From the NCBI GenBank assembly GCA_000245075.1, contig JH599972.1, positions 163,260-221,546 on the forward strand: a stretch of 58,287 nucleotides of DNA. Reading direction: 5' to 3'. Positions 1-58,287 of the stretch are shown here, piece after piece. Position numbers and translations under genes: made by a program. The notes beneath the pieces are model-generated. The model was not told the origin of the DNA, did not search any database, and saw only the letters and a list, made by a program, of their open reading frames with translations. This DNA is from Acetobacteraceae bacterium AT-5844. Its GTDB lineage: Bacteria > Pseudomonadota > Alphaproteobacteria > Acetobacterales > Acetobacteraceae. Position 1 is the first letter of the stretch. The number at the start of each line of letters is the position of its first letter.

Positions 1-1
1 G

Positions 2-703
2 CCGCCCTTCAACAACCCGGCCATCCGCCGCGCGCTGATGGGCGCCATCGACCAGCAGGCCTTCATGACCGCCGTCGCCGGTGACGACGCCGAGTTCCAG
101 CACACTCCCATCGGCTATTTCTGCCCCAACACGCCCATGGCCAGCGACGTCGGCCTCGATGTGTTCAAGGGGCCGCGCGACTTCGACAAGGTGAAGCGCG
201 ACCTCGCCGCCGCCGGCTACAATGGCGAGAAGGTGGTCGTGCTGATCCCCGCCGACTCCCTGGCACAGAAGCCGCTGGGCGATGTCGCCTTCGGCACGCT
301 GCAACAGGCGGGCATGAACGTCGAATATGTCGGCATCGACTTCGGCTCCGTGCTCACCCGCCGCAACCGCAAGACGCCGGTGGAAGAAGGCGGTTGGAGC
401 GTGTTCGTCGCCAACTGGCAGGGCATGGACTGGCTGAACCCGGCGGCTCACCTGACGCTGCGCGGCAATGCCAGCTATCCGGGCTGGTCGGAAAGCCCGC
501 GCACCGAGGAACTGCGCGACAAGTGGCTGCAGGCCGCGACGGTGCAGGAGCAGCAGGCCATCTGCGCCGAGATCCAGCGCATCTCCTTCGAGGAAGTCCC
601 CTACTACCCGCTCGGCCAGTACAAGCAGCCGACGGCGTATCGCAAGGCAATCACCGGCATCGGCCGCGGCACCGCGACTTTCTGGAACGTGCGCCCCGCC
701 TGA
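2..703 (+). CDS. ABC transporter substrate-binding protein, peptide/nickel type (3' part)
   Basis: The reading frame is open from base 2 with no start in the window, so this is the C-terminal part of a periplasmic substrate-binding protein of the SBP_bac_5 (dipeptide/oligopeptide/nickel) family. Family-type features are the FNNPAIRRAL segment at the left edge, the AIDQQAF segment after it, and a C-terminal half with W/Y-rich stretches (WQGMDWLNP, EEVPYYPLGQ) typical of the second lobe. The substrate cannot be told from this fragment. An amidohydrolase follows 30 bp downstream on the same strand, so the transported compound may be its substrate; that link is inferred from position only. Permease and ATPase genes, if present, lie outside the window. 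Confidence 0.85.
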   Translation, partial: PPFNNPAIRRALMGAIDQQAFMTAVAGDDAEFQHTPIGYFCPNTPMASDVGLDVFKGPRDFDKVKRDLAAAGYNGEKVVVLIPADSLAQKPLGDVAFGTLQQAGMNVEYVGIDFGSVLTRRNRKTPVEEGGWSVFVANWQGMDWLNPAAHLTLRGNASYPGWSESPRTEELRDKWLQAATVQEQQAICAEIQRISFEEVPYYPLGQYKQPTAYRKAITGIGRGTATFWNVRPA

Positions 704-733
704 TCCCGCTAAAAGACCACAAGGACAACGACC

Positions 734-2116
734 ATGACTGAGCCCGCGACCGCTGCCATCTTCGGCTCCTACGTCCTCACCGAGAGGGACGGGGAGCAGG
801 TGGTGCTGCGTGACCACTGGGTGGTGACCGAGGGGCGGCGCATTGCCGCCATCACCACGGAGCGGCCGCGGGCCGATATCGTGCTGGATGCGCCGGGCCG
901 CTTCGTGCTGCCCGGCCTGATGAACCTGCACAACCATTGCTTCAGCGAGGCCGTCGCCCGCACCCATTCGGAAGATGGCGGCGGCCGCAAGAACAATGAG
1001 AGCATCGTCTACACGGTGTTGCTGCCGCTGACGAAGCGCGGCATCGATATCCTGACGCCGCAGGAGCGCCTGGCCATCGCGCGCATGGGCATCCTGCAAT
1101 TGCTGAAGGGCGGCGCCACCACGGTGATGGAGCCCTTCCGCAACGGCATTCCGGAGATGTTCGACGCGGCGCTGGAGATGGGTATCCGGTTCTATGGCGC
1201 GCCCTACCTCTTCTCCACCGCCGACGCCAAGGCGGATGAGAGCGGCAAGGTCATCTATCGCGGCGATGACGGCACCGCCGACCTCGAGGCCTGGAACCGC
1301 ATCCACGCCGCCTGGGATGGCCGCGACAACGGCCGCATCCGCGTGACGATGAGCCCCCATGCCACCGACACCTGCGGTCCGGACCTGTTGCGCGCCGCGG
1401 CCGCGCGCGCGCGCGAGGTCGGCGCCTCCATCACCATCCATCTGGCCCAGAGCAAGGGGGAGGTGAAGACCATCGCCGAGCGCTATGATGGACGCACCCC
1501 TGCCGAGTATCTCGACTGGCTGGGCGTGTTGGGGCCGGATGTGCTGGCCGCCCACTGCATTGACTGCACGCCGGACGATCTGCGCCTGATGGCCAGCCGT
1601 GGCGCCACGGTGCTGAACTGCCCGCGCGTGTTTGCCCGCGCCGGCAAGACCGCCTCCTTCGCCTATTTCGCCCAACATGGCGTCCGCACCGTGGTAGGCA
1701 CGGATGGCTACAACATGGATCTGGTCGGCGAGGTCAACGCTGCCGCCATGATCTCCAAGGTCACTACCGGCGATGCGGAGGTGGCGACCTCGCCGCAACT
1801 GCTCGCCGCCGTCACGAAGGACGCCGCCGCCGCGATCGGGCGCGACGATCTGGGCGTCATCCGCCCCGGCGCCACGGCGGACCTGACCGTGATGGACATG
1901 ACCCACCCCCACATGCAGCCGCTGCACGACCCCCGCCGCGCCCTGGTGTGGCTGGGCAACCGCAGCAATTTGGATGCCGTGATGGTGGATGGGCGACTGC
2001 TGCTGCGCGGTGGCCGCTACCTGGCGGGCGACGAGGCGGGCATCACCGCCGCCGGCACCGCCGCCATCCAGAAGATCTGGGACCTGCCGGAAGCCCGGGC
2101 CGCCTTCCAGGCCTGA
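734..2116 (+). CDS. Amidohydrolase family protein (TrzA/AtzA/SAH-deaminase-like)
   Basis: This is a 460-aa metal-dependent hydrolase of the amidohydrolase superfamily, related to deaminases and chlorohydrolases such as TrzA, AtzA and S-adenosylhomocysteine deaminase. The metal-site residues are visible: an HNH pair (H66 and H68) after PGLMNL, H236 in IHLAQS, H274 in AAHCID and D324 in VGTDGYN. The last segment (GVIRPGATADLTVMD) is the usual C-terminal beta-sandwich of the family. The full length and intact ligands suggest an active enzyme that deaminates or dechlorinates a heterocycle, but the substrate is unknown. It follows the binding protein by 30 bp, probably in one operon, and a strong hairpin follows its stop codon. 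An AAGGA-type ribosome site precedes the ATG. Confidence 0.88.
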   Translation: MTEPATAAIFGSYVLTERDGEQVVLRDHWVVTEGRRIAAITTERPRADIVLDAPGRFVLPGLMNLHNHCFSEAVARTHSEDGGGRKNNESIVYTVLLPLTKRGIDILTPQERLAIARMGILQLLKGGATTVMEPFRNGIPEMFDAALEMGIRFYGAPYLFSTADAKADESGKVIYRGDDGTADLEAWNRIHAAWDGRDNGRIRVTMSPHATDTCGPDLLRAAAARAREVGASITIHLAQSKGEVKTIAERYDGRTPAEYLDWLGVLGPDVLAAHCIDCTPDDLRLMASRGATVLNCPRVFARAGKTASFAYFAQHGVRTVVGTDGYNMDLVGEVNAAAMISKVTTGDAEVATSPQLLAAVTKDAAAAIGRDDLGVIRPGATADLTVMDMTHPHMQPLHDPRRALVWLGNRSNLDAVMVDGRLLLRGGRYLAGDEAGITAAGTAAIQKIWDLPEARAAFQA

Positions 2117-2122
2117 GATAAC

Positions 2123-2151
2123 GAGGCCGGGGTGAGTTTCTCCCCGGCCTC
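2123..2151. terminator. Bidirectional hairpin terminator
   Basis: A perfect 10-bp GC-rich stem (GAGGCCGGGG paired with CCCCGGCCTC) with a 9-nt loop lies between the convergent amidohydrolase and chemoreceptor genes. There is no clear U-tract on either side, so it may act as a shared stem-loop terminator in both directions. This is inferred from structure and position. Confidence 0.6.
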
Positions 2152-2157
2152 ACTCCG

Positions 2158-3879
2158 TCAGGCCGCGCGGACCTGATTGACGAAGCCTTGCACCTCGCTG
2201 GTGAGTTGCTCGGACTGCCGCGACAGCTCGCCGGCTGCCGACAGAACCTGGCTCGCCGCCGCCCCGGCCTCATTGGCGTTGCGTCCCACCGCCTCGATAT
2301 TGCGGGACACCTCCTCAGTCGCCTCCGCCGTCCGCTGCACCGTCCGTGCAATCTCGCTCGTCGCCGTGCTCTGCTCCTCCACTGCCGCGGCAATGGTGGT
2401 GGTGATGGCGCTCATGTCGTCGATGGCGCTGGCGATGCCCTGGATGGCCTCCACCGCGTCCTGAGTCGCCGCCTGAATCTGGCCGATCTGGGCGCTGATC
2501 TCTTCCGTCGCCCGGCTGGTCTGCTGGGCCAGCGACTTCACTTCGGAGGCCACAACCGCGAAGCCCTTGCCCGCCTCCCCTGCCCGCGCCGCCTCGATGG
2601 TGGCGTTCAGCGCCAGCAGGTTCGTCTGCCCCGCGATGGAGGTGATAAGCCCGATAACCTCTCCGATCTTGCCGGCGCCTTCCGCCAGCGCGCGCACGGT
2701 CACATCCGTCTGCCGCGCGCGCTCCACCGCGGTGCTCGCGACACCGGAGGCCTGCGCTACCTGCCGGTTGATTTCAGCGATCGAGGCGCTCAGCTCCTCC
2801 GCCGCCGTGGCCACGGTCTGCACGCCACCCCCGGCCTGCGCGGCGGCGCTTGTTACCGCTCCGGCCTGGGTCGTCGTCTGCCGGGCGGTGGTAGCCATGG
2901 TGCTTGCGGTCGCCTCCAGCTCCGTCGCGGCGGAGGACAGGATGGAGACCATCTGGCCCACCTTGCTTTCGAAACCACGTACCAGCGTGTCCACCTGGGC
3001 CGCGCGGCGCTCCCGGCCGGCACGGCCTGCTTCCTGTTCGGCAGCCAGACGGTCGGCGGTGATCATGTTGTCCTTGAACACCTGCACGGCTCCCGCCATG
3101 CCGCCGATTTCATCCTTCCGTTCGGTACCGGGGATCGCCACGGCCATATCCCGCTCGGCCAGGCGCAGCATCGCCGCCGTCATGGCCCGGATCGGCGTGG
3201 CGACACCCCCGACCAGAGCGAAGCCGCTGACGAGGCAGAGCAGCACGGCCACGGCCATGGCGATCATGATCCAGCTCCGGGCCTGAGCCTCCAGCCACGC
3301 TCCATGATCGGCCGCCGCGGTTCCACCCCGCAGATTGAAATCGGCGAGCTGCCCCACGGCACCGCGGAAAGCGACAGCGCTGGTGCTGATAGCGCCGTTC
3401 AGCAAGACGAGGAGCGCCTCATTGTCCTGCCGCGCCACGATTGCCGTAAAATCCCGGTCTACCTGCTCGATCTGGCGCCAGGCGGCCATCATGGCATCCG
3501 CCAGCCGCACTTCCTCGCTCCCGCTGATCAGCGGCCGGTAACTGGCAAGGGCCCGGTTGGCATCGGCCAAGGCAGCGCGCCCGGCCCGCAGGTAATACTC
3601 CCGCCGCTCCGCGTTCGGTGCGACGATGACGGAGCTATAGGTTGCGCGCAGCCGTTCGGAACTGGCTGCCACTGCCCCCAGATAGCGTGTGGCAGGAAGC
3701 CAGTTGCTGCGCACATCGGCACTGGCCTTCCCTGTCTCGCCAAGCCTGTCGAGAGCGAAGACGCCCAAGCCCAGGGTGCAGCAGAGGAGCAGCGCAAGGG
3801 CCGCCAGCACCTTGGCCCGGATGCTGAGGTCATTGAAAAAGCGCGGCACGGAACTCTCCGAATGGGGGAACGGCCCCAT
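2158..3879 (-). CDS. Methyl-accepting chemotaxis protein
   Basis: This 573-aa transmembrane chemoreceptor signals to CheA. An N-terminal membrane segment (about residues 18-42, [15 protein letters not shown]) is followed by a periplasmic four-helix-bundle-type sensor with several alanine/arginine helices, a second membrane segment (about 198-225), a HAMP linker ([19 protein letters not shown]) and a long signalling coiled coil. The hairpin tip carries the highly conserved sequence around [19 protein letters not shown]. There is no C-terminal NWETF-type CheR tether. It is divergent from putA across a 218-bp gap holding a PutA-type operator, so it may be co-regulated with proline catabolism and could sense proline or a related compound; that is inference. 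No cheA or cheW lies in the window. The exact start among the first codons is uncertain. Confidence 0.93.
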
Positions 3880-4012
3880 TTACGCGTAGCGGCGCTACCA
3901 TCCGGTTAGCGCCCGTGCCTCCGCATCATCTGGATGCCCAGTTATGCACAGATTCCGGGGACAGAGCTGTGAGCAGCCCTGTGGACGATCTGTATCCGTT
4001 CCAAACCACGAA

Positions 4013-4048
4013 AAAGGTGCAACCCTCTACGGAAACGGTTGCACCTTT
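4013..4048. promoter_or_regulatory. Putative PutA operator (GTTGCA inverted repeat)
   Basis: A perfect 12-bp inverted repeat, AAAGGTGCAACC and GGTTGCACCTTT, is separated by 12 bp in the gap between the chemoreceptor and putA genes. GTTGCA is the known binding motif of the PutA ribbon-helix-helix domain in enteric bacteria. PutA here has that domain, so this is likely its autoregulatory operator and may also control the divergent mcp. The binding itself is inferred. Confidence 0.75.
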
Positions 4049-4097
4049 GCCCATTTGAGTTAACCCTCCTGTCGGCACGCAAAGGAAGCTCCGGCAG

Positions 4098-7000
4098 ATG
4101 GCCAGCACTACCATCGGTTTAAAAGTGGATGACGCGCTGCGGGCGCGGCTGAAGGCAGCGGCGGAAGCACAAGGCCGAACCCCCCATTGGGTGGTTAAGC
4201 AGGCGTTGTTGATGGCGCTGGACCGAGTGGAGCGCGGCGCTTCCCTGGGAGACGATCAGGATGGTGAGGGAGTTGCACCACCCGAGGAAGAAGGTGCAAC
4301 CGACACCCTGGCTCAGCCCTTCCTGGAGTTTGCTCAAGGCGTACTGCCCCAGACCGTGCTGCGCGCCCGCATCACCGGCGCCTATCGGAGACCCGAGGAG
4401 GAATGTCTCCCCCTGCTGATCAGCAATGCCACCCTCGCACCCGCCCAGGCCGAACAGGCGGCGGCCCTCGCCCGCAAGCTGGTGGAGGCCTTGCGCGCCA
4501 AGCCCCGGCGGGGCGGTGTCGAGGGGCTGGTGCAGGAATTCTCCCTTTCCAGCCAGGAGGGCGTCGCCCTCATGTGCCTGGCTGAGGCGCTGCTCCGCAT
4601 CCCCGACCGTGCCACGCGGGACGCGCTGATCCGGGACAAGATCAGCACCGGAGACTGGCGCTCTCATATCGGCCATTCCCCTTCCCTCTTCGTCAACGCC
4701 GCCACCTGGGGGCTGGTGGTCACAGGCAAGCTGACCGCCACCAGCAGCGAGGCGGGGCTCTCCAGGGCGCTGACAAAGCTGATCGGCCGCGGCGGCGAGC
4801 CGGTGATCCGCAAAGGTGTCGATATCGCCATGCGGATGATGGGCGAGCAGTTCGTCACCGGCCAGACCATTGCCGAGGCCCTGGCCAATAGCCGCCGCAT
4901 GGAGGCCAAGGGCTTCCGCTATTCCTATGACATGCTCGGCGAAGCCGCGACCACCGCCGCCGACGCCGCCCGCTATTACGCCGATTACGAACAGGCTATC
5001 CACGCCATCGGCAAGGCCTCCGGAAAGCGTGGCATTTATGAAGGCCCTGGCATTTCCATCAAGCTTTCCGCCCTGCATCCGCGCTACGCCCGCGCCCAGC
5101 ATGAGCGGGTGATGACCGAGTTGCTGCCGCGCCTGACGGCGCTGGCGGTGCTGGCTCGGCAATACGACATCGGCCTCAACATCGACGCCGAGGAAGCCGA
5201 CCGGCTGGAACTCTCGCTCGATCTGCTGGAAGCCCTCTGCTTCGATGCTCGCCTGGCGGGCTGGAACGGCGTCGGCTTCGTGGTGCAGGCCTACCAGAAG
5301 CGCGCGCCCCATGTGCTGGACTACATCATCGACCTCGCCCGTCGCAGCGGCCGCCGCATCATGGTCCGCCTCGTCAAGGGCGCTTACTGGGACAGCGAGA
5401 TCAAGCGCGCGCAGGTGGACGGGCTGGAGGGTTTTCCCGTTTTCACCCGCAAGGTGCACACGGATGTTTCCTATATCGCCTGCGCCCGCAAGCTGCTTGC
5501 GGCACCGGATGCCATCTTCCCGCAATTCGCTACGCATAATGCCCGGACCCTGGCGACGATCCATGCCATGGCCGGCGAGAATTTCTATGTCGGCCAGTAT
5601 GAATTCCAGTGCCTGCACGGCATGGGCGAGCCGCTCTACGAGGAAGTTGTCGGCCGTGACAAGCTGAACCGACCATGCCGCGTCTACGCGCCCGTCGGTA
5701 CGCATGAAACGCTGCTCGCCTATCTCGTCCGCCGCCTGCTGGAAAACGGGGCGAATTCCTCTTTCGTCAATCGCATCGGCGATCCTTCCATTCCCGTCGA
5801 CGCGCTGATCCGCGATCCGGTGGAAGAGGCGCGCGCCATCTCCCCGCTCGGTTCGCCGCATCCCCGCATCGCCCTTCCGCGTGACCTGCTCGGGGGCGAC
5901 CGCCGCAATTCGGCCGGGCTCGACCTGACCAATGAACAGCGCCTCGCCTCCCTCTCCGCCGCGCTGCTCTCTGGCGCCGATGCCTCCTGGCGGGCCGTGC
6001 CGATGCTGGGCGATGGCGAACATGACGGTGAAGCCAAGGATGTTCGCAATCCATCCGACCATCGCGACATTGTGGGCCGGGTGACGGAAGCGACCACCGC
6101 TCTCGTCGATGCCGCCATGGCGCAGGCTGTGGAGGCCGCGCCCATCTGGCAATCCACCCCGCCGGTGGACCGTGCCGCATGCCTCGCCCGCGCGGCCGAC
6201 CTGATGGAAACCCGCATGCCATCCCTGCTCGGCGTCATCGTGCGGGAAGCGGGCAAATCCCTGCCCAACGCCATCGCAGAAGTGCGCGAGGCTGTCGATT
6301 TCCTTCGCTACTACGGTAGCGAGGTGCGACGGCATTTCGGCAATGATACGCACAGGCCTCTCGGCCCGGTTGTCTGCATCAGCCCCTGGAACTTTCCGCT
6401 GGCCATCTTCACCGGCCAGGTCGCCGCGGCACTGGCGGCGGGCAACACGGTGCTGGCCAAGCCGGCGGAGGAGGTGCCGCTCATTGCCGCCATGGCCGTG
6501 CGGCTGCTCCATGAGGCAGGAATCCCCCGCTCTGTGCTGCAACTCCTCCCTGGCGATGGCGAGATCGGCGCCGCGCTCGTGGCCGATGCGCGCACGCGCG
6601 GCGTGATGTTCACCGGCTCGACAGACGTCGCCCGGTTGATTCAGCGGCAGCTCGCCCAGCGCCTCAGTCCCGCTGGCCATACCATTCCGCTGATCGCGGA
6701 AACGGGTGGGCAGAACGCCATGATTGTCGACAGCTCCGCTCTGCCGGAACAGGTGGTAGGCGATGTCCTGACGTCCGCCTTCGATAGTGCCGGCCAGCGC
6801 TGTTCCGCCCTCCGCGTGTTGTGCCTGCAGGAGGATATCGCCGATCGCGTTCTCACCATGCTGAAGGGCGCCATGGCGGAGCTCTCCGTCGGCAATCCTG
6901 ATCGCCTGTCGGTCGATGTCGGGCCCGTCATCACGGAGCAGGCCCGCCGCGGCATCGCGCGACACATCGACACCATGCGCCAGCGGGGCCATGCGGTACA

Positions 7001-7973
7001 CGCGCTGGACCTGCCGGAGAATTGCCGCCACGGCACCTTCATTGCTCCGACCTTGATCGAGATCGACGCGCTGTCAGACCTGGAGCAGGAGGTGTTTGGG
7101 CCTGTGCTCCATGTCCTGCGTTTCCGCCGTGACGAGATGGATGCGCTGACCGATGCCGTGAATGCCACCGGCTATGGCCTGACCTTCGGCGTGCATTCCC
7201 GCATCGACGAGACCATCGCGCGGCTGACGAGCCGAGCCGAGGCCGGCAACATCTATGTCAACCGCAACCTGATCGGCGCCGTGGTGGGAGTGCAGCCTTT
7301 CGGAGGCCACGGCCTTTCCGGCACGGGCCCGAAAGCGGGCGGACCGCTCTATCTGCGCCGACTTCTGGCCATGTCTCCCCCTGCGACTGCCCTGCCGGCG
7401 CCGAAGGCAGCCCCCGCCCCCTTGGATGCCTGGCGCCAGTGGCTGCTGGACCAGGGCGAGAGCATCGCTGCCGCTCGCTGCGAGGCCTATGCTGAACGAT
7501 CCCGTCTCGGGTTGAGGCAGGAACTGGCCGGCCCTGTCGGTGAGACGAACGTCTACCTGCTCGAACCCAAAGGGGCCGTGCTGTGCCTGCCATCGACGCA
7601 GTCAGGCCTCTTCATGCAAGTCGCAGCCGTGCTGGCCACTGGTAACCACGCCCGCGTCCTGGCGGATGGCACCTTGCGGCAGTCCTTTCCCCACCTACCC
7701 GTGGAGCTTCAGCGCCACATCACCTGGCTGGAGCAGGAGGATTTCACCAACGTCACCGCTGTCCTCTTTGAGGGGGATAGCGATGCCCTCCACAGCCTCG
7801 CGCTCCGGGTGGCTGCGCAGGACGGTGCTGTCCTGCCTCTCTTCGGCGCCAGCACCGCGCAGCTCCTGGCAGGCAGCGAGGACTACCCTCTGGAATTCCT
7901 GCTTTGCGAGCGATCCATCAGTACCAACACCGCGGCGGCTGGCGGCAATGCCAGCCTGATGTCCATCGGCTAG
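4098..7973 (+). CDS. putA: Trifunctional PutA: repressor, proline dehydrogenase and glutamate-semialdehyde dehydrogenase
   Basis: This 1291-aa bifunctional enzyme oxidises proline to glutamate and also carries a DNA-binding domain. Residues 1-45 form a ribbon-helix-helix domain (TTIGLKVDDALRARLK, RTPHWVVKQAL), which makes it the trifunctional type that represses its own operon. The FAD-dependent proline dehydrogenase barrel spans roughly residues 200-530 (PGISIKLSALHPRY, VRLVKGAYWDSEIK, EFQCLHGMGE). The aldehyde dehydrogenase domain has the SPWNFPLAIF cofactor loop, E868 in ETGGQN and catalytic C902 in GQRCSALR. A C-terminal extension of about 200 residues follows, as in long PutA proteins. 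Operator-like repeats lie 50 bp upstream and at codons 59-68. The product would act at the inner membrane when reduced and as a repressor when oxidised, as known for E. coli PutA. Confidence 0.96.
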   Translation: MASTTIGLKVDDALRARLKAAAEAQGRTPHWVVKQALLMALDRVERGASLGDDQDGEGVAPPEEEGATDTLAQPFLEFAQGVLPQTVLRARITGAYRRPEEECLPLLISNATLAPAQAEQAAALARKLVEALRAKPRRGGVEGLVQEFSLSSQEGVALMCLAEALLRIPDRATRDALIRDKISTGDWRSHIGHSPSLFVNAATWGLVVTGKLTATSSEAGLSRALTKLIGRGGEPVIRKGVDIAMRMMGEQFVTGQTIAEALANSRRMEAKGFRYSYDMLGEAATTAADAARYYADYEQAIHAIGKASGKRGIYEGPGISIKLSALHPRYARAQHERVMTELLPRLTALAVLARQYDIGLNIDAEEADRLELSLDLLEALCFDARLAGWNGVGFVVQAYQKRAPHVLDYIIDLARRSGRRIMVRLVKGAYWDSEIKRAQVDGLEGFPVFTRKVHTDVSYIACARKLLAAPDAIFPQFATHNARTLATIHAMAGENFYVGQYEFQCLHGMGEPLYEEVVGRDKLNRPCRVYAPVGTHETLLAYLVRRLLENGANSSFVNRIGDPSIPVDALIRDPVEEARAISPLGSPHPRIALPRDLLGGDRRNSAGLDLTNEQRLASLSAALLSGADASWRAVPMLGDGEHDGEAKDVRNPSDHRDIVGRVTEATTALVDAAMAQAVEAAPIWQSTPPVDRAACLARAADLMETRMPSLLGVIVREAGKSLPNAIAEVREAVDFLRYYGSEVRRHFGNDTHRPLGPVVCISPWNFPLAIFTGQVAAALAAGNTVLAKPAEEVPLIAAMAVRLLHEAGIPRSVLQLLPGDGEIGAALVADARTRGVMFTGSTDVARLIQRQLAQRLSPAGHTIPLIAETGGQNAMIVDSSALPEQVVGDVLTSAFDSAGQRCSALRVLCLQEDIADRVLTMLKGAMAELSVGNPDRLSVDVGPVITEQARRGIARHIDTMRQRGHAVHALDLPENCRHGTFIAPTLIEIDALSDLEQEVFGPVLHVLRFRRDEMDALTDAVNATGYGLTFGVHSRIDETIARLTSRAEAGNIYVNRNLIGAVVGVQPFGGHGLSGTGPKAGGPLYLRRLLAMSPPATALPAPKAAPAPLDAWRQWLLDQGESIAAARCEAYAERSRLGLRQELAGPVGETNVYLLEPKGAVLCLPSTQSGLFMQVAAVLATGNHARVLADGTLRQSFPHLPVELQRHITWLEQEDFTNVTAVLFEGDSDALHSLALRVAAQDGAVLPLFGASTAQLLAGSEDYPLEFLLCERSISTNTAAAGGNASLMSIG
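4272..4300. promoter_or_regulatory. Intragenic PutA-type operator pair
   Basis: GTTGCACC (4272-4279) and GGTGCAAC (4293-4300) form an inverted repeat with a 13-bp spacer inside putA, in the linker just after the ribbon-helix-helix domain. The half-sites match those upstream of the gene but point the opposite way. It may be a downstream operator for looping or roadblock repression. Binding is inferred. Confidence 0.5.
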
Positions 7974-8144
7974 CGGCAAGGTCAGGGCTTGGCGGGCAGG
8001 ACTTGCCTGCCAGCCTGCTTCGGCCTTGTCTCGGCGGAGGGCGTCGAGCATGTCCTGCAGGCGTATGAGGGCAGTCTCCGCGGCGTCCGCGCGCCGGCTC
8101 TCCCGCTCAGCCATCAACTCCGCACGGGCGACACGGTCCGCCAT
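7695..8144 (-). CDS. Possible small coiled-coil protein (doubtful)
   Basis: This frame reads as a charged helical protein from MADRVARAELMAERESRR through LQDMLDALRRDKAEA, a composition typical of real coiled coils and not of antisense noise. It would lie downstream of the DUF4170 gene on the same strand. Against it, the frame has no stop until it runs 279 nt into the antisense of putA, the plausible coding part seems to extend upstream of this ATG without any start codon, and no ribosome site is evident. It may be a decayed gene or a chance frame. No family was recognised. Confidence 0.22.
   Translation of the reverse strand: MADRVARAELMAERESRRADAAETALIRLQDMLDALRRDKAEAGWQASPARQALTLPLADGHQAGIAASRRGVGTDGSLAKQEFQRVVLAACQELRGAGAEERQDSTVLRSHPEREAVEGIAIPLKEDSGDVGEILLLQPGDVALKLHG
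7991..8015 (+). terminator. Possible putA terminator hairpin
   Basis: GGCGGGCAGG and CCTGCCAGCC form a 10-bp stem with one mismatch and a 5-nt loop, 18 bp after the putA stop. It is not followed by a T-tract, so it is a weak call. The rest of 7974-8272 holds only the doubtful minus-strand frame. Confidence 0.35.
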
Positions 8145-8272
8145 GTCGCCCAGCGTGTGCTCCAGCGCTTCAAACCTGTGGTTGTCGGCGTCGCGACGAA
8201 GCGACCACGCCTGAACCCGCCTCCATGCCCTGGAGAGGATGGCCAGGACGGACCGGCCATCCCATTGCCATG

Positions 8273-8503
8273 TCAGACGGCGGCTTTGCGCGTGTCCGGC
8301 GTGGCGCGCATGACGAAGAGGCGATGGGAAGCGATGTCCACCATGCGACGCATCCGCTCCAGCCACACCTTTTCCGCTTCCTCGATGGAATGGAACGGGC
8401 CATGCAGCTCTTCTGTCCCTGCCTCCAGTTCCTGGAAGCTGGTGTCGCGGAAGATGCCTCCCCAGACCACCCAGATCTCGCGGTTGATGTTGGAGTCGCT
8501 CAT
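8273..8503 (-). CDS. DUF4170 family small protein
   Basis: This 76-aa protein has the hallmarks of the alphaproteobacterial DUF4170 family: an N-terminal WVVWGGIFRDTSFQEL segment followed by EELHGPF and a short helical tail. No function is established for the family; members are small, soluble and usually encoded alone. The start at 8503 was chosen because AAGAGG lies 6 nt upstream; an ATG two codons earlier at 8509 has no spacing from that site. A doubtful coiled-coil frame follows on the same strand. Confidence 0.75.
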   Translation of the reverse strand: MSDSNINREIWVVWGGIFRDTSFQELEAGTEELHGPFHSIEEAEKVWLERMRRMVDIASHRLFVMRATPDTRKAAV

Positions 8504-8566
8504 TGTCATCCTCTTCCTGCAGGGGGGCCATCGAGTACATGGCGCGAACCGACCGCCAGGGCCTTT

Positions 8567-8854
8567 TCAGCGCTGGCAAACTATGCGGATTGAGACCCGC
8601 CGGGCAGGGGGGGCAGAGAGGAAATTCCCCTCATTCTGCGGGACCAGGCCCTGCACCCAGGGCATGGCGAAGCCGGAGCGCCGCCAAATTGTCATCAACC
8701 AGACCATGGACGAGACGCAGAGAACGACCGCGAGCCATGGCCGCCACGGCTCATAGTCGACGGGCAGCGGGGTGGGAAGCAGGCAGACCAGTCCCCCGAG
8801 CAACAGGGCAAGCGGTCCGGCGAGGCGGGACGTCATCATTCGGGATTCTTCCAT
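8567..8854 (-). CDS. Hypothetical small membrane protein
   Basis: This 95-aa protein has two predicted membrane segments near its N-terminus: a LAGPLALLLGGLVCLLP stretch and a WLAVVLCVSSMVWLM stretch separated by a short loop with VDYEPWRPW. The C-terminal third is basic and probably cytoplasmic. No family was recognised. The frame is open further upstream, but the ATG at 8854 is preferred because the upstream part looks non-coding (CPPP-rich) and lies at the edge of the replication origin. It is the last gene before the origin and is transcribed away from it. Confidence 0.5.
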   Translation of the reverse strand: MEESRMMTSRLAGPLALLLGGLVCLLPTPLPVDYEPWRPWLAVVLCVSSMVWLMTIWRRSGFAMPWVQGLVPQNEGNFLSAPPARRVSIRIVCQR

Positions 8855-9026
8855 TTGCGGCATGGGCCGTTTCGGCCGCTGGCACATCATAGGAGGGGGG
8901 TATTTCCAAAGTGCTAATTCGACGGACCTCCGCTGGAACTCCCGGACGCCCTGCGGGGGCCGATATCCTGTAAGCAGCTGCTTTATCGCCCTTTGGCGCA
9001 CCATATCGACCGGCCTGATCGAAAGC

Positions 9027-9046
9027 TGTCGGCGTAACGACGAGTC
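9027..9046 (+). repeat. Isolated iteron copy
   Basis: TGTCGGCGTAACGACGAGTC differs from the consensus TGTCGGCGTCACGACGAGTC at one position. It lies 300 bp left of the main array and ends in a GAGTC (GANTC) site, immediately followed by a GAATC. Confidence 0.8.
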
Positions 9047-9102
9047 GAATCGTCCAAATTCGATCCGCGAAATAATCTCTTCCGCTCTGACGCCTGCTTA
9101 TC

Positions 9103-9120
9103 AACTTTCGGTTGAAAGTT
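9103..9120. repeat. Short hairpin in the origin region
   Basis: AACTTTC, loop GGTT, GAAAGTT: a perfect 7-bp inverted repeat in a relatively AT-rich part of the origin. Its role is unknown. Confidence 0.5.
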
Positions 9121-9245
9121 TGCCTTCTAGGCCGCTGGTCATACTCGTCTTTTTGCCGACACCGTGTTCCGTTGCTCTTCCTGGGCGGTTGGCTCGTCCA
9201 CTTCCCTGTTTTTGGCGGCAGCGCCGCACCTTCTTTGAATCCTTG

Positions 9246-9277
9246 TCAGAGAATCAGAGAATCTCAGAGTCACAGAG
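9246..9277 (+). repeat. Four 8-bp tandem units beside the iterons
   Basis: TCAGAGAA occurs twice, followed by TCTCAGAG and TCACAGAG. The junctions create three GANTC sites (9251, 9259, 9267). Position and composition suggest part of a DNA-unwinding or regulatory element of the origin; this is inferred. Confidence 0.6.
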
Positions 9278-9293
9278 TTACGCGGCCCAATTT

Positions 9294-9320
9294 CCACTTA
9301 TTTTTCAGCGCTCTAAGTGG
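9294..9320. repeat. Inverted repeat next to iteron array
   Basis: CCACTTA and TAAGTGG are separated by a 13-nt T-rich spacer and end 6 bp before the first tandem iteron. The repeat may be an unwinding or protein-binding element. Confidence 0.5.
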
Positions 9321-9326
9321 GGAATT

Positions 9327-9434
9327 TGTCCGCGTCGCGACGAGTCTGTGTCGGCTGGAGGACGAGGATGCGTCGGCCTGGCGCCGAGCTTGCGTCGCTG
9401 AAACACCGAGTCTCCGTCGGCGTTAAGACGAGCC
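9327..9434 (+). repeat. Five tandem iterons, 22-bp period
   Basis: Copies start at 9327, 9349, 9371, 9393 and 9415, exactly 22 bp apart. The consensus over the 20-bp core is TGTCGGCGTCACGACGAGTC. The middle copies are degenerate (13-14 of 20 matches); the first and last are closer. A constant period of two helical turns is the classic sign of initiator binding sites. Confidence 0.88.
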
Positions 9435-9444
9435 CCTTTCCCCC

Positions 9445-9464
9445 TGTCGGCGTCGGGACGAGTC
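9445..9464 (+). repeat. Sixth iteron, spaced 30 bp
   Basis: TGTCGGCGTCGGGACGAGTC matches the consensus at 18 of 20 positions. It breaks the 22-bp period by 8 bp and leads into the DnaA box. Confidence 0.85.
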
Positions 9465-9470
9465 CGCCTC

Positions 9471-9479
9471 TGTGGATAA
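9471..9479 (-). promoter_or_regulatory. DnaA box
   Basis: TGTGGATAA is the reverse complement of the perfect DnaA box TTATCCACA. It lies between the sixth and seventh iterons, as expected for an iteron origin where host DnaA assists the plasmid initiator. Confidence 0.8.
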
Positions 9480-9517
9480 CATGCCGGGTTCCCGATTCTG
9501 CTGCTGCTGCCTTGACC

Positions 9518-9559
9518 TGTCGCTGTCACGACGAGGTTGTGTCGGCGTCACGACGAGTC
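9518..9559 (+). repeat. Two tandem iterons near the rep promoter
   Basis: Copies at 9518-9537 (16 of 20 matches) and 9540-9559 (the consensus itself) keep the 22-bp period. The second ends in GAGTC, a GANTC site. Confidence 0.88.
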
Positions 9560-9571
9560 AGCCTGCGGAAA

Positions 9572-9591
9572 AGCTCGTCGCCACGCCGACA
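9572..9591 (-). repeat. Inverted iteron before the initiator gene
   Basis: Read on the minus strand, TGTCGGCGTGGCGACGAGCT matches the iteron consensus at 16 of 20 positions. Together with the direct copy at 9540-9559 it forms a head-to-head pair 12 bp apart, 90 bp before the rep start. In other iteron plasmids such pairs are operators bound by initiator dimers for autoregulation; that role is inferred here. Confidence 0.7.
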
Positions 9592-9680
9592 ATCCCATCG
9601 TCACGCTGGCATCCGCCTCCCGCCTTCGCCAAAACCGTGGCCTAGTACGCAGCCGCGCCGGACAAGGGATGCGCGAATCG

Positions 9681-10637
9681 ATGGATGAGCAGCAGGCCTT
9701 CGAATTCGGCCCGACCGACAGCCCGCTGGTGGGCAAGGTCAAGGGCGACCGCAACACCATGCGGTACAACTTCTTCTCCCTCCGGCGGGAGAAGGAGACC
9801 GAACTGCCGCGCTATGACGACGGCAAGGCCTGGATCGAGGTGGTTGGCACCAAGCATGGCGTTGCCTCGATCTGGGACAAGGAGCTGCTCGTCTATTCAG
9901 CGTCCCTCATCGCCGACAAGCTGAACCGTGGCGAGCGCCCTCAGCCCCGCATCACCTTCACCGCGCATGATTTCTTCATCACTACCGGCACGACGCCTGG
10001 CGGCTCCGCCTATGAGCGGCTGGAGGAATCGCTGGCCCGCCTGAAATCGACCTTCATCCGCACGAATATCGAGACGGGTGGAGAAGGTGAGGACCGCGGC
10101 TTCGGCTGGCTGGACGAGTACAAGATCCTTTACCGCCGCGGTAAGGACGGCCAGAAGCAGATGCGCGCCGTCGAGCTGACGCTCTGCGCCTGGCTGTTCC
10201 GCGCCATGGTGCTGGATAAGCACTTCCTGACCTACAGTCCGAAATATTTCGAGCTGCCGCCTGTCGCGAAGCGCCTGTACGAAATCGCACGCAGCGGCCC
10301 GCCGGGCGGCTTCCGCATGAACCTCTCCAAGCTGCGCAACCGTGTCGGCACCACCCAGGATCTGCGGCGCTTCAAGGCGGAGCTCGCAGCCTATGCCAAC
10401 CATAAGCGCAGCCTGCCCGATTTCGGCATTGCATTGATCGATCCGCGCCTGCGCCGCGCCCTGGATAAGGGCTTCCCCAAGCCGGCCGGGCAAACGCCGC
10501 TCAAGGCCTGGATGGTCGCGTTCTACCCCACCAGCAACGTCACCTCCCTCGCTCCGCTGGAGACGATGCCGATGCTGGAGGAGGATGAGCTTGAGTTGCC
10601 TGAGGCCGCGGAGACCCCCCTCCTTCCCGCCGCCTGA
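9681..10637 (+). CDS. Replication initiator protein, RPA family
   Basis: This 318-aa initiator resembles the alphaproteobacterial Replication initiator protein A family found on plasmids and chromids. Recognisable segments are KGDRNTMRYNFFSL near the N-terminus, VASIWDKELLVYSASL, FFITTGTTPGGSAYERLEE, and the winged-helix-like part around LYEIARSGPPGGFRMNLSKL. It should bind the iterons just upstream and open the origin. The start at 9681 is preferred because AAGGGA lies 11 nt upstream; ATG 9669 sits on top of that site, and the longer frame from 9537 would run through the iterons. No repABC-type genes or parA occur nearby. A hairpin after the stop separates it from the convergent xre-min operon. 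Confidence 0.88.
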   Translation: MDEQQAFEFGPTDSPLVGKVKGDRNTMRYNFFSLRREKETELPRYDDGKAWIEVVGTKHGVASIWDKELLVYSASLIADKLNRGERPQPRITFTAHDFFITTGTTPGGSAYERLEESLARLKSTFIRTNIETGGEGEDRGFGWLDEYKILYRRGKDGQKQMRAVELTLCAWLFRAMVLDKHFLTYSPKYFELPPVAKRLYEIARSGPPGGFRMNLSKLRNRVGTTQDLRRFKAELAAYANHKRSLPDFGIALIDPRLRRALDKGFPKPAGQTPLKAWMVAFYPTSNVTSLAPLETMPMLEEDELELPEAAETPLLPAA

Positions 10638-10652
10638 TCGGCGGCAGGAAGG
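10622..10652. terminator. Terminator between rep and xre
   Basis: A 13-bp stem with one mismatch (10622-10634 pairing with 10640-10652) and a 5-nt loop spans the rep stop codon, between two convergent genes. It likely serves both strands. Confidence 0.55.
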
Positions 10653-10659
10653 GCGGGCC

Positions 10660-10884
10660 CTAGTTCACCACTCCGACGGAGCCGTCCCGCCGAAAGACCG
10701 CTCCTTTCTCCGCCAGGATTCCCTGGACCTTGACGAGGGTCCTGCTCGTCACGTTTCCGTCGCTTTCAAGCCGGCTCAGCGTATTCACCGAGATGCCAGC
10801 GACGGCAGCCAGTTCCCGCAGCGTCAACCCGAGGGCCGCGCGGGCCATCCGGCACTGCGAGGCCGTCATGAGCATGGCGGCCAC
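10660..10884 (-). CDS. Small XRE-type helix-turn-helix regulator
   Basis: This 74-aa single-domain DNA-binding protein has a helix-turn-helix of the Xre/Cro type at about residues 11-40: QCRMARAALGLTLRELAAVAG, then SVNTLSRLESDG as recognition helix and VTSRTLVKVQGILAEKGAVF as the next helices. There is no sensor domain. It is the last gene of the minC-minD-minE cluster, 5 nt after the minE stop, so it is probably co-transcribed and may control the operon or the convergent rep gene. A GTG at 10884 and an ATG at 10875 are both possible starts. The motif AEKGAVF near the end is common in this kind of protein. Confidence 0.8.
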   Translation of the reverse strand: MAAMLMTASQCRMARAALGLTLRELAAVAGISVNTLSRLESDGNVTSRTLVKVQGILAEKGAVFRRDGSVGVVN

Positions 10885-10889
10885 GTTGT

Positions 10890-11141
10890 TCAGCGCCCCG
10901 GCGTCAGGTTGATTTCGATCTCGCGCACCTCAAGCCGGGGAGAGCTGCCGATGCGGACGCGCACCTGCCCTCCACGGGCCAGACGGCGGATCTCCCGCAG
11001 GCAGGCATCCTGAATACGCTGGGCGATGTCTTCGCCAAAATTCGCAAGACGGTCGCGGCCAATCTGGGCACGCAGCCGCGCGGCGGCGAGGCTGGCCGAT
11101 TTGCGGCGATGATGGATCAAGCTGATCAGGGCGGCAGCCAT
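10890..11141 (-). CDS. minE: Cell division topological specificity factor MinE (divergent)
   Basis: This 83-aa protein follows minD by 16 bp and is assigned as MinE by position, size and pattern. It has an N-terminal amphipathic segment (LISLIHHRRKS), an anti-MinCD helix with the typical arginine-leucine spacing (AAARLRAQIGRDR), and a beta-sheet C-terminus (QVRVRIGSSP, EVREIEINLTP). MinE releases MinD from the membrane and drives pole-to-pole oscillation. The sequence is clearly divergent from enteric MinE, with FGEDIAQRIQDACLREIRRLA in place of the usual linker, so alignment would be needed to confirm it. A variant of the TTCGCAA motif lies within the gene near 11040. Confidence 0.82.
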   Translation of the reverse strand: MAAALISLIHHRRKSASLAAARLRAQIGRDRLANFGEDIAQRIQDACLREIRRLARGGQVRVRIGSSPRLEVREIEINLTPGR

Positions 11142-11157
11142 GTCGTTTTCCCGTGTG

Positions 11158-12024
11158 TCAGGCGTGGCGGAACAGCCGGCGCAGCAGACCACGCTGCGTC
11201 GTTTCCGCGAGGGCGGAGAGGAAGCCGGCTCCCGCCATCTGCGGGGCGCGGCTGGTTTGGGGGATGCCGTGGCGGGTCTCCGCGAGAAAACGGCTGGCGG
11301 CGGTACGGTAGGCTCGGCCCACCTCGCTCTTCGTATCCAGGCTTGCCGGCCGGCCAGCATTGGAGGAGCGCAGCACCGTCTCGCTTTCCGGCACCACGGC
11401 CAGCAGCGGCATCACAAGAATGTCCTGGATGGTGGCGAGCGACATCATGTCGCCCCGCTTCGCCCGCTCCTCACTGTAGCGGGTGACGACGAGGTGCTCC
11501 CGCACCGGCGGCAGGCCGGACTGCGCGCGGCGGGAACGGGCGGCGATGTAGCCCATGATCCGGTCGGCATCGCGCACCGAGGTCATTTCGGGATTGCAAA
11601 CGACGATCGCATGGTCGGCGTGATGCAGGGCCATCATGGCGCCATGCTCGATGCCGGCAGGGCTGTCGCAAATGATGTAGTCGAACTCGGCGGAGAGGAG
11701 GTTCATCACATGATCGATGCCCTCCGGCGTCAGCGATTCCTTGTCTGCCGTCTGCGAGGTGGCCAGCAGGTACAGGTTCGGCACGCGCTTATCGCGGACC
11801 AGTGCCTGAGAAAGCCGCGCGGTGCCGTCCGCGACATGCAGGAAGTCGTAGACCACCCGCTTCTCGACGCCCATGACGAGATCGAGATTTCGCAAACCCA
11901 TATCGAAATCGACCACGCAGACGCGGTGGCCCTCCAGCGCCAGGGCGGCGCCGAAGGCGGCGGTCGTGGTGGTCTTGCCCACCCCTCCCTTGCCGGAGGT
12001 AACGGTGATGACGGTCGCGGACAT
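11158..12024 (-). CDS. minD: Septum site-determining ATPase MinD
   Basis: This 288-aa ParA/MinD-family ATPase binds the membrane as an ATP dimer and recruits MinC to block FtsZ rings away from midcell. The deviant Walker A SGKGGVGKTT lies at residues 10-19, the switch region is VVDFDMGLRNLDLVMG, and Walker B is IICDSPAG. The C-terminal RGLLRRLFRHA is a membrane-targeting amphipathic helix like that of E. coli MinD. The gene lies between minC (38 bp upstream) and minE (16 bp downstream). A TTTCGCA motif core at 11888-11894 falls in the conserved GLRNLD codons, with the AT-rich codons TTG, CGA and AAT. Confidence 0.96.
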   Translation of the reverse strand: MSATVITVTSGKGGVGKTTTTAAFGAALALEGHRVCVVDFDMGLRNLDLVMGVEKRVVYDFLHVADGTARLSQALVRDKRVPNLYLLATSQTADKESLTPEGIDHVMNLLSAEFDYIICDSPAGIEHGAMMALHHADHAIVVCNPEMTSVRDADRIMGYIAARSRRAQSGLPPVREHLVVTRYSEERAKRGDMMSLATIQDILVMPLLAVVPESETVLRSSNAGRPASLDTKSEVGRAYRTAASRFLAETRHGIPQTSRAPQMAGAGFLSALAETTQRGLLRRLFRHA

Positions 12025-12062
12025 CGGGATTCTCCCTGAGGTCTGTTACGTGCGGAAAGGAA

Positions 12063-12761
12063 TCAGGGCAGCGGGGCGAAGCGCAGTGCGCCGTCGGCCA
12101 GGCTGATCTGGATCGGGCTGTTCACCCAACTGGCGGGAAACTCGTCGGCGCCCAGGTACAACCCGGCAATCGCCACCATCTCTGCATCGAATATTTTCGC
12201 AAAGATGCGAGCAGCAGGATCGTCGCCCAGACCGGCGCTCGCCGATCCACGCAGCGCGCCATAGACATGGATGCACCCGTCGGCGAGCAATTGCGCGCCG
12301 GGGGAGACGGAGTGCAGAACAATGAGGTCGGCTTCCACGGCATAGACGCGCTGGCCGGATCGCACCGGCTCGCTGACGATCAGCGGCGGCCGGCGGATAC
12401 GCTCAGCGGCGAGGTTCTGACGCGGTTCAGGGTCGAGTACCCGGCCCAGCCCGTTTGCGAGGGCCGCCTGCTCCACCTCAATGGCCTGCGCCTTGAACGC
12501 AGCGGGCACAAGCCCGCGCTGGCGCAGCAAAGCGACGGCCTCTGCCACGCGTGAGGCGGAGGTCGCGGGCAGCGCGGTCAGGTCCAGGATAGCAGGAGTA
12601 TGCCGGAAGAGGCCTGCAGTGGCCGCCAGCCGGGCTGTCAGAGCCTTATCCAGTTCCTGGACCGCCACATCGGCGATCTCGACGGTAAGGAAGGGATGCA
12701 CCTTCCCGCGCAGCCGCAGCGGGCTTGAATCGGGCGCCGGATGCGGCGTGAAGGTCATCAT
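12063..12761 (-). CDS. minC: Septum site-determining protein MinC
   Basis: This 232-aa inhibitor of FtsZ assembly is the first gene of the min operon. Residues 1-110 form the N-terminal MinC domain (LRLRGKVHPFLTVEI, AILDLTAL). The C-terminal beta-helix starts near residue 125 (PVRSGQRVYAVEADLIVL) and contains the conserved HVYGALRGSASAGLGDD segment that binds MinD and FtsZ, ending with PASWVNSPIQISL. Two adjacent ATGs at the start are equivalent. A TTTTCGCA motif copy lies about 100 bp upstream and another falls within the gene (12195-12201), in a run using the rare-looking codons AAA and ATA. This suggests that min expression is linked to the motility region. Confidence 0.95.
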   Translation of the reverse strand: MMTFTPHPAPDSSPLRLRGKVHPFLTVEIADVAVQELDKALTARLAATAGLFRHTPAILDLTALPATSASRVAEAVALLRQRGLVPAAFKAQAIEVEQAALANGLGRVLDPEPRQNLAAERIRRPPLIVSEPVRSGQRVYAVEADLIVLHSVSPGAQLLADGCIHVYGALRGSASAGLGDDPAARIFAKIFDAEMVAIAGLYLGADEFPASWVNSPIQISLADGALRFAPLP

Positions 12762-12858
12762 GGACAGTTTCGCCTTCCGTCAGGGTTACCAGGGGCTGTC
12801 ATCGGCCTGCTCCGGCCTGCCGCTTTTCGCGCGCTACACCGGCATAATCTCGTCTTGG

Positions 12859-12890
12859 ATTTTTCGCAAGAGTTTTCGTTTTTCGCTCAA
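12859..12890 (+). promoter_or_regulatory. TTTTCGCA motif upstream of minC
   Basis: TTTCGCA at 12862-12868, preceded by AT, is followed 19 bp later by the related TTTCGCT at 12881. It lies in the 147-bp gap between minC and the upstream minus-strand operon. Confidence 0.6.
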
Positions 12891-12908
12891 TCGATGGCGT
12901 GCGGCACA

Positions 12909-13601
12909 TCAGGCGGCATTCAGGGCGAGATGAGGCCGGCTTGCCGTCGTCAGGCCATCCAGGTGCGCCACAGCCTCCGCCATCCACAGCCGGAACAGAG
13001 CCTGACCTTGCAGGAACGGTCCATCCAAAGCTGTCTGCGACACGGGTAAGCATTGGCCGGCCAGCTGTGACCGGGCCACCCGGCGCAATGCGGCGCGCTG
13101 GACAGGCTCGGCTTCTTCCGGATCCGGCAATCCTGCCGCACGGCGGAATGACGACAGGCTGCATCCGCTTCCCATGGCTGCCTCTGTGGGCAAGGCTCCA
13201 AGCGGACGGAGGCGATGTCCGTCCCAGGCCAATAGCCGCAGATCGTGCCGGTCGGCGCCCGCTGGAACGATGAAGCCCGGCACATCCCCGGGCTCCAGCG
13301 CCAAGAGCGTGCCCAACCAGTCGAGTCCCGATGCGAGCAACTCCGGACAGGGTGGCAGGCTGGCGGAGACCAACAGCCGTGCCGCTTCTTCCTCCCTGAC
13401 GATGCGAGAGCCGCTTGTGGCGTGATCGAGACTTTCCCCGACCAGCAACTCCGTCATGGCTGAATGCCGGAACAAGGGATGAGCAGGCAGGCTCCGAGGG
13501 CGGCGCCCCTTCAGTAATGCGACCAGCGCCTCCGCATCATCCCATGGCAACGGGTGGCGCAGTGGTGCATCGAGCTCCAGCCTGGCTTCCTTGCGGATCA
13601 T
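12909..13601 (-). CDS. Hypothetical protein, second gene of a two-gene operon
   Basis: This 230-aa soluble protein has no recognised family. It is rich in leucine, alanine and arginine, with no signal peptide or membrane segment. Notable parts are the N-terminal LPWDDAEALVALLKGRRPRS, a central GLDWLGTLLALEPGDVPGF stretch, and a C-terminal helical part ending LFRLWMAEAVAHLDGL. Its ATG overlaps the stop of the upstream gene by 4 nt, so both are translated from one message. The operon is divergent from another unknown gene across a TTTTTCGCATAA motif, which places it with the flagellar set. The role is unknown; the company suggests a motility or division function. Confidence 0.75.
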   Translation of the reverse strand: MIRKEARLELDAPLRHPLPWDDAEALVALLKGRRPRSLPAHPLFRHSAMTELLVGESLDHATSGSRIVREEEAARLLVSASLPPCPELLASGLDWLGTLLALEPGDVPGFIVPAGADRHDLRLLAWDGHRLRPLGALPTEAAMGSGCSLSSFRRAAGLPDPEEAEPVQRAALRRVARSQLAGQCLPVSQTALDGPFLQGQALFRLWMAEAVAHLDGLTTASRPHLALNAA

Positions 13602-13960
13602 ACGCTACCTGCCTGGCCGGCCAGGCGCTGCCGACGCTGCGCCGCGGACAGTGCGGCGTCCACTGCGATCGGATCGCCCGCCACCTTCTGCCGTCTCAAA
13701 GACAGGGGGGGCTCGTCGTGCGGATCGTCCTCGATCAGCACGGCCTCGATGGCACTGTCGGACTGTACGGCGGTAAGCAGACCTTCCTTATAGTGCACCA
13801 CCACCCGGGGCGGCGCATCCGCGAGGCGCAGCAGCGCATCCAGCGCGTCCAATGCCTGCTCGAACTCTTCCTGGCTGCTTTCAACCTGCACCAGATCCAG
13901 AATCTCGCGGCCTTCCAGGAGGAGACTCGCCTCTCCCGGCGCGCGTCGGCTGATCTCCAT
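13598..13960 (-). CDS. Hypothetical acidic protein, first gene of a two-gene operon
   Basis: This 120-aa protein starts at the ATG with AGGAGA 8 nt upstream; the frame is open to 14068, but that extension runs through the motif and non-coding-looking sequence. The middle part is acidic and helical (LDLVQVESSQEEFEQALDALDALL), followed by VVVHYKEGLLTAVQSDSA and a charged, proline-containing tail (EDDPHDEPPLSLRRQK). No domain was recognised. Its last 4 nt overlap the next gene. The TTTTTCGCATAA motif is 67 bp upstream. Confidence 0.75.
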   Translation of the reverse strand: MEISRRAPGEASLLLEGREILDLVQVESSQEEFEQALDALDALLRLADAPPRVVVHYKEGLLTAVQSDSAIEAVLIEDDPHDEPPLSLRRQKVAGDPIAVDAALSAAQRRQRLAGQAGSV

Positions 13961-14026
13961 CGGGCTTCTCCTGATTTGACTCCAACCGTCGCAGGAGGTG
14001 CCATGCCGCCGGGCCGCCTTCAACAG

Positions 14027-14040
14027 TTTTTCGCATAAAC
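14027..14040 (+). promoter_or_regulatory. TTTTTCGCATAA motif between divergent unknown genes
   Basis: TTTTTCGCATAAAC lies midway in the 147-bp gap between the minus-strand operon at 13960 and the plus-strand gene at 14108, so it could serve both. Confidence 0.65.
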
Positions 14041-14107
14041 ATGCTCGCGTTTTCGTGATTGACGTCACGCCTTACCGCCTGGATAAGGCGGAGAGACGGA
14101 GACCCGC

Positions 14108-15367
14108 ATGCCGCACAGCCTGCATCTGGACAGCCCGCTCGCTGGCGTCGCGGCCTATGACCTGACCACTGCCACAGGTCTTGCACTCTTGCGGCGCTTC
14201 GATGCGCAGTTCCATCGCCTGCCTCCGGCGGCGCGGGCCGACGCGGTACGGAGCCTGGCCTTGGTGTTGCCGCTTGCCTCCCGCGGCGAGGGGCTGCTGG
14301 TGCTTCCGGGCGGGGCGCTGGCTTGGCGGCAGGGCGAATCGGCCCTGGTGGCCGACTCTTCTTCCAGTGTCGGCGTCACGACGAGTGCGCCTGCCTTGCG
14401 CCGTGCGGCTGCCGTCCAATCGGGCACATTCTTCATCCATCATACGAAGAATGGCCTTCAAATGGGCCAGAAAGCGGTATTTCCGGCGCAATCTGTCACG
14501 CTGACACAGCGTGCCTCCCTTTACGCCGACATCTTGCCCGGCTTGGCCGGGTGGCGGGGGCCGGCCCTGATCCACTGGCACCAGCATGGCGCCGCAGTCT
14601 GGGAGATGGTCCCTGCCCCTCCGCCGCTGGCGCTCGCCGTCAGTCTCACGGGTGAGGTTTTGCAGCCGGGCTCGGCGCTGCCCCGCTTCCTCTGGGCGGC
14701 TGGAGGCGGTGAGGAGATCTACCAGCACCTTTCTTCCGGCCTCTCCGCCCATCTGGACGAGTGGCTCGCCTCTGAAATCAGCGATGCATTGCGATTCGCT
14801 CTGATCGCACACTGGACGGATGGCGAGGACAGCCTCGCCAGCCGACTGGCGGATGGCCTTGCCAGCTTGCCCAGCGCTTTCGCGGCCGATCCGTCGGCGC
14901 CTGCGGGGATGGAGACGCTGGCGGATTGGCCGGATGCCATGCCGATGCTGGGAGGGGACCGCTTCCTGCTCGGCCTATCCGCTGCTGAAGCCGGTGAGGC
15001 CTGGACTGGATCGCTGCCTCGCCAGGCGCTGGAAGTGTGGCGCGACCTTCTCCCCCCCGGCTCCGCGCTCATCTCCGAAAGGCGAGGCAGCGCCGTTGCT
15101 GCCCTGGATACGTTGGCCGCGGACCGGCTGGGGCGTGGCTCCGCCCGGAGTTTGGCGGTTCTCGCGCCTCTCGCCGCCGAGGTCCGGCCCGGGGATCTGC
15201 TCCATTTGGTGGAGCGGGTGGCGCTGCGGCTGGGCGCGCCAGTGCTGCTCGCCGTGCCGGCCTGGGGTCTCTTTCACCAACACGATCCGGAAGGCTTCCG
15301 CGCGGCGGGCAATGGCCCGGCCTTTGGGCTCGGAGCGGGCCTGGAGTGCTTCGAGCCGGCCGAGTAA
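14108..15367 (+). CDS. Hypothetical protein upstream of cheY
   Basis: This 419-aa protein has no recognised family and no signal peptide or membrane segment. It is Leu/Ala/Gly-rich with several tryptophans (PALIHWHQHGAAVWEMVP, LPRFLWAAGGGEEIYQHL). The end reads like a conserved fold (LLHLVERVALRLGAPVLLAVPAWGLFHQHDPE). It is preceded by a TTTTTCGCATAA motif and followed after 96 bp by cheY on the same strand, so it may belong to the chemotaxis-flagellar set. Its codons 87-93 contain an exact-looking iteron copy (14368-14387), 19 of 20 bases identical to the origin iteron. Start choice is supported by a purine-rich site (GGAGAGACGGAGACC) before the ATG. Confidence 0.75.
   Translation: MPHSLHLDSPLAGVAAYDLTTATGLALLRRFDAQFHRLPPAARADAVRSLALVLPLASRGEGLLVLPGGALAWRQGESALVADSSSSVGVTTSAPALRRAAAVQSGTFFIHHTKNGLQMGQKAVFPAQSVTLTQRASLYADILPGLAGWRGPALIHWHQHGAAVWEMVPAPPPLALAVSLTGEVLQPGSALPRFLWAAGGGEEIYQHLSSGLSAHLDEWLASEISDALRFALIAHWTDGEDSLASRLADGLASLPSAFAADPSAPAGMETLADWPDAMPMLGGDRFLLGLSAAEAGEAWTGSLPRQALEVWRDLLPPGSALISERRGSAVAALDTLAADRLGRGSARSLAVLAPLAAEVRPGDLLHLVERVALRLGAPVLLAVPAWGLFHQHDPEGFRAAGNGPAFGLGAGLECFEPAE
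14368..14387 (+). repeat. Remote iteron copy inside a coding gene
   Basis: TGTCGGCGTCACGACGAGTG matches the origin iteron at 19 of 20 positions, 4.8 kb from the array and in the same orientation. The match is far better than chance would give in a window this size. Confidence 0.7.
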
Positions 15368-15377
15368 ACGGATGGTA

Positions 15378-15420
15378 AATTTTCGCATGAGGCACAGGAA
15401 GCGCTTGCGAAAAAAAACGG
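15378..15420. promoter_or_regulatory. Inverted pair of TTTCGCA motifs before cheY
   Basis: AATTTTCGCATGAG and, 25 bp further, the reverse form CGCTTGCGAAAAAA flank a short spacer. The pair lies 44-86 bp upstream of the cheY start. Confidence 0.65.
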
Positions 15421-15463
15421 TATCGTGAATGGTGGCCTCGCCCGCATCAGAAGGGGAAGAGGC

Positions 15464-15826
15464 GTGAAGATTTTGGTGGTGGATGATTACCCGACGATGC
15501 GTCGGATCGTGCGAAATCTGCTGGATCAGATCGGCTTCAAGGATGTCGAGGAAGCTGGCAACGGCGCCGAGGCCCTCGAGAAGATCAAGGTCTCCCGCTA
15601 CGACATGGTGATTTCGGATTGGAACATGGAGCCCATGACCGGGCTCGAGCTCCTCAAGCATGTGCGCGCCGATGCCGCTCTGGCCAAGACACCGTTCATT
15701 ATGGTGACCGCCGAGAGCAAGACGGAAAACGTGGTTGCCGCCAAGCAGGCCGGAGCCTCGCAGTACATTGTGAAGCCGTTTACGGCTGAAACCTTGAAGG
15801 CGAAAATCGCCTCCGTCGTCGGCTGA
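15464..15826 (+). CDS. cheY: Chemotaxis response regulator CheY
   Basis: This 120-aa single-domain receiver protein binds FliM when phosphorylated and switches the flagellar motor. The acidic pocket D7-D8, phospho-acceptor D52 ([10 protein letters not shown]), T82 (MVTAES) and K104 (YIVKPF) are all present. The GTG at 15464 was chosen because AGGGGAAGAGG directly precedes it and the receiver domain begins there (VKILVVDD); a GTG 13 codons upstream would add a tail through the ribosome site. A motif copy at 15510-15516 falls in codons for IVRNLL, using CGA and AAT. cheZ follows after 11 bp. No CheA, CheW, CheR or CheB gene is in the window, so its kinase is encoded elsewhere. Confidence 0.96.
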
Positions 15827-15837
15827 GAGGGCTTGCG

Positions 15838-16470
15838 GTGACCATGGCCCTCCCCGCCATCTCCGGCCCCCATCAGGGGCTTGCGCGTATCGCTGGTCAT
15901 GTCGCCGCGATTTCCGGCGAGGTGGACCGGCTGCTTGGTATTCCCATGGCACCTCCCGGCGAGAGTGAACGGCTCGGCCAGGTGGTGGTGGAGATGCACG
16001 CCCTTTCGAAGCTGCTCGCGGAGACAAGGGCTGAAATCGTGCATCTCTCGCCGCCCTCGACGGCGCTGGGCGACACGCTGGATGCCGTGGTGGACGAGAC
16101 TGAAAAAGCCGCCATGGAAATCATGCAGCAGGCCGAGCGCGCCCAGGCGGCCGCCGGCCGGCTGCACAGCGGCAGCTCTTCTGACACCAAGGCTGATCTG
16201 GCCGAGGTCGATGATGCCGCGACCTGCATCCTGATGGCCTGCGCCTTTCAGGACATTACCGGGCAGCGAATCCGAAAGGTGTTGTCGGCCCTCCGTTCGG
16301 TGGAGGAACGCATCGCTACGCTTGTTGGGCTGATGGGCATTCGCGAAGAGGAACGGCTCCAGCGCTCTGTTGGGGCGGTGCCGGGTTCGGAGGCCGCCCT
16401 TCTTAACGGTCCCAGTTCCGCCGCTGAAGGCGGGCTCGGCCAAACCGCCGTGGACGATCTGTTCAATTGA
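15838..16470 (+). CDS. cheZ: CheY-P phosphatase CheZ
   Basis: This 210-aa phosphatase removes phosphate from CheY. The catalytic motif FQDITGQRI places D139 and Q143 at the positions of the E. coli catalytic D143 and Q147. The rest is long helices (GEVDRLLG, EMHALSKLLAETRAEIV), and the C-terminus QTAVDDLFN is the CheY-binding tail, similar to the DDLL/DALF ends of the family. CheZ is best known from beta- and gammaproteobacteria and is less common in alphaproteobacteria, which more often use phosphate sinks. GTG at 15838 follows GAGAGGG; an ATG two codons later is possible. It is probably in one operon with cheY, fliK and flgD. Confidence 0.94.
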   Translation: MTMALPAISGPHQGLARIAGHVAAISGEVDRLLGIPMAPPGESERLGQVVVEMHALSKLLAETRAEIVHLSPPSTALGDTLDAVVDETEKAAMEIMQQAERAQAAAGRLHSGSSSDTKADLAEVDDAATCILMACAFQDITGQRIRKVLSALRSVEERIATLVGLMGIREEERLQRSVGAVPGSEAALLNGPSSAAEGGLGQTAVDDLFN

Positions 16471-16520
16471 TACCAGCCGCCGCGCCACTCGCGGCGGCTA
16501 CTCAAGCCAGGAAGAATGTC

Positions 16521-18005
16521 ATGGCGTTTTCCGTAGGCAATGATCTGCTGGCCCTTCTCGCGCCTGGCGGCGGCGCTGATAGCGGCGCGCGCAAAGTGCC
16601 TGCCAACGGCCTGCCAGTCGCCGAGCTTGCTCCCGATTTCGCAGGCATGCTGGCTGCTGCGACCGCGCCCGCATCCACACCTGCCCCGGCTCCCGAAGGC
16701 GTTGAGCCCGGCCTCGTGCCTTGGCTTAACTCCTTGCCCGCTGTCCCGCCGCAGCCGCGCCCGGTCGCCACGCTATCTGCCCGTCCGGCCGCGCCCGCCC
16801 AGGCCGCTATGCCCTGGGAAACGCTGGCTGCAGCAGCGGAAGAAGCCGATGCGCTAGCTGCCGCCTTTCAGTGGCCCCAACAGGGAGCGATGGCGCCTCA
16901 GCCCGTTTCCAGCCCGGCGGAGCTACCGAAAGCAGCTCCGGAAGTGCCCCTCAAAGAGGAGGAAACAGCAACGCTCCTCGGGACAGCGGAGCCAGCACCG
17001 CAGGCGCCTCTGCTTCCCGCGCCGCTGCCCATAATAGCGCCAGTGATGCAAGAGGTCGCGAAAAACGAAGAAATAGCCATGCCGCCTGTGGTGGAAGGAG
17101 CGGATGACGCGGAACCACCCAGCGCCATGGCTTCCTCAATGCCGACAGCGGAGGCTGAGATCGCGCCGGCGCAGAAGACCATGATGGTTGAGGTGCCTGT
17201 TGCCATGCCAGAGGTGCTGCCAGATCCTCGGTCCCAGGCTGCCTCTCCCAGCAGCGCGGCGGTGTCGGCTGCACCGGTCCATCGCGTTGCGGGTGTAAAG
17301 CTTGACGGAGAGAAGCTCTCCCTCCCCGCTCAGCCTGCGGATGATGAGCAGCGGCCCAGCCTGACCGCAGGATCCTTCACGGAAGAGAGCGAGCTTCTCC
17401 GCATGGAAAAGGTTCCCGTGGTGGAGAGGGTGCCGGCTAGTACGACGCTGCCGGGATACATGCCGGCTGACCCGCCGGCCGATCAGTCGACAACCCCTTC
17501 CACACCCTCACTCCAGTTGGCGACGGCCCCGACGGAGCCTGCTCGTTTGGCCGAGGCCCACCGCCCCGCCGCCGCTCCGCTGGTGATCCGGCCGCAGCAA
17601 TTGGCGCAAGCGGGCCATGACATCGTGGTGCGAGCGAGCAAGGCAGCGGCGGATGGCGTGGAAACGGTGTCTGTCGACCTCCGTCCACCGGAACTGGGGC
17701 GTGTCGAGCTCCGTCTCACCTTCCGCGATGGCACCGTACAGGTCTCCATGATTACGGAACGGGCGGAGACCTTTGAGGCTTTGCGGCAGGACCGGGCGAA
17801 TTTGGAGCAGCAGATGCAGCAAGCCGGGCTCCAGCTCGGTGGCGGCGGGCTCGATCTCCAGCATGGCCGCCTGCCGCCCCGTGATACTGGCGAGCAGACC
17901 AGTCACGCTCTTCAGAGCGTACCCCCCGAGGATGAAGGCTCCTCCGAAGAGTTGGCCGCGCCCGCGCGCCGATCTTCGGACAGCCTGATCGACCTGATCG
18001 CCTGA
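16521..18005 (+). CDS. fliK: Flagellar hook-length control protein FliK
   Basis: This 494-aa secreted ruler protein sets hook length and switches the export gate. The first 380 residues are low-complexity, rich in proline and alanine, as is typical. The conserved C-terminal domain (about 395-475) reads VSVDLRPPELGRVELRLTF followed by a segment ending in ETFEALRQ and a leucine-containing LEQQMQQAGLQL, which matches the Flg_hook domain that contacts FlhB. The ATG at 16521 has AGGAAG just upstream; the open frame back to 16467 begins with TTG inside the cheZ end and is rejected. flgD follows after 27 bp. Confidence 0.93.
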   Translation: MAFSVGNDLLALLAPGGGADSGARKVPANGLPVAELAPDFAGMLAAATAPASTPAPAPEGVEPGLVPWLNSLPAVPPQPRPVATLSARPAAPAQAAMPWETLAAAAEEADALAAAFQWPQQGAMAPQPVSSPAELPKAAPEVPLKEEETATLLGTAEPAPQAPLLPAPLPIIAPVMQEVAKNEEIAMPPVVEGADDAEPPSAMASSMPTAEAEIAPAQKTMMVEVPVAMPEVLPDPRSQAASPSSAAVSAAPVHRVAGVKLDGEKLSLPAQPADDEQRPSLTAGSFTEESELLRMEKVPVVERVPASTTLPGYMPADPPADQSTTPSTPSLQLATAPTEPARLAEAHRPAAAPLVIRPQQLAQAGHDIVVRASKAAADGVETVSVDLRPPELGRVELRLTFRDGTVQVSMITERAETFEALRQDRANLEQQMQQAGLQLGGGGLDLQHGRLPPRDTGEQTSHALQSVPPEDEGSSEELAAPARRSSDSLIDLIA

Positions 18006-18032
18006 TCTTCCCTTTTTTCAGGACTTTCCTCC

Positions 18033-18719
18033 ATGGCCACAACAGCTATTTCCGCAACGAGCAGCGTTGCGGAAACCGGCAATGCCCCGCCCATCACGAG
18101 CCTTGGCAATGCCAGCCAGGATTATGATCGCTTTCTCAAGCTGCTGACGGCGCAGATGAAGTACCAGGATCCGATGTCACCCACGGATCCGACCCAGTTC
18201 GTCGCGCAGCTCGCTCAGTTCTCACAGGTTGAGCAACAGCAGCGGAGTAATGTGCTGCTGCTCGCCATCCTGGAGCAGGTAAGCGGCGCCGGCAGCCTGT
18301 CTGAGAATGCCGCTTTGATTGGTAAGAGCGTGCAGACCAGCGTCAGCAACATCACCCTCCCGGAGACAGGGAATGCTGCGTCGGTCAACGTCTCGATTCC
18401 CAGCACCAGCACATTGAAGAATTTGCGGGTAGAAGTGCTGGCCTCGAGTGGGGCAATCGCCCGTAGCGTGTCCGTCGGCAAGGGCGACACGGCTTTCGCC
18501 TTCGACGGCCGGGACAGCAATGGCAACCGCTTGGCAGCGGGCACCTACTCCGTGCGGGTCGTCGGCGACGATGTCAACAACACGCGCCAGTTGGCGGGAA
18601 CCATCAGCAGCGACGGCAAGATTACTGAGGTTCGGCAGGTTTCCGCCGGAAGCTTCGTATTAGCGCTGGAAAACGGGAATACCGTTTCGCTGGATGACGT
18701 AACGCGCCTTAGCCAGTAA
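18033..18719 (+). CDS. flgD: Flagellar hook assembly protein FlgD
   Basis: This 228-aa hook cap protein is needed for polymerisation of FlgE. The N-terminal signature is clear: DRFLKLLTAQMKYQDPMSPT at residues 31-50, followed by the FVAQLAQFSQVEQQ stretch. The C-terminal half has a Tudor/FnIII-like pattern with AFDGRDSNGNRLAAGTYSVRV, also a family hallmark. It is the last gene of the cheY-cheZ-fliK-flgD run, ended by a strong hairpin with a T-rich tail. Its substrate-partner FlgE is encoded 25 kb away. Confidence 0.96.
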   Translation: MATTAISATSSVAETGNAPPITSLGNASQDYDRFLKLLTAQMKYQDPMSPTDPTQFVAQLAQFSQVEQQQRSNVLLLAILEQVSGAGSLSENAALIGKSVQTSVSNITLPETGNAASVNVSIPSTSTLKNLRVEVLASSGAIARSVSVGKGDTAFAFDGRDSNGNRLAAGTYSVRVVGDDVNNTRQLAGTISSDGKITEVRQVSAGSFVLALENGNTVSLDDVTRLSQ

Positions 18720-18731
18720 CACGGAGCGCAA

Positions 18732-18763
18732 GGGGCCGCTGGAGCGCGGCCCCTGCCCTTTCT
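18732..18763. terminator. Intrinsic terminator after flgD
   Basis: GGGGCCGC, 6-nt loop, GCGGCCCC: a perfect 8-bp stem followed by TGCCCTTTCT. It separates flgD from the convergent FliL-like gene. Confidence 0.75.
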
Positions 18764-19187
18764 AGCTGTGAAGCAGACGCGTGATGACGACGTCCCGCAG
18801 CCCCTCTTCCCGCACCTGAGCCAGGCTGTCGTAAAGGCTGTCCCGCAACATGGACGGATCGGTCTGCCCTGGGCGGAGCTGATTCCGTTCCGACATGGCC
18901 ATCAGCTTTCGCAGCACGGCCTGCCGCAGCAATGGCGACACATCCTTGAAACCCTGCGTCTGCTCGCTCTGGGTCTCCAGCGTGACGGAGATGACGACAT
19001 AGGCCATGCGCCGGCCGGCACTTGGCAAGTTCACGGTGAAATCACCCAGGGGGACGAAGTCGAACTCTTTCTTGGCAGCTTCCGCCGCCCCGGCCTGCAT
19101 CGGCGCCAACGCCATGGCGCCTGCCGCCCCCAGGATGGCAAGCCCCATGCGGCTCAAGGAAGCACGGCGGGAGTAATGTGTCGGCAT
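18762..19187 (-). CDS. FliL-like protein with signal peptide
   Basis: This 141-aa protein resembles the periplasmic domain of FliL: DFVPLGDFTVNLPSAGRRMAYV, then VISVTLETQSE, LLRQAVLRKLMAM and LRDVVITRLL as the last strand. In place of the usual N-terminal membrane anchor it has a signal-peptide-like start with two arginines (YSRRASLSRMGLAILG) ending near AGAAEA, so it may be exported free into the periplasm, possibly by Tat. A true fliL is encoded at 51453. The start at 19187 has GGAG upstream; earlier codons look non-coding. A TTTCGCA core lies 31 bp upstream and another inside the gene. A stator- or basal-body-associated role is inferred. Confidence 0.75.
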   Translation of the reverse strand: MPTHYSRRASLSRMGLAILGAAGAMALAPMQAGAAEAAKKEFDFVPLGDFTVNLPSAGRRMAYVVISVTLETQSEQTQGFKDVSPLLRQAVLRKLMAMSERNQLRPGQTDPSMLRDSLYDSLAQVREEGLRDVVITRLLHS

Positions 19188-19215
19188 GGGCTCGCTCCGG
19201 TTCATCGCTGGGATG

Positions 19216-19226
19216 AATTTCGCAAT
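19216..19226 (+). promoter_or_regulatory. TTTCGCA motif upstream of the FliL-like gene
   Basis: AATTTCGCAATG lies about 30 bp before the start at 19187. The gap to flhB (19188-19281) contains nothing else recognised. Confidence 0.5.
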
Positions 19227-19281
19227 GCCGGGCCGTGTCGTCAATCGGGTTGTCTCATTTTTTGTGACGCATACACATATT

Positions 19282-20358
19282 TTATCTGGACGGGCCTAGC
19301 CCCTTCTGGGCCCAGACAATGCCGATAACCTTAGCCACCGCTTCAAAATGCTGCGGCGGAATGGCATCCCCTACCTCAACTGCTGCGTGCAATGCGCGCG
19401 CCAGAGGCTTGTCTTCAATAATGGCGACGCCCGATGCCTGGGCCAGTTCGCGGATCCGCCTCGCAAGCGCGTCCACACCCTTGGCCACGCATACCGGCGC
19501 GTCGTCCTGCCCGCGCTCATAGCGCAGGGCCACGGCGAAATGGGTTGGGTTCGTCAGCACGACCGTCGCGGTCGGCACCTCCGCCATCATCCGGCTGCGG
19601 GAGGCCTGGCGTTGCTTCTTCCTGCGTGCCGCCTTCACATGCGGGTCGCCCTCGGTGTTGCGGTTCTCATCCCGCATCTCCTGCACCGTCATGCGCTGCC
19701 GGCGGGCATATTCGAAGCGCTGGAAACTGATGTCGATGGCGGCAACGACCGCGGCAACCAGGGTCACCGCAAACAGCACGGTGACGATCATATGGGTGAC
19801 GAGGCCAGGAAAGGCCGCCGGGTCGAGCGCCGTCATTCCTATGCTCTCATCATAGAGCGGGCGGCCGACCACCCAGCACGCCAGGGCAACGGCGCAGGCC
19901 TTGAGCGTGTTCTTGACGAACTCGAACAGAGCCTTCAGCCCCAGAATGCGCTTGAATCCGGCCATCGGGGAGACATGAGACAGCTTCGGCGCCAGCCGTG
20001 TCTTTGAAAAGACGACGGTGTTCTGCATCAGGTGCGGCAGCAGTGCCCCCGCCAGCAACAGGCCGAAGACCGGCAGCAGTGCGATGGCCATGGCTTCGAT
20101 CGCTGCATGGGCCGCCCTGCGGTAGCCTTCCGTGGTCAGCTCAAGGAACGCTTCCGGCTGTTCGATCAGTGGAAGCAGGATCTCGCCCACGCGCCTCGCC
20201 GCCAAGCCGCCTGCGAGCCCCACGGAAAGAAGCATGGCCGCATAAAGGCCGACGTTCGAGCCTTCGCGAGAGGAGGGAACGTCGCCCTTCTCTCGTGCCT
20301 GTTCGAGCTTGCGGGGAGAAGCGTCGAGCGTTTTCTCCTGGCCACTATCCTCGGCCAT
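19282..20358 (-). CDS. flhB: Flagellar export switch protein FlhB
   Basis: This 358-aa inner-membrane component of the flagellar type III export gate determines the switch from rod/hook to filament substrates. Four membrane segments lie between about residues 35 and 210. The autocleavage site NPTH is intact at residues 270-273 (VVLTNPTHFAVALRY). The cytoplasmic linker with FQRFEYARRQRMTVQEMRDE precedes it, and KPLARALH occurs in the C-terminal part. It is the last gene of the flgB-flgC-fliE-fliQ-flhA-fliR-flhB operon; its ATG shares one base with the fliR stop. Confidence 0.97.
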   Translation of the reverse strand: MAEDSGQEKTLDASPRKLEQAREKGDVPSSREGSNVGLYAAMLLSVGLAGGLAARRVGEILLPLIEQPEAFLELTTEGYRRAAHAAIEAMAIALLPVFGLLLAGALLPHLMQNTVVFSKTRLAPKLSHVSPMAGFKRILGLKALFEFVKNTLKACAVALACWVVGRPLYDESIGMTALDPAAFPGLVTHMIVTVLFAVTLVAAVVAAIDISFQRFEYARRQRMTVQEMRDENRNTEGDPHVKAARRKKQRQASRSRMMAEVPTATVVLTNPTHFAVALRYERGQDDAPVCVAKGVDALARRIRELAQASGVAIIEDKPLARALHAAVEVGDAIPPQHFEAVAKVIGIVWAQKGLGPSR

Positions 20359-21119
20359 CAGCGCACCATGACAAAGACATCGGCATAGGCGCCCAGCAGT
20401 TCAGCAACCGCCCCGGGCGCGGTGAGGGCCAGCAGCTGCAGCCCCGCCATCAGGAGTGCCGGTGCACCGATCATGAAGACCGGCATGGCCGGCATGGCGC
20501 GGTTGATGCCGGCCATGGCCAGGTTGAACAACACAGCCAATGCCAGGAATGGCATGGAGAGCTGCATGGCCAAGCGGAATGCGCGTGTCACCATGGAGGT
20601 GACTGCCGCGGCCGATCCTCCCAGTGGCGGGGGCGCGCCAAGGGGCACCATGGCGTAGCTCTCGGCCAGGGCGCGCAGTCCGCTGTGATGCCCTTCCACG
20701 GTGAACAGAGCTGCCAGCCCGCCAACATACAGGGCGGCGCCTACCACAGCGGAGTTGTCGTTGCCGACGCCGAAAACGAAAGCGTTGCTCAGCCCGATAC
20801 TCAGGCCAATGACCTGCCCAGCAGTCTGGATGGCCGAGAGCAGAATGCGCGAGAGCACTCCCAGAAGCGTGCCGGTGGTCACTTCCATCACCACCGCGAA
20901 CATCCCACCCCAGATGCTGGGCACCGGGAGGGCCGGCCCCGCCAGCGGAGCGATGCAGAGGGCCGCGGCAAGTCCCGTCAGAATACGGATGCGGACCGGA
21001 ACGGCATGCTCACCGAATCCGGGCAGGAGCATCAGCGCCGCCGAGATCCGGCAGAAGACCAGCGCCAGCCGATAAATCTCGGCTGGCAGCCAGGTCGCCA
21101 AAGGATACGCGCTTTCCAC
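20358..21119 (-). CDS. fliR: Flagellar export gate protein FliR
   Basis: This 253-aa integral membrane protein forms the export gate with FliP and FliQ. Multiple hydrophobic helices are seen, with family segments such as LPGFGEHAVPVRIRILTGLAAAL and AIQTAGQVIGLSIGLS near the middle. The GTG at 21119, 4 nt after the flhA stop, matches the spacing in the rest of the operon and gives the family length of about 255 residues; the TTG one codon earlier is the alternative. The frame is open upstream inside flhA, but that extension is the shadow of flhA. It shares one base with flhB. Confidence 0.95.
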   Translation of the reverse strand: MESAYPLATWLPAEIYRLALVFCRISAALMLLPGFGEHAVPVRIRILTGLAAALCIAPLAGPALPVPSIWGGMFAVVMEVTTGTLLGVLSRILLSAIQTAGQVIGLSIGLSNAFVFGVGNDNSAVVGAALYVGGLAALFTVEGHHSGLRALAESYAMVPLGAPPPLGGSAAAVTSMVTRAFRLAMQLSMPFLALAVLFNLAMAGINRAMPAMPVFMIGAPALLMAGLQLLALTAPGAVAELLGAYADVFVMVR

Positions 21120-21123
21120 CAAA

Positions 21124-23187
21124 TCAGATCTGCCCGACGGTCCGCAGCTTGGCGCGCTGATGCACCTCGGCATGGGAAATAACCGAGATGGTCGGATTGA
21201 TCCGCTCCACCAGGTGGCGGACGAATGGCCGCACCTGGGCGGAGGTCAACACGGCCGGCCAGTCCCCCTTGGCGGCTGCCTCAGCGATCCGGGTGCGGGT
21301 CAGGTTGACGAGATCCTGGATCTTGCTCGGCGCCATCACGAAGTTGCGGTGGTCGCCCTCCTCATGGATGGCGGTCCCCACCTCTTGCTCCCATTCGGGG
21401 GAAAGAAGGATAGCAGTGATATATCCGTCTTCCTGAGCCAGACCCCGGCAGATCTGAAGGGCAAGGCGCTGACGCACATGTTCCGTCAGCATGGAGACGT
21501 TGCGGGTGAACCCGGCCGCCTCGTGCAAGGCCTCAAGAATCAGGGGCAGGTTGCGGATGGACACCCGCTCGGCCAGGAGCGTCGCCAGAACCTTTTGAAC
21601 TGTGGCGAGCGGCAGAATGGTGGGAATCAGATCGGAGACGAGCTTCTGCTGCTCCTTCTCCAACCCCTCCAACAGCCTCTGGGTGGCCGCATAGCCCTGG
21701 AGCTGCGACATGTAGCCCTTGAGGACTTCCGAAAGATGTGTCGTCAGCACGGTCTCAGCATCCACGACGGTCAGGCCTTGCGACAGCGCCGTCTCGCGCA
21801 GATGCGGCTCGATCCAGCGTGCGCGGATCTTGAAGCTGGGCTCTTGCGTATCGACGCCGGGGACCTCGATTTCCTGGCCGTTGGATGCAAAAGCCAGCAG
21901 CTTGCCCAGGATCAGCGTCTCCCGTGCCACCTCCACGCCCTGGACCTGGACGGAGTACTCACCGGAGGCGAGATCCATGTTGTCCTTGATCCGCACCGCG
22001 GGAAGGATGAAGCCGAATTCGAGGCCGAAGGCACGGCGCAGCTTCTTGATCTTCTCCGTCAGGCTGCCCTGGCGGCTGGAGGTCAGCGAAACAAGCCCCA
22101 TGCCGAGTTCCAGCCGGACGTCATCGACGCGAATCAACTCCGACATCGATTCCTCGCGGGGCGCGGCCTCGGGTTCCGCGGCAGCGGCGGCTTCCTGAGC
22201 GGCACGGCGGCGTACGGCACTCTGGGCATACCAGCCGCCGCCCGCGGCAAGGGCGGCCAGCGCGATGAACGGCAGGAAAGGCAGGCCTGGCAGGACAGCG
22301 AACAGGCCGGCAAGCCCTGCCGCGAGATAGAGCGGCTTGGGCTGAGCACCCAGCTGGCTGACGAACGCCTTGTCCGTGGAACCGCGCACGCTGCCCTTGG
22401 AGACCAGCATGCCCGCGCCCACCGAGACGATCAGGCCCGGAATCTGCGAGACGATACCGTCACCAACGGCCAGGGTGACGTAGTTTCCAGCCGCGGCATC
22501 CAGGCTCATGCCATGTCGCAACGTACCGACAACAATGCCGCCCAGCACGTTGACGATGGTAACGATGATGGAGGCGATGGCGTCGCCACGCACGAATTTC
22601 GATGCGCCGTCCATGGCGCCGAAGAAGGAGTTCTCGTCCTCCAGGTCCCGGCGGCGACGCTTTGATTCGGCGTCGTCGATGATGCCCGCCGCCAGATCGG
22701 CGTCGATCGCCATCTGCTTGCCGGGCATGGCATCCAGGCTGAAGCGGGCGGCCACCTCCGCGATGCGGCTGGCGCCCTTGGTGACGACGATGAAGTTCAC
22801 GATAATCAGGATGGCGAAGACGATGACGCCGATGATGAAGTCACCGCCGACGATGAAGCTGGCGAAGCCGTGGATCACGCTGCCGGCTGCGTCGAGCCCC
22901 TGATGGCCGTGGGAGAGGATAAGGCGCGTTGTCGCGAGGTTGAGGGCCAGCCGCAACAGCGTTGCCACCAGCAGAACCGTGGGAAAGGCCGAGAAATCCA
23001 GCGGCCGCTCGATCCAGATGGCCACCATCAGGATCAGGACGGACAGAGTGATCGATGTGGCCAGGCCGAGATCGACCAGCCAGCTCGGCATGGGAAGGAC
23101 GAGGACTGCCAGCAGCAGCACCATGGCTGCCGCGAAAACGAGGTCCTGGTGGCCGATGCCACGGCGGAGGCGCGCGAGAAAGCCCAT
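21124..23187 (-). CDS. flhA: Flagellar export gate protein FlhA
   Basis: This 687-aa largest subunit of the export gate has eight predicted membrane segments in the first 310 residues and a cytoplasmic domain from about 340 that docks chaperone-substrate complexes. The FHIPEP-family loop is present as a KGASRIAEVAARFSLDAMPG stretch and an IDADLAAGIIDD stretch, the latter with the conserved charged residues. The C-terminal domain includes PAVRIKDNMDL and VVDAETVLTTHLSEVLKG. Length and features are normal. It lies between fliQ and fliR with 4-nt gaps. Confidence 0.98.
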   Translation of the reverse strand: MGFLARLRRGIGHQDLVFAAAMVLLLAVLVLPMPSWLVDLGLATSITLSVLILMVAIWIERPLDFSAFPTVLLVATLLRLALNLATTRLILSHGHQGLDAAGSVIHGFASFIVGGDFIIGVIVFAILIIVNFIVVTKGASRIAEVAARFSLDAMPGKQMAIDADLAAGIIDDAESKRRRRDLEDENSFFGAMDGASKFVRGDAIASIIVTIVNVLGGIVVGTLRHGMSLDAAAGNYVTLAVGDGIVSQIPGLIVSVGAGMLVSKGSVRGSTDKAFVSQLGAQPKPLYLAAGLAGLFAVLPGLPFLPFIALAALAAGGGWYAQSAVRRRAAQEAAAAAEPEAAPREESMSELIRVDDVRLELGMGLVSLTSSRQGSLTEKIKKLRRAFGLEFGFILPAVRIKDNMDLASGEYSVQVQGVEVARETLILGKLLAFASNGQEIEVPGVDTQEPSFKIRARWIEPHLRETALSQGLTVVDAETVLTTHLSEVLKGYMSQLQGYAATQRLLEGLEKEQQKLVSDLIPTILPLATVQKVLATLLAERVSIRNLPLILEALHEAAGFTRNVSMLTEHVRQRLALQICRGLAQEDGYITAILLSPEWEQEVGTAIHEEGDHRNFVMAPSKIQDLVNLTRTRIAEAAAKGDWPAVLTSAQVRPFVRHLVERINPTISVISHAEVHQRAKLRTVGQI

Positions 23188-23191
23188 CGGC

Positions 23192-23455
23192 TCAGAGCCC
23201 CACGATGAGTTGCGCGATTTCCTCGGTATAGGTTTTCAGCGCAGCGAAGCCGAGCGGCAGCGACAGGACCGCCGCCACCATGGTCATGACAATCTTGGGC
23301 ACGTAGGACAGCGTGACTTCCTGGATCTGTGTCAGCGCCTGCAAGAACGAAACGGCGACGCCCGTGATCAGCGCGGCCAGCAGAGGTGGGCCGGCCACGA
23401 CCATGGTCGTGTAAAAGCCGTTGCGCAGAACCTCGATGACGTCACCTTCATTCAT
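23192..23455 (-). CDS. fliQ: Flagellar export gate protein FliQ
   Basis: This 87-aa protein has two membrane helices, the first around TTMVVAGPPLLAALITGVAVSFLQALTQ (about residues 15-42) and the second around IVMTMVAAVLSLPLGF. The TQIQE turn between them is highly conserved in FliQ. It forms the export gate core with FliP and FliR. The ATG at 23455 was chosen because it sits 4 nt after the fliE stop and gives the standard length; the upstream extension to 23494 lies within fliE. Confidence 0.96.
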   Translation of the reverse strand: MNEGDVIEVLRNGFYTTMVVAGPPLLAALITGVAVSFLQALTQIQEVTLSYVPKIVMTMVAAVLSLPLGFAALKTYTEEIAQLIVGL

Positions 23456-23459
23456 GGGT

Positions 23460-23753
23460 TTACACCGCCATGCGCAGGACGTCGGTATAGGCACCGACCA
23501 CCTTGTCGCGGAGCTGCGTCATGGTCTGTACTGTCAGCTCGGCGGCAGTGGCGGCTTGCACCACCTCCTGCACATCCGCCGTGCCCGCGACACCGCGTGC
23601 GCTGACGAGTTCCGCGCGCCGGAGCGTGGCCAGGGAGCTGCGCGCCGCATCGCCGACCATGGTGCCGAAATCGGTGCTGGCGGGAGCGGCAGAGGCGCCA
23701 TAGGCGCGAATGGCCGCGGAGACTGGCCCGATGGCCTGGATGGGATTGGGCAT
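23460..23753 (-). CDS. fliE: Flagellar hook-basal body complex protein FliE
   Basis: This 97-aa protein joins the MS ring to the proximal rod. It shows the family pattern: a short variable N-terminus, then FGTMVGDAARSSLATLRRAE, a DVQEVVQAATAAELTVQTM segment and the C-terminal LRDKVVGAYTDVLRM, in which the KVV/AYxxVLRM end is characteristic. It is translated between flgC and fliQ with gaps of 3 and 4 nt, so it is tightly coupled to the rod and gate genes. Confidence 0.96.
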   Translation of the reverse strand: MPNPIQAIGPVSAAIRAYGASAAPASTDFGTMVGDAARSSLATLRRAELVSARGVAGTADVQEVVQAATAAELTVQTMTQLRDKVVGAYTDVLRMAV

Positions 23754-23756
23754 ATC

Positions 23757-24197
23757 TTACGACCTCAGAATGTCGAGGGTTTTGCCGTAGAGCGAACGGG
23801 CTTGCTGCATGACCGCGATTCCTGCCTCGTAACTGCGCTGGGCGCCGCGGAGATCCGCCTGCTCGATCAGCGTGTCGATGTTCGGCATCTTCACGTAGCC
23901 CTGTGCATCGGCCGCCGGATGGGACGGGTCGTACTGGGTGCGAAAGTCGCGCTGGTCACCGACGATGGAGTCGGTGCGCACGAGCTGCGCGCCGGTAGCG
24001 CGGTCCATCGTCTGGCGGAAGGAGATCAGCTTGCGGCGATAGGGATCGCCGCCGGGCACGGCGGCCGTCGACGAGGCGTTGGCGATGTTTTCCGCGGCCA
24101 CACGCATTCGCACCGCCTGGGTGCTCATGCCGGAGGCGGCTGTGGCCATGGCCTGCGTCAGCGGGCCGGAGCCGCCGATGGGTTCGAGCCGGATCAT
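23757..24197 (-). CDS. flgC: Flagellar basal-body rod protein FlgC
   Basis: This 146-aa proximal rod protein has the N-terminal rod signature with MSTQAVRMRVAAENIANAS, followed by PYRRKLISF and later YDPSHPAADAQGYVKMPN, which is the family GYV motif, and a C-terminal coiled segment ending SLYGKTLDILRS. The annotation is secure. It overlaps flgB by 4 nt (ATGA). A TTTCGCA core at 23939-23945 lies in DFRTQ codons and may be coincidental because the codons are common ones. Confidence 0.97.
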   Translation of the reverse strand: MIRLEPIGGSGPLTQAMATAASGMSTQAVRMRVAAENIANASSTAAVPGGDPYRRKLISFRQTMDRATGAQLVRTDSIVGDQRDFRTQYDPSHPAADAQGYVKMPNIDTLIEQADLRGAQRSYEAGIAVMQQARSLYGKTLDILRS

Positions 24198-24601
24198 GCG
24201 CGGCCACCGATGGCCGAACGCATCAGCGCCGCGTTGCGCTTATACACCACGGCCGCGAGGTCGTAGTTTTTCGCAATGTCGGCCTGCTTCACCATCTGCT
24301 CTTCGAGATCCACCGTGTTACCGTTGGGATCCTCGCTGTAGGAGTTGGCACGGTCCGTGGTGACGTCCACGCCCCGGCGGGAGCCGGTGATATGCCCGGC
24401 TTGGCTGCCTGCGAGCTTCAGTGGCGCCACCCCTCCTTGCGTCCGTAGCAGGGCGCTATCGAACTGGAAGGGCTTCACCTCCCTCGCGCGGTAGTGGGGC
24501 GTATCGGCATTGGCGATGTTCTGCGCCACGACATTCTGGCGCTCGGATAGATGGCGCATACGCGCGCCGGTAATGCGGAAGACGTCGATGCCGTCGAGCA
24601 T
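24194..24601 (-). CDS. flgB: Flagellar basal-body rod protein FlgB
   Basis: This 135-aa proximal rod protein heads the export-gate operon. The rod signature is present with LSERQNVVAQNIANADTPHYRA and KPFQF, followed by a middle region with DPNGNTVDLEEQM, typical of FlgB, and a final helix YDLAAVVYKRNAALMRSAIG. The ATG at 24601 has GGAGAAGGA upstream; the longer frame to 24676 runs through two TTTCGCA motifs and is rejected. It is divergent from fliI. Confidence 0.96.
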   Translation of the reverse strand: MLDGIDVFRITGARMRHLSERQNVVAQNIANADTPHYRAREVKPFQFDSALLRTQGGVAPLKLAGSQAGHITGSRRGVDVTTDRANSYSEDPNGNTVDLEEQMVKQADIAKNYDLAAVVYKRNAALMRSAIGGRA

Positions 24602-24641
24602 GTGCGATCCTTCTCCCCGGATTGGATGGTTGAGAATTAGC

Positions 24642-24680
24642 TGTTTCGCATTCCGGATGTCGAGAGTTTTTCGCATAGAC
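24642..24680 (+). promoter_or_regulatory. Direct pair of TTTCGCA motifs between flgB and fliI
   Basis: TTTCGCA at 24644-24650 and TTTTTCGCATA around 24669-24675 are in direct orientation, 25 bp apart. They lie 42-80 bp upstream of the flgB operon and 100-140 bp before fliI. Confidence 0.7.
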
Positions 24681-24762
24681 GGGCGGGGAAATCCGGGCCA
24701 ATCTGCGGCGACCAGGCTGCCATAGCGGCCCTCTTCCGAACCGGGTGCCCTATTGATGGATT

Positions 24763-24774
24763 ATTTTCGCAAAG
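24763..24774 (+). promoter_or_regulatory. TTTTCGCA motif immediately before fliI
   Basis: ATTTTCGCAAAG ends about 6 bp before the preferred fliI ATG. This position argues that the upstream ATG at 24753, which would translate through it, is not the start. Confidence 0.55.
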
Positions 24775-24779
24775 AAAAC

Positions 24780-26123
24780 ATGCCGCCCTCCGCGACGCGA
24801 CCGGCGGCCAGCATGGCCGATGCGCCCGCCCTGCTGCGCGGCTTGCCGCGGCGTGGGCGTTGGGGGCACCTCTCCGCCGTGCACGGTGCTGCCTTCTCCA
24901 TAGAAGGGCTGGGCAGTGCCCTGTCCATCGGCGACCGTATGGTGGTTCAAAGACAGGATCGCCCGCCGCTGCAGGGCGAGTTCGTCGCCTTTGATGGTGA
25001 CGTGGCGATGGCGGTGCCAGAGGGGCAGACCGAGGGGCTGGCCCCCGGGGCGCGTGTGTGGCTGGAAGAGCCGCTCATTCTTTGGCCCTCCGACGGCTGG
25101 CTGGGCCGTGTCATCGATGGCCAGGGCCAGCCTCTCGACGGGGCGGGCCCCTTGCCCGCCGGCCGCCGGCCCGTACCGCTGCGCCGGGCGGCGCCCGATG
25201 CTCTGACGCGCCGCCTGGTCGGCCCGCGATTGGAGACCGGGTTACGGGCGCTGGACGTCTTCACCCCCATCTGCCGCGGCCAGCGCATGGGCATTTTTGC
25301 AGCTTCCGGCGTGGGAAAATCCACATTGATGGGCATGCTGGCCCGTTTTGTGGAGGCGGACGTCATCGTCGTGGGGCTGATCGGCGAGCGGGGACGAGAG
25401 GTAAGGGAGTTCCTTGACCACACACTAGGCGCCGAGGGGCGGGCGAGATCTGTCGTCGTGGTCGCCACCTCCGACCAGCCAGCCCTGGTGCGCAGGCGAG
25501 CCGCGCAGGCGACGCTCGCTGTTGCGGAGCATTTCCGTGCGGAAGGCAAGCAGGTCTTCCTGCTGCTCGACTCCGTTACACGCCTGGCGCATGCACAGCG
25601 CGAAATCGGCCTGGCGGCTGGCGAGCCGGCGACGGCCCGGTCCTACACCCCTTCCGTTTTCAATGAGCTGCCGGCGTTGCTGGAGCGCGCTGGGCCCGGG
25701 CCCGAAGGCGAAGGAGATATCACCGCCGTCATCACCGTGCTGGTAGATGGCGATGACCACGACGAGCCAATCGCCGATGCGGTGCGCGGCATCCTGGATG
25801 GGCACATTGTTCTGGATCGCCGCATCGGCGAGCGCGGACGGTGGCCAGCCATTGATATTCTGCGCTCCGTCAGCCGTGCGCTGCCCCGTTGCCATAGCTC
25901 CGAGGAAAATGCGTCTCTCATGGAAGCACGTCGCCTGCTGGGGGCCTATGCGGATATGGCAGAGATGATCCGGCTGGGGGCTTACCGGCAGGGCAGCGAC
26001 GCGGTGGTGGATGCTGCGATCCGGCACCAGCCGGGGCTGGATGCGTTCCTCAACCAGAGTGTCGACGAACGGGCCACAGCCCCCGAAGCATTCGCGCAAC
26101 TGAACGCACTGTTAAGGGAATAG
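24780..26123 (+). CDS. fliI: Flagellum-specific ATP synthase FliI
   Basis: This 447-aa hexameric ATPase of the flagellar export apparatus energises substrate unfolding and delivery. Walker A GIFAASGVGKST lies at residues 171-182; the segment VVGLIGERGREVREF follows; Walker B is VFLLLDSVTR. The C-terminal part carries the family signatures SYTPSVFNELPALLERAGPG and GHIVLDRRI. Start 24780 was chosen because an alternative at 24753 would include the TTTTCGCA element. It is a single-gene unit divergent from flgB; its usual partner fliJ is 11 kb away and fliH is in the fliF operon. Confidence 0.97.
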   Translation: MPPSATRPAASMADAPALLRGLPRRGRWGHLSAVHGAAFSIEGLGSALSIGDRMVVQRQDRPPLQGEFVAFDGDVAMAVPEGQTEGLAPGARVWLEEPLILWPSDGWLGRVIDGQGQPLDGAGPLPAGRRPVPLRRAAPDALTRRLVGPRLETGLRALDVFTPICRGQRMGIFAASGVGKSTLMGMLARFVEADVIVVGLIGERGREVREFLDHTLGAEGRARSVVVVATSDQPALVRRRAAQATLAVAEHFRAEGKQVFLLLDSVTRLAHAQREIGLAAGEPATARSYTPSVFNELPALLERAGPGPEGEGDITAVITVLVDGDDHDEPIADAVRGILDGHIVLDRRIGERGRWPAIDILRSVSRALPRCHSSEENASLMEARRLLGAYADMAEMIRLGAYRQGSDAVVDAAIRHQPGLDAFLNQSVDERATAPEAFAQLNALLRE

Positions 26124-26146
26124 GAGCGCGGCCTTTCGGCCCGCCT

Positions 26147-27319
26147 TCACTGGTAGATGATGCTGAGCAAAGCGGAAGCGCTGGCGCCGCTGAACGTATC
26201 GCCACCCCATGGAACAGGCTGGATAAGCGAGGCAATTCCGCTTGAACTGGCCAATGCCTGCGCCTCCGCAACGCTCGACTGTGCAACGAAACGGTCGAGC
26301 ATCTTGTTCAGCTTGGTACTGTCCTGAAAATCTGCAATGTCCATGCGCTGCTCAAACGTCGACTTCTGCTTGTCGACGTCCAAAGTCCCGAAGCTGTCGG
26401 GCAGCCCGAGGTAGTTCTGAACCACGGAGGCCAGGTTGCGATCCGCGATGACGCTGTACCAGCTCGTAACAGTTGGCAGAAGGCGCTTGGCATAGATCGC
26501 CTGACGTAAGGTCTCTGAGCTCTCCCCCAGTGATTCCTCGAAGCGTGCCTGAGTGTAGAGGGAAATGATTTGCTCGACCGTGGCGCTGTCGGTGACCTTG
26601 GGGCCACCCTGTGCGGCGATGGCTTTGCTTCCAGCCAAATTTTCTGCCAGACTCGCACGCGCGGTGCTGGCGGGGTCCGCAACGAAGGTGAAATTCACAG
26701 CTTCTCCGCGACCCTTGGCGTCGGAAAAAATGATTTTCCCACCCAGTGCTGTGACGCTGATGTCGCTGTTCTTTCCGTCCGCCTTTCTGAACGCCGCTTG
26801 CAACGCTGCTGCCACCTCGATGCGGCTGTTGGCGCCTTCCAAGGAAACGTCTGAGACGGATATGCCGCCGAAGGTGCCGCTAAAGCTCGTAAAGGTTTTG
26901 CCGGCGCGGATGCCCTCCACCTGCACCGTCGCACTGGAGGGTACGGCCGGGATTTCCGGAATGCGGAGCCCTCCGTAGTTTAGGGCCGAGGAGATTTTGC
27001 GGTATTTGGCGTCCGTCATACGGGCGGCCACTGATGACGTATCGGTGGGGTCGCTGTCCAGCACCTTTTGCATCAGGGCGTTCATGCCGACCTGAGCATC
27101 CAGCCCATAGGCTTTCAGGACCATTTCCTGGAGCCGGCGGTCGTCCAGCAGATCCTTGGCCGTCGCCATGGTAGGCAGCGTCTCTCGCAGGTAAGCGATA
27201 TCGCGCTGTAGGACCGGGTCCTTGATAAATGCCGAGAAATCCTGCGGCGTCTTGCTCTGCAGAATCTTCCACCCTGCAAGGCCTGTCGGTAGGCCGACGC
27301 TGATGGCATTGATGCTCAT
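26147..27319 (-). CDS. DUF1217 domain flagellar protein
   Basis: This 390-aa protein has the pattern of DUF1217 proteins found in alphaproteobacterial flagellar clusters: repeated FLKDP-like helical units (FSAFIKDPVLQRDIAYLRE, RRLQEMVLKAYGLD, VLDSDPTDTSSVAARM, YRKISSALNYG) around a central beta-rich insertion (about residues 125-225). The second half repeats this kind of unit, with SWYSVIADRNLASVVQNYLG and MLDRFVAQSSV. The function is not established; secretion through the flagellar apparatus is plausible. It lies downstream of flbT with a 192-bp gap in which I see no motif or hairpin. Confidence 0.8.
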   Translation of the reverse strand: MSINAISVGLPTGLAGWKILQSKTPQDFSAFIKDPVLQRDIAYLRETLPTMATAKDLLDDRRLQEMVLKAYGLDAQVGMNALMQKVLDSDPTDTSSVAARMTDAKYRKISSALNYGGLRIPEIPAVPSSATVQVEGIRAGKTFTSFSGTFGGISVSDVSLEGANSRIEVAAALQAAFRKADGKNSDISVTALGGKIIFSDAKGRGEAVNFTFVADPASTARASLAENLAGSKAIAAQGGPKVTDSATVEQIISLYTQARFEESLGESSETLRQAIYAKRLLPTVTSWYSVIADRNLASVVQNYLGLPDSFGTLDVDKQKSTFEQRMDIADFQDSTKLNKMLDRFVAQSSVAEAQALASSSGIASLIQPVPWGGDTFSGASASALLSIIYQ

Positions 27320-27511
27320 GCTTCAAACATTTCCTTGGCGCCAAGCGGCGCTTTGCGCTGCTGCCTGCGCAGGCGGAAAGCATGCCGCAGTTCGGGTGAC
27401 ATGCCTCCCTGGCAAGTCTTTGTTGACGTAGCAGGGCGATTGGAAGGCCGTGCGCAGTATACGAACAGTCCACTACGACAGCGGCCGCCAACCTTAATCC
27501 CGCTCAAGGAG

Positions 27512-28015
27512 TTACATCGGTCTCGCCGTATGGGCAGACGGCGGGACGCTGCCTACCATCGCAGGATGCGGATGGGCCGTGCCTTGCTCGGACTTCGATC
27601 CATCGCGCCGGAAGCGTTCGGGCGGCGCAAGGCCGAGCAGCGCGGCTTCATAAAGAACCAGTTCACGGAGCGCAGATAAGGCACGATAGATATTGCCGTC
27701 ATGCATCTGTGCTTCGGCCTCATCGAGCAGTGCAATGTGCTCGGCCTTGAGGAATACTCCCCGAAGCCGGCGAACTTGCTCTGCGAAGGCCTCGCTGGAC
27801 CCCAGAACCGGCTGCGCGTTCAGCAGGACCGCTTGTGCGGCGAAGTAGGCACGGCGGACGGGGGTCGAAGCGTCCTCGATCAGCAGGACATCCTTCTCGC
27901 GGACAATTTGGGCCTTGGTCTCGACCATCAAATAGGCGCGGCGGTCTCCGTTGGTAACGACGGCGCCATTGATGAAGAGCCTTTCGCCAGGGGCCAGTTT
28001 GAGGATCAGTGACAT
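27512..28015 (-). CDS. flbT: Flagellin synthesis regulator FlbT
   Basis: This 167-aa post-transcriptional regulator binds flagellin mRNA in Caulobacter. The N-terminal LKLAPGERLFINGAVVTNGDRR segment is the family signature, followed by an AYLMVETKAQIVREKDVLL region and a helical C-terminal half (LLDEAEAQMHDGNIYRALSALRELVLYEA). The tail after residue 140 is variable. It shares one base with the upstream flaF gene. Together FlaF and FlbT likely tune flagellin translation and secretion here, as in other alphaproteobacteria. Confidence 0.95.
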   Translation of the reverse strand: MSLILKLAPGERLFINGAVVTNGDRRAYLMVETKAQIVREKDVLLIEDASTPVRRAYFAAQAVLLNAQPVLGSSEAFAEQVRRLRGVFLKAEHIALLDEAEAQMHDGNIYRALSALRELVLYEAALLGLAPPERFRRDGSKSEQGTAHPHPAMVGSVPPSAHTARPM

Positions 28016-28437
28016 CAGGCGAGATCCGGCTGAATGGTTACTGGTTGCAAGCCTGTCATCACGGCGCGATTCACGTCGATGAGGGCTTCGGGAGTCTTTC
28101 GGTCCCGCAGAACGCGGTCGCTTTCGGCAAAGACCCAGCGAGCCAACGACAGAAGGCGGGCGCGTAACGTGATGTCCCAGAGATTGCCGTCATCCGCAAG
28201 GTCGGCGGCAAAAGCCGTCCAGATCATCCGGTTTTCATGCACCGCCGTTGGCATAGCGGTGGGGCCTGCCCCGTCCGCCGCGGCACGTTCCAGCATCAAA
28301 GTGGTACGCGCGAGAATATGGTACTCTATGGCGCGCGGGCTTTCCGTCGTTCGGATGACGGCGCCGTAGGCGGCCATCGCGCCGCTTGGGCGCTGTGTGG
28401 GCGCGTGCAGGATGTTGTCCGTGGTGGCGCTCAACAT
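28015..28437 (-). CDS. flaF: Flagellin secretion/synthesis regulator FlaF
   Basis: This 140-aa protein is of the FlaF family, which promotes flagellin synthesis and export and acts against FlbT. Characteristic parts are the AAYGAVIRTTESPRAIEYHILARTT-type N-terminus, the middle ENRMIWTAFAADLADDGN and LLSLARWVFAESDRVL, and RDRKTPEALIDVNRAVMTGL near the end. It is encoded directly between the flagellin gene and flbT. The 138-bp gap before the flagellin stop holds a hairpin. Confidence 0.95.
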   Translation of the reverse strand: MLSATTDNILHAPTQRPSGAMAAYGAVIRTTESPRAIEYHILARTTLMLERAAADGAGPTAMPTAVHENRMIWTAFAADLADDGNLWDITLRARLLSLARWVFAESDRVLRDRKTPEALIDVNRAVMTGLQPVTIQPDLA

Positions 28438-28544
28438 CGGATTCTTCCTTGGTCATACGCGGTCTGCGATCCGCTTGGGGATGATGTCCGCTTGCGGAAC
28501 GGGCTGAGCCCGCCGGCTTGTTCACCGGCGAGACCCAGGAGTGA

Positions 28545-28565
28545 GGCGCGGCGGGTGGCCGCGCC
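28545..28565 (-). terminator. Hairpin downstream of the flagellin gene
   Basis: GGCGCGGC, loop of 5 nt, GCCGCGCC: a perfect 8-bp stem 11 nt after the flagellin stop on the minus strand. There is no strong T-tract, so it may partly terminate and partly protect the flagellin mRNA end. Confidence 0.55.
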
Positions 28566-28575
28566 CCGTTTTGAC

Positions 28576-30306
28576 TTAGCGGAACAGCGACAGGATGCTC
28601 TGCGGCGCCTGGTTGGCGATGGAGAGCGCCTGCGTGCCCAGCTGCTCCTGCACCTGCAGCGCCTGCAAGCGGGCCGCTTCTTCGGACATGTCGGCGTCCA
28701 CCAGCGCACCGAGGCCGGTGGTCAGCGTGTCGGCCAGCTTGTCCAGGAAGTCCTTCTGCATGTCGATGCGGGTAGCGGCCGTGCCGAACGAGGCAGCAGC
28801 ATTCGCGACATTGGTGGTCGCCTCGTCCAGCTTGGAGAGCAGAGTATCGTAGTCGGTCTTGGACGAGTTGAAGCCCAGCAATGCATCGGTACCATCGGCG
28901 CTGGTAAGGCGCAGGGCGCCGCTGGCCGTATCGACCTCCACACCATAGTTGACGCCAGCAGCTGCGGCGGCGGCCAGGAATCCACCGCCCGTCAGGCCGG
29001 TGACGTTGTCGATATCCCAGCCATTTGCACCGGTACCCTCGACCAGAGCATCCTTCAGGACCGTTGCAATATCCTTTCCAGTGACGTTCGTGTTGGTCAC
29101 GTCAGAGGCGGCGACAGCGATAACGAAGACGCGGTCATCGACGCTGCTGCCGTCGAAGATACGATCGCCGGTCTCGTAATCGTCGCCCACAACCTTCAGC
29201 TTGTAGGTGATATCGCCCTTGTCCGTCGTGACCGTACCCGGGGTCAGATCGAGGGAAACCACGAACTCATCGCCGAGCTGCAGCGGCTTGTTGGCGAAGG
29301 TCATCTCCAGGGTAGACGCGGCACCGTCGATGTCGTTGAGGGCAGTGCCCAGCGCGTTAGTAGCGGGGGCGATGCCATCGGCACCGGCGACGACTTTCAG
29401 CACGTCGGTCAGGGACACGCTGCTCGTGCCGCTGTTGCTACCGAGGCGCAGAGAGGAGTCACGGTTCTTGGCGCTCAGCGTGAAGTCGGTGGTGGACGCC
29501 GTGCCGTTCACGATGCTGCGGTCGGCGGTGAACTTCTCGCTGAAACCGGCGTCGGCGTTCAGGAACTCCACCAACTTTTCGACGGTGGTGATGTTCTTCG
29601 TCAGCTTGACGGTGAGCGTGCGATCCGTGCCGGTCTCATCAATATACTTCACTTCCAGCTCATTGCCGGACTTGAGGTCGAGCGCGCCGCCAGTGGCCGT
29701 CAGGTTCACCTTCTGCACGCCATCGTTCAGATTGGACAGAGTCTGATCGGCGCGCGACAGCACGGTCAGGTTCTTCAGGCTCGACAGCATGGAGCCGTCT
29801 TCGACGCTCAGATTCTGCTTGCTCAGTGCGGTGTAGGACGCGGTGGAGACGCCGTTCACCGAATTCACGGAGGTCAGCACATTCTGCGAACCGGCGCTGT
29901 CGATCAGGTTGACGCCCTTGAACGAAGCGGCGGAGACGATGGAGCTGATGGTGCCGATGTAGCCGTCGATATCCGCCTGAACCTGCGCCTTGTCGACCGC
30001 GGGGTTCTGCGCGGACGTCACCTTGGTGCGGATCTGCTTCACCAGATCGGCGATCTGCTCGGCCGCGGTCTGGGCGGTGGCAACGATAGAGGACGAAACG
30101 GAGAGGTTCTCGCTCACCTGCTTCGTATTCGCGATGTCGGAACGCATGGCGGTGCCCACAGCCCAGGTCGCCGCGTTGTCCTTGGCGGTCGCGACTTTCA
30201 GGCCGGTGGAGATGCGGTTCTGGGTGTTCAGCAGGTTCTTCTGCGTCGACTTCAGCGACTGCAGGGCAGTGAGAGCACCGTTGTTGGTGAGAATCGAGCT
30301 GACCAT
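28576..30306 (-). CDS. fliC: Flagellin
   Basis: This 576-aa filament subunit has conserved D0/D1 ends. The N-terminus contains LTNNGALTALQSLKSTQKNL and the STGLKVATAKDNAATWAV pattern. The C-terminus contains MQKDFLDKLADTL and LGTQALSIANQAPQSILSLF. The central 350 residues are variable, acidic and Thr/Ala/Asp-rich, making it larger than many alphaproteobacterial flagellins. It is the only flagellin gene in the window. The start at 30306 has GAAGGG upstream; five earlier codons are rejected. A TTTTTCGCA motif lies 115 bp upstream. There is no cysteine and the protein is export-ready without a cleaved signal. Confidence 0.97.
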   Translation of the reverse strand: MVSSILTNNGALTALQSLKSTQKNLLNTQNRISTGLKVATAKDNAATWAVGTAMRSDIANTKQVSENLSVSSSIVATAQTAAEQIADLVKQIRTKVTSAQNPAVDKAQVQADIDGYIGTISSIVSAASFKGVNLIDSAGSQNVLTSVNSVNGVSTASYTALSKQNLSVEDGSMLSSLKNLTVLSRADQTLSNLNDGVQKVNLTATGGALDLKSGNELEVKYIDETGTDRTLTVKLTKNITTVEKLVEFLNADAGFSEKFTADRSIVNGTASTTDFTLSAKNRDSSLRLGSNSGTSSVSLTDVLKVVAGADGIAPATNALGTALNDIDGAASTLEMTFANKPLQLGDEFVVSLDLTPGTVTTDKGDITYKLKVVGDDYETGDRIFDGSSVDDRVFVIAVAASDVTNTNVTGKDIATVLKDALVEGTGANGWDIDNVTGLTGGGFLAAAAAAGVNYGVEVDTASGALRLTSADGTDALLGFNSSKTDYDTLLSKLDEATTNVANAAASFGTAATRIDMQKDFLDKLADTLTTGLGALVDADMSEEAARLQALQVQEQLGTQALSIANQAPQSILSLFR

Positions 30307-30416
30307 GATTGCGCCCTTCAAGGGTTCCGGTTTCGGGAGCGCCTTCTGACGCGGTCATCGCATTTCTCAGCCTGTTTCCCAGGCCAATCGCGATGAGACA
30401 GGTCTATCAGAGGCGA

Positions 30417-30433
30417 ATTATTTTTCGCAAGCG
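30417..30433 (+). promoter_or_regulatory. TTTTTCGCA motif upstream of flagellin
   Basis: ATTATTTTTCGCAAGCG contains the core at 30423-30429, 117 bp before the flagellin start; a weaker TTTTTTCGCG follows at 30454. The 276-bp gap between the FlgN-like gene and flagellin contains no other feature I can support. Confidence 0.65.
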
Positions 30434-30582
30434 TGCCGTGTGCCACCTGTGTCTTTTTTCGCGTGCTCCGCCTCCGCCTCCTGCTCTTCCCTGTCCAGAT
30501 GTTGAGCTCGGCTTCGTTCTCCGGCGTATTCCGCCTTCCCTTTCGGCCCGTTACCTCCAGGGAAGGCGGTTGAAGGCGCGCT

Positions 30583-30966
30583 TCAGGCCTTGCTGTCCAT
30601 GCTGGCTGCAAGGGTGTGACGCAGAGGCTTGCGGCGCGGTCCTGGAAACGGGCTCCCCTGCGGGCCATAGGTGCCCGGATTGGCCATCTCAGCCAGATCT
30701 GTCTTCAGCTTCTCTCTGACCATGTCTAGAGCGCCTGCCACCGCGCCGAGCACCAGCGCATTTTCCTCGGCCGCTGCCATCATCGCTTTCAGCGCTGCCC
30801 GTTCCGCCGGAGTTTCAGGTGCGCCAGCGAGGGCGAGATTCATCAGCGCGTCACGCTTTTCCTCCATCAGGGCTTGCAACGCTGGCAATGCACCGCTGCC
30901 TGCCGCCTCTGTCTCTCTCCAGAGCACAGCCTGCAGGCGACTGGCAGCCTCGATCATCGCGCTCAT
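30583..30966 (-). CDS. FlgN-like flagellar export chaperone
   Basis: This 127-aa helical protein fits the FlgN family, which chaperones the hook-junction proteins FlgK and FlgL. The pattern is a long coiled coil: RLQAVLWRETEAAGS, LPALQALMEEKRDALMNLA, then AERAALKAMMAAAEENALVLGAVAGALDM. The EEKRDAL segment after about 30 residues is typical. The C-terminal NPGTYGPQG is a tail often seen in alphaproteobacterial members. It overlaps the rod-binding FlgJ-like gene by 4 nt. Assignment is by pattern and context; sequence identity in this family is always low. Confidence 0.7.
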   Translation of the reverse strand: MSAMIEAASRLQAVLWRETEAAGSGALPALQALMEEKRDALMNLALAGAPETPAERAALKAMMAAAEENALVLGAVAGALDMVREKLKTDLAEMANPGTYGPQGSPFPGPRRKPLRHTLAASMDSKA

Positions 30967-31226
30967 CGTGTGGCCGCCTGGCCAGCACGGCCCCGCATGA
31001 GACTTTCGATGGCCGGAGCAAGCCCCAGCCCCCCTCGCTGTGTCATCGCCTCGCCCATGGCGGTGTCCATGAAGCTATCGAAGGCGCCGGCGCCAATGCC
31101 GCCATCAAACATTCCTTCGCGCTTCTGCGGTCGGGCGGCGCGCAGCATGTCCGAGGCCAGTACCGATTCGAGTTGCCGGGCCACCCGCCGCTCCGGCGTC
31201 GGCGTTGAAGAAGAGATTGGGTCCAT
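30963..31226 (-). CDS. FlgJ-like rod-binding protein
   Basis: This 87-aa protein corresponds to the N-terminal rod-binding domain of FlgJ only: RRVARQLESVLASDMLRAARP, then the glycine-rich GMFDGGIGAGAFDSFMDTAMGEAM and GGLGLAPAIESLM. It lacks the peptidoglycan hydrolase domain, as is usual in alphaproteobacteria; a separate lytic transglycosylase is encoded at 55476. The start at 31226 is preferred over 31280 because the extra residues precede an AAAGG site. A TTTTCGCATAA motif lies 72 bp upstream. The downstream FlgN-like gene overlaps by 4 nt. Confidence 0.82.
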   Translation of the reverse strand: MDPISSSTPTPERRVARQLESVLASDMLRAARPQKREGMFDGGIGAGAFDSFMDTAMGEAMTQRGGLGLAPAIESLMRGRAGQAATR

Positions 31227-31297
31227 GTTTCGAGCCTTTCTTGAAAAAAATTCGCTTCCGCTGCCGGAATGCGTCGTCATCTTAGGAGGTTGTCAGA

Positions 31298-31315
31298 AAA
31301 TTTTCGCATAATAGG
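31298..31315 (+). promoter_or_regulatory. TTTTCGCATAA motif between flgJ-like and an unknown gene
   Basis: AAATTTTCGCATAATAGG has its core at 31302-31308, in the divergent gap between 31226 (minus) and 31409 (plus). Confidence 0.65.
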
Positions 31316-31408
31316 CTTCACAACCTGCCACCAGAATGGATGGCTCCCCGATCTCCAGAAGGAGCCACCCTTCCGCGCGAAACGCGTGGTGAGACAGGAC
31401 TGGCCGCC

Positions 31409-31885
31409 ATGGGCGACGTAATGGGCGAGATGTGGCAAGAAGCCTCGGAATATTTGGAGGATGCGGAACTCGCGCCGCACCGCCGCCGGCATCAGATCCG
31501 GCGCCGTGCCCTGGCGCCGGAGCTGCGCGGTGAATTCGACGCACGCCTTCTGGCGGGCGAGGATGTTCAGAGCCTTGCGCGAGCATTCAATATCGAGCCG
31601 TGGTACGCCCAGCGCCGTGCGAAGCGCGTGCTCAGCCGTGCCAGCCTCGACCGTCCGATGTCACCTTTTCTCTCTCCCCTGTCCGAGATGGATGAGGACA
31701 TGACCCCCCTGCAATATGCCTGCGGCCTGCTGGGTACGCGCGTGCGCCCGCTCCGCAACGGCTATTACGTCCTGGATGGCCGTGAGGCCGGCCCTAAGGA
31801 AGTAGCCCGGGCCGCGAACCGCCTTCTGCGGGAACGCGGCCAGAGCGAAATCCCCTATCCCGGGCTGAATCCGCTCCATCGCTGA
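31409..31885 (+). CDS. Hypothetical protein with HTH-like segment
   Basis: This 158-aa protein has no recognised family. The N-terminal half is basic and helical (LAPHRRRHQIRRRALAP); ARLLAGEDVQSLARAFNIEPWYAQRRAKRV reads like a helix-turn-helix with a positively charged recognition helix. The C-terminal half contains LLGTRVRPLRNGYYVLDGREAGPKEVARAANRLL, which could be a small alpha/beta domain. It could therefore be a DNA-binding regulator, and it stands directly beside a TTTTCGCATAA motif. An ATG at 31340 would add 23 residues. A strong hairpin follows the stop. The regulatory role is inference. Confidence 0.7.
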   Translation: MGDVMGEMWQEASEYLEDAELAPHRRRHQIRRRALAPELRGEFDARLLAGEDVQSLARAFNIEPWYAQRRAKRVLSRASLDRPMSPFLSPLSEMDEDMTPLQYACGLLGTRVRPLRNGYYVLDGREAGPKEVARAANRLLRERGQSEIPYPGLNPLHR

Positions 31886-31892
31886 TGGCCAT

Positions 31893-31918
31893 GCGGGGAT
31901 GCCTTCTGTCATCCCCGC
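31893..31918. terminator. Bidirectional hairpin terminator
   Basis: GCGGGGATG, 8-nt loop, CATCCCCGC: a perfect 9-bp stem between the convergent unknown gene (ending 31885) and the bactofilin gene (ending 31928). Confidence 0.7.
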
Positions 31919-31927
31919 AATGTCGCT

Positions 31928-32677
31928 TCAGCGGCTGCCTTCCTGGAGCGGCAGGCAGGACGCCGCCTCGCGCAGTTCGCCGTCCAAAGCGGCCAGGTTT
32001 GCAATGCCGTCTTGAGCCAGCTCGGCCGATGCACCCGCGGCTGCCTGTGCCACCTCGGCAAGTTCCTGCAGGGCGGCCTCGGCGGCGGCAACCAGCGCAG
32101 CGGTTTGGGCCGGGGCCGACTCCACACCCGTATTCACGGAGAGGGACAGCGCCTCTTCTTCGGAGGGCGCCGGCGCCGGCTCAGGGTCGCGGCGGCGGTG
32201 GAGGCCCCGCACCCGTGCGCCACGTTCGATGCCGATCTCATCGTAAACCAGCTCGGCATCCACCAGTGCGGTCCGAGTGATCTCGATGTCTTTCGCAATC
32301 ACCGTGCCCCGCAGCGTGCCGTTGATATGCGCATGCTCGACCGTGACGAGGCCTTCAATCAGACCGCCAGGTTCCAGGACCAGCGATGCGGCATGCAGTT
32401 CGCCGCGCAGCACACCTTCCACACGCACCGCGCCGCGGCTGCGGAGGCGGCCCTCAAGCTCGCTGTCAGCGGCGATAAGCATGGCGGGGGTTTCCCCGGA
32501 TTTAGCGCGGAGCACCGGCGTGGAAGGGGACGGAGCCGTGCGAGGCGCCGGAGGCTGACGATTTGCGAAGACCGGCTCGGGGCGGGACGGCGCGACCACG
32601 GCTTCATCCGTCGTCAGGTCGATGCGCTCGTAGGTGATGCGGGGCTCCCCGCCGCTGGGCTTGCCAAAGAAGCTCAT
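31928..32677 (-). CDS. Bactofilin family cytoskeletal protein
   Basis: This 249-aa protein is built around a bactofilin (DUF583) beta-helix at about residues 65-155: AMLIAADSELEGRLRSRGAVRVEG, then repeats such as GELHAASLVLEPGGLIEGLVTVEHAHINGTLRG and IEITRTALVDAELVYDEIGIERG. Bactofilins polymerise into nucleotide-free filaments that localise other proteins; in Bacillus subtilis two of them are needed for flagellar assembly. The flanks are disordered: a proline-rich N-terminus and a long acidic alanine-rich C-terminal tail (from 170). Start 32677 is preferred over the longer frame. Two TTTCGCA motifs lie 75 and 97 bp upstream. Confidence 0.88.
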   Translation of the reverse strand: MSFFGKPSGGEPRITYERIDLTTDEAVVAPSRPEPVFANRQPPAPRTAPSPSTPVLRAKSGETPAMLIAADSELEGRLRSRGAVRVEGVLRGELHAASLVLEPGGLIEGLVTVEHAHINGTLRGTVIAKDIEITRTALVDAELVYDEIGIERGARVRGLHRRRDPEPAPAPSEEEALSLSVNTGVESAPAQTAALVAAAEAALQELAEVAQAAAGASAELAQDGIANLAALDGELREAASCLPLQEGSR

Positions 32678-32748
32678 GATGCGTCCCGTTCTAGGAGGAC
32701 GGCCCAGGCCCGGCCTTCGGGGTGGCAACCGTCGTGAGTCGCTTCTAC

Positions 32749-32784
32749 AAATTTCGCATCTTCGTTGCAACAGTTTCGCATGAG
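32749..32784 (+). promoter_or_regulatory. Direct pair of TTTCGCA motifs upstream of bactofilin
   Basis: AAATTTCGCATC (core 32752-32758) and AGTTTCGCATGAG (core 32774-32780) repeat in direct orientation 22 bp apart, with GTTGCAAC between them. Confidence 0.68.
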
Positions 32785-32833
32785 ATGGGGCGCAGATTCC
32801 TACGCATGGTGATTTTGTGCTTCGTGCTGCCCT

Positions 32834-33715
32834 TCAGGCGGCGACTTGTCTGTGAATGCCCGCGAGTGACAGGGCTTCATCCAGGTGGCGGCCGTCCTGC
32901 AGGGCGGTGTAAAGGCCGGTGAGCCAGAGGCTCGTAAGCGTCAGGCCCTCCACGCCGATTCGCAGGACCGCGTCTTGCAAGGTCTGTAGTGTCCAGTGTG
33001 AGGGTACGGGGCGATCCGTTTCCCGGGGCCAGTGGAGCCCTGCTGGCCATGCCACCTCTCCCCCTTCCCAGGACAGCCGGCCCTCTGATTCATGGGCATG
33101 ACTCGCCAGCAACACATCCGGGGAAAGCCCTGTGGTGAGGATCAGCGCCACCGCGCGGCCGAGATCGGCGTCACGGCGTTGGGCTTCGGACAGCACCTGC
33201 GCGCAGCAGGCCGCCTCCAAAATGAAGACACCATCTTTGGCAGGGCGATGAAAAGGGTTGTCCAGGTCCGGCAGATAGAACTCCCGCAAATCGTCGATCG
33301 CTACGGCGAGGGCGGCCTGCTCCACCAGCATGCCACAGAGCTCTCCCAGAGCTTCCAGGCGACGCACGCGCAGCCCCACGAGGTCTTCCGGCTCCAGTGC
33401 GAAGAGCGGCAGGGCGCTGGCCGGGTCAGCCATGAGCGGCGCCAGGCGGTTGACGGGGGCCTGGTGCGTCCCGCCCTCACTGGCTGGCAAGGTGCCTTGA
33501 TCGATGGCCCAGCGGCGCAACGCTTCGGCGCCAGTGCCGGAAATGCGCTTGTGGCCTATGCGAATCGTGGACTTCTTGAGGGCGGTACTGGCCGCTTCGG
33601 CCCAAAGTTGTGCTTCGGCTGAACTGACGAAGCCATCCCGGCGAAAGGCCGCGGGGCCTTTGCCGATCTCGACAGACCAATCGCCATCCGGCCCCGGCAC
33701 AGGGCGCATGCTCAT
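32834..33715 (-). CDS. Hypothetical protein
   Basis: This 293-aa soluble protein has no recognised family. It starts with a GPDGDWSVEIGKGPAAFRRDGFV segment and continues with RIGHKRISGTGAEALRRWA, a Leu-rich helical middle, and DLDNPFHRPAKDGVFIL near the centre. No signal peptide or membrane segment is visible. It lies between the bactofilin gene and another small unknown gene, all on the minus strand and close to TTTCGCA motifs, so it is probably part of the motility set. GGGAGGGAG precedes the ATG at 33715; ATG 33709 is an alternative. Confidence 0.75.
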   Translation of the reverse strand: MSMRPVPGPDGDWSVEIGKGPAAFRRDGFVSSAEAQLWAEAASTALKKSTIRIGHKRISGTGAEALRRWAIDQGTLPASEGGTHQAPVNRLAPLMADPASALPLFALEPEDLVGLRVRRLEALGELCGMLVEQAALAVAIDDLREFYLPDLDNPFHRPAKDGVFILEAACCAQVLSEAQRRDADLGRAVALILTTGLSPDVLLASHAHESEGRLSWEGGEVAWPAGLHWPRETDRPVPSHWTLQTLQDAVLRIGVEGLTLTSLWLTGLYTALQDGRHLDEALSLAGIHRQVAA

Positions 33716-33771
33716 GCGCAGGGCTCCCTCCCAATGCGAGGGGCAGAAAAGCCGCTGCGGGGTTCGAAGGC

Positions 33772-33791
33772 AAGGCGGCAGGCGCCGCCTT
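33772..33791. repeat. Short hairpin between two unknown genes
   Basis: AAGGCGGC, 4-nt loop, GCCGCCTT: a perfect 8-bp stem in the 107-bp gap. It may attenuate or terminate the 33823 transcript; no T-tract follows. Confidence 0.4.
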
Positions 33792-33822
33792 GCATGAGGT
33801 CACGAAGGAGGTTCGGTGAGGA

Positions 33823-34137
33823 TCAGGCGGCGGCGGTTTCGGCCGGCACCGGGGCCGGCGGACCATAGACAGCCGGGCCCGGCCAGGAAGTGCCGTGGCG
33901 CAGCAGCGGAGCGAATTCCTCAGGCAGGCGGGCCTCGATCGCGACGGCGGCGCTGTCGATCTCCACGCTGCCGCTGGCCTGCATGCGTGTCTCGAGCTCC
34001 ACGCTGCGGGCGGAAGGGTCGGCAAGACGGAGGGTCTCACGGACCTGCGCCAGGGCAGCGCCGCGCAGCGCTTCCAGCACTTCCGAACGGCTGAGGCGGA
34101 TGGTGTGGCTAACGAAGAAAGGCGAAGGACGGGTCAT
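33823..34137 (-). CDS. Hypothetical small protein
   Basis: This 104-aa protein begins with FFVSHTIRLSRSEVLEALRGAALAQVRET and contains SVELETRMQASGSVEIDSAAVAIEARLP, which suggests a compact alpha/beta fold. The end (LLRHGTSWPGPAVYGPPAPVPAETAAA) is proline-rich and probably disordered. No family was recognised. GGAGAAG lies before the ATG. Three TTTCGC-type motifs lie upstream in the 373-bp gap to the divergent ParB-like gene. It may form an operon with the 32834 gene. Confidence 0.7.
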   Translation of the reverse strand: MTRPSPFFVSHTIRLSRSEVLEALRGAALAQVRETLRLADPSARSVELETRMQASGSVEIDSAAVAIEARLPEEFAPLLRHGTSWPGPAVYGPPAPVPAETAAA

Positions 34138-34159
34138 GAGGCTTCTCCTGATGCCTGTT

Positions 34160-34258
34160 CATATTTCGCGGAGCGGTCCGCGAGGTGTGGCCTGCCGAAA
34201 TTTTTGGCGGCACCGGTCTTCTAGCATCATTTCGCACAAGCTGCCATATTTCGCTTCG
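34160..34258 (+). promoter_or_regulatory. Three TTTCGC-type motifs between 34137 and the ParB-like gene
   Basis: CATATTTCGCGG (34160), CATCATTTCGCACAAG (core 34230-34236) and CATATTTCGCTTCG (34246) occur in direct orientation in the 34138-34510 gap. Only the middle one is a full core match. The rest of the gap has a T/A-rich stretch near 34390-34430 and a hairpin at 34472-34488. Confidence 0.5.
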
Positions 34259-34471
34259 AGACAATGATGAACACATTCCATCTTTTCCCGATATCTTCAG
34301 CGCTCCGGTCCAGGCTCGCAGCCGGACGCCTGCCTTGTGGGGCGGGGTCAGCCTGCGGCATGGGGCGATGGGCTCCAGGCGGTTCGTCGATTTTTGCGTC
34401 TTTGCGGGAAAGCGAAAAAAAGGTAAACGCAGCCAAGGCCCCTCCCTACGACGCGCCGGGGGGCGATTCGA

Positions 34472-34488
34472 GGCCCGGCCACCGGGCC
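34472..34488 (+). repeat. Hairpin just upstream of the ParB-like gene
   Basis: GGCCCGG, 3-nt loop, CCGGGCC: a perfect 7-bp stem ending 8 bp before the GGGAG ribosome site at about 34496. If in the transcript, it would sit in the leader and could affect translation. Confidence 0.45.
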
Positions 34489-34510
34489 GCAGGATGGGAG
34501 ATGCGAATCG

Positions 34511-36271
34511 ATGGCACGTGCGAAGGCGGCCGCCCTGCGGGCGGTTGGAGGTACGTCCGGCAAGGCCCAGCCTCTGCAGGCCGGCCGGATCATACAGATC
34601 CAGGGCGGTGATCCGGACGTGCCCGCCTTCTCCATCGAATTGGTGACGCCGGACAGCGCGACGGAGCTGCTGCAACGCAAGCGCCCCAGCGCGGCCGAGA
34701 ACCCGGCCGCCATCAATGCCTATGCGGAGGCGATGCGCGAGGGGCGTTGGATTCTGAACGGCATGCCCATCATCCTCTCACGGGCAGGCGTGTTGCTGGA
34801 TGGCGTGCAGCGCCTGCGTGCTTGCGTGAAGGCGGGCGTACCTTTCCTGACAGTGCTGGCGCAGAACATTCCTGACGATGTGCTGCACACGATTGATCAG
34901 CAGCGTCGTCGTTCCTTCGCGGGCGTTCTTGAAACGCGCGGCATTCCGCACGCCCACGCCTTGCAGTCGGCGCTGGTCAAGCTGATCCGCTATGATGACG
35001 GCAAGATGCTGCGGGGGGCGGGTACGGCCTCCTGGTCCCGCATGGACCGGGTGCTGCGCGCCAATCCTGATCTCGTGGCGGCGGTGAAGATGTCGCTGGA
35101 AAGCGAGGCCAGCGTCCTGTCGGAAGCGGTGCGCACGCCGCTGTTGTTCATGGGCTTTCAGGTGGATGAGGCGGCAACGCGCCGGTTCCTCGATGCCATC
35201 GCGAATCCCGAGAAATACACACCGATGGAGCCAGGCGCCCGTGTGCGTGACCTGATCGATATCACGCGCGGCGATCCGACGACCCGGCTGAAGCCGGTGA
35301 CGCTCTTCGCCGTCTGTATCAAGGCGCTGAACGCCACCTTCAGTCGCGAGCATCTGCGCAGCTATGCCTGGTTGGACAAGACGGTAAACCCGACGAAGGG
35401 CGAGGATTTTCCTGCCCTCGGCGGCTACAAGGGCCTGAACGACCCTGGCCATGCCGACGAACGCGAGGAAACCGCGCACCAGTTGCGCGAGGCAGTCGCT
35501 CGCCTGGCCTCCGAGGAAGGGGTCTATCCGCTCGCCATCGAGACGGTGACGCCGGAGATCGCAGTAGAGTACCTCGCGCACAATACCCGCAACCGCAAGA
35601 TCGTGGCCGCCCATGTGGACTCGATCGCCCGCGACATTAAGGCGGGCAACTGGATGATGAACGCGCAGCCCATCTGCTTCGCGCGCGATGGGCGGTTGCT
35701 CAATGGTCAGCATCGGCTTTCCGCCGTGTTGCAGGCAGGCGAGGCCATCGAGGTGCCGGTGATGCGCGGGTTGCCGGAGGAGGCTTATGCCACCTACGAC
35801 ATCCACGCCAAGAAGGGGCCGCAGCTCGGCGCTGCCTATGATAATTTCGGGGACAAGCCCCTGGTGGCGGCAGCCGCGGTGCTGCTGTGGAAGCGCGAGC
35901 TCAAGCCCAGCGGCGTGCGTAATGCCAAGCCGACGCCGTCGGAGGTAATGAAGATCATCGAGCAGCACCCGCGCCTGCTGGAACTGCGGACCTTCGGGCG
36001 GAAGATGATCGAGTTCGGCCGTGGCTCCGTTCTGACCTACGCAGCCTATTGCATTGAGCGCGATGATCCGGAGCTGGGACGCGTTTTTCTGGAACGGTTC
36101 GAAACAGGTGCGGACCTGCCACGCGGGCATCTTATTCTGGAGCTCCGCAAGCGCATGCAGATCATGCGGCGGGAACGCACCAGCCAGGACGAACAGCTTA
36201 AGGAATTGCTGGCGGCCTGGGAACGCTTCAAGGAAAAGCCTGATCTGGACCGGTTGAAGCGCGCCTCCTGA
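34511..36271 (+). CDS. ParB-like protein with two tandem ParB/sulfiredoxin-type domains
   Basis: This 586-aa protein contains an internal duplication about 301 residues apart. Copy 1 (around residues 42-145) has IELVTPDSATELL, EGRWILNGMPIILSRAGVLLDG and then GVQRLRA (98-104). Copy 2 (around 343-445) has IETVTPEIAVEYL, AGNWMMNAQPICFARDGRLLNG and GQHRLSA (399-405). The GQHR motif fits the ParB/sulfiredoxin superfamily nucleotide-binding motif; copy 1 has lost the histidine. Helical segments follow each copy. It may bind DNA or be a nucleotide-dependent scaffold. It is single, beside fliJ, preceded by TTTCGC motifs and a hairpin. No partner parA exists in the window. The DNA-binding role is inference. 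Confidence 0.72.
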   Translation: MARAKAAALRAVGGTSGKAQPLQAGRIIQIQGGDPDVPAFSIELVTPDSATELLQRKRPSAAENPAAINAYAEAMREGRWILNGMPIILSRAGVLLDGVQRLRACVKAGVPFLTVLAQNIPDDVLHTIDQQRRRSFAGVLETRGIPHAHALQSALVKLIRYDDGKMLRGAGTASWSRMDRVLRANPDLVAAVKMSLESEASVLSEAVRTPLLFMGFQVDEAATRRFLDAIANPEKYTPMEPGARVRDLIDITRGDPTTRLKPVTLFAVCIKALNATFSREHLRSYAWLDKTVNPTKGEDFPALGGYKGLNDPGHADEREETAHQLREAVARLASEEGVYPLAIETVTPEIAVEYLAHNTRNRKIVAAHVDSIARDIKAGNWMMNAQPICFARDGRLLNGQHRLSAVLQAGEAIEVPVMRGLPEEAYATYDIHAKKGPQLGAAYDNFGDKPLVAAAAVLLWKRELKPSGVRNAKPTPSEVMKIIEQHPRLLELRTFGRKMIEFGRGSVLTYAAYCIERDDPELGRVFLERFETGADLPRGHLILELRKRMQIMRRERTSQDEQLKELLAAWERFKEKPDLDRLKRAS

Positions 36272-36274
36272 CGT

Positions 36275-36685
36275 TCAGCGCCAATGCTGGCGGCGCAGTT
36301 CGGCGTCTTCCGCCATCTGTTCCGCCTTGCGGCGGGCGATTTTAAGGGCCGCGCGCTCCGCCGTCTCCAACGCAATCTCGAGGCGTTTGATCTCGGCAAA
36401 ATTCTCCCGCAGCGAGTCGCGTAGCTTGTCCTCCTGCCGTTGCAGGAGGTTGATGGCCAGCTCCAGCTGTTGCTTCTGCCGCGTGTGGATGCGCGACCAC
36501 TCCGTCCATAATGCCATTTCAGCAGCCTGCCCCCGGGCCCGGTCGGTCTCTCGCGTGGCGGCCGCGTCATGCATCGCGAGTTCCTCCCGCGCCAGCAGGG
36601 TTTGACGCTCGGCTTCGGCGAGTGCGGTCCGCTGTTCATCGGCCCGGCGGCGCGCGAGTCGGATCAGGGTTGGCAGGCCGCGCAT
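36275..36685 (-). CDS. fliJ: Flagellar export protein FliJ
   Basis: This 136-aa coiled-coil protein is of the FliJ type, the stalk of the FliI-FliH export ATPase. It has the pattern LPTLIRLARRRADEQRTALAEAERQ, LLAREELAMHD, then ALWTEWSRIHTRQKQQLELAINLLQRQEDKLRDSL and AAERAAL-like helices near the end. Start 36685 was chosen because GAGGA lies 5 nt upstream; ATG 36697 would add four residues. The frame is open much further, but that is not coding. A TTTTTCGCATA motif lies 55 bp upstream, shared with the divergent protease gene. fliI is 11 kb away. Confidence 0.82.
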   Translation of the reverse strand: MRGLPTLIRLARRRADEQRTALAEAERQTLLAREELAMHDAAATRETDRARGQAAEMALWTEWSRIHTRQKQQLELAINLLQRQEDKLRDSLRENFAEIKRLEIALETAERAALKIARRKAEQMAEDAELRRQHWR

Positions 36686-36738
36686 GGATGTCCTCATCGG
36701 CTCTGGCCCTGGGCTTGGGGCCGTGTTACGAATTATCC

Positions 36739-36753
36739 GTTTTTCGCATAGAA
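36739..36753 (+). promoter_or_regulatory. TTTTTCGCATA motif between fliJ and the serine protease
   Basis: GTTTTTCGCATAGAAG has its core at 36742-36748. It lies 8 bp before the protease start at 36761 and 54 bp upstream of fliJ. Confidence 0.65.
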
Positions 36754-36760
36754 GTCGAGG

Positions 36761-37585
36761 ATGCGGATGCGGCGATGGATGCGGGGCCTGTTGGTTGTGG
36801 GCGCGGCGGTAACAGGGCTGGGGGCCGCTGCCTCCGCCTGGCCTTCCCGCCCTGTGCGGCTCGCGGCCGAACAGGGTGTCTCCGGTTCCGCTTTTGCCGT
36901 GGCCCCGGGGGTCCTGGTTACCAATGCTCATGTGGCGCTGCGATGCCAGATGCATGGCCTGCCTTTGAAAATCGTCGGTCGCGGCGGGGCGTGGCGTGTC
37001 GCGATATTGGATGCCGAGGCTGACCTCGCCTTGCTGCGTGGCCCGGCGGAGGACGAGGCCGTTCTTCCTATCTCTGCCGCCGCCCGTTTGCCGCGGGGAA
37101 CTCAGGTGATCGCCATGGGATATCCCACGCAGGGGGTGGAAGGCCGCATGGCGGGCCAGTTGCGCGCGAGCCGCGGCGGCGTGCTTCGTGCGACCCTGAC
37201 GGTTCATGACCCCCAGGGTGGCCGGGCGGTCAGCTTTGTCATGACCGACCGTGCTGGCCGGGAGGTCGAACCGGCCTGGGATGATGGCGTGCGTTATTTC
37301 GGCGCGGATCGCGCGCGGGCTTTGCGCTGGCGGCTGGAGATTGACGCGCCCTCTTCGGGCGGCAGCTCCGGCGGACCCGTGCTGGACGCGGCCGGCCATG
37401 TCGTGGGTGTTGTCTATGCGGGGGGGCGCGGACTGACGGCAGCCATTCCGCTGGAGGATGTGCGGGACCTCTTGGCCCGGGCAGGAATCGCTCCCGTGCT
37501 GCGGATGCCGGCCCAGAGGCGAAGCCCGGACTGGGCGGCCGTTGAAGCGGCCGCTGCCAGGGCAATGTACCGCGTGACCTGCTGA
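36761..37585 (+). CDS. Secreted trypsin-like serine protease
   Basis: This 274-aa protease has an N-terminal signal sequence (RRWMRGLLVVGAAVTGLGAAASAW) and a chymotrypsin fold. The triad is H57 (VTNAHV), D88 (AEADLALL) and S203 (GGSSGGPVLD). There is no PDZ domain, so it is not DegP-like in full. It would act in the periplasm or outside. It sits divergent from fliJ, 8 bp after a TTTTTCGCATA motif, which suggests expression with the flagellar set; a role in basal-body processing or quality control is a guess. The next gene is convergent with no gap. Confidence 0.85.
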   Translation: MRMRRWMRGLLVVGAAVTGLGAAASAWPSRPVRLAAEQGVSGSAFAVAPGVLVTNAHVALRCQMHGLPLKIVGRGGAWRVAILDAEADLALLRGPAEDEAVLPISAAARLPRGTQVIAMGYPTQGVEGRMAGQLRASRGGVLRATLTVHDPQGGRAVSFVMTDRAGREVEPAWDDGVRYFGADRARALRWRLEIDAPSSGGSSGGPVLDAAGHVVGVVYAGGRGLTAAIPLEDVRDLLARAGIAPVLRMPAQRRSPDWAAVEAAAARAMYRVTC

Positions 37586-38269
37586 TCAGGCAGCCACAGG
37601 CGTTGCGCCGGGCTGAACGGCGGGATCCTGGATCTGGGCAGGGCCCGTCCGGCCCAGTTTTATGATGCTCTCAGCGAGATCCTCGGCACCGTTGGCCTGC
37701 AGGACGAGCATCAGGTCGCGTAAGGCGGCATCCAAAGAGAGGCTGTCGGCGGCATCCTGAGTGCTGATCAGGGGACGGTCTTGCGGCAACCCGCCCCCCT
37801 CCGCCGCCGGATGGTCCGACGGCAGCAACCAGAGCTGCTGAGAAAAGGAACGCACGGCATGCGGTGCGTGCCGGGCCGGAGCGGCCGGAGCGCCCGCCAA
37901 CAGATACACCTGCCCATCAGCGGAGCGGCGACGATGGATCTCGCCGCCATTCGGCAGGCGGGCGGTGCTTTCCCACTCCCCCGCCGCGGCCAGCATCAGC
38001 AGAGCCAGCAATTGCCGTCCGCCGTGGCAATGGGCCAGAACAGCGCGGACGCAAACTGCGCTGCCAGCGACGCGGAGCTGCCTGGCGACATCGCCAAGTT
38101 GCCGGCGAGCTTTGGTTTCAGCCTCACAGGCATGCCCCTCGAGGGCAAGATGCAGGGAGGGATCCAGATATTCCGGGGTGAGGACGCCCAGGTCGCGCTT
38201 CATGCGGGCAAGACAAAGCTGATCCATGGCCGTCGAAGCGGTGTTCAGGAGCAGTGTCAGTCCCAGCAT
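37586..38269 (-). CDS. Hypothetical protein
   Basis: This 227-aa protein has no recognised family. The first 40 residues are helical (TLLLNTASTAMDQLCLARMKRDL), the middle has several cysteines and histidines (AHCHGGRQLLALLML), then NGGEIHRRRSADGQVYLLAG reads like a small beta domain. The end is acidic and helical (ALRDLMLVLQANGAEDLAESIIKL). GGAGACGGACAT precedes the ATG. It converges on the protease gene, with a 1-bp gap. No TTTCGCA core occurs just upstream, unlike its neighbours. Confidence 0.65.
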   Translation of the reverse strand: MLGLTLLLNTASTAMDQLCLARMKRDLGVLTPEYLDPSLHLALEGHACEAETKARRQLGDVARQLRVAGSAVCVRAVLAHCHGGRQLLALLMLAAAGEWESTARLPNGGEIHRRRSADGQVYLLAGAPAAPARHAPHAVRSFSQQLWLLPSDHPAAEGGGLPQDRPLISTQDAADSLSLDAALRDLMLVLQANGAEDLAESIIKLGRTGPAQIQDPAVQPGATPVAA

Positions 38270-38557
38270 ATGTCCGTCTCCAAATCGGATGAGGGCCGCT
38301 CACTCGCGCAATGCGAGCATTCGACTTCGCGTTCTGCGTGTATCTCCCGACTTCATACTCTCTTTTTTGACGATGTCACCGGCTTTGTGGAATCAAGAAG
38401 CCGAACATAAAACCTCTATAAAACAACGGAATAATGAATAAACGGGCCCTTCCCTTCCTTCTTGGCCGCTATCATAGGTTGAAAATTTCTGAGCCATTTA
38501 CGAGACGAAGTGCGGAAAAGGGTATAAAAAGAGACAAAGATCGTAATGTGAGGATTC
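38270..38557. other. AT-richer intergenic region
   Basis: This 288-bp gap between the divergent 37586 and 38558 genes is clearly AT-richer than its surroundings from about 38385 onward, with runs such as TATAAAAAGAGAC and ATAAAACCTC. A TTGACG at 38367 could be a -35 element. There is no TTTCGCA motif, repeat or hairpin that I can support. It probably holds the promoters of the divergent genes. Confidence 0.4.
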
Positions 38558-38860
38558 ATGCGGTTGATTCCGGCTGCGTTTCTGGCTCTCTGCGCCCTCG
38601 CCGCAAGCCCCGTCGCCGCCCAGGGCGCCGGGTTCCATCGTCAAGGGCCTCCTCCCGCTCATTCTGGCCGAGGCCCCGACCGACAGCCGGACCGTGCCTA
38701 TCCGCGTCAAGACGGTATCCAGTTGGACGTCGGAGGACTGTGGCTGGAGCCGGCACCCCCCTCGCCAGCCGAGCGTGAGCCGGACCCCGTAAGGCGGCCG
38801 ATGTTCAGTGATGGCTGGACGCGCGACGGCTTCGGTACCCAGCGGGGTGGCTGGCGTTGA
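38558..38860 (+). CDS. Small exported hypothetical protein
   Basis: This 100-aa protein starts with a clear signal peptide (RLIPAAFLALCALAASPVAAQG, predicted cleavage after VAAQ). The mature part is Pro/Arg/Gly-rich (FHRQGPPPAHSGRGPDRQPDR) and low in secondary structure, with WLEPAPPSPAEREPDPVRRPM near the middle. No family was recognised. GAGG lies 7 nt before the ATG. Its stop overlaps the TTG start of the next gene (TTGA), so both are probably one operon. Confidence 0.6.
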   Translation: MRLIPAAFLALCALAASPVAAQGAGFHRQGPPPAHSGRGPDRQPDRAYPRQDGIQLDVGGLWLEPAPPSPAEREPDPVRRPMFSDGWTRDGFGTQRGGWR

Positions 38861-39204
38861 GCGCCGCCGCCACGGTGGGCCAGCGCGGCTTTGTCCTGAT
38901 TCACCGGGAACTGGGTGTCTATGTGGGCCGGGCACCCAACATGTCTTGCTGGTCGAAGCTGAACGCGGCCGGGCAGGTGGCCGTCGCGACCTTTCCTAGT
39001 GAGGCCAAGGCGAGGTGGCACGTCGATATTTGGGAAGGCGGCTGGATAGAGGACCAGACGGCATCCGGGTTGAGCTTACATTCGGTGGAAGTGGATCTGC
39101 CGGATGGCTGGGCCAGTATCACGGCACTTCGCGCTGCGGGGCTTGAAGAGCATCTGGGAGAACTGGCCCATGCCGGCTGGTGCAACCGGCCGGGCCAGTG
39201 CTAG
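38857..39204 (+). CDS. Hypothetical small protein
   Basis: This 115-aa protein starts at a TTG that overlaps the upstream stop by 4 nt. It reads like a soluble alpha/beta domain: GFVLIHRELGVYVGRAPNMSCWSKL, AKARWHVDIWEGGWIEDQT, then SVEVDLPDGWASITALRAAGLEEHL. It has tryptophans in a regular pattern and three cysteines. No family was recognised. It is convergent with flgI and ends 8 bp from it. A stronger alternative start is the ATG within NMSC, which would remove the first 27 residues. Confidence 0.58.
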   Translation: MSAAATVGQRGFVLIHRELGVYVGRAPNMSCWSKLNAAGQVAVATFPSEAKARWHVDIWEGGWIEDQTASGLSLHSVEVDLPDGWASITALRAAGLEEHLGELAHAGWCNRPGQC

Positions 39205-39212
39205 GCGCGCAT

Positions 39213-40322
39213 TCAGATGAACTGAAGGTCTGCGTGCAAGGCGCCGCTGGCCTTCAGCGCATTGAGCACCGAGATCAGGTCACGTGGGGCGAGCCCGAGC
39301 GCATTCAGGCCATTGACCAGAGCCTGCAAGGTATTCGCCTGCGGTAGCACTGCGAGGCGCCGGCCTCTCTGGTCGTCCACTTCCACCTGTGTACGAGGCA
39401 GCACCACGGTTTCTCCGTTGGAGAAGGGCGCAGGCTGGCTCGCGATCGGGCTCTCCGTCACGCGGATGACCAAGTTGCCATGGGTAATTGCCACCGGCTC
39501 GACGCGTACCTCCGCGCCGACCACAATGGTGCCGGTCCGCTCATCCACGACGATGCGGGCGGGCGTCTGCGGCCGCACCTGTAGGGCTTCCATCTGAGCG
39601 ACCAGGGCAGGCAGCCTGTCCCGGAAGCCGAATGGCACTTTCACTTCAACGGTCGCCAGGTCGAGCGCTGTCGCGCTGCCCGGGCCGAAGCGGCTGTTCA
39701 GCACCTCCTCAATGCGGACGGCGGTAGTGAAATCCGGCGAGCGGAGCGCGAGTCGGATGCTGTCCAAATTTCGCAGACTGACGGGAACTTCGCGCTCCAC
39801 CAACCCGCCGCCGGGAACCCGGCCTTGAGTGGTCACGCCACTGGTGATGCTTTGTGCTTGCCCCGCCGCCTGGAAGCCACCCACCACCACAGGCCCCTGG
39901 GCCACGGCGTAAACCTCGCCATCCGCCCCCATCAGCGGGGTCACGATGAGAGTGCCACCGTTCAGGCTGCGGCTGTCACCCAATGACGACACCTGGACGT
40001 CGATCGGCGAGCCCTGACGTGCGAAAGGCGGCAAGGTAGCGGTGACGATCACCGCCGCGGTGTTACGCGTCTGCACGCGCGCATCCGCGACGTTGATGCC
40101 CATGCGCTCCAGCATCGCCGCGAGGCTCTGCTGGGTGAAGGGCGTGTTGCGGAGCTGGTCGCCCGTACCCTGAAGCCCGATGACAAGGCCGTAGCCGACG
40201 AGCTGATTGCCGCGCACTCCTTCAATGCTGACGATGTCTTTCAGGCGCACCTGCGCCATCGCGGGAGAGGCGGTGACGCAGGCGCAGGCGAGTAGAAATA
40301 CCCGAAGGAGTCGGCGCGGCAT
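39213..40322 (-). CDS. flgI: Flagellar P-ring protein FlgI
   Basis: This 369-aa periplasmic protein forms the P ring around the rod. The signal peptide (residues 1-24, FLLACACVTASPAMAQ) precedes VRLKDIVSIEGVRGNQLVGYGLVIGL, the family hallmark, followed by LRNTPFTQQSLAAMLERMG and ATLPPFARQGSPIDVQVSSLGDS. The C-terminal half includes DERTGTIVVGAEV and the final NALKASGALHADL. It is the last gene of the motB-flgE-flgK-flgL-orf run. TTTCGCA cores at 39769 and 40020 fall in coding sequence, the first with AT-rich codons (CGA AAT TTG). Confidence 0.97.
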   Translation of the reverse strand: MPRRLLRVFLLACACVTASPAMAQVRLKDIVSIEGVRGNQLVGYGLVIGLQGTGDQLRNTPFTQQSLAAMLERMGINVADARVQTRNTAAVIVTATLPPFARQGSPIDVQVSSLGDSRSLNGGTLIVTPLMGADGEVYAVAQGPVVVGGFQAAGQAQSITSGVTTQGRVPGGGLVEREVPVSLRNLDSIRLALRSPDFTTAVRIEEVLNSRFGPGSATALDLATVEVKVPFGFRDRLPALVAQMEALQVRPQTPARIVVDERTGTIVVGAEVRVEPVAITHGNLVIRVTESPIASQPAPFSNGETVVLPRTQVEVDDQRGRRLAVLPQANTLQALVNGLNALGLAPRDLISVLNALKASGALHADLQFI

Positions 40323-40337
40323 TCAGATTGCTCCCTT

Positions 40338-40667
40338 TCAGATGCGATAGCGCAGGCCGGCTTCAGCCAGGGCCGCGTGAGGGACCAATCGTGGGTCAAG
40401 GCCCAGCAAGCTGCGCAAAGTGCCGAGCGTGTCCTGAAGACGCAGGCTTGCGGCGGCGCCGCTGGCAGGCATCAGCGCCACTGCGCTCCGCCAAAGCAGC
40501 ACGGCCGCCTCGCGGGCCAAAGGGGTTGCCATCATGAAGCCTTCTCCGCACTCCTCAGCTGTGCAGCTCAAGGCATGGGCGATGGCGGCATAAGTGGCGA
40601 TGTCCTCTTCTTCCAGAGCCAGGGGAATGAAGGATTCTTTCGTGGCAACGGCCGCGATGGCGTTCAT
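40338..40667 (-). CDS. Hypothetical protein between flgL and flgI
   Basis: This 109-aa protein begins SFIPLALEEEDIATYAAIAHAL and has a hydrophobic helical middle (EAAVLLWRSAVALMP), then LRLQDTLGTLRSLLGLDPRLV. It has no signal peptide. It is encoded 28 bp after flgL and 15 bp before flgI with GGAGAA before the ATG, so it is probably a flagellar protein by operon position. No known flagellar family matched by eye; FliX was considered but its pattern is not met. Confidence 0.7.
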   Translation of the reverse strand: MNAIAAVATKESFIPLALEEEDIATYAAIAHALSCTAEECGEGFMMATPLAREAAVLLWRSAVALMPASGAAASLRLQDTLGTLRSLLGLDPRLVPHAALAEAGLRYRI

Positions 40668-40695
40668 GCCGGGTTCTCCGTGTCTCGTGCCGTAA

Positions 40696-41742
40696 TCAGA
40701 GGTAGTTCACCAGGCTCAGCTCCTGCAGCCGCGCCGTGATGGAATAGGTTGCCTGTAACTGGATCTGCAGTGTGCTGACCCTGTCGGAGAGAGTGTAATA
40801 GTCCGCGCCTTCCAAATTATTGATCTGCTGGGTCGCGGAGGTCACCGTGCGTTCCTGAATAGCCGCGACCCGCTCCAGCCGTGCTTCCTTGGTGCCGAGC
40901 GTGCCCGCCACGGTCGTAAGCTGTGTCTGCGCGCCGCGGATCAGCTCTCCGGCGCGGCTATTCAGAGCGGCCTTCGCTTCCTCTGTCAGCTTTGTCTCAT
41001 CGTTGCCCAGCAAAGAGGTCAGCGCGAGCGCTTGCAGCGTGTCCTTGAAAGCACCGTTATCGCCTCGCACGTCATAAGCCAGGGTCTGGCCTTCGGCGAT
41101 GCGGACCAGGTTTGGCGTGCCATCGCCGGTCGTGCTGCCAGACGTATAATAGAGGGTGTAGAAGTCCGAACCGGGTCCGCCGAATACCGCGTCGATCTGG
41201 TCCAGCACATCCTGCACAGTGCTTGCATCCAGGGGTACGCCAGCATTCGCAGCCACAACAGAATCCACAATGCTCTGCATATGCGCAGGCAGATCCGTAA
41301 TATTACTGACCGGACGAGAGGCGCTGTCCGTTCCTCCGAAGACCTTTTGGCCCTGGAAATCCGTGTTCAGGAGGTCGGCGATCGAGCCCAGGATGTCGGG
41401 TGTATCGGCGGCGAGCATATGGAAGCTCTGCTGCCGAAGCGTATCCGCCTGCAGGATCTGCTTCGAAGTATCCTCGAGAACCGAGCCGATCGAGGTCATT
41501 GCCGTCTGCATCGTTTTCATGCGCTCGCCGGCAAGAGCGGTCGCGTTCTTCAGCGCATCACCCTGCTGGATATCATCATACAGGCGATATAGCAGAGATG
41601 CGCCCACGCCCATTTCCTTTGCCGGATCGCTCTTCCGGCCGGAGGCGATCTCGGCGGTCGACTGGGCAAGCTGGATTTGCAGCGCCTGCAAGTTGGCTTG
41701 GCGGCCGAGGGCAACGCCGGCGCCCGAAATGCGCTCCATCAT
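40696..41742 (-). CDS. flgL: Flagellar hook-associated protein FlgL (HAP3)
   Basis: This 348-aa junction protein links the hook to the filament. The flagellin-like N-terminus contains LQALQIQLAQSTAEIASGRKS, and the DTSKQILQADTLRQQSF helix follows; the C-terminus contains LERVAAIQERTVTSATQQINNLEGADYYTLSDRVSTLQIQLQATY, typical of FlgL. The order flgE-flgK-flgL confirms it. Two adjacent ATGs start the gene 14 bp after flgK. FlgN-like chaperone at 30583 is its probable partner. Confidence 0.93.
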   Translation of the reverse strand: MMERISGAGVALGRQANLQALQIQLAQSTAEIASGRKSDPAKEMGVGASLLYRLYDDIQQGDALKNATALAGERMKTMQTAMTSIGSVLEDTSKQILQADTLRQQSFHMLAADTPDILGSIADLLNTDFQGQKVFGGTDSASRPVSNITDLPAHMQSIVDSVVAANAGVPLDASTVQDVLDQIDAVFGGPGSDFYTLYYTSGSTTGDGTPNLVRIAEGQTLAYDVRGDNGAFKDTLQALALTSLLGNDETKLTEEAKAALNSRAGELIRGAQTQLTTVAGTLGTKEARLERVAAIQERTVTSATQQINNLEGADYYTLSDRVSTLQIQLQATYSITARLQELSLVNYL

Positions 41743-41756
41743 GACGGTATCCCCTT

Positions 41757-43220
41757 TCAGCGAATGGTGCTCAGTTCCTCAAGCATTTTGGATGCAGCCT
41801 GGATGATCTGCACTGAGGCAGAATAGGTCTGCTGGACCATCATCAGGCGCGACAGCTCTTCATCGACATTGACCGCCGTCTTGTTCACGAGGTCGGTGCG
41901 CGCCTGCAGCGCCAGGCTGGAGCGCGTGGTGGCGCGGTCGGTCCAGATGGCGCGCTCACCTTGCATCAGGCCGATGGCCTGCGACGCCGCCTGAGAAAGG
42001 TTCATGGAGCCCGGAAGGCCACCGCTCGTGTCGTAGGTGCGCGTGGCATCCATCGCGTTCAGCCAGCCAAGGATACCGGTGTTATCGGAGGCGTTGCCCT
42101 CCGCCGTCGCCTGCATGCCGTCTCGCATGCGCCAAAGAGCGCCACCCTGTTCAGGATCCACCTGCGTATTGATGCCGATGGTGCGTGCCATGCCGACGAA
42201 GGGCTGCGAGGGATCGAAGGTGGCGCTGCCATCACGGGTGAAGAGGCCCGCCTGCAGGCCGGTGAGAGATGTATCCGATTCCTGGAAAGTTACGGCGAGT
42301 TGGCCAGCAACCTGATCGAGCATGTCCGCGAATTTGGGCATGGTTTCGTCACGCATCTTCAGGCCGGCGGCGAGACTTCCGCTCTCGGAAATGCGCAGCA
42401 CCCGCCCGTCAACCGTGATATCCGACAGGCCATCGGTATAGGGCGCGGTACCGCCATGCCGGACGTCGGATGGAATTTCGGGCACATGCGTGAAGGAGAG
42501 CTTGTGCACCGTACCGCTATCGAACAGCGTGGTGCCGCCGTCGGTCATGACGATGAGCTTGCCGGGGCCGTTATTGTAGATACGGAGCGGCAGCTTCTGC
42601 GACAGATCCGCGAGAAGGGTCTCGCGCTGGTCCTCGAATTCGGCGGTCGACGCGCCGCGGGCGGAAGCCTGCGCAAGCTTCTGCTCAATCTCCTGAAGCT
42701 TATCCAGGGACGTGTTGACCGCCGCGACATCCCGGGAGATTCCAAGATCGGCCTGAGTGCGGACGTTGGAGACGGCCGCGTCCATGTCCTGCAAGCCGGC
42801 AACCAGGTCTTGTGCTGCGGAAAGCGCCTGGGTCTGCGCCACGGCATTGTCGGGCGCGGCAGAGAGCGTGGTCAGCGCTTCCTTGAGGCTCCCAAGCAGA
42901 GACGACAGCGAGCGCTCGTCCGCAGGCTGGCCGATGGCGCTGGTGTAGGTTTCCAAGAGAGATTGCATCCGGCTCGCGAAGGCCGAGGCACCGTCGGCGC
43001 TGCGGGAAGCCGCGGCCAGCACGGCGTCGCCCGCGCGCTGGGTAACGCCGGTGGCAACGCCAGCCCCCTGGCCCGCCACGAGGTTCTCGCTGCGCGGCAT
43101 GTCGCGCCGCACATAGCCAGGGGTCTGGGCGTTGGAGACGTTGTTGGAGATGAGCGCTGCGGCCCGCTGTTCAGCCGCCAGCGAGCTCAGCGCGTTCAGC
43201 ATCGCGCCTTGAATGGACAT
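41757..43220 (-). CDS. flgK: Flagellar hook-associated protein FlgK (HAP1)
   Basis: This 487-aa first junction protein has the N-terminal signature SLAAEQRAAALISNNVSNAQTPGYVRRD, a long helical region with LQKIEQKLAQA-like coils, and a C-terminal AVNVDEELSRLMMVQQTYSASVQIIQAASKML typical of HAP1. It lies between flgE and flgL. An isolated TTTCGCATA motif lies 35-50 bp upstream, in the 80-bp gap from flgE, so flgK-flgL-orf-flgI may have its own promoter. Confidence 0.95.
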   Translation of the reverse strand: MSIQGAMLNALSSLAAEQRAAALISNNVSNAQTPGYVRRDMPRSENLVAGQGAGVATGVTQRAGDAVLAAASRSADGASAFASRMQSLLETYTSAIGQPADERSLSSLLGSLKEALTTLSAAPDNAVAQTQALSAAQDLVAGLQDMDAAVSNVRTQADLGISRDVAAVNTSLDKLQEIEQKLAQASARGASTAEFEDQRETLLADLSQKLPLRIYNNGPGKLIVMTDGGTTLFDSGTVHKLSFTHVPEIPSDVRHGGTAPYTDGLSDITVDGRVLRISESGSLAAGLKMRDETMPKFADMLDQVAGQLAVTFQESDTSLTGLQAGLFTRDGSATFDPSQPFVGMARTIGINTQVDPEQGGALWRMRDGMQATAEGNASDNTGILGWLNAMDATRTYDTSGGLPGSMNLSQAASQAIGLMQGERAIWTDRATTRSSLALQARTDLVNKTAVNVDEELSRLMMVQQTYSASVQIIQAASKMLEELSTIR

Positions 43221-43254
43221 GGCTCGGATCCCGCCTGCGTTTCAGGATGTCATG

Positions 43255-43270
43255 GCATTTCGCATAGTGG
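43255..43270 (+). promoter_or_regulatory. TTTCGCATA motif upstream of flgK
   Basis: GCATTTCGCATAGTGG has its core at 43258-43264, in the flgE-flgK gap, 38 bp before the flgK start. Confidence 0.65.
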
Positions 43271-43300
43271 GGGCGCGACCTCGCGCGCCCCCGCCGGCGA

Positions 43301-44773
43301 TTACCGCTTCAGGGTTGTCGCCTCTTCCAACATCTGGTCAGCGGTCCGCACCACTGTGGCGTTGGAGCTGTAGGCACGCTGTGTCTCGATAAGGTTGGTC
43401 AGCTCCGTGCCGATGTCCACGTTGGAGGATTCCAGCGCACCACCCGAGGTCGTGCCTGCTGCCCCCTCGCCCGCGACCAGAAGACGCGGAGCCCCTGCCG
43501 TACGGGCCATTTCGTAGGCGTCGCCGTTGATCGGGTTCAGCCCGTCCGGATTCGGGAAGACCGCGAGCTTGAGCTGATAGATCGGCCGCGACTGTCCGTT
43601 GGAGAAGGTCGCGATAACCTTGCCGTCATCCTCGATGGATACGCGCTCCAGCAGGCCGAAGGACGAACCATTCTTTTCAATCTTCGTCGGCACGAAGCTA
43701 CCGCTCAGCTGGGTGACGCCCTCGAAGCTGTCGAGGTTACCGAGCTTGACCGGCAGGCTGGCGGTCCCGTTACCCAGGGAGAGGGTCAGGGTGCCGTAGG
43801 TTCTGTCGTAGGTGCCGAGGCCGGCGACAACATCGGGCGACCCGTCGCTATCGCTATCCTGACCATGGACGGAAGGATCAGGCACCTGTGCCGTGGTATC
43901 GAGCGGAACGCCGGTCGTGTACTTGCCGCTGGCGTCAGTAACAGACTTCAGCGTGCCGGCATTGGCGCCGGTGTTCCAGAATTCCAGCGAGATGCGCCCG
44001 ACCAGGCGGTCCGGGTCCGTTGCTGCTTTCGCCGGGTCGACCGGGGCGAGCGCGCCGGAGTCCGTGGCGCTATCGAAGATTTCCACGGTCCAGGTGTAGG
44101 AGCTCGGGTCCGAGGCATTTTCCGGAACCACCGGCACGAAGCGGTAGGTCAGGGTCTGAGTGCCACCGAGTGCGTCATAGTAATCGACATTGCTGACGAA
44201 ACTGTCGATATCCGGCGGCGGCGACGCATAGGCGGTCTGGCCGCTCGGCAGATTCGCCCAGAATGTCATCTCCGTCGTCGGAGAAGAAGCGACGCTGATG
44301 TTGTTGATGTTGACAGTCGTCAGGCTGTCCATGTTGTTGTCGCCGACCGTGCCGACGGGCAGGCCATCCGTGCCCAGCTTGACGCCCTGCAGATAATAGC
44401 CCGCCGCGTTGACGAGGTTGCCGGCGGCGTCCGGACGGAAGGAGCCCGCACGGGTCGCCAGGTACTTACCGTTGCTTCCCGCGGCTTCGTTGACGACAAG
44501 GAAGCCGTTGCCGTTAACGGCGATGTCGGTATCGATCCCGGTCGCCTGCAGCTGGCCCACCGAACTGATTGCGACGCGGTTGCTGGCGGAGGTTCCTGCC
44601 AGCGCGGAAGAGCCGTTGCTCGAGCCATACAGCACGAGGCTGGAGAATTGCGTATCCACACGCTTATAGCCAACGGTCGAGCTGTTGGCGATGTTGTTGG
44701 AGATACCGGAGAGCTTGGTGGCCTGAGCGTTCAGGCCGGAGACGCTGGTCCGGAGAGCATTGATAGCCGTCAT
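43301..44773 (-). CDS. flgE: Flagellar hook protein FlgE
   Basis: This 490-aa hook subunit has the N-terminal SVSGLNAQATKLSGISNNIANSSTVGYKRVDTQFSS signature and SVGQLQATGIDTDIAVNGNGFLVV, a variable centre, and the C-terminal LESSNVDIGTELTNLIETQRAYSSNATVVRTADQML, all family-standard. FlgD at 18033 is its cap. It begins 123 bp after motB; that gap contains no TTTCGCA core, only CG-rich sequence. The length is within the usual range for alphaproteobacteria. Confidence 0.97.
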   Translation of the reverse strand: MTAINALRTSVSGLNAQATKLSGISNNIANSSTVGYKRVDTQFSSLVLYGSSNGSSALAGTSASNRVAISSVGQLQATGIDTDIAVNGNGFLVVNEAAGSNGKYLATRAGSFRPDAAGNLVNAAGYYLQGVKLGTDGLPVGTVGDNNMDSLTTVNINNISVASSPTTEMTFWANLPSGQTAYASPPPDIDSFVSNVDYYDALGGTQTLTYRFVPVVPENASDPSSYTWTVEIFDSATDSGALAPVDPAKAATDPDRLVGRISLEFWNTGANAGTLKSVTDASGKYTTGVPLDTTAQVPDPSVHGQDSDSDGSPDVVAGLGTYDRTYGTLTLSLGNGTASLPVKLGNLDSFEGVTQLSGSFVPTKIEKNGSSFGLLERVSIEDDGKVIATFSNGQSRPIYQLKLAVFPNPDGLNPINGDAYEMARTAGAPRLLVAGEGAAGTTSGGALESSNVDIGTELTNLIETQRAYSSNATVVRTADQMLEEATTLKR

Positions 44774-44896
44774 CGGTGGTCCCTGCGATGGTTATGGGAT
44801 CAAAAAGGGTTTGCAGTCAGGTTGCGAGCAGCCTGGCCCGTTTTGGGGCGGGACCGGCTCCGGCTTCTGCCGGAGGGCCGGTGAAGGTTGGCGGTT

Positions 44897-45835
44897 TCAC
44901 CGCCGGGGTTCCTGTGCGGTGCGGCGGGCGGCCTGGGCCGCGCGCGCTGCGGCCACGACATCGGCGCGCATGACAGTGATGGCGATGCGCCGGTTGCGCG
45001 GATCATTCGGTGCTTCCGGCATCAGAAGATCGACCGACGCCTTGCCTTCCACACGGTACATTCGTGCCGAGGGAACGCCCTCGCGCTCGAGGACGCGGCG
45101 TGCGCTATTGGCGCGATCAGCTGACAATTCCCAGTTGCCATAGCCATTCCGGGTGAAGGACTGGGCGTCGGTATGGCCTGAGATGACCACGGCATTTGGC
45201 ACTGTTGCCAGAACCCCGCCAAGCACCTGCAAAATTCGCTGCAGGCGAGGCGTGGGGTCGGCGGTACCGGAGGCGAACATGGGCAAGCCGTCGCGATCGA
45301 AGATCTGCAGCCGGAGACCCTCGGGCGTCATTTCCACCTGCATATTCTGCGCGAAGTCGCGGAGCGCGCCGTCACTGTTGCCGAGCTGGCGTTCGATCTC
45401 GGCCTTCATCGCCTCGAAGCGCTGGCGTTCGATTGGATCGGGGAGGCCGCTTTCCTGCGCCGCACTCGTGGAGGCTTGGGGAGCTTCACCGTTATTCGCA
45501 GTCTCGCCGCCATCGCTGTCCTCGCGCAGTCCGCCGTCGCTGACCTGAGTCAGTGGATCCTGGCGGGAGTCGCCCGCTACCAGCACGGAACGGCCGCCAT
45601 CGAGCGCACCATTGCCGGATGGCATGTTGAGGACAGAGGAGGCGTTGAAGAACTGAGCAATGCCGTCCCGTTGCGCCTCCGTGGTCGAGGAGAGCAGCCA
45701 CATCACGAGGAAGAACGCCATCATGGCCGTCACGAAGTCGGCGTAGGCGATTTTCCACTGACCGCCATGCTCGTCGTCATGCGCCGCATGGTGCTTTTTG
45801 ACGATGATGGGGCGTTTGTTGTTGTCGGAACTCAT
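44897..45835 (-). CDS. motB: Flagellar motor stator protein MotB
   Basis: This 312-aa stator subunit anchors to peptidoglycan. The single membrane segment (about residues 28-49) carries the proton-binding D33 in AYADFVTAMMAFFLVMWLL. A plug-like region follows, and the OmpA-like domain has VVISGHTDAQSF and GNWELSADRANSARRVL. The cytoplasmic N-terminus is basic (RPIIVKKHH). Its partner motA is encoded 11 kb away at 56600. A TTTTCGCATTCA motif and a TATAAT-like element lie 36-64 bp upstream. Confidence 0.96.
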   Translation of the reverse strand: MSSDNNKRPIIVKKHHAAHDDEHGGQWKIAYADFVTAMMAFFLVMWLLSSTTEAQRDGIAQFFNASSVLNMPSGNGALDGGRSVLVAGDSRQDPLTQVSDGGLREDSDGGETANNGEAPQASTSAAQESGLPDPIERQRFEAMKAEIERQLGNSDGALRDFAQNMQVEMTPEGLRLQIFDRDGLPMFASGTADPTPRLQRILQVLGGVLATVPNAVVISGHTDAQSFTRNGYGNWELSADRANSARRVLEREGVPSARMYRVEGKASVDLLMPEAPNDPRNRRIAITVMRADVVAAARAAQAARRTAQEPRR

Positions 45836-45870
45836 GCGAGGGGGCAGCCCGTTCTCATGCCTGGGGGGAC

Positions 45871-45899
45871 ATTATAGCGGAGGATTTTCGCATTCAAGT
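45871..45899 (-). promoter_or_regulatory. TTTTCGCAT motif and TATAAT box upstream of motB
   Basis: Read towards motB, AATGCGAAAAT (core 45886-45892) is followed 11 bp later by TATAAT (complement of 45871-45876), a perfect -10-like hexamer 35 bp before the ATG. The motif overlaps the stop end of the upstream FliK-like gene. Confidence 0.55.
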
Positions 45900-46598
45900 G
45901 CGACGATCCTGTTCGGTGTGTCTCAGCGTGAGGTCCCCCGCGAGCTTCAACCGGTGCAGCACAGCCTCGAACCTCTCGGCCAACTCCGCCATCAGAGGAC
46001 GCGGCAGCGGCTCCGCGCTCTCCATCACTACGTCCAGGCGCCTGTCCTCCAGCCTGCCGCGCAGTTCGAGGCGGCCGGTGGAGGGCAAGCTCAAACGGAT
46101 AGCAAAGGCACCCCGTGCAGAAGCCTGGCCAACCCCGCCCCTGCGCTCCCGATCCGGCCGCCAGAACAATTCGATCCAGCCGGCCTGATGGGCGACCTGA
46201 ATCGGCACGCGCTGCCCGGCCCAAAGTGAGGGCTCACCGAGGGAAGGCGGTGGGAGAGGCGCCGAGCCAAGCAGCCCTAGCAATGATTTTTCGCTGATGC
46301 CGAGGCCCAGGGCCATACGTGCCAGGCGAGCCTCTCCGAGCCAGCTTCGGATATCGGGCCGCAGTGCCGCAAGCGCCAGCGGCAAGGTCATGCCCGCCGG
46401 GCCGCCGGGCAACAACGCTTCGAGGCCTTGGATTGCGGGCGGCGGGTCCGGTGGGGCGGGTTCTGGCGGCGCCGCGCCGCGCGCCGGCACCGGGCCGACA
46501 ATCCGCGCGGCCGCGGCATAGCCCATCTCCGCCTCGCGGCCCGCCGTGCCGTGGCGCGGCGCATGCACGGCGATAACCGGCTCGGCGCTCTTGCTCAT
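45894..46598 (-). CDS. FliK-like protein at the end of the fliF operon
   Basis: This 234-aa protein has a Pro/Ala-rich N-terminal third (PPEPAPPDPPPAIQ), a middle with ALAALRPDIRSWLGEARLARMALGLG, and a C-terminal domain FAIRLSLPSTGRLELRGRLEDRRLDVVMESAEPL, followed by a helix and final strand (LKLAGDLTLRH). This last part has the spacing of the Flg_hook domain of FliK. A full FliK exists at 16521, so this is a probable paralogue or substrate-specificity partner. It overlaps fliG by 4 nt (ATGA), which shows it is translated with the C-ring genes. The assignment is inference from pattern. Confidence 0.6.
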   Translation of the reverse strand: MSKSAEPVIAVHAPRHGTAGREAEMGYAAAARIVGPVPARGAAPPEPAPPDPPPAIQGLEALLPGGPAGMTLPLALAALRPDIRSWLGEARLARMALGLGISEKSLLGLLGSAPLPPPSLGEPSLWAGQRVPIQVAHQAGWIELFWRPDRERRGGVGQASARGAFAIRLSLPSTGRLELRGRLEDRRLDVVMESAEPLPRPLMAELAERFEAVLHRLKLAGDLTLRHTEQDRRT

Positions 46599-47641
46599 GA
46601 GAGCTCCTGGTTGCCGATTTCATCTTCCTCGAGGATGAAAATACGGCCCTCATCCGCCAGGCGCTTGGCAATGGTGATGATCTCGGTCTGCGCGTCCTCA
46701 ATCGCCTTCTTGCGCTGGGCGGGCATGTTCTCGATTTCGTCACGCATAATGGTGGCCGCGCGTTCCGACATACTGCCAAGGAACAGTTCCCGCAGCTCCA
46801 CGCTGGCGGCGGTCAGAGCCACCTGCAGCTTGTCTGCCGGGCATTCGGCGACGAGCGTCGCGAAGGTGGTGCGATCGACACGGATCAGGTCGTCGAAGGT
46901 GAACATGATGCGCCTGATGCGAGTGGCCGCATGCGGCTCGCGCGCCTCGATCTGCTTCATCAGGTGCTCGACAAGGCCCTTTTCGGCACGGTTCATGATC
47001 TCGGCGACAATCTGCGAGCTGTCGCGTTCGTAGCTGCGGCTGAGGTTGGTGATGAATTCCTTCTGCAACGTCTGCTCGATATCCTGCAGGACGCCCTTCT
47101 GGATGCTGTCCATCCGCACCATGCGCAGCACGATCTCGTCGACCGACGAGGTTGGCAGGAGCGCCAGCACGCGCGCGGCGTGCGCTGCCGGAAGCTTGGC
47201 CAGGATCACCGCGGCCGTCTGCGCCAGTTCCGTCCGCAGGTAAGTGGCGAGGACCTCAGGCGAGATATTCGCCAGCTTCTCCCACATGGTCTTGCCCTCG
47301 GGGCCACGGATTTCATCCATGATCTCGACGACCTTCTCATTCGGCAGCAGGCGCTTCAGCAGCCGCTCCGTCGTCTCTGCCGTGCCGATGATGGTGCCGG
47401 TACGGCCGACCTCGGTACGGAAGCGCATGATGACGCGTTCCACCGTGTCGATATCCACCTTGCCCAGATTGGCCATGGCGCGGCTGACGTGCCGGATTTC
47501 CTGTTCCTCCAGCCGGCCAAACATGGACTGGATGCGGTCTTCGTCCAGCGTCATGAACAGCACCGCGACATCGGAAAGGGAATCGGCCTTGATGCCGTTC
47601 TCCACAGGGCGGATGGCGCGGCGCGCCTCAGGGGCTCTCAT
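46595..47641 (-). CDS. fliG: Flagellar motor switch protein FliG
   Basis: This 348-aa C-ring protein contacts the stator and FliF. The N-terminal domain includes DVAVLFMTLDEDRIQSMFGRLEEQEIRHV; the middle has KLANISPEVLATYLRTELAQTAAVILAKLP and AARVLALLP, and the C-terminal domain MFTFDDLIRVDRTTF carries the conserved charged residues, followed by MSERAATIMRDEI. The ATG at 47641 overlaps the preceding orf by 4 nt. The longer frame upstream is non-coding. The length is normal. Confidence 0.97.
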   Translation of the reverse strand: MRAPEARRAIRPVENGIKADSLSDVAVLFMTLDEDRIQSMFGRLEEQEIRHVSRAMANLGKVDIDTVERVIMRFRTEVGRTGTIIGTAETTERLLKRLLPNEKVVEIMDEIRGPEGKTMWEKLANISPEVLATYLRTELAQTAAVILAKLPAAHAARVLALLPTSSVDEIVLRMVRMDSIQKGVLQDIEQTLQKEFITNLSRSYERDSSQIVAEIMNRAEKGLVEHLMKQIEAREPHAATRIRRIMFTFDDLIRVDRTTFATLVAECPADKLQVALTAASVELRELFLGSMSERAATIMRDEIENMPAQRKKAIEDAQTEIITIAKRLADEGRIFILEEDEIGNQELS

Positions 47642-47925
47642 CGGTCGGTGCTCCCGGCACGCAGGGTCTGAAGAGGTGTCAGGATGGCGGCGAGCATCGC
47701 CACCACCTCCGGCGGCATGGCGCCGCCATGGTCGATCCGCGCCAGCTTCTCCGGCAGGTCGGCCCCTGGGGGCACAGGGCGCTCCTGGCTGGCGGCAATG
47801 GCGTCGAGCTGTGCCTCCAGCGTCGCCAGTGCTGTGGCGCCTGGCTTGGCTTCCTGGCGCGCTGCCCAGCGCAGGGCGGCAGCCAGGCGGCGACGGCGGC
47901 GAATGCGCAGCAAGACGTCGCTCAT
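47638..47925 (-). CDS. Hypothetical small protein between fliP and fliG
   Basis: This 95-aa basic helical protein starts MSDVLLRIRRRRRLAAALRWAARQ, a strongly positive segment, followed by ALATLEAQLDAIAASQERP and LARIDHGGAMPPEVVAMLAAILTPLQTL. It overlaps fliP and fliG by 4 nt on each side, so it is certainly translated within the C-ring/export operon. No family was recognised. It might be a peripheral factor for FliP or FliG; FliO would normally be near fliP but has a membrane segment, which this lacks. Confidence 0.75.
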   Translation of the reverse strand: MSDVLLRIRRRRRLAAALRWAARQEAKPGATALATLEAQLDAIAASQERPVPPGADLPEKLARIDHGGAMPPEVVAMLAAILTPLQTLRAGSTDR

Positions 47926-48710
47926 GTCGAGAAGCCTCGCACCAAGGAGCCTGCAACCAGTGACCATCCATCGATCAGCACGAAGAAGATCAGTTTGAAT
48001 GGCAGGCTGACGACGACGGGCGGCAACATCATCATGCCCATGCCCATCAGGACGGAGCTGATGGCCATGTCGATGGCGAGAAACGGCAGGAACAACAGGA
48101 AGCCGATCTGGAAAGCCTTTGTCAGCTCCGACACCAGGAACGCGGCGGAGAGGATGTGAAGAGGTACTTCCGCCCGCTGCTGACGTGTCAGTGCGCTTGC
48201 CGAAGCACCCTCGGCGGGCTGCCATTTGGCGATGCTGATGAACAGCGCGAGCTCCTGTTCCCGCACATTCGCTTCCATGAAATCACGGAAGGGCCGGATA
48301 GCGCGCTCCGCCGCCTGCTCCTCCGTGATGCTGCCCTCGATGAGGGGCCGCCCGGCATCGTTCCAGGTCTTTTCCAGAACGGGCGCCATAACAAAGGCGG
48401 AGAGAAACAGTGCAAGGCTGACGATGACCGTATTGGGCGGGGATTGCTGCAGGCCAAGTGCGGTGCGCAACAGCGACAGCACGACAACGATGCGCGTGAA
48501 GGCAGTCGCCACCACGAGAATGCCCGGTGCGATGGCAAGCAGGGTTGTGGCGACGATCAGGCCCACGACACTGGTCGTCAGGCTCTGGCTGCCGCTGGCG
48601 ACGGCGTTGGCGCCCTCCGGGCCCAGACTCAGAGATACACTCTGGGCCAGAGCGGGAGAGGCGGCCAGCATCAGTGCCAGCACTGCCATGATCATTCGAA
48701 GATGCGGCAT
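47922..48710 (-). CDS. fliP: Flagellar export gate protein FliP
   Basis: This 262-aa export gate protein is made with a cleaved signal peptide (MAVLALMLAASPALAQ) and has about four further membrane segments. Family signatures are visible: FTRIVVVLSLLRTALGLQQSPPNTVIVSLALFLS, then the loop EKTWND, FRDFMEANVREQELALF, and the C-terminal FLPFLAIDMAISSVLMGMGMMMLPP. It is preceded by fliN with a 26-bp gap, with no fliO recognised nearby. Confidence 0.97.
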   Translation of the reverse strand: MPHLRMIMAVLALMLAASPALAQSVSLSLGPEGANAVASGSQSLTTSVVGLIVATTLLAIAPGILVVATAFTRIVVVLSLLRTALGLQQSPPNTVIVSLALFLSAFVMAPVLEKTWNDAGRPLIEGSITEEQAAERAIRPFRDFMEANVREQELALFISIAKWQPAEGASASALTRQQRAEVPLHILSAAFLVSELTKAFQIGFLLFLPFLAIDMAISSVLMGMGMMMLPPVVVSLPFKLIFFVLIDGWSLVAGSLVRGFST

Positions 48711-48736
48711 TCTGCCTGCTCTCCGCTGGTTCGTTG

Positions 48737-49024
48737 TCAGGCGGCGGAGGAGACGATCTCGGTGATCGAGATCGACAGCCTTCCGTCATCGGTGATCTGA
48801 ATTTCGCCTCGGGCAATGAGGCGCTCATTCGCAAGCAGGTCGATCGGCTCGCCGACCTTCTTGTCGAACTCGATCACGGAGCCGCGGCTGAGATTGAACA
48901 GCGCCGCCATCGGCAGGCGCTTGTTCCCCAGCACTACCTGCACATTCACGGGGATGTCCATGATGCGCGGCTTGCGCTCGGTCAGGAAAGGATTGTCGGT
49001 CCCGGTGGTGGTTTCGCCGGTCAT
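48737..49024 (-). CDS. fliN: Flagellar motor switch protein FliN
   Basis: This 95-aa C-ring protein consists of the SpoA domain: IMDIPVNVQVVLGNKRLPMAALFNLSRGSVIEFDKK, then GEPIDLLANERLIARGEI and ITEIV at the end. This is the short FliN without a CheC-like extension. It overlaps fliH by 4 nt, showing tight coupling. FliM is encoded across the fliF/fliL divide at 51973. Confidence 0.96.
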   Translation of the reverse strand: MTGETTTGTDNPFLTERKPRIMDIPVNVQVVLGNKRLPMAALFNLSRGSVIEFDKKVGEPIDLLANERLIARGEIQITDDGRLSISITEIVSSAA

Positions 49025-49710
49025 GGCGCGATCTCCTGCAGAGTCTCGGACGAGGCGGGCGTGGCCCGGTCGGCGTCGAGGATGGCGAGCACCCGTGCCA
49101 GCAAGGCATCGGGGCGATGGACAAGTCCGCCGTTGACCCAGGACACCTCGGCATTGCCGGGGGCCATGCTGGGTTCGGGGCGCAACCGCAGGCGCTGGGG
49201 CGTGTCCTGCGGCTGGGGGAAACCTTCCTGCTGCATCGCGGCCAGAGTGTCCGGATGCGCGGTCAGGAGGAGGACGTCGTCGCCGCGCTCGGTGAGCGCA
49301 TCGGCGACGAGCGCGGCGATTTCCGCGCCGGCGCTGCGGGCCAGCAGGGTAGGTATCAGCGCTTCCAGCGCGGCGGCGACCGTGGCGCGGACATTTGCAT
49401 CCAGCGCGCGCCGGTCATCGGCACGTTTCGCAAGAAGGGAATCAAGCGCCTGAGCTGCCAAATTCGCACCTTGGCTGGCGCGCTGGGCGACCTCCACTTC
49501 AATCCGTCCGGCAGCGGCGGCCTCGGCCTGGGCCGCACCTTCGGCGCGGCCCTTGGCCAGGCCCTCCTCCAGCCCGCGCCTGTGGCCGGCATCGAATGCG
49601 GCGTTGCGCATCCGCTCCTCCTCCTGCTGGCGCAGGATGGTGGAACCATCCTCTCCCGCCAGCAGGAGGTTCAACGAGGGCGGCAGATAGGGGCGAGAAG
49701 CGGTCCTCAT
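49021..49710 (-). CDS. fliH: Flagellar assembly protein FliH
   Basis: This 229-aa protein is the FliI ATPase stator/linker. It has an N-terminal proline-containing start, a long acidic helical part typical of FliH (FDAGHRRGLEEGLAKGRAEGAAQAEAAAAG) with the repeated GxxxG-like glycines, and a C-terminal globular part ending in VNGGLVHRPDALLARVLAIL. It overlaps fliF and fliN by 4 nt at each end. FliH is poorly conserved, but the order fliF-fliH-fliN is common in alphaproteobacteria. A TTTCGCA core at 49426 is in coding and uses common codons. Confidence 0.92.
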   Translation of the reverse strand: MRTASRPYLPPSLNLLLAGEDGSTILRQQEEERMRNAAFDAGHRRGLEEGLAKGRAEGAAQAEAAAAGRIEVEVAQRASQGANLAAQALDSLLAKRADDRRALDANVRATVAAALEALIPTLLARSAGAEIAALVADALTERGDDVLLLTAHPDTLAAMQQEGFPQPQDTPQRLRLRPEPSMAPGNAEVSWVNGGLVHRPDALLARVLAILDADRATPASSETLQEIAP

Positions 49711-51314
49711 GCCGGGCTCCCTTCCTGGATCCAGTGACGGATCACGGCGAGGGCCTCCTCAGGCCGCTGGTCGATCAGTTCGTTCAGCGCGTTCAGCGAG
49801 GACACACGGATCTGGATGTCCTGGCCGACCGTGGCGATGGCTTCTTCCATCGGATCCAGCGCCATGGCGGCTTCGGCGGCAGCGGCGGCCTCGGCGGCGG
49901 CCAGTTCCTCAGCCAGGCGGCGCATGCGGTCGCGGCGGCGGCGCAGCAGGATGCCGGCAGTACCCAGGCTGGCGGCCAGCACCAGGAGCACCAGCACCAT
50001 CTGCGTTGTGCTGAGCCGCAGGCCGCCTTCCGCATCCGCGGAAGCGAGGGTACCCACGCCCTCATCCGGCAGGAAGCGCAGCGTATCGACCGTCACGCGG
50101 TCCCCGCGCCGCTCGTCGAAGCCGACGGCCGAACGCACCAGGGCGGCGAGACGATCCAGTTCCTCCTTCGGGCGCGGCTGCTCGGTGCCGTCGGGCGCGG
50201 TGATGCCATCGACCACCACAGCAACGCTGACGCGGCGGACGGCGCCGGGCTCCCGCGTGGTTTCCTCGATCTTGGAGGAGATCTCGTAATTGACCGTCTC
50301 GTTGCTGCGCTGGGCGTTGGAGGCGCTGCGGTTGGTATTGTTGCCGCCCGCCTGCTGGTTCGGCAGGTTCTGCCCCACCGTCACCGGCTGCGGACCGCGG
50401 CCATCCTCGCTGCTTTCATTCTCGGTCTGGCTCTGGCGGCCACGCTCAACCTGACCCATGGGATCAAAGGTTTCCTGCCGCGCTACCGTACGTGCGCCCT
50501 CGATCTCAACGGCGGCGATTGCGCGAACACGGCCCCGGCCAACGATCGGCTCCAGCAGGTCCAGCACGGCCTTCTGCAGCGCATGCTCCTGCGCCGCACG
50601 GATTTCTCCGATGCGGCCGGCAACCGCACCGGCACCTCCATCCGCCGCGAGCACGACACCGGAGGGATCGACCACCGACACATCCTCCTGCCGCAGCCGC
50701 GGTACAGCGCCGGCCACCAGCAGGCGGATCGCGGCCGCCTGAGAGGAGCCCAGGCGTTGGCCGGAAGAAGTCGTCACTGTCACCGAGGCGGTGGGCGGCG
50801 GCGCGTCACGGGAAAAGCTCTCGCGTTCCGGGAGCACGATATGAACGCGCGCGGTCCGCACGCCCTGCATGGTGATGATGGTCCGGGCCAGCTCTCCCTC
50901 CAGCGCCCGCACCCTTTGGATGCGCTGCATGAAGGAGGTCATCTGCATGGGGTTGGCTTGGTCCAGCAGCTCGTAACCGGCACCGGTCTGGCGCGGCAGG
51001 CCTTCGCTGGCGAGCTGCATGCGCAGCCGGGCCACCTGCTCCGCCGGCACCATCACGGTGCCGTCGCCGCGGGCCTCCACGGGGATCTTCAACTCTTCCA
51101 GCCGCGCGACGATGCGTCCGGCTTCCGAAGGTTCGAGCCCCGCATAGAGAAGGCCGTTGGTGGCCTGCGGCGCGCGCGCCACCAGCACCACGGCGAGGAT
51201 GGCTGCGGCGGCCACCACTGCAAGAGCACCGAGTTTCGCCGGGCCCAGCCGGGCCAGCGTCGGACCCAGGCTGCCGAGGTCGAAACCGGGTCGGAGGGTA
51301 CTTACCTGCTGCAT
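49707..51314 (-). CDS. fliF: Flagellar M-ring protein FliF
   Basis: This 535-aa MS-ring protein has two membrane segments: about residues 30-48 (LGALAVVAAAAILAVVLVARA) and about 436-456 (TTQMVLVLLVLAASLGTAGILL). The periplasmic ring-building part has NGLLYAGLEPSEAGRIVARLEE, TMQGVRTARVHIVLPE and NYEISSKIEETTREPGAVRRVSVAVVVDG, which are diagnostic. The C-terminus ends in EEALAVIRHWIQEG, the FliG-binding tail. The ATG at 51314 was chosen because upstream codons pass through a motif pair and have no coding character. It leads an operon of seven genes. Confidence 0.97.
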   Translation of the reverse strand: MQQVSTLRPGFDLGSLGPTLARLGPAKLGALAVVAAAAILAVVLVARAPQATNGLLYAGLEPSEAGRIVARLEELKIPVEARGDGTVMVPAEQVARLRMQLASEGLPRQTGAGYELLDQANPMQMTSFMQRIQRVRALEGELARTIITMQGVRTARVHIVLPERESFSRDAPPPTASVTVTTSSGQRLGSSQAAAIRLLVAGAVPRLRQEDVSVVDPSGVVLAADGGAGAVAGRIGEIRAAQEHALQKAVLDLLEPIVGRGRVRAIAAVEIEGARTVARQETFDPMGQVERGRQSQTENESSEDGRGPQPVTVGQNLPNQQAGGNNTNRSASNAQRSNETVNYEISSKIEETTREPGAVRRVSVAVVVDGITAPDGTEQPRPKEELDRLAALVRSAVGFDERRGDRVTVDTLRFLPDEGVGTLASADAEGGLRLSTTQMVLVLLVLAASLGTAGILLRRRRDRMRRLAEELAAAEAAAAAEAAMALDPMEEAIATVGQDIQIRVSSLNALNELIDQRPEEALAVIRHWIQEGSPA

Positions 51315-51342
51315 CGATACCTGTCGTCCCGTTCTGGCCGTC

Positions 51343-51386
51343 GATATTTCGCATAAGCGTTTTTGGCGTGGAATGCGAAAGCGCAT
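51343..51386. promoter_or_regulatory. Inverted pair of TTTCGCAT motifs between fliF and fliL
   Basis: TATTTCGCATAAGCG (core 51347-51353) and the reversed AATGCGAAAGCG (core 51374-51380) face each other 27 bp apart in the divergent 138-bp gap. A further GCGAAAAAT at 51419 is a partial match. Confidence 0.68.
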
Positions 51387-51452
51387 CGGGTTATATCTGC
51401 CCCCGCTTCTCTTGTCGCGCGAAAAATCGCTCTTGCCGGGAGTTCCCCCGCC

Positions 51453-51968
51453 ATGTCGGACACACTGATGGATGCCTCTGCGAAAAAACCACGGAGAAAG
51501 GGCCGCTTTCTCCTTATGGGAATGGCGGCCCTGCTGCTGCTCGGCAGCGGCGGGGGTGCGGCCTGGGTCTTCGTGCCCGGCGTACAGGAAGCTGTGCGAA
51601 AAATAACCTCGTCCGGGGAGCCGGCCGATGAAGCGTCGGCAGCGGCGACCCCTGCCCCGGCGGCCCGGCCCGTCTTCGTGGAAATGCCGGAGATGACGCT
51701 GACCCTGCCCAATGCCGGGCGCCCCAGGCAGCTACGGCTCAAACTTGCTGTCGAGGTGAATGCCGATCCGACCCAGCCGCCGCCGGAGCTGATGACACCC
51801 CGCGTCTATGACAGCCTGATTCTCTATCTGCGTACCCTGCGCGATAGCGAATTGGACGGGGCGCTCGCGATGGACCGGCTGCGAGGCGATCTGCACCGCC
51901 GGCTGGACCTGCTGCTGGGGGACGGCAAGGTGCGGGACGTGCTGATCACCGGATTCGTGGTGGCCTGA
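51453..51968 (+). CDS. fliL: Flagellar basal-body protein FliL
   Basis: This 171-aa inner-membrane protein is associated with the stator. Basic N-terminus (KKPRRKGRF), one membrane segment (LLMGMAALLLLGSGGGAAWVF), a Pro/Ala linker, and the periplasmic domain with EMPEMTLTLPN, QLRLKLAVEV, PRVYDSLILYLRTLRDSEL and the closing VRDVLITGFVVA. The start at 51453 has GGGAG upstream. TTTCGCA cores (as TGCGAAA) occur at 51479 and 51595; the second lies in VRKIT codons with CGA, AAA and ATA, rare-looking for this genome. fliM follows after 4 bp. Confidence 0.95.
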   Translation: MSDTLMDASAKKPRRKGRFLLMGMAALLLLGSGGGAAWVFVPGVQEAVRKITSSGEPADEASAAATPAPAARPVFVEMPEMTLTLPNAGRPRQLRLKLAVEVNADPTQPPPELMTPRVYDSLILYLRTLRDSELDGALAMDRLRGDLHRRLDLLLGDGKVRDVLITGFVVA

Positions 51969-51972
51969 CGGT

Positions 51973-53025
51973 ATGAGCGGAACAGAAGAAACCCCCTCTT
52001 CCGAATCGCCGATGGACGATTCCCTGGCCGATTGGGGCGCTGCCGGCGTCGCAATGGGTCAGAACGATATCGACGATCTCTTCGGCGGCAGCGAGGCGCC
52101 CGAGCCCGAAGTCGTCCGCAACGGTATGGAGGCGCTGGTCGGCGGTGCTGTCCGCTACGATAAGCTGCCGATGCTGGACATCGTGGTGGACCGGCTGGCC
52201 CGTCTGCTGACGACCAGCATCCGCAAGTTCACCGCAGACAATGCGGATGCCGTCATCGACCGGATGAGGCCGGTGCGCGTCGGTCCCTTCCTGGATACCA
52301 TCACCCTGCCCGCGATGATCGGCATCATCCGCATCGAGGAGTGGGACGGCTATTGCCTGGCAGCGCTCGATTCGCAGCTGATCGGCTCGATCGTCGATAT
52401 CCTCCTGGGCGGCCGCCGCAACGCCGTGCAGCCGATCGAGGGACGCCCTTACACGCCTATCGAACGCGCCTTTGTCGAGAAGTTCGTAGGCCTGCTCACG
52501 CAGGATATGAGCCGGGCGTTCGAATCGGTCAGCCCGGCGACCTTCCGGCTGGAGCGCTTCGAGATCACGCCAAGCTATGCATTGATCACGAAGCCGACGG
52601 CGGCGGCACTGACCTTCCGTGCCGAGATCACCATGGAAGGCCGCGGCGGGCACATCGATTTTCTGCTGCCCTATGCGTCCATCGAACCGGTGCGGGACCT
52701 GCTGAGCCAGGAGGTTCTGGGCAAGAAGATCGGAGGCGACACCATCTGGCGGGGCCATCTGGCCGAGGAGCTGCCGCGCGCCAGCACTGAGCTGACAGCC
52801 GTGATCGAATCCCGGACCATGCCCTTTTCCGAGGTCGCGCGGTGGCAGCCTGGCTCGGTGGTCGAGTTGGACCGGCGACAGGATGAGCCGCTGGACGTCT
52901 TCTGCCAGGGCTTGCTGGTCTGCCGCGCGCGAATGGCTGCGAAAGACGATCGCGTCGTGCTGCGCGTGGAGGAGTGCGTGATCGAAAAGGACTGGCCCGG
53001 CGATACGCCGGCATTGGATGGCTGA
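51973..53025 (+). CDS. fliM: Flagellar motor switch protein FliM
   Basis: This 350-aa C-ring protein binds CheY-P. The N-terminal GQNDIDDLFGG (about residues 28-38) is the CheY-binding peptide. The middle CheC-like domain and the final SpoA domain (WQPGSVVELDRRQDEPLDVFCQGLLVCRARM) follow. Other family segments are FVGLLTQDMSRAFESVSPA and LPYASIEPVRDLLSQEVLG. It lies between fliL and the DUF6468 gene, with fliN in a separate operon. Confidence 0.97.
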   Translation: MSGTEETPSSESPMDDSLADWGAAGVAMGQNDIDDLFGGSEAPEPEVVRNGMEALVGGAVRYDKLPMLDIVVDRLARLLTTSIRKFTADNADAVIDRMRPVRVGPFLDTITLPAMIGIIRIEEWDGYCLAALDSQLIGSIVDILLGGRRNAVQPIEGRPYTPIERAFVEKFVGLLTQDMSRAFESVSPATFRLERFEITPSYALITKPTAAALTFRAEITMEGRGGHIDFLLPYASIEPVRDLLSQEVLGKKIGGDTIWRGHLAEELPRASTELTAVIESRTMPFSEVARWQPGSVVELDRRQDEPLDVFCQGLLVCRARMAAKDDRVVLRVEECVIEKDWPGDTPALDG

Positions 53026-53035
53026 GGAGAACCCC

Positions 53036-53617
53036 GTGACATACCTGCAGATCCTCGATGCCGCCGCCTTGGCGGTGCTCGCCGCGCAATCGGGATGGAT
53101 TGTGATGCTCTACCGGCGGATGGGCCGGCTGCGCGTTGCGCTCGATTCCGCAGGCGACGTGATCGGCCAGCTCGATGCGGCATCCAAGCGCCTGGACAAC
53201 TCGGCGGGCGGCATCGTCCAGAAGGTGAAGGACGGCATTGGTGAGGTGGACAGCAAGATCAGCGCCTGCCGCAAAGTGGCACAGGAGCTGACAGCTGCCT
53301 CGCGCCAGGCAGAAGAGATCGCGGCCCGGCTCGATCAGGCGCTGCGGCAGAATCGCAAGCTGCAGACAGCCCGTGCCGCCGCGCCGCCGCGCGAACTGGC
53401 CGAACCGCTGGGTCTGGCCGCCCGGCTGGCAGGCCGCCACGCGCCGGTTCTGGAGATGACGCCGGCCGCTTTGCCGCCGCCCGATCTGGCTGCCGAGCGC
53501 ATGGCCGAGATGGCGGTGGAGCAGTTGCTGCGAGCGGAGGCGGCGCCTGCCGAGCTGGTACTGGCGCCCGCGCCTGCGCCGGCGGAACGGCGGGTTTTCC
53601 GTTTGACGCTCGATTGA
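53036..53617 (+). CDS. DUF6468-type flagellar-associated protein
   Basis: This 193-aa protein is of a type often found directly after fliM in Rhodospirillales (DUF6468). It starts at GTG 53036, which has GAGGAG 6 nt upstream; an ATG at 53018 overlapping the fliM end is an alternative. The N-terminus has one membrane segment (ILDAAALAVLAAQSGWIVMLY), then a coiled coil (SAGDVIGQLDAASKRLD, CRKVAQELTAASRQAEEIAARLDQAL) and a Pro/Ala-rich tail ending with the short strand ERRVFRLTLD. The function is unknown; by position it is probably at the cytoplasmic membrane near the basal body. Confidence 0.72.
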   Translation: MTYLQILDAAALAVLAAQSGWIVMLYRRMGRLRVALDSAGDVIGQLDAASKRLDNSAGGIVQKVKDGIGEVDSKISACRKVAQELTAASRQAEEIAARLDQALRQNRKLQTARAAAPPRELAEPLGLAARLAGRHAPVLEMTPAALPPPDLAAERMAEMAVEQLLRAEAAPAELVLAPAPAPAERRVFRLTLD

Positions 53618-53636
53618 ATTCAAGGAGATCGCGATC

Positions 53637-54323
53637 ATGAACTTCGGGGTATCTCCCCCGCCCTGGTATCGAAGGATGGCCGGGCCGCGTCTGGGATTGC
53701 CGCTGATGATGCTGGGTCTGGCCGCGCTGGTGCCAGGGCGGATTGCCGGGCTGTCGGATGTTCTGCCGGCCTGGTCGAGTGCCGTGGCCACCCCTGCCCA
53801 GGCGGTGCCACCGCTTCCGAACGGACCGGTGCCGTTGCGCGATGGCCTCGTGGCCGTGCCGCGTGTGTCGGACACGCTCGCGGGGCCGGCGCGGGCCAAT
53901 CCGCTTGGTGATGAGCGGCCGGGCGAAGGCCGGCTCCTGGCAGAAGTCAACCGGCGGCAGGTGGACCTCGAGCGGCGGGAGCGCGCTGTGGAGTTGCGGG
54001 AAGCCCGCGTGCAGGCCGCCGAGGGGCTTGCCCGCACGCAGATCGCCGAGCTGACGCGGCTGCGGGAGGAGATGGAGCGGCTGGTCGTCCGTGAGGGCTC
54101 CGCCGCGGAGGCCGATATCGACGCGCTCGTCTCGCTCTATACCAACATGCGGCCACAGCAGGCGGCCAAGGTGTTGGACAAGCTGGAGCCTCCCCGCGCG
54201 GCGACCATCCTGCTGAAGATGCAGGACAGGCAGGCGGGTCCAATCCTGGCGAATATGGACCCGAATTCGGCCCTGGCCGTGACACAGGAAATCGCCGGCC
54301 GGCGCGACGCCTTCCGGCGATAA
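53637..54323 (+). CDS. MotE/FlbB-like flagellar protein
   Basis: This 228-aa protein has an N-terminal membrane or signal-anchor segment (GLPLMMLGLAALVPGRIAGL), a long coiled coil (RQVDLERRERAVELREARVQAAEGL) and a C-terminal domain similar to the MgtE N-terminal/FliG-middle type: SLYTNMRPQQAAKVLDKLEPPRAATILLKMQDRQAG and MDPNSALAVTQEI. This is the pattern of MotE (a MotC chaperone in rhizobia) and FlbB. AAGGAG precedes the ATG. It closes the fliL-fliM-DUF6468 run and is followed by an intrinsic terminator. Confidence 0.85.
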   Translation: MNFGVSPPPWYRRMAGPRLGLPLMMLGLAALVPGRIAGLSDVLPAWSSAVATPAQAVPPLPNGPVPLRDGLVAVPRVSDTLAGPARANPLGDERPGEGRLLAEVNRRQVDLERRERAVELREARVQAAEGLARTQIAELTRLREEMERLVVREGSAAEADIDALVSLYTNMRPQQAAKVLDKLEPPRAATILLKMQDRQAGPILANMDPNSALAVTQEIAGRRDAFRR

Positions 54324-54330
54324 AGACAAA

Positions 54331-54363
54331 CCCGGCGGCTGGAAGGCCGCCGGGGACGTTTTC
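54331..54363. terminator. Intrinsic terminator after the motE-like gene
   Basis: CCCGGCGGC, 6-nt loop, GCCGCCGGG: a perfect 9-bp stem followed by GGACGTTTTCAG. It separates the motE-like gene from the convergent 54362 gene. Confidence 0.8.
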
Positions 54364-55021
54364 AGTAATGGGCCGTGCGAACCGCGCGGCTCTTGCAGAG
54401 CAGCATCTCCGCATGCTCGGCGGCCACCGCCACGTCGCCTTGGCCGGTGCGCAGCGCGTAGCCGCCTTCGGCCAAGGCCGTCAGGCGGTGTTCCCCCGCT
54501 GAGGAAAAACCCGCGACAGGAAAAGAGAGATCGCAGTCGAGCGGGGAGGATTCGCCAGCTGCGGCCATTCCGGCCGCCAGGCGCCGCGCCAGGGACAGCA
54601 CGGCGTCGAGCGACTGTGCGACGGCGAGAGGGGCGGGCGCGATGGCATCTTGCTGGCGTGCCAGGCTGAGCTGCCAGGACAGTTCTACGCTGCTGTCCCG
54701 ATGGATGTGGATCTGCCAGCCATCCCGCTGCGCCTTCCAGCGGCCGTAACCATCCTCATGAAAGCCCAGGGCAGAATCAGCGGCTGAGCCGGTCGGGACA
54801 GGCAGGCTGATGCTGAGGCGCAGATCGCGCAGCCGACGGGCGATTTTCCGCTCTCGCCGCATGCGGAGCCAGCACGCGAGCCCTGCGGCGGCGACGGAGA
54901 CGGAAGCGAGAGGGCCCGGCAGCAACTCAGGCATGGTGGTCAGGACGAGCCCGGCGCTGGCAAGGCTCAGCAGTGCCGTCGAGGGAGGAAGGTTGGGGCC
55001 GTATTGGCGCCAGTTCTGCAT
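54362..55021 (-). CDS. Hypothetical membrane protein
   Basis: This 219-aa protein has two N-terminal hydrophobic segments (STALLSLASAGLVLTTM and LASVSVAAAGLACWL), a basic turn (RMRRERKIARRLRDL) and a cytoplasmic domain with beta-like segments (SISLPVPTGSAADSA, GRWKAQRDGWQIHIHRDSSVELSWQLSL). No family was recognised. It is divergent from 55170 across a palindromic motif pair, suggesting that both are part of the flagellar set. The start at 55021 is preceded by GGAGCACGCCC. Confidence 0.68.
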   Translation of the reverse strand: MQNWRQYGPNLPPSTALLSLASAGLVLTTMPELLPGPLASVSVAAAGLACWLRMRRERKIARRLRDLRLSISLPVPTGSAADSALGFHEDGYGRWKAQRDGWQIHIHRDSSVELSWQLSLARQQDAIAPAPLAVAQSLDAVLSLARRLAAGMAAAGESSPLDCDLSFPVAGFSSAGEHRLTALAEGGYALRTGQGDVAVAAEHAEMLLCKSRAVRTAHY

Positions 55022-55071
55022 GGGCGTGCTCCGGCAGATGATCTTTCATCCCCAGCATCGGAGACATATGG

Positions 55072-55113
55072 AAAAATTTCGCAAATCCCGGCGCGCGAAT
55101 TTGCGAAAAATAT
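55072..55113. promoter_or_regulatory. Palindromic TTTCGCA pair
   Basis: AAAAATTTCGCAAAT (core 55077-55083) and the reversed ATTTGCGAAAAAT (core 55102-55108) form an imperfect palindrome, 25 bp apart, in the divergent gap. It is the most symmetrical copy in the window. Confidence 0.72.
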
Positions 55114-55169
55114 TGACCTCCGGTGTGCGAATTGCGAGGAAGGGGCCGCACCCATCATGAGGCTCTCCC

Positions 55170-55472
55170 ATGTCCGTCCAGTCCGCCGTTTCTGATTCCA
55201 ATGCGTGGGGAGAAGCCGCCATGGCCAAGGCGGCTGCTCTTGGCCGCCGGGACGGCCTTCTGGGCCGGCCGCGCGATTTCACTCTGGCCGAGGTTGAAGG
55301 CGCGCTCACGGTCGTCGAGACAGAACAGCAGGCGCCGATCGGCCGGCCGCTCCTGGCCTCGCAGAGCCGCCTGCTGTTGGCGGCGGTGAAGCAATGCTAC
55401 GTCGCCGGCTACCATCATGGTGGCGATGTGCGGCGGGAGCAGCAGCGGCGTCGCGCCGCCACCCCCGCCTGA
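55170..55472 (+). CDS. Hypothetical small protein
   Basis: This 100-aa protein has a Gly/Ala-rich, soluble sequence: NAWGEAAMAKAAALGRRDGLLGRPRDFTL, then VEGALTVVETEQQ and SRLLLAAVKQCYVAGYHHGGDVRREQQRRR. No membrane segment or known domain was seen. It starts 57 bp after the palindromic motif and is convergent with the transglycosylase gene 3 bp away. GAGG lies 9 nt before the ATG. The role is unknown. Confidence 0.62.
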   Translation: MSVQSAVSDSNAWGEAAMAKAAALGRRDGLLGRPRDFTLAEVEGALTVVETEQQAPIGRPLLASQSRLLLAAVKQCYVAGYHHGGDVRREQQRRRAATPA

Positions 55473-55475
55473 GCG

Positions 55476-56480
55476 TCAGATCGTTCCGCCCGCATAGGCC
55501 CGTCGCGCTTCTGTCAGCGCGGCGGGTGTGTTTTCGTGTCGGAGCGCGCCAAGAAGCGCTGCCGGCATCTCGGTCCGCTCACCCTGTGTGCCGATCTCCT
55601 GCGCCGCTTGCCCGCGGCCCATACGGTTGAAGACCTCAACCAGGGCGGAGGCCATCATCCGTTCCGGCGCCTTGGCGGAACGCGCCGGCGGCCCGCTGCC
55701 CCACCAGAAAGGCTCCGCGCTGGCAATCGCGTTCTCGGACAGGGCGTCGCCGGCGACCGGCGTGAAGTCCACCGGCCCAACCGGGGCCGCCAGCCCCAGC
55801 TGGGCATAGACCTGCTCCACCTTGCCGCGAATGTTGTCGAGGAACTGCTTTGCCGAGAGTGGTGCGCCGTTTGCGCCACGGAAGAGGTTGGCATTGGCGC
55901 GGGCGGCTTCCGGCATGATGTCGGACGCTGCCCGGCCAGGCTCTTCAGCGACGGCACGCAGCATGCGGCTGGCGCCGCCCGTGCCGAGGAAGTGACCGAG
56001 ATACAGCTCTCCCACATCCGGTTTGCGGCCGAGGGTTGGCGTCAGGCTCTCGGAAATGTCCTTGAGATGCTCCGCGCCCAGCCGCGCGGAAAGTTCGGGG
56101 TTGTCGCGAAGGGCGAGGATGCGGTTGCGCTCCTCCGGGTCCGCGACAGTGAGCCGGCCCGTCGTGCTGCGGGTGATGGCGGCGGCTTCCTTTCCCAGCC
56201 CGTGATTGGCGCCGTGCTTCTGCACTGTGCTGAGCCAGGTCTGATCGATGAACTGGAACAGGCCGCGTGCCGAACTGGTCGGTGCCTGCGCGTTGGTTTG
56301 GAAGCCGCTTTCGATGGCGGCTTTAGCAGCCAGCACATTGAAGCCGACGCCGGTGCTGTCTGCTGCGTGTCGCAGCGCGCGCGTGACGTGGCTGGCGACG
56401 TTGTAGCGCCCGAGGTTTTCTGTCTGCTGCGCACTGTCTTGACGACGGAGGCGGTCCGATGCGGCGATAGGTTGGGGCAT
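55476..56480 (-). CDS. Lytic transglycosylase (SLT domain), probably flagellar
   Basis: This 334-aa protein has a soluble lytic transglycosylase domain at about residues 35-190: AAKAAIESGF with catalytic E57, followed by SSARGLFQFIDQTWL and LGAEHLKDI, and ELYLGHFLGTGGASRML near 175, which is a family pattern in transglycosylases. No signal peptide is obvious, so it may use flagellar export, as FlgJ-type muramidases do. It probably opens peptidoglycan for the rod, replacing the missing FlgJ hydrolase domain. The C-terminal 100 residues are variable. GGAG lies 5 nt before the ATG at 56480. Confidence 0.85.
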   Translation of the reverse strand: MPQPIAASDRLRRQDSAQQTENLGRYNVASHVTRALRHAADSTGVGFNVLAAKAAIESGFQTNAQAPTSSARGLFQFIDQTWLSTVQKHGANHGLGKEAAAITRSTTGRLTVADPEERNRILALRDNPELSARLGAEHLKDISESLTPTLGRKPDVGELYLGHFLGTGGASRMLRAVAEEPGRAASDIMPEAARANANLFRGANGAPLSAKQFLDNIRGKVEQVYAQLGLAAPVGPVDFTPVAGDALSENAIASAEPFWWGSGPPARSAKAPERMMASALVEVFNRMGRGQAAQEIGTQGERTEMPAALLGALRHENTPAALTEARRAYAGGTI

Positions 56481-56495
56481 GGGAACTCCGATGTG

Positions 56496-56538
56496 GTTAT
56501 GCGAAAAATGTTTGTAGCAGGGAGACATGCGAAATGAT
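56496..56538 (-). promoter_or_regulatory. Two TTTCGCAT motifs between the transglycosylase gene and motA
   Basis: Read on the plus strand these are TTATGCGAAAAATG (core 56500-56506) and ACATGCGAAATGAT (core 56528-56534), direct repeats 28 bp apart. They lie 16-55 bp from the transglycosylase start and 62-104 bp before motA. Confidence 0.68.
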
Positions 56539-56599
56539 ATGAGAGAGTGCATCGGCCCCATGGGACCGAACGCACCGCCACAGTCAGGGCCCCTCATCG

Positions 56600-57496
56600 A
56601 TGATTCAGATCGCCGGCATTGTCGGAGTCTTCGTCGCCATCTTTGGCGGATACCTCCTCGCAGGCGGCCATTTGGCCGTGATCCTTCATTCCGTAGGGCC
56701 GGAGATGATCATCATCGGCGGCTCCGGCGTGATGACGATGTTGATTTCCTGCGACGGCGCGGGTGTGGCGAAGGTGCTGAAGTCGCTGGGCAAGGTTTTC
56801 AAAGGCCCTCGCTGGCGGCGTACCGATTACAGCGATCTGCTGAGCCTGCTCTACCTGCTGCTGCGTACCCACCAGAAGGAGGGTGCCGCGAAGCTGGAGA
56901 AGCACATCGAAAAGCCTGATGCCTCCCCGATTTTCTCCCGCTATCCGCGAATCGCCCAGGATGTCGCTGTGAGCGGGCTGGTTTGCGACACCATGCGCAC
57001 CATCACGCTCAACAATAAGGACCCGCACCTGGTGGGCGAGATGATGGAAGCCACCATCGAGAAGCGGTCGGCGGAGGAGATGAAACCCGCCAAGGTCCTG
57101 CAGACGGTTGCGGATGCTTTCCCCGCGCTCGGTATCGTCGCCGCGGTGCTCGGCATCATCAAGGCGCTGGGCGCCATTTCCGAAAGCCCTGAGGTTCTGG
57201 GCCGCATGATCGGCTCGGCGCTGGTCGGAACCTTCCTCGGCGTCTTCCTGTCCTATGGTCTTGTTGGTCCGATGGCATCGCGGCTGAAGGGCATCTTCGA
57301 GGAAGAGCGCCGGATGCTGGACGTCGCCCGCGCGGTCATTACGAGCTACCTGCAGAATCTCTCGCCGCAGATTTGCGTCGAGGTGGGCCGGCAGTCCGTG
57401 CCGACGAAGCTGCAGCCGAGCTTTGACGAGATGGAAGAGCAGCTGCGGGAAGCCGGCCGTGTGCGTTCCGACGGCGCCGAGGGTGGCGGGGAGTAA
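56600..57496 (+). CDS. motA: Flagellar motor stator protein MotA
   Basis: This 298-aa stator subunit has four membrane segments: GIVGVFVAIFGGYLLAGG, the next starting VGPEMIIIGGSGVMTML, and a pair in ADAFPALGIVAAVLGIIKALG and GSALVGTFLGVFLSYGLVGPMA. The cytoplasmic loop between them carries charged residues that meet FliG (KRSAEEMKPAKVLQ). The ATG at 56600 follows a gap with two motifs. Its stop shares one base with the next ATG (TAATG). Its partner motB is in another operon. Confidence 0.97.
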   Translation: MIQIAGIVGVFVAIFGGYLLAGGHLAVILHSVGPEMIIIGGSGVMTMLISCDGAGVAKVLKSLGKVFKGPRWRRTDYSDLLSLLYLLLRTHQKEGAAKLEKHIEKPDASPIFSRYPRIAQDVAVSGLVCDTMRTITLNNKDPHLVGEMMEATIEKRSAEEMKPAKVLQTVADAFPALGIVAAVLGIIKALGAISESPEVLGRMIGSALVGTFLGVFLSYGLVGPMASRLKGIFEEERRMLDVARAVITSYLQNLSPQICVEVGRQSVPTKLQPSFDEMEEQLREAGRVRSDGAEGGGE

Positions 57497-58287
57497 TGCC
57501 GGTGCGTCGTCCCTTCTTGCTGGCGGGCGTGGCTTTGCTGCCGCTACTTGGCCAGGCCGCGGCAGCGCAGGAGCCGCCTACCGGCTCGGGCCCCGTGCGG
57601 GTGCGGACAGGCCAGCACACCGACCGTGGGCGTATCGTCCTGCATCTGGGCAATGTGCCGCCCTATGCTGTGCGAAAAGTAAGTGGGGGGTTTGAGCTGC
57701 GCCTGCGAGGCCAGTACCCGCTCGACCTCTCCACCATTCGTCGGCTGAACGAACTCGCCGGCATCGAAGGCCGCCAGGAAGGTGGCGAGACGGTTGTGCT
57801 GCTCCGCACGGAGGGTGAGCAGAACGCTGAGGCCGGTGCTTTCGACGGCATGCTCTATGTCGATTTACGCCCGGCCGGGGCTGCCCGCAGCGCGACAGCG
57901 CTTGAGGCGGCACAGCGTCGACTGCTGGACGATGCGGTGCGTCTTGGCCTGATGAAACCTGAGCAGGCGGCTGCAATGTTGCAGGCAGCCCGCCCCGGCT
58001 CTTCCCCGGCGGAGCCGGCGTCTCCACCCCCGGCCGAACCGGCGCGCGTTGCCGCGGCGGCGCCCGTGACGGTGCCTGCCCCTGCTTCTCCCTCTGCGCC
58101 ACCGCAACAGGTGGCAACCCCCTCCCCTGCTCCGGAAGCGCGACTTTCAATGCCGGACGATCTGGCGGCCCTGAGAGAGGCCGTCATCGCCAAGTTGGCC
58201 GTGCTGAACGGTATACAGTCCCCACCCTCTTCCGGCCCGCAGCCTGCTATGGCTTCACCGCAGCCGCAGCCGCAGCCGCAGCCGCAG
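57496..58287 (+). CDS. AMIN-like exported protein after motA (5' part)
   Basis: The gene starts at an ATG overlapping the motA stop and is open to the window end (264 codons). A signal peptide (PFLLAGVALLPLLGQAAAAQ) is followed by a beta-rich domain (VRVRTGQHTDRGRIVLHLGNVP, GGFELRLRGQYPLDLST, GMLYVDLRP) that resembles AMIN-type domains of alphaproteobacterial envelope proteins. From residue 170 it is Pro/Ala-rich and ends in a PQ repeat at the edge. In related clusters such proteins continue with tetratricopeptide repeats; this cannot be seen here. A motif core at 57671 lies in VRKVS codons with CGA, AAA, GTA and AGT. Translational coupling to motA suggests a stator-linked role. Confidence 0.7.
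   Translation, partial: MPVRRPFLLAGVALLPLLGQAAAAQEPPTGSGPVRVRTGQHTDRGRIVLHLGNVPPYAVRKVSGGFELRLRGQYPLDLSTIRRLNELAGIEGRQEGGETVVLLRTEGEQNAEAGAFDGMLYVDLRPAGAARSATALEAAQRRLLDDAVRLGLMKPEQAAAMLQAARPGSSPAEPASPPPAEPARVAAAAPVTVPAPASPSAPPQQVATPSPAPEARLSMPDDLAALREAVIAKLAVLNGIQSPPSSGPQPAMASPQPQPQPQPQ

Follow-up and report, generated by a model that had tools for sequence, protein, structure and literature searches.

A directional sequence box at the promoters of a flagellar/min gene cluster in Acetobacteraceae, with a tandem ParB-fold protein as its candidate reader

Gene content of the locus and placement of the boxes

The window, meaning the whole stretch of 58,287 nucleotides analysed from Acetobacteraceae bacterium AT-5844, carries a replication initiator followed by a flagellar/min cluster in which the word TTTCGCA/TGCGAAA recurs. 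The copies belong to an asymmetric, non-palindromic box of about 10-12 bp, approximately TWTGCGAAAAAT, which in most cases points at the gene downstream of it and lies about 20-140 bp ahead of the leading gene in most transcription units; at some promoters two boxes occur 22-28 bp apart. The features are listed below, the strand of a box being the one that reads TGCGAAA and the counts referring to genomes with the box at the orthologous position.

9669..10637, + strand: RPA-type replication initiator next to the cluster; upstream boxes in 0/6 genomes
11158..58287, no single strand: flagellar/min cluster carrying the boxes; flgF, flgG, flgA and flgH continue beyond the window
12862..12868, - strand: box before minC; 8/8 genomes and 2/2 more
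14029..14035, - strand: box between 13598-13960 (-) and 14108-15367 (+); 7/8 genomes
15406..15412, + strand: box before cheY; sense copy in 8/8 genomes, a second, opposite copy at 15381 in only 3/8
19218..19224, - strand: box before the first fliL (18762-19187); 6/8 genomes
24644..24675, - strand: two boxes (24644, 24669) between flgB and fliI, toward the flgB operon; flgB 9/9 genomes and 4/4 more
30423..30429, - strand: box before the flagellin gene fliC; copy in 8/9 genomes, one in the other orientation
31302..31308, - strand: box between the flgJ-like gene (-) and the HTH gene (+); flgJ-like 8/9 genomes
31340..31885, + strand: helix-turn-helix protein (HTH181), second candidate reader; true start probably 31409 or near
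32752..32780, - strand: tandem boxes (32752, 32774) at 22 bp spacing ahead of the bactofilin gene; at least one box in 10/10 genomes, absent in G237
34230..34236, - strand: box upstream of 33823-34137; copy in 7/10 genomes, position and orientation vary
34511..36271, + strand: tandem ParB-fold protein of 586 aa; favoured candidate reader
36742..36748, - strand: box between a fliJ-like ORF (36275-36685, -; without Pfam match, named from position and annotated or predicted counterparts) and a trypsin-like gene (36761-37585, +); 10/10 genomes
43258..43264, - strand: box before flgK; 8/11 genomes
45886..45892, - strand: box before motB; 12/12 genomes and 4/4 more
51347..51353, - strand: box before fliF; copy in 10/14 genomes, sense-oriented at -38 to -41 in fewer
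51374..51380, + strand: box heading the fliL-fliM operon; copy in 12/12 genomes, orientation and distance vary
55077..55108, both strands: inverted box pair (55077 on +, 55102 on -) between divergent 54362-55021 and 55170-55472; copy in 6/6 and 11/11 genomes
56500..56534, + strand: two boxes (56500, 56528) before motA; 12/12 genomes, 27-28 bp apart, and 3/3 more

Coverage of the cluster is partial in G009 (22,126 N in 80 kb) and in G010, G011 and G015 (short contigs), while the G016 contig measures only 3.3 kb. Beyond the window, a 378 aa HTH-domain protein annotated in R. marmotae occurs in six of the cluster contigs examined, cut or split in some, and is absent from others.

Enrichment of the motif in the cluster

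Exact counting gives 37 copies of TTTCGCA/TGCGAAA between 11.9 and 57.7 kb, the first at 11888 and the last ending at 57677, and none at positions 1-11000. The original prediction, that the motif recurs between the genes of the flagellar/min region, thus holds, as do its absence from the first 10.9 kb and the inverted pair at 55072-55113; its figure of 36 copies was one short. Its chance estimate of about 3 was too low, since dinucleotide shuffles of the window (n=100) average 7.25 copies (sd 2.66, maximum 14), but the excess itself stands. The genome contains 242 copies in total, 205 of them outside the window in about 5.13 Mb, a density at which about 2.3 would be expected in the window, compared with the 37 observed. 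Intergenic DNA, which makes up 4,287 of the 47,130 bases of the cluster (9.1%), holds 20 of the 37 copies, the other 17 being coding (binomial P 5e-12). At least 22 had been placed between genes; the split depends on the gene models, and uncertain starts affect a few "coding" copies, such as those at 24765 (fliI) and 51374 (fliL). Among the 420 arrangements of the same letters, the mean count in intergenic DNA of the cluster is 0.42, with TGCGAAA at 20 and the overlapping word ATGCGAA as runner-up at 14.

Conservation across genomes and the replicon question

Orthologous promoters carry the box in Pseudoroseomonas (both plasmid-borne and on a 3.8 Mb contig), Belnapia, Paracraurococcus and Rhodovastum, so that the proposed site is conserved upstream of orthologues in relatives. 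In the nine cluster-bearing genomes, 104 of the 117 copies of the longer form WTGCGAAAAA are located on the cluster's own contig, and the matches elsewhere share no evident target (12/13 inspected; G014:C4:2054271 and G016:C11:87566 were left out of the inspection). Outside the cluster's genera, WTGCGAAAAA alone is not diagnostic, because 276 of 299 family genomes hold at least one copy. One genome, G090, contains 95 copies, which represent a repeat family, as they are spaced in 104 bp steps in two runs.

The same data speak to the suggestion that the motif is a replicon-specific binding site, which was not borne out. The remainder of contig C63, on which an RPA-type initiator adjoins the cluster, is at background, with 10 copies in the 183 kb read outside the window, in line with the scarcity of the motif genome-wide. 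In another species, the motif is also present in the orthologous cluster, which there lies on a 3.78 Mb contig (G007:C1). Both refuting outcomes named with the original prediction, an equal density in non-flagellar regions and a lack of conservation upstream of orthologues in relatives, were looked for and not seen. Given that orthologous promoters share the box across plasmids, the 3.8 Mb contig and genera, and that most WTGCGAAAAA copies lie on the cluster contig, the box is a cluster-specific regulatory element and not a replicon signal.

Known flagellar control sites and the sigma-factor alternative

Textbooks present flagellar genes as a model of hierarchical regulation, with a small number of known regulators in charge. 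A scan of the cluster yields no full CtrA site (TTAA-N7-TTAA), no full sigma-28 promoter (TAAA-N15-GCCGATAA; GCCGATAA alone occurs twice) and no sigma-54 site (TGGCAC-N5-TTGC; a looser form occurs three times), confirming that these consensus sites do not explain the box. The absence of a recognised flagellar master regulator from the window is upheld by Pfam, but two candidates missing from the original prediction are encoded there: the tandem ParB-fold protein and HTH181. OmpR-type regulators are not detected by Pfam among the window proteins scanned; such genes are present in two related clusters (L215, L217), in the Azospirillum cluster and at other loci in each of the 12 genomes searched. 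In the literature searched, which lacks most subscription papers, no title recognisably deals with the motif or with how these genera control their flagella, a short DNA word being poorly searchable.

A single directional box before most transcription units would also suit an alternative sigma factor that recognises the box as part of its promoters. However, no partner element occurs at a fixed distance (the most informative position beyond the box reaches 0.45 bits), conserved TA-type elements lie at distances that differ from promoter to promoter, and two boxes 22-28 bp apart at some promoters fit such an element poorly; we reject this reading as extremely unlikely.

A tandem ParB-fold protein as the likeliest reader

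The likeliest reader of the box, within a dedicated locus-wide transcription circuit, is the protein encoded at 34511-36271, an assignment that we consider somewhat better than evenly balanced. Its gene co-occurs with the box, and five flagellar clusters that lack the motif lack the gene too. The protein has the ParB N-terminal (CTPase/Srx) fold, present as two ParB-like repeats in one 586 aa chain, each followed, where ParB-type proteins have their HTH DNA-binding domain, by helical segments of low model confidence; the predicted structure as a whole is weak (pLDDT 60, pTM 0.42), and neither a Pfam match, even at E 10, nor a PDB sequence match is found. The nucleotide-binding motif of ParB, of the GxxRxxA type, is GERRxRA. 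As a putative counterpart, G-V-Q-R-L-x-A or G-Q-H-R-L-S-A is invariant in each repeat. No sense-oriented box lies within 260 bp of the gene in the window, and the protein could be a member of the regulon instead of its regulator.

The structural matches include PadC, a ParB-like protein, and the ParB-like protein, a MinD-type ATPase and the bactofilin are encoded in the same cluster, all of which would agree with a parS-like site for DNA organisation or segregation tied to these genes. Such a role is nevertheless very unlikely: the position and orientation of the boxes relative to start codons are those of promoter elements, and the box is non-palindromic, a perfect inverted repeat being seen only in L219. 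No parAB operon adjoins the ParB-like gene, the sole recognised ParA/MinD-type gene being that of MinD (11158-12024), 22 kb away and adjoining minC.

Alternatively, HTH181 may read the box, with the ParB-like protein as a passenger. It is predicted to form a tri-helical HTH, shows strong residue conservation, is encoded in 15 of 28 genomes at E < 1e-60, including every Pseudoroseomonas genome with a complete cluster region, and the flgJ-like/HTH gap holds a box in 6/7 genomes; a Foldseek search returned no row at E < 1.4. Rhodovastum (G173, nine contigs, 100% complete), however, lacks HTH181 (best E 0.045) yet has boxes before minC, cheY, flgB, motB, fliF and motA, which makes HTH181 appear less likely than the ParB-like protein. 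In five more flagellar loci (Rhodopila and MAGs) the 7-mer reaches 1.7-6 times expectation with no HTH181 within the stretch examined, and the protein is also absent from non-flagellar loci with boxes. We therefore regard this reading as unlikely.

Also unlikely, if a little less so, is a regulator encoded elsewhere in the genome, such as an XRE protein or response regulator, with the ParB-like gene as one of its targets. The 22 bp repeats at the bactofilin promoter, the OmpR-type response regulators of L215 and L217, and an XRE gene adjoining several non-flagellar ParB-like genes (L194, L219, L220, L221, L224) are in its favour, whereas the few out-of-cluster sites, with no common target among those inspected, are against it. 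As for individual candidates, close XRE proteins (at least 53% identity) are missing from the box-bearing G003, G005, G012, G014, G173 and G323, which have only distant ones (34-41%) that also occur in G008, a genome without WTGCGAAAAA, and the L215 response regulator has no ortholog above 38% identity in 12 genomes; both were rejected.

The ParB-like gene also occurs outside flagellar clusters. WTGCGAAAAA lies near non-flagellar paralogues in 5 of 13 loci, where permuted words average 0.08, and is missing from the other eight; in L219 and L221 another predicted gene separates the box from the ParB-like gene. The 7-mer alone is unexceptional in the 13 loci, 25 of 420 permuted words being equally frequent. 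Since gene and box co-occur in polysaccharide loci whose ParB-like proteins branch deeply in the family tree, their pairing may be older than the flagellar link.

Proposed mechanism and comparison with known systems

Under the tandem-ParB reading, the box would be the cis element of a dedicated circuit spanning the flagellar/min/bactofilin cluster, and the suggestion in the original prediction that the motif may be the operator of an undescribed regulator is supported for this region. Two ParB-like repeats in one chain could bind an asymmetric site as two half-proteins bind a palindrome. We propose that the protein would bind each box and load there, possibly together with a nucleotide, as is the case for ParB, VirB and KorB, and would then switch the promoter next to it; the directionality of the boxes makes activation likelier than repression.

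The nearest working parallels appear to be VirB and KorB. VirB of Shigella, a ParB-related protein rather than a classical transcription factor, acts from virS sites upstream of plasmid-borne promoters as a single ParB-type chain countering H-NS silencing (PMC10770331). The likeness is mechanistic only, a candidate ParB-type reader with specific sites upstream of promoters; unlike VirB, the protein described here has two ParB-like repeats in tandem, the boxes stand at most transcription units of the flagellar cluster, and no silencer is known for them. KorB of plasmid RK2 represses, together with KorA, via the 16 bp OB site, in contrast to the shorter, asymmetric and oriented boxes of this cluster (PMC11790492). 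A survey of the ParB-CTPase fold describes many orphan ParB-fold proteins and fusions and would provide a home for the fold of the 34511-36271 protein; "flagell", "tandem" and "Acetobacter" are all absent from its main text (PMC12704722). In the case of the fla2 system of Rhodobacter sphaeroides, CtrA controls the flagellar genes through TTAA-N6/7-TTAA boxes; as there, the sites of one regulator would precede flagellar operons and occupy the divergent fliF/fliL and flgB/fliI gaps, although TTAA-N7-TTAA is absent from this cluster (PMC6180460).

Implications

A whole flagellar cluster bears its own directional box, which several genera share at orthologous promoters whether the cluster is plasmid-borne or chromosomal, and to which no known flagellar regulator has been assigned. 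We tentatively propose, as a reading that falls just short of probable, that a tandem-ParB clamp loaded at oriented promoter boxes governs a complete flagellar system, forming a regulon portable between plasmid and chromosome whose own regulator replaces the usual master regulators, and that the pairing of ParB-like gene and box predates its use in flagella. If the ParB tandem reads the box, a DNA-segregation fold would have been turned into a flagellar master regulator, in parallel to VirB, and duplication within one chain would explain why the site is asymmetric. Because gene and box are also paired in polysaccharide loci, the idea can be tested in non-flagellar settings too.

Abundance, shape and orientation of the motif

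The word TTTCGCA (reverse complement TGCGAAA), referred to here as the box, occurs 37 times in the window by exact count of both strands, and all copies lie within 11888-57677, in agreement with the original prediction of a motif recurring through the flagellar/min region; 100 dinucleotide-preserving shuffles gave a mean of 7.25 and a maximum of 14. The genome assembly (157 contigs, 5,190,553 bases), in which the window is C63:163260-221546, contains 242 copies and 307 of the reversed control word, so TTTCGCA is not frequent in general. The predicted local enrichment therefore holds at genome scale, 15% of all copies falling in 1.1% of the genome, while the remainder of contig C63 (241,546 of its 244,277 bases covered) contributes 10 copies in 183 kb. 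The word TTTTCGCAT occurs 15 times genome-wide, seven of them in the window, and its control word nine times. The features concerned are:

11158-58287, flagellar/min gene cluster
31340-31885 (+), HTH181, helix-turn-helix protein
34511-36271 (+), ParB-like, tandem ParB-fold protein

Pfam and orthologue searches identified minD-minC, cheY-cheZ, fliK-flgD, two fliL, flhB-fliR-flhA-fliQ-fliE-flgC-flgB, fliI, a DUF1217 protein, flbT, flaF, flagellins, the bactofilin, flgI, flgL, flgK, flgE, motB, fliG, fliP, fliN, fliH, fliF, fliM, motE, a transglycosylase and motA, several names (e.g. FliE, FliH, FliN, FlaF, FlgJ-like, MotE) being assigned by position and likeness. The cluster is adjoined by an RPA-type replication initiator, continues past the window end with flgF, flgG, flgA and flgH, and is syntenic in other genus members, named Pseudoroseomonas or Roseomonas. 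The fliJ-like and ParB-like genes of R. marmotae flank a gene annotated as htpG (L230:35114-36946); none was seen at this position in the window.

The consensus of 165 sense-oriented sites from 16 equally weighted promoters approximates T-T-W-TGCGAAA-A-A-T, followed 12-14 bases further along by a weak T-Y-R tail; core variation is invisible in it because the sites were chosen for containing TGCGAAA. In co-directional gene gaps, TGCGAAA points toward the gene at eight sites and not at two, 36742 and 15381. The former faces a fliJ-like ORF encoded on the opposite strand, leaving only 15381, cheY's second box. Where genes diverge, the gap often holds one box for each (e.g. 51347/51374 and 55077/55102). 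A sigma-factor promoter could likewise be oriented and promoter-proximal; the promoter sites compared lack a second element at constant spacing from the box, which speaks against this reading.

Conservation at orthologous promoters

Upstream regions of 54 window genes were compared with those of orthologues in up to 13 relatives, and the predicted conservation was found: boxes precede motB and motA in 12/12 genomes each, the bactofilin in 10/10, the gene at 55170 in 11/11, flgB in 9/9, minC and cheY in 8/8 each, fliC in 8/9, flgK in 8/11, the first fliL in 6/8 and fliF in 10/14. Operon-internal genes provide a useful internal control, their upstream regions carrying no box (fliR and flhA 0/9; fliP, fliN, fliG and flgE 0/12; fliM 0/14). 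In alignments, the box is conserved as an island within diverged DNA. More distant clusters keep it at motB (4/4), motA (3/3), flgB (4/4), minC (2/2) and cheY (2/2), the bactofilin of one such genome (G237) having none. A box within cheY (window 15510, +46) recurs in 8/8 genomes; the coding sequence around it is itself strongly conserved.

Confinement to one cluster type

The longer form WTGCGAAAAA occurs 117 times in nine cluster-bearing genomes, 104 times on the contig of the cluster; two genus members without the window-type fliF have 0 and 2 copies.

WTGCGAAAAA copies on the cluster contig/total, by genome
G000 9/11
G001 12/15
G002 11/12
G003 13/13
G004 14/15
G005 10/12
G007 12/13
G012 12/13
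G014 11/13

In G007, where the cluster is chromosomal, the motif is retained: its 12 copies lie within 826,720-875,844 of a contig measuring 3.78 Mb. The alternative offered in the original prediction, a replicon-specific site, was wrong. The other, chromosomal flagellar cluster type (fliF 38-43% identical; 39-60 kb in G014, G016, G019 and G021) contains the 7-mer 0, 2, 1 and 5 times, respectively, and WTGCGAAAAA not at all; a 41-kb Azospirillum plasmid cluster has neither word. Two flagellar systems coexist in G009, G010, G011 and G014, the window type and one with fliF 42-43% identical elsewhere. This Acetobacteraceae-type cluster, boxes included, is also found on a contig (L218) from a MAG whose label is Hyphomicrobiales, through either transfer or mis-binning.

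Across the family, 276/299 genomes have at least one copy of the word, some far above control, and its mere presence is not diagnostic. One family genome, G090, has 95 copies of ATGCGAAAAA against 1 control, in runs with a period of 103-104 bp (e.g. C240:7053-7374 and C46:46294-46407), probably an unrelated repeat family.

Candidate readers of the box

HTH181, a predicted helix-turn-helix protein with a conserved C-terminal alpha/beta domain, scores below threshold for every Pfam and NCBIfam family and is a candidate reader: a profile search found it in 15/28 genomes, among which it is limited to this cluster type. However, the complete Rhodovastum genome lacks it and keeps the boxes, which differ slightly in form (TTTGCGAAAT versus ATGCGAAAAA). 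The XRE type of regulator is missing in six box-bearing genomes of 16 searched. A module of XRE-type regulator, box and tandem ParB-like gene recurs in loci L194, L219, L220, L221 and L224, beside polysaccharide/exosortase-type genes in the last four.

ParB-like (54-94% identity among 12 aligned) occurs alongside HTH181 in one group and also in the HTH181-less group, made up of Rhodovastum, Rhodopila and four MAG loci; it was not seen in G010, G011 and G015, where contigs are short. Evidence for its fold is modest yet consistent, Pfam and PDB sequence searches returning no match. One scan returned 29 ParB-like loci, and 15/299 genomes had one in the family search. Several non-flagellar loci adjoin polysaccharide and XRE genes.

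The strongest clue to the reader is the pairing of the box with these paralogues outside flagellar clusters. Thirteen non-flagellar loci (64 kb) hold five copies of WTGCGAAAAA in five loci, compared with a mean of 0.08 and a next best of 3 for 1,512 same-letter arrangements, in a test devised after three of the five sites were already known. Two further cases (G002:C177 and G016:C62) come from a genome-wide word list predating the ParB-like search; L194 and L265 are not independent, because they are orthologous. In all seven loci the box is oriented toward the ParB-like gene.

Distance from box to ParB-like gene
L250: ~60-80 bp
L194, L265, L220, L224: 0.4-0.7 kb
L219, L221: 1.1-1.7 kb, another predicted gene between

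In Dankookia, the gap separating a sugar-transferase gene from the ParB-like gene contains a perfect inverted repeat, TTTCGCATATGCGAAA (L219:9042-9057).

Proposed mechanism

The box is conserved, oriented, promoter-proximal, confined to one cluster and paired with a ParB-fold gene; it is almost certainly a regulatory element. The original suggestion of an undescribed regulator behind it was right, and ParB-like is more likely than not to be its reader. ParB-like would bind the box, require a nucleotide and activate transcription. Published work on VirB (PMC10770331) and KorB (PMC11790492) shows that transcription can be controlled by ParB-type clamps acting at upstream sites. An activator would account for the orientation and position of the box better than a silencer would. 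As the seven non-flagellar box-bearing loci are spread over the deep branches of the ParB-like tree, the pairing of box and ParB-like gene seems to be older than its flagellar role.
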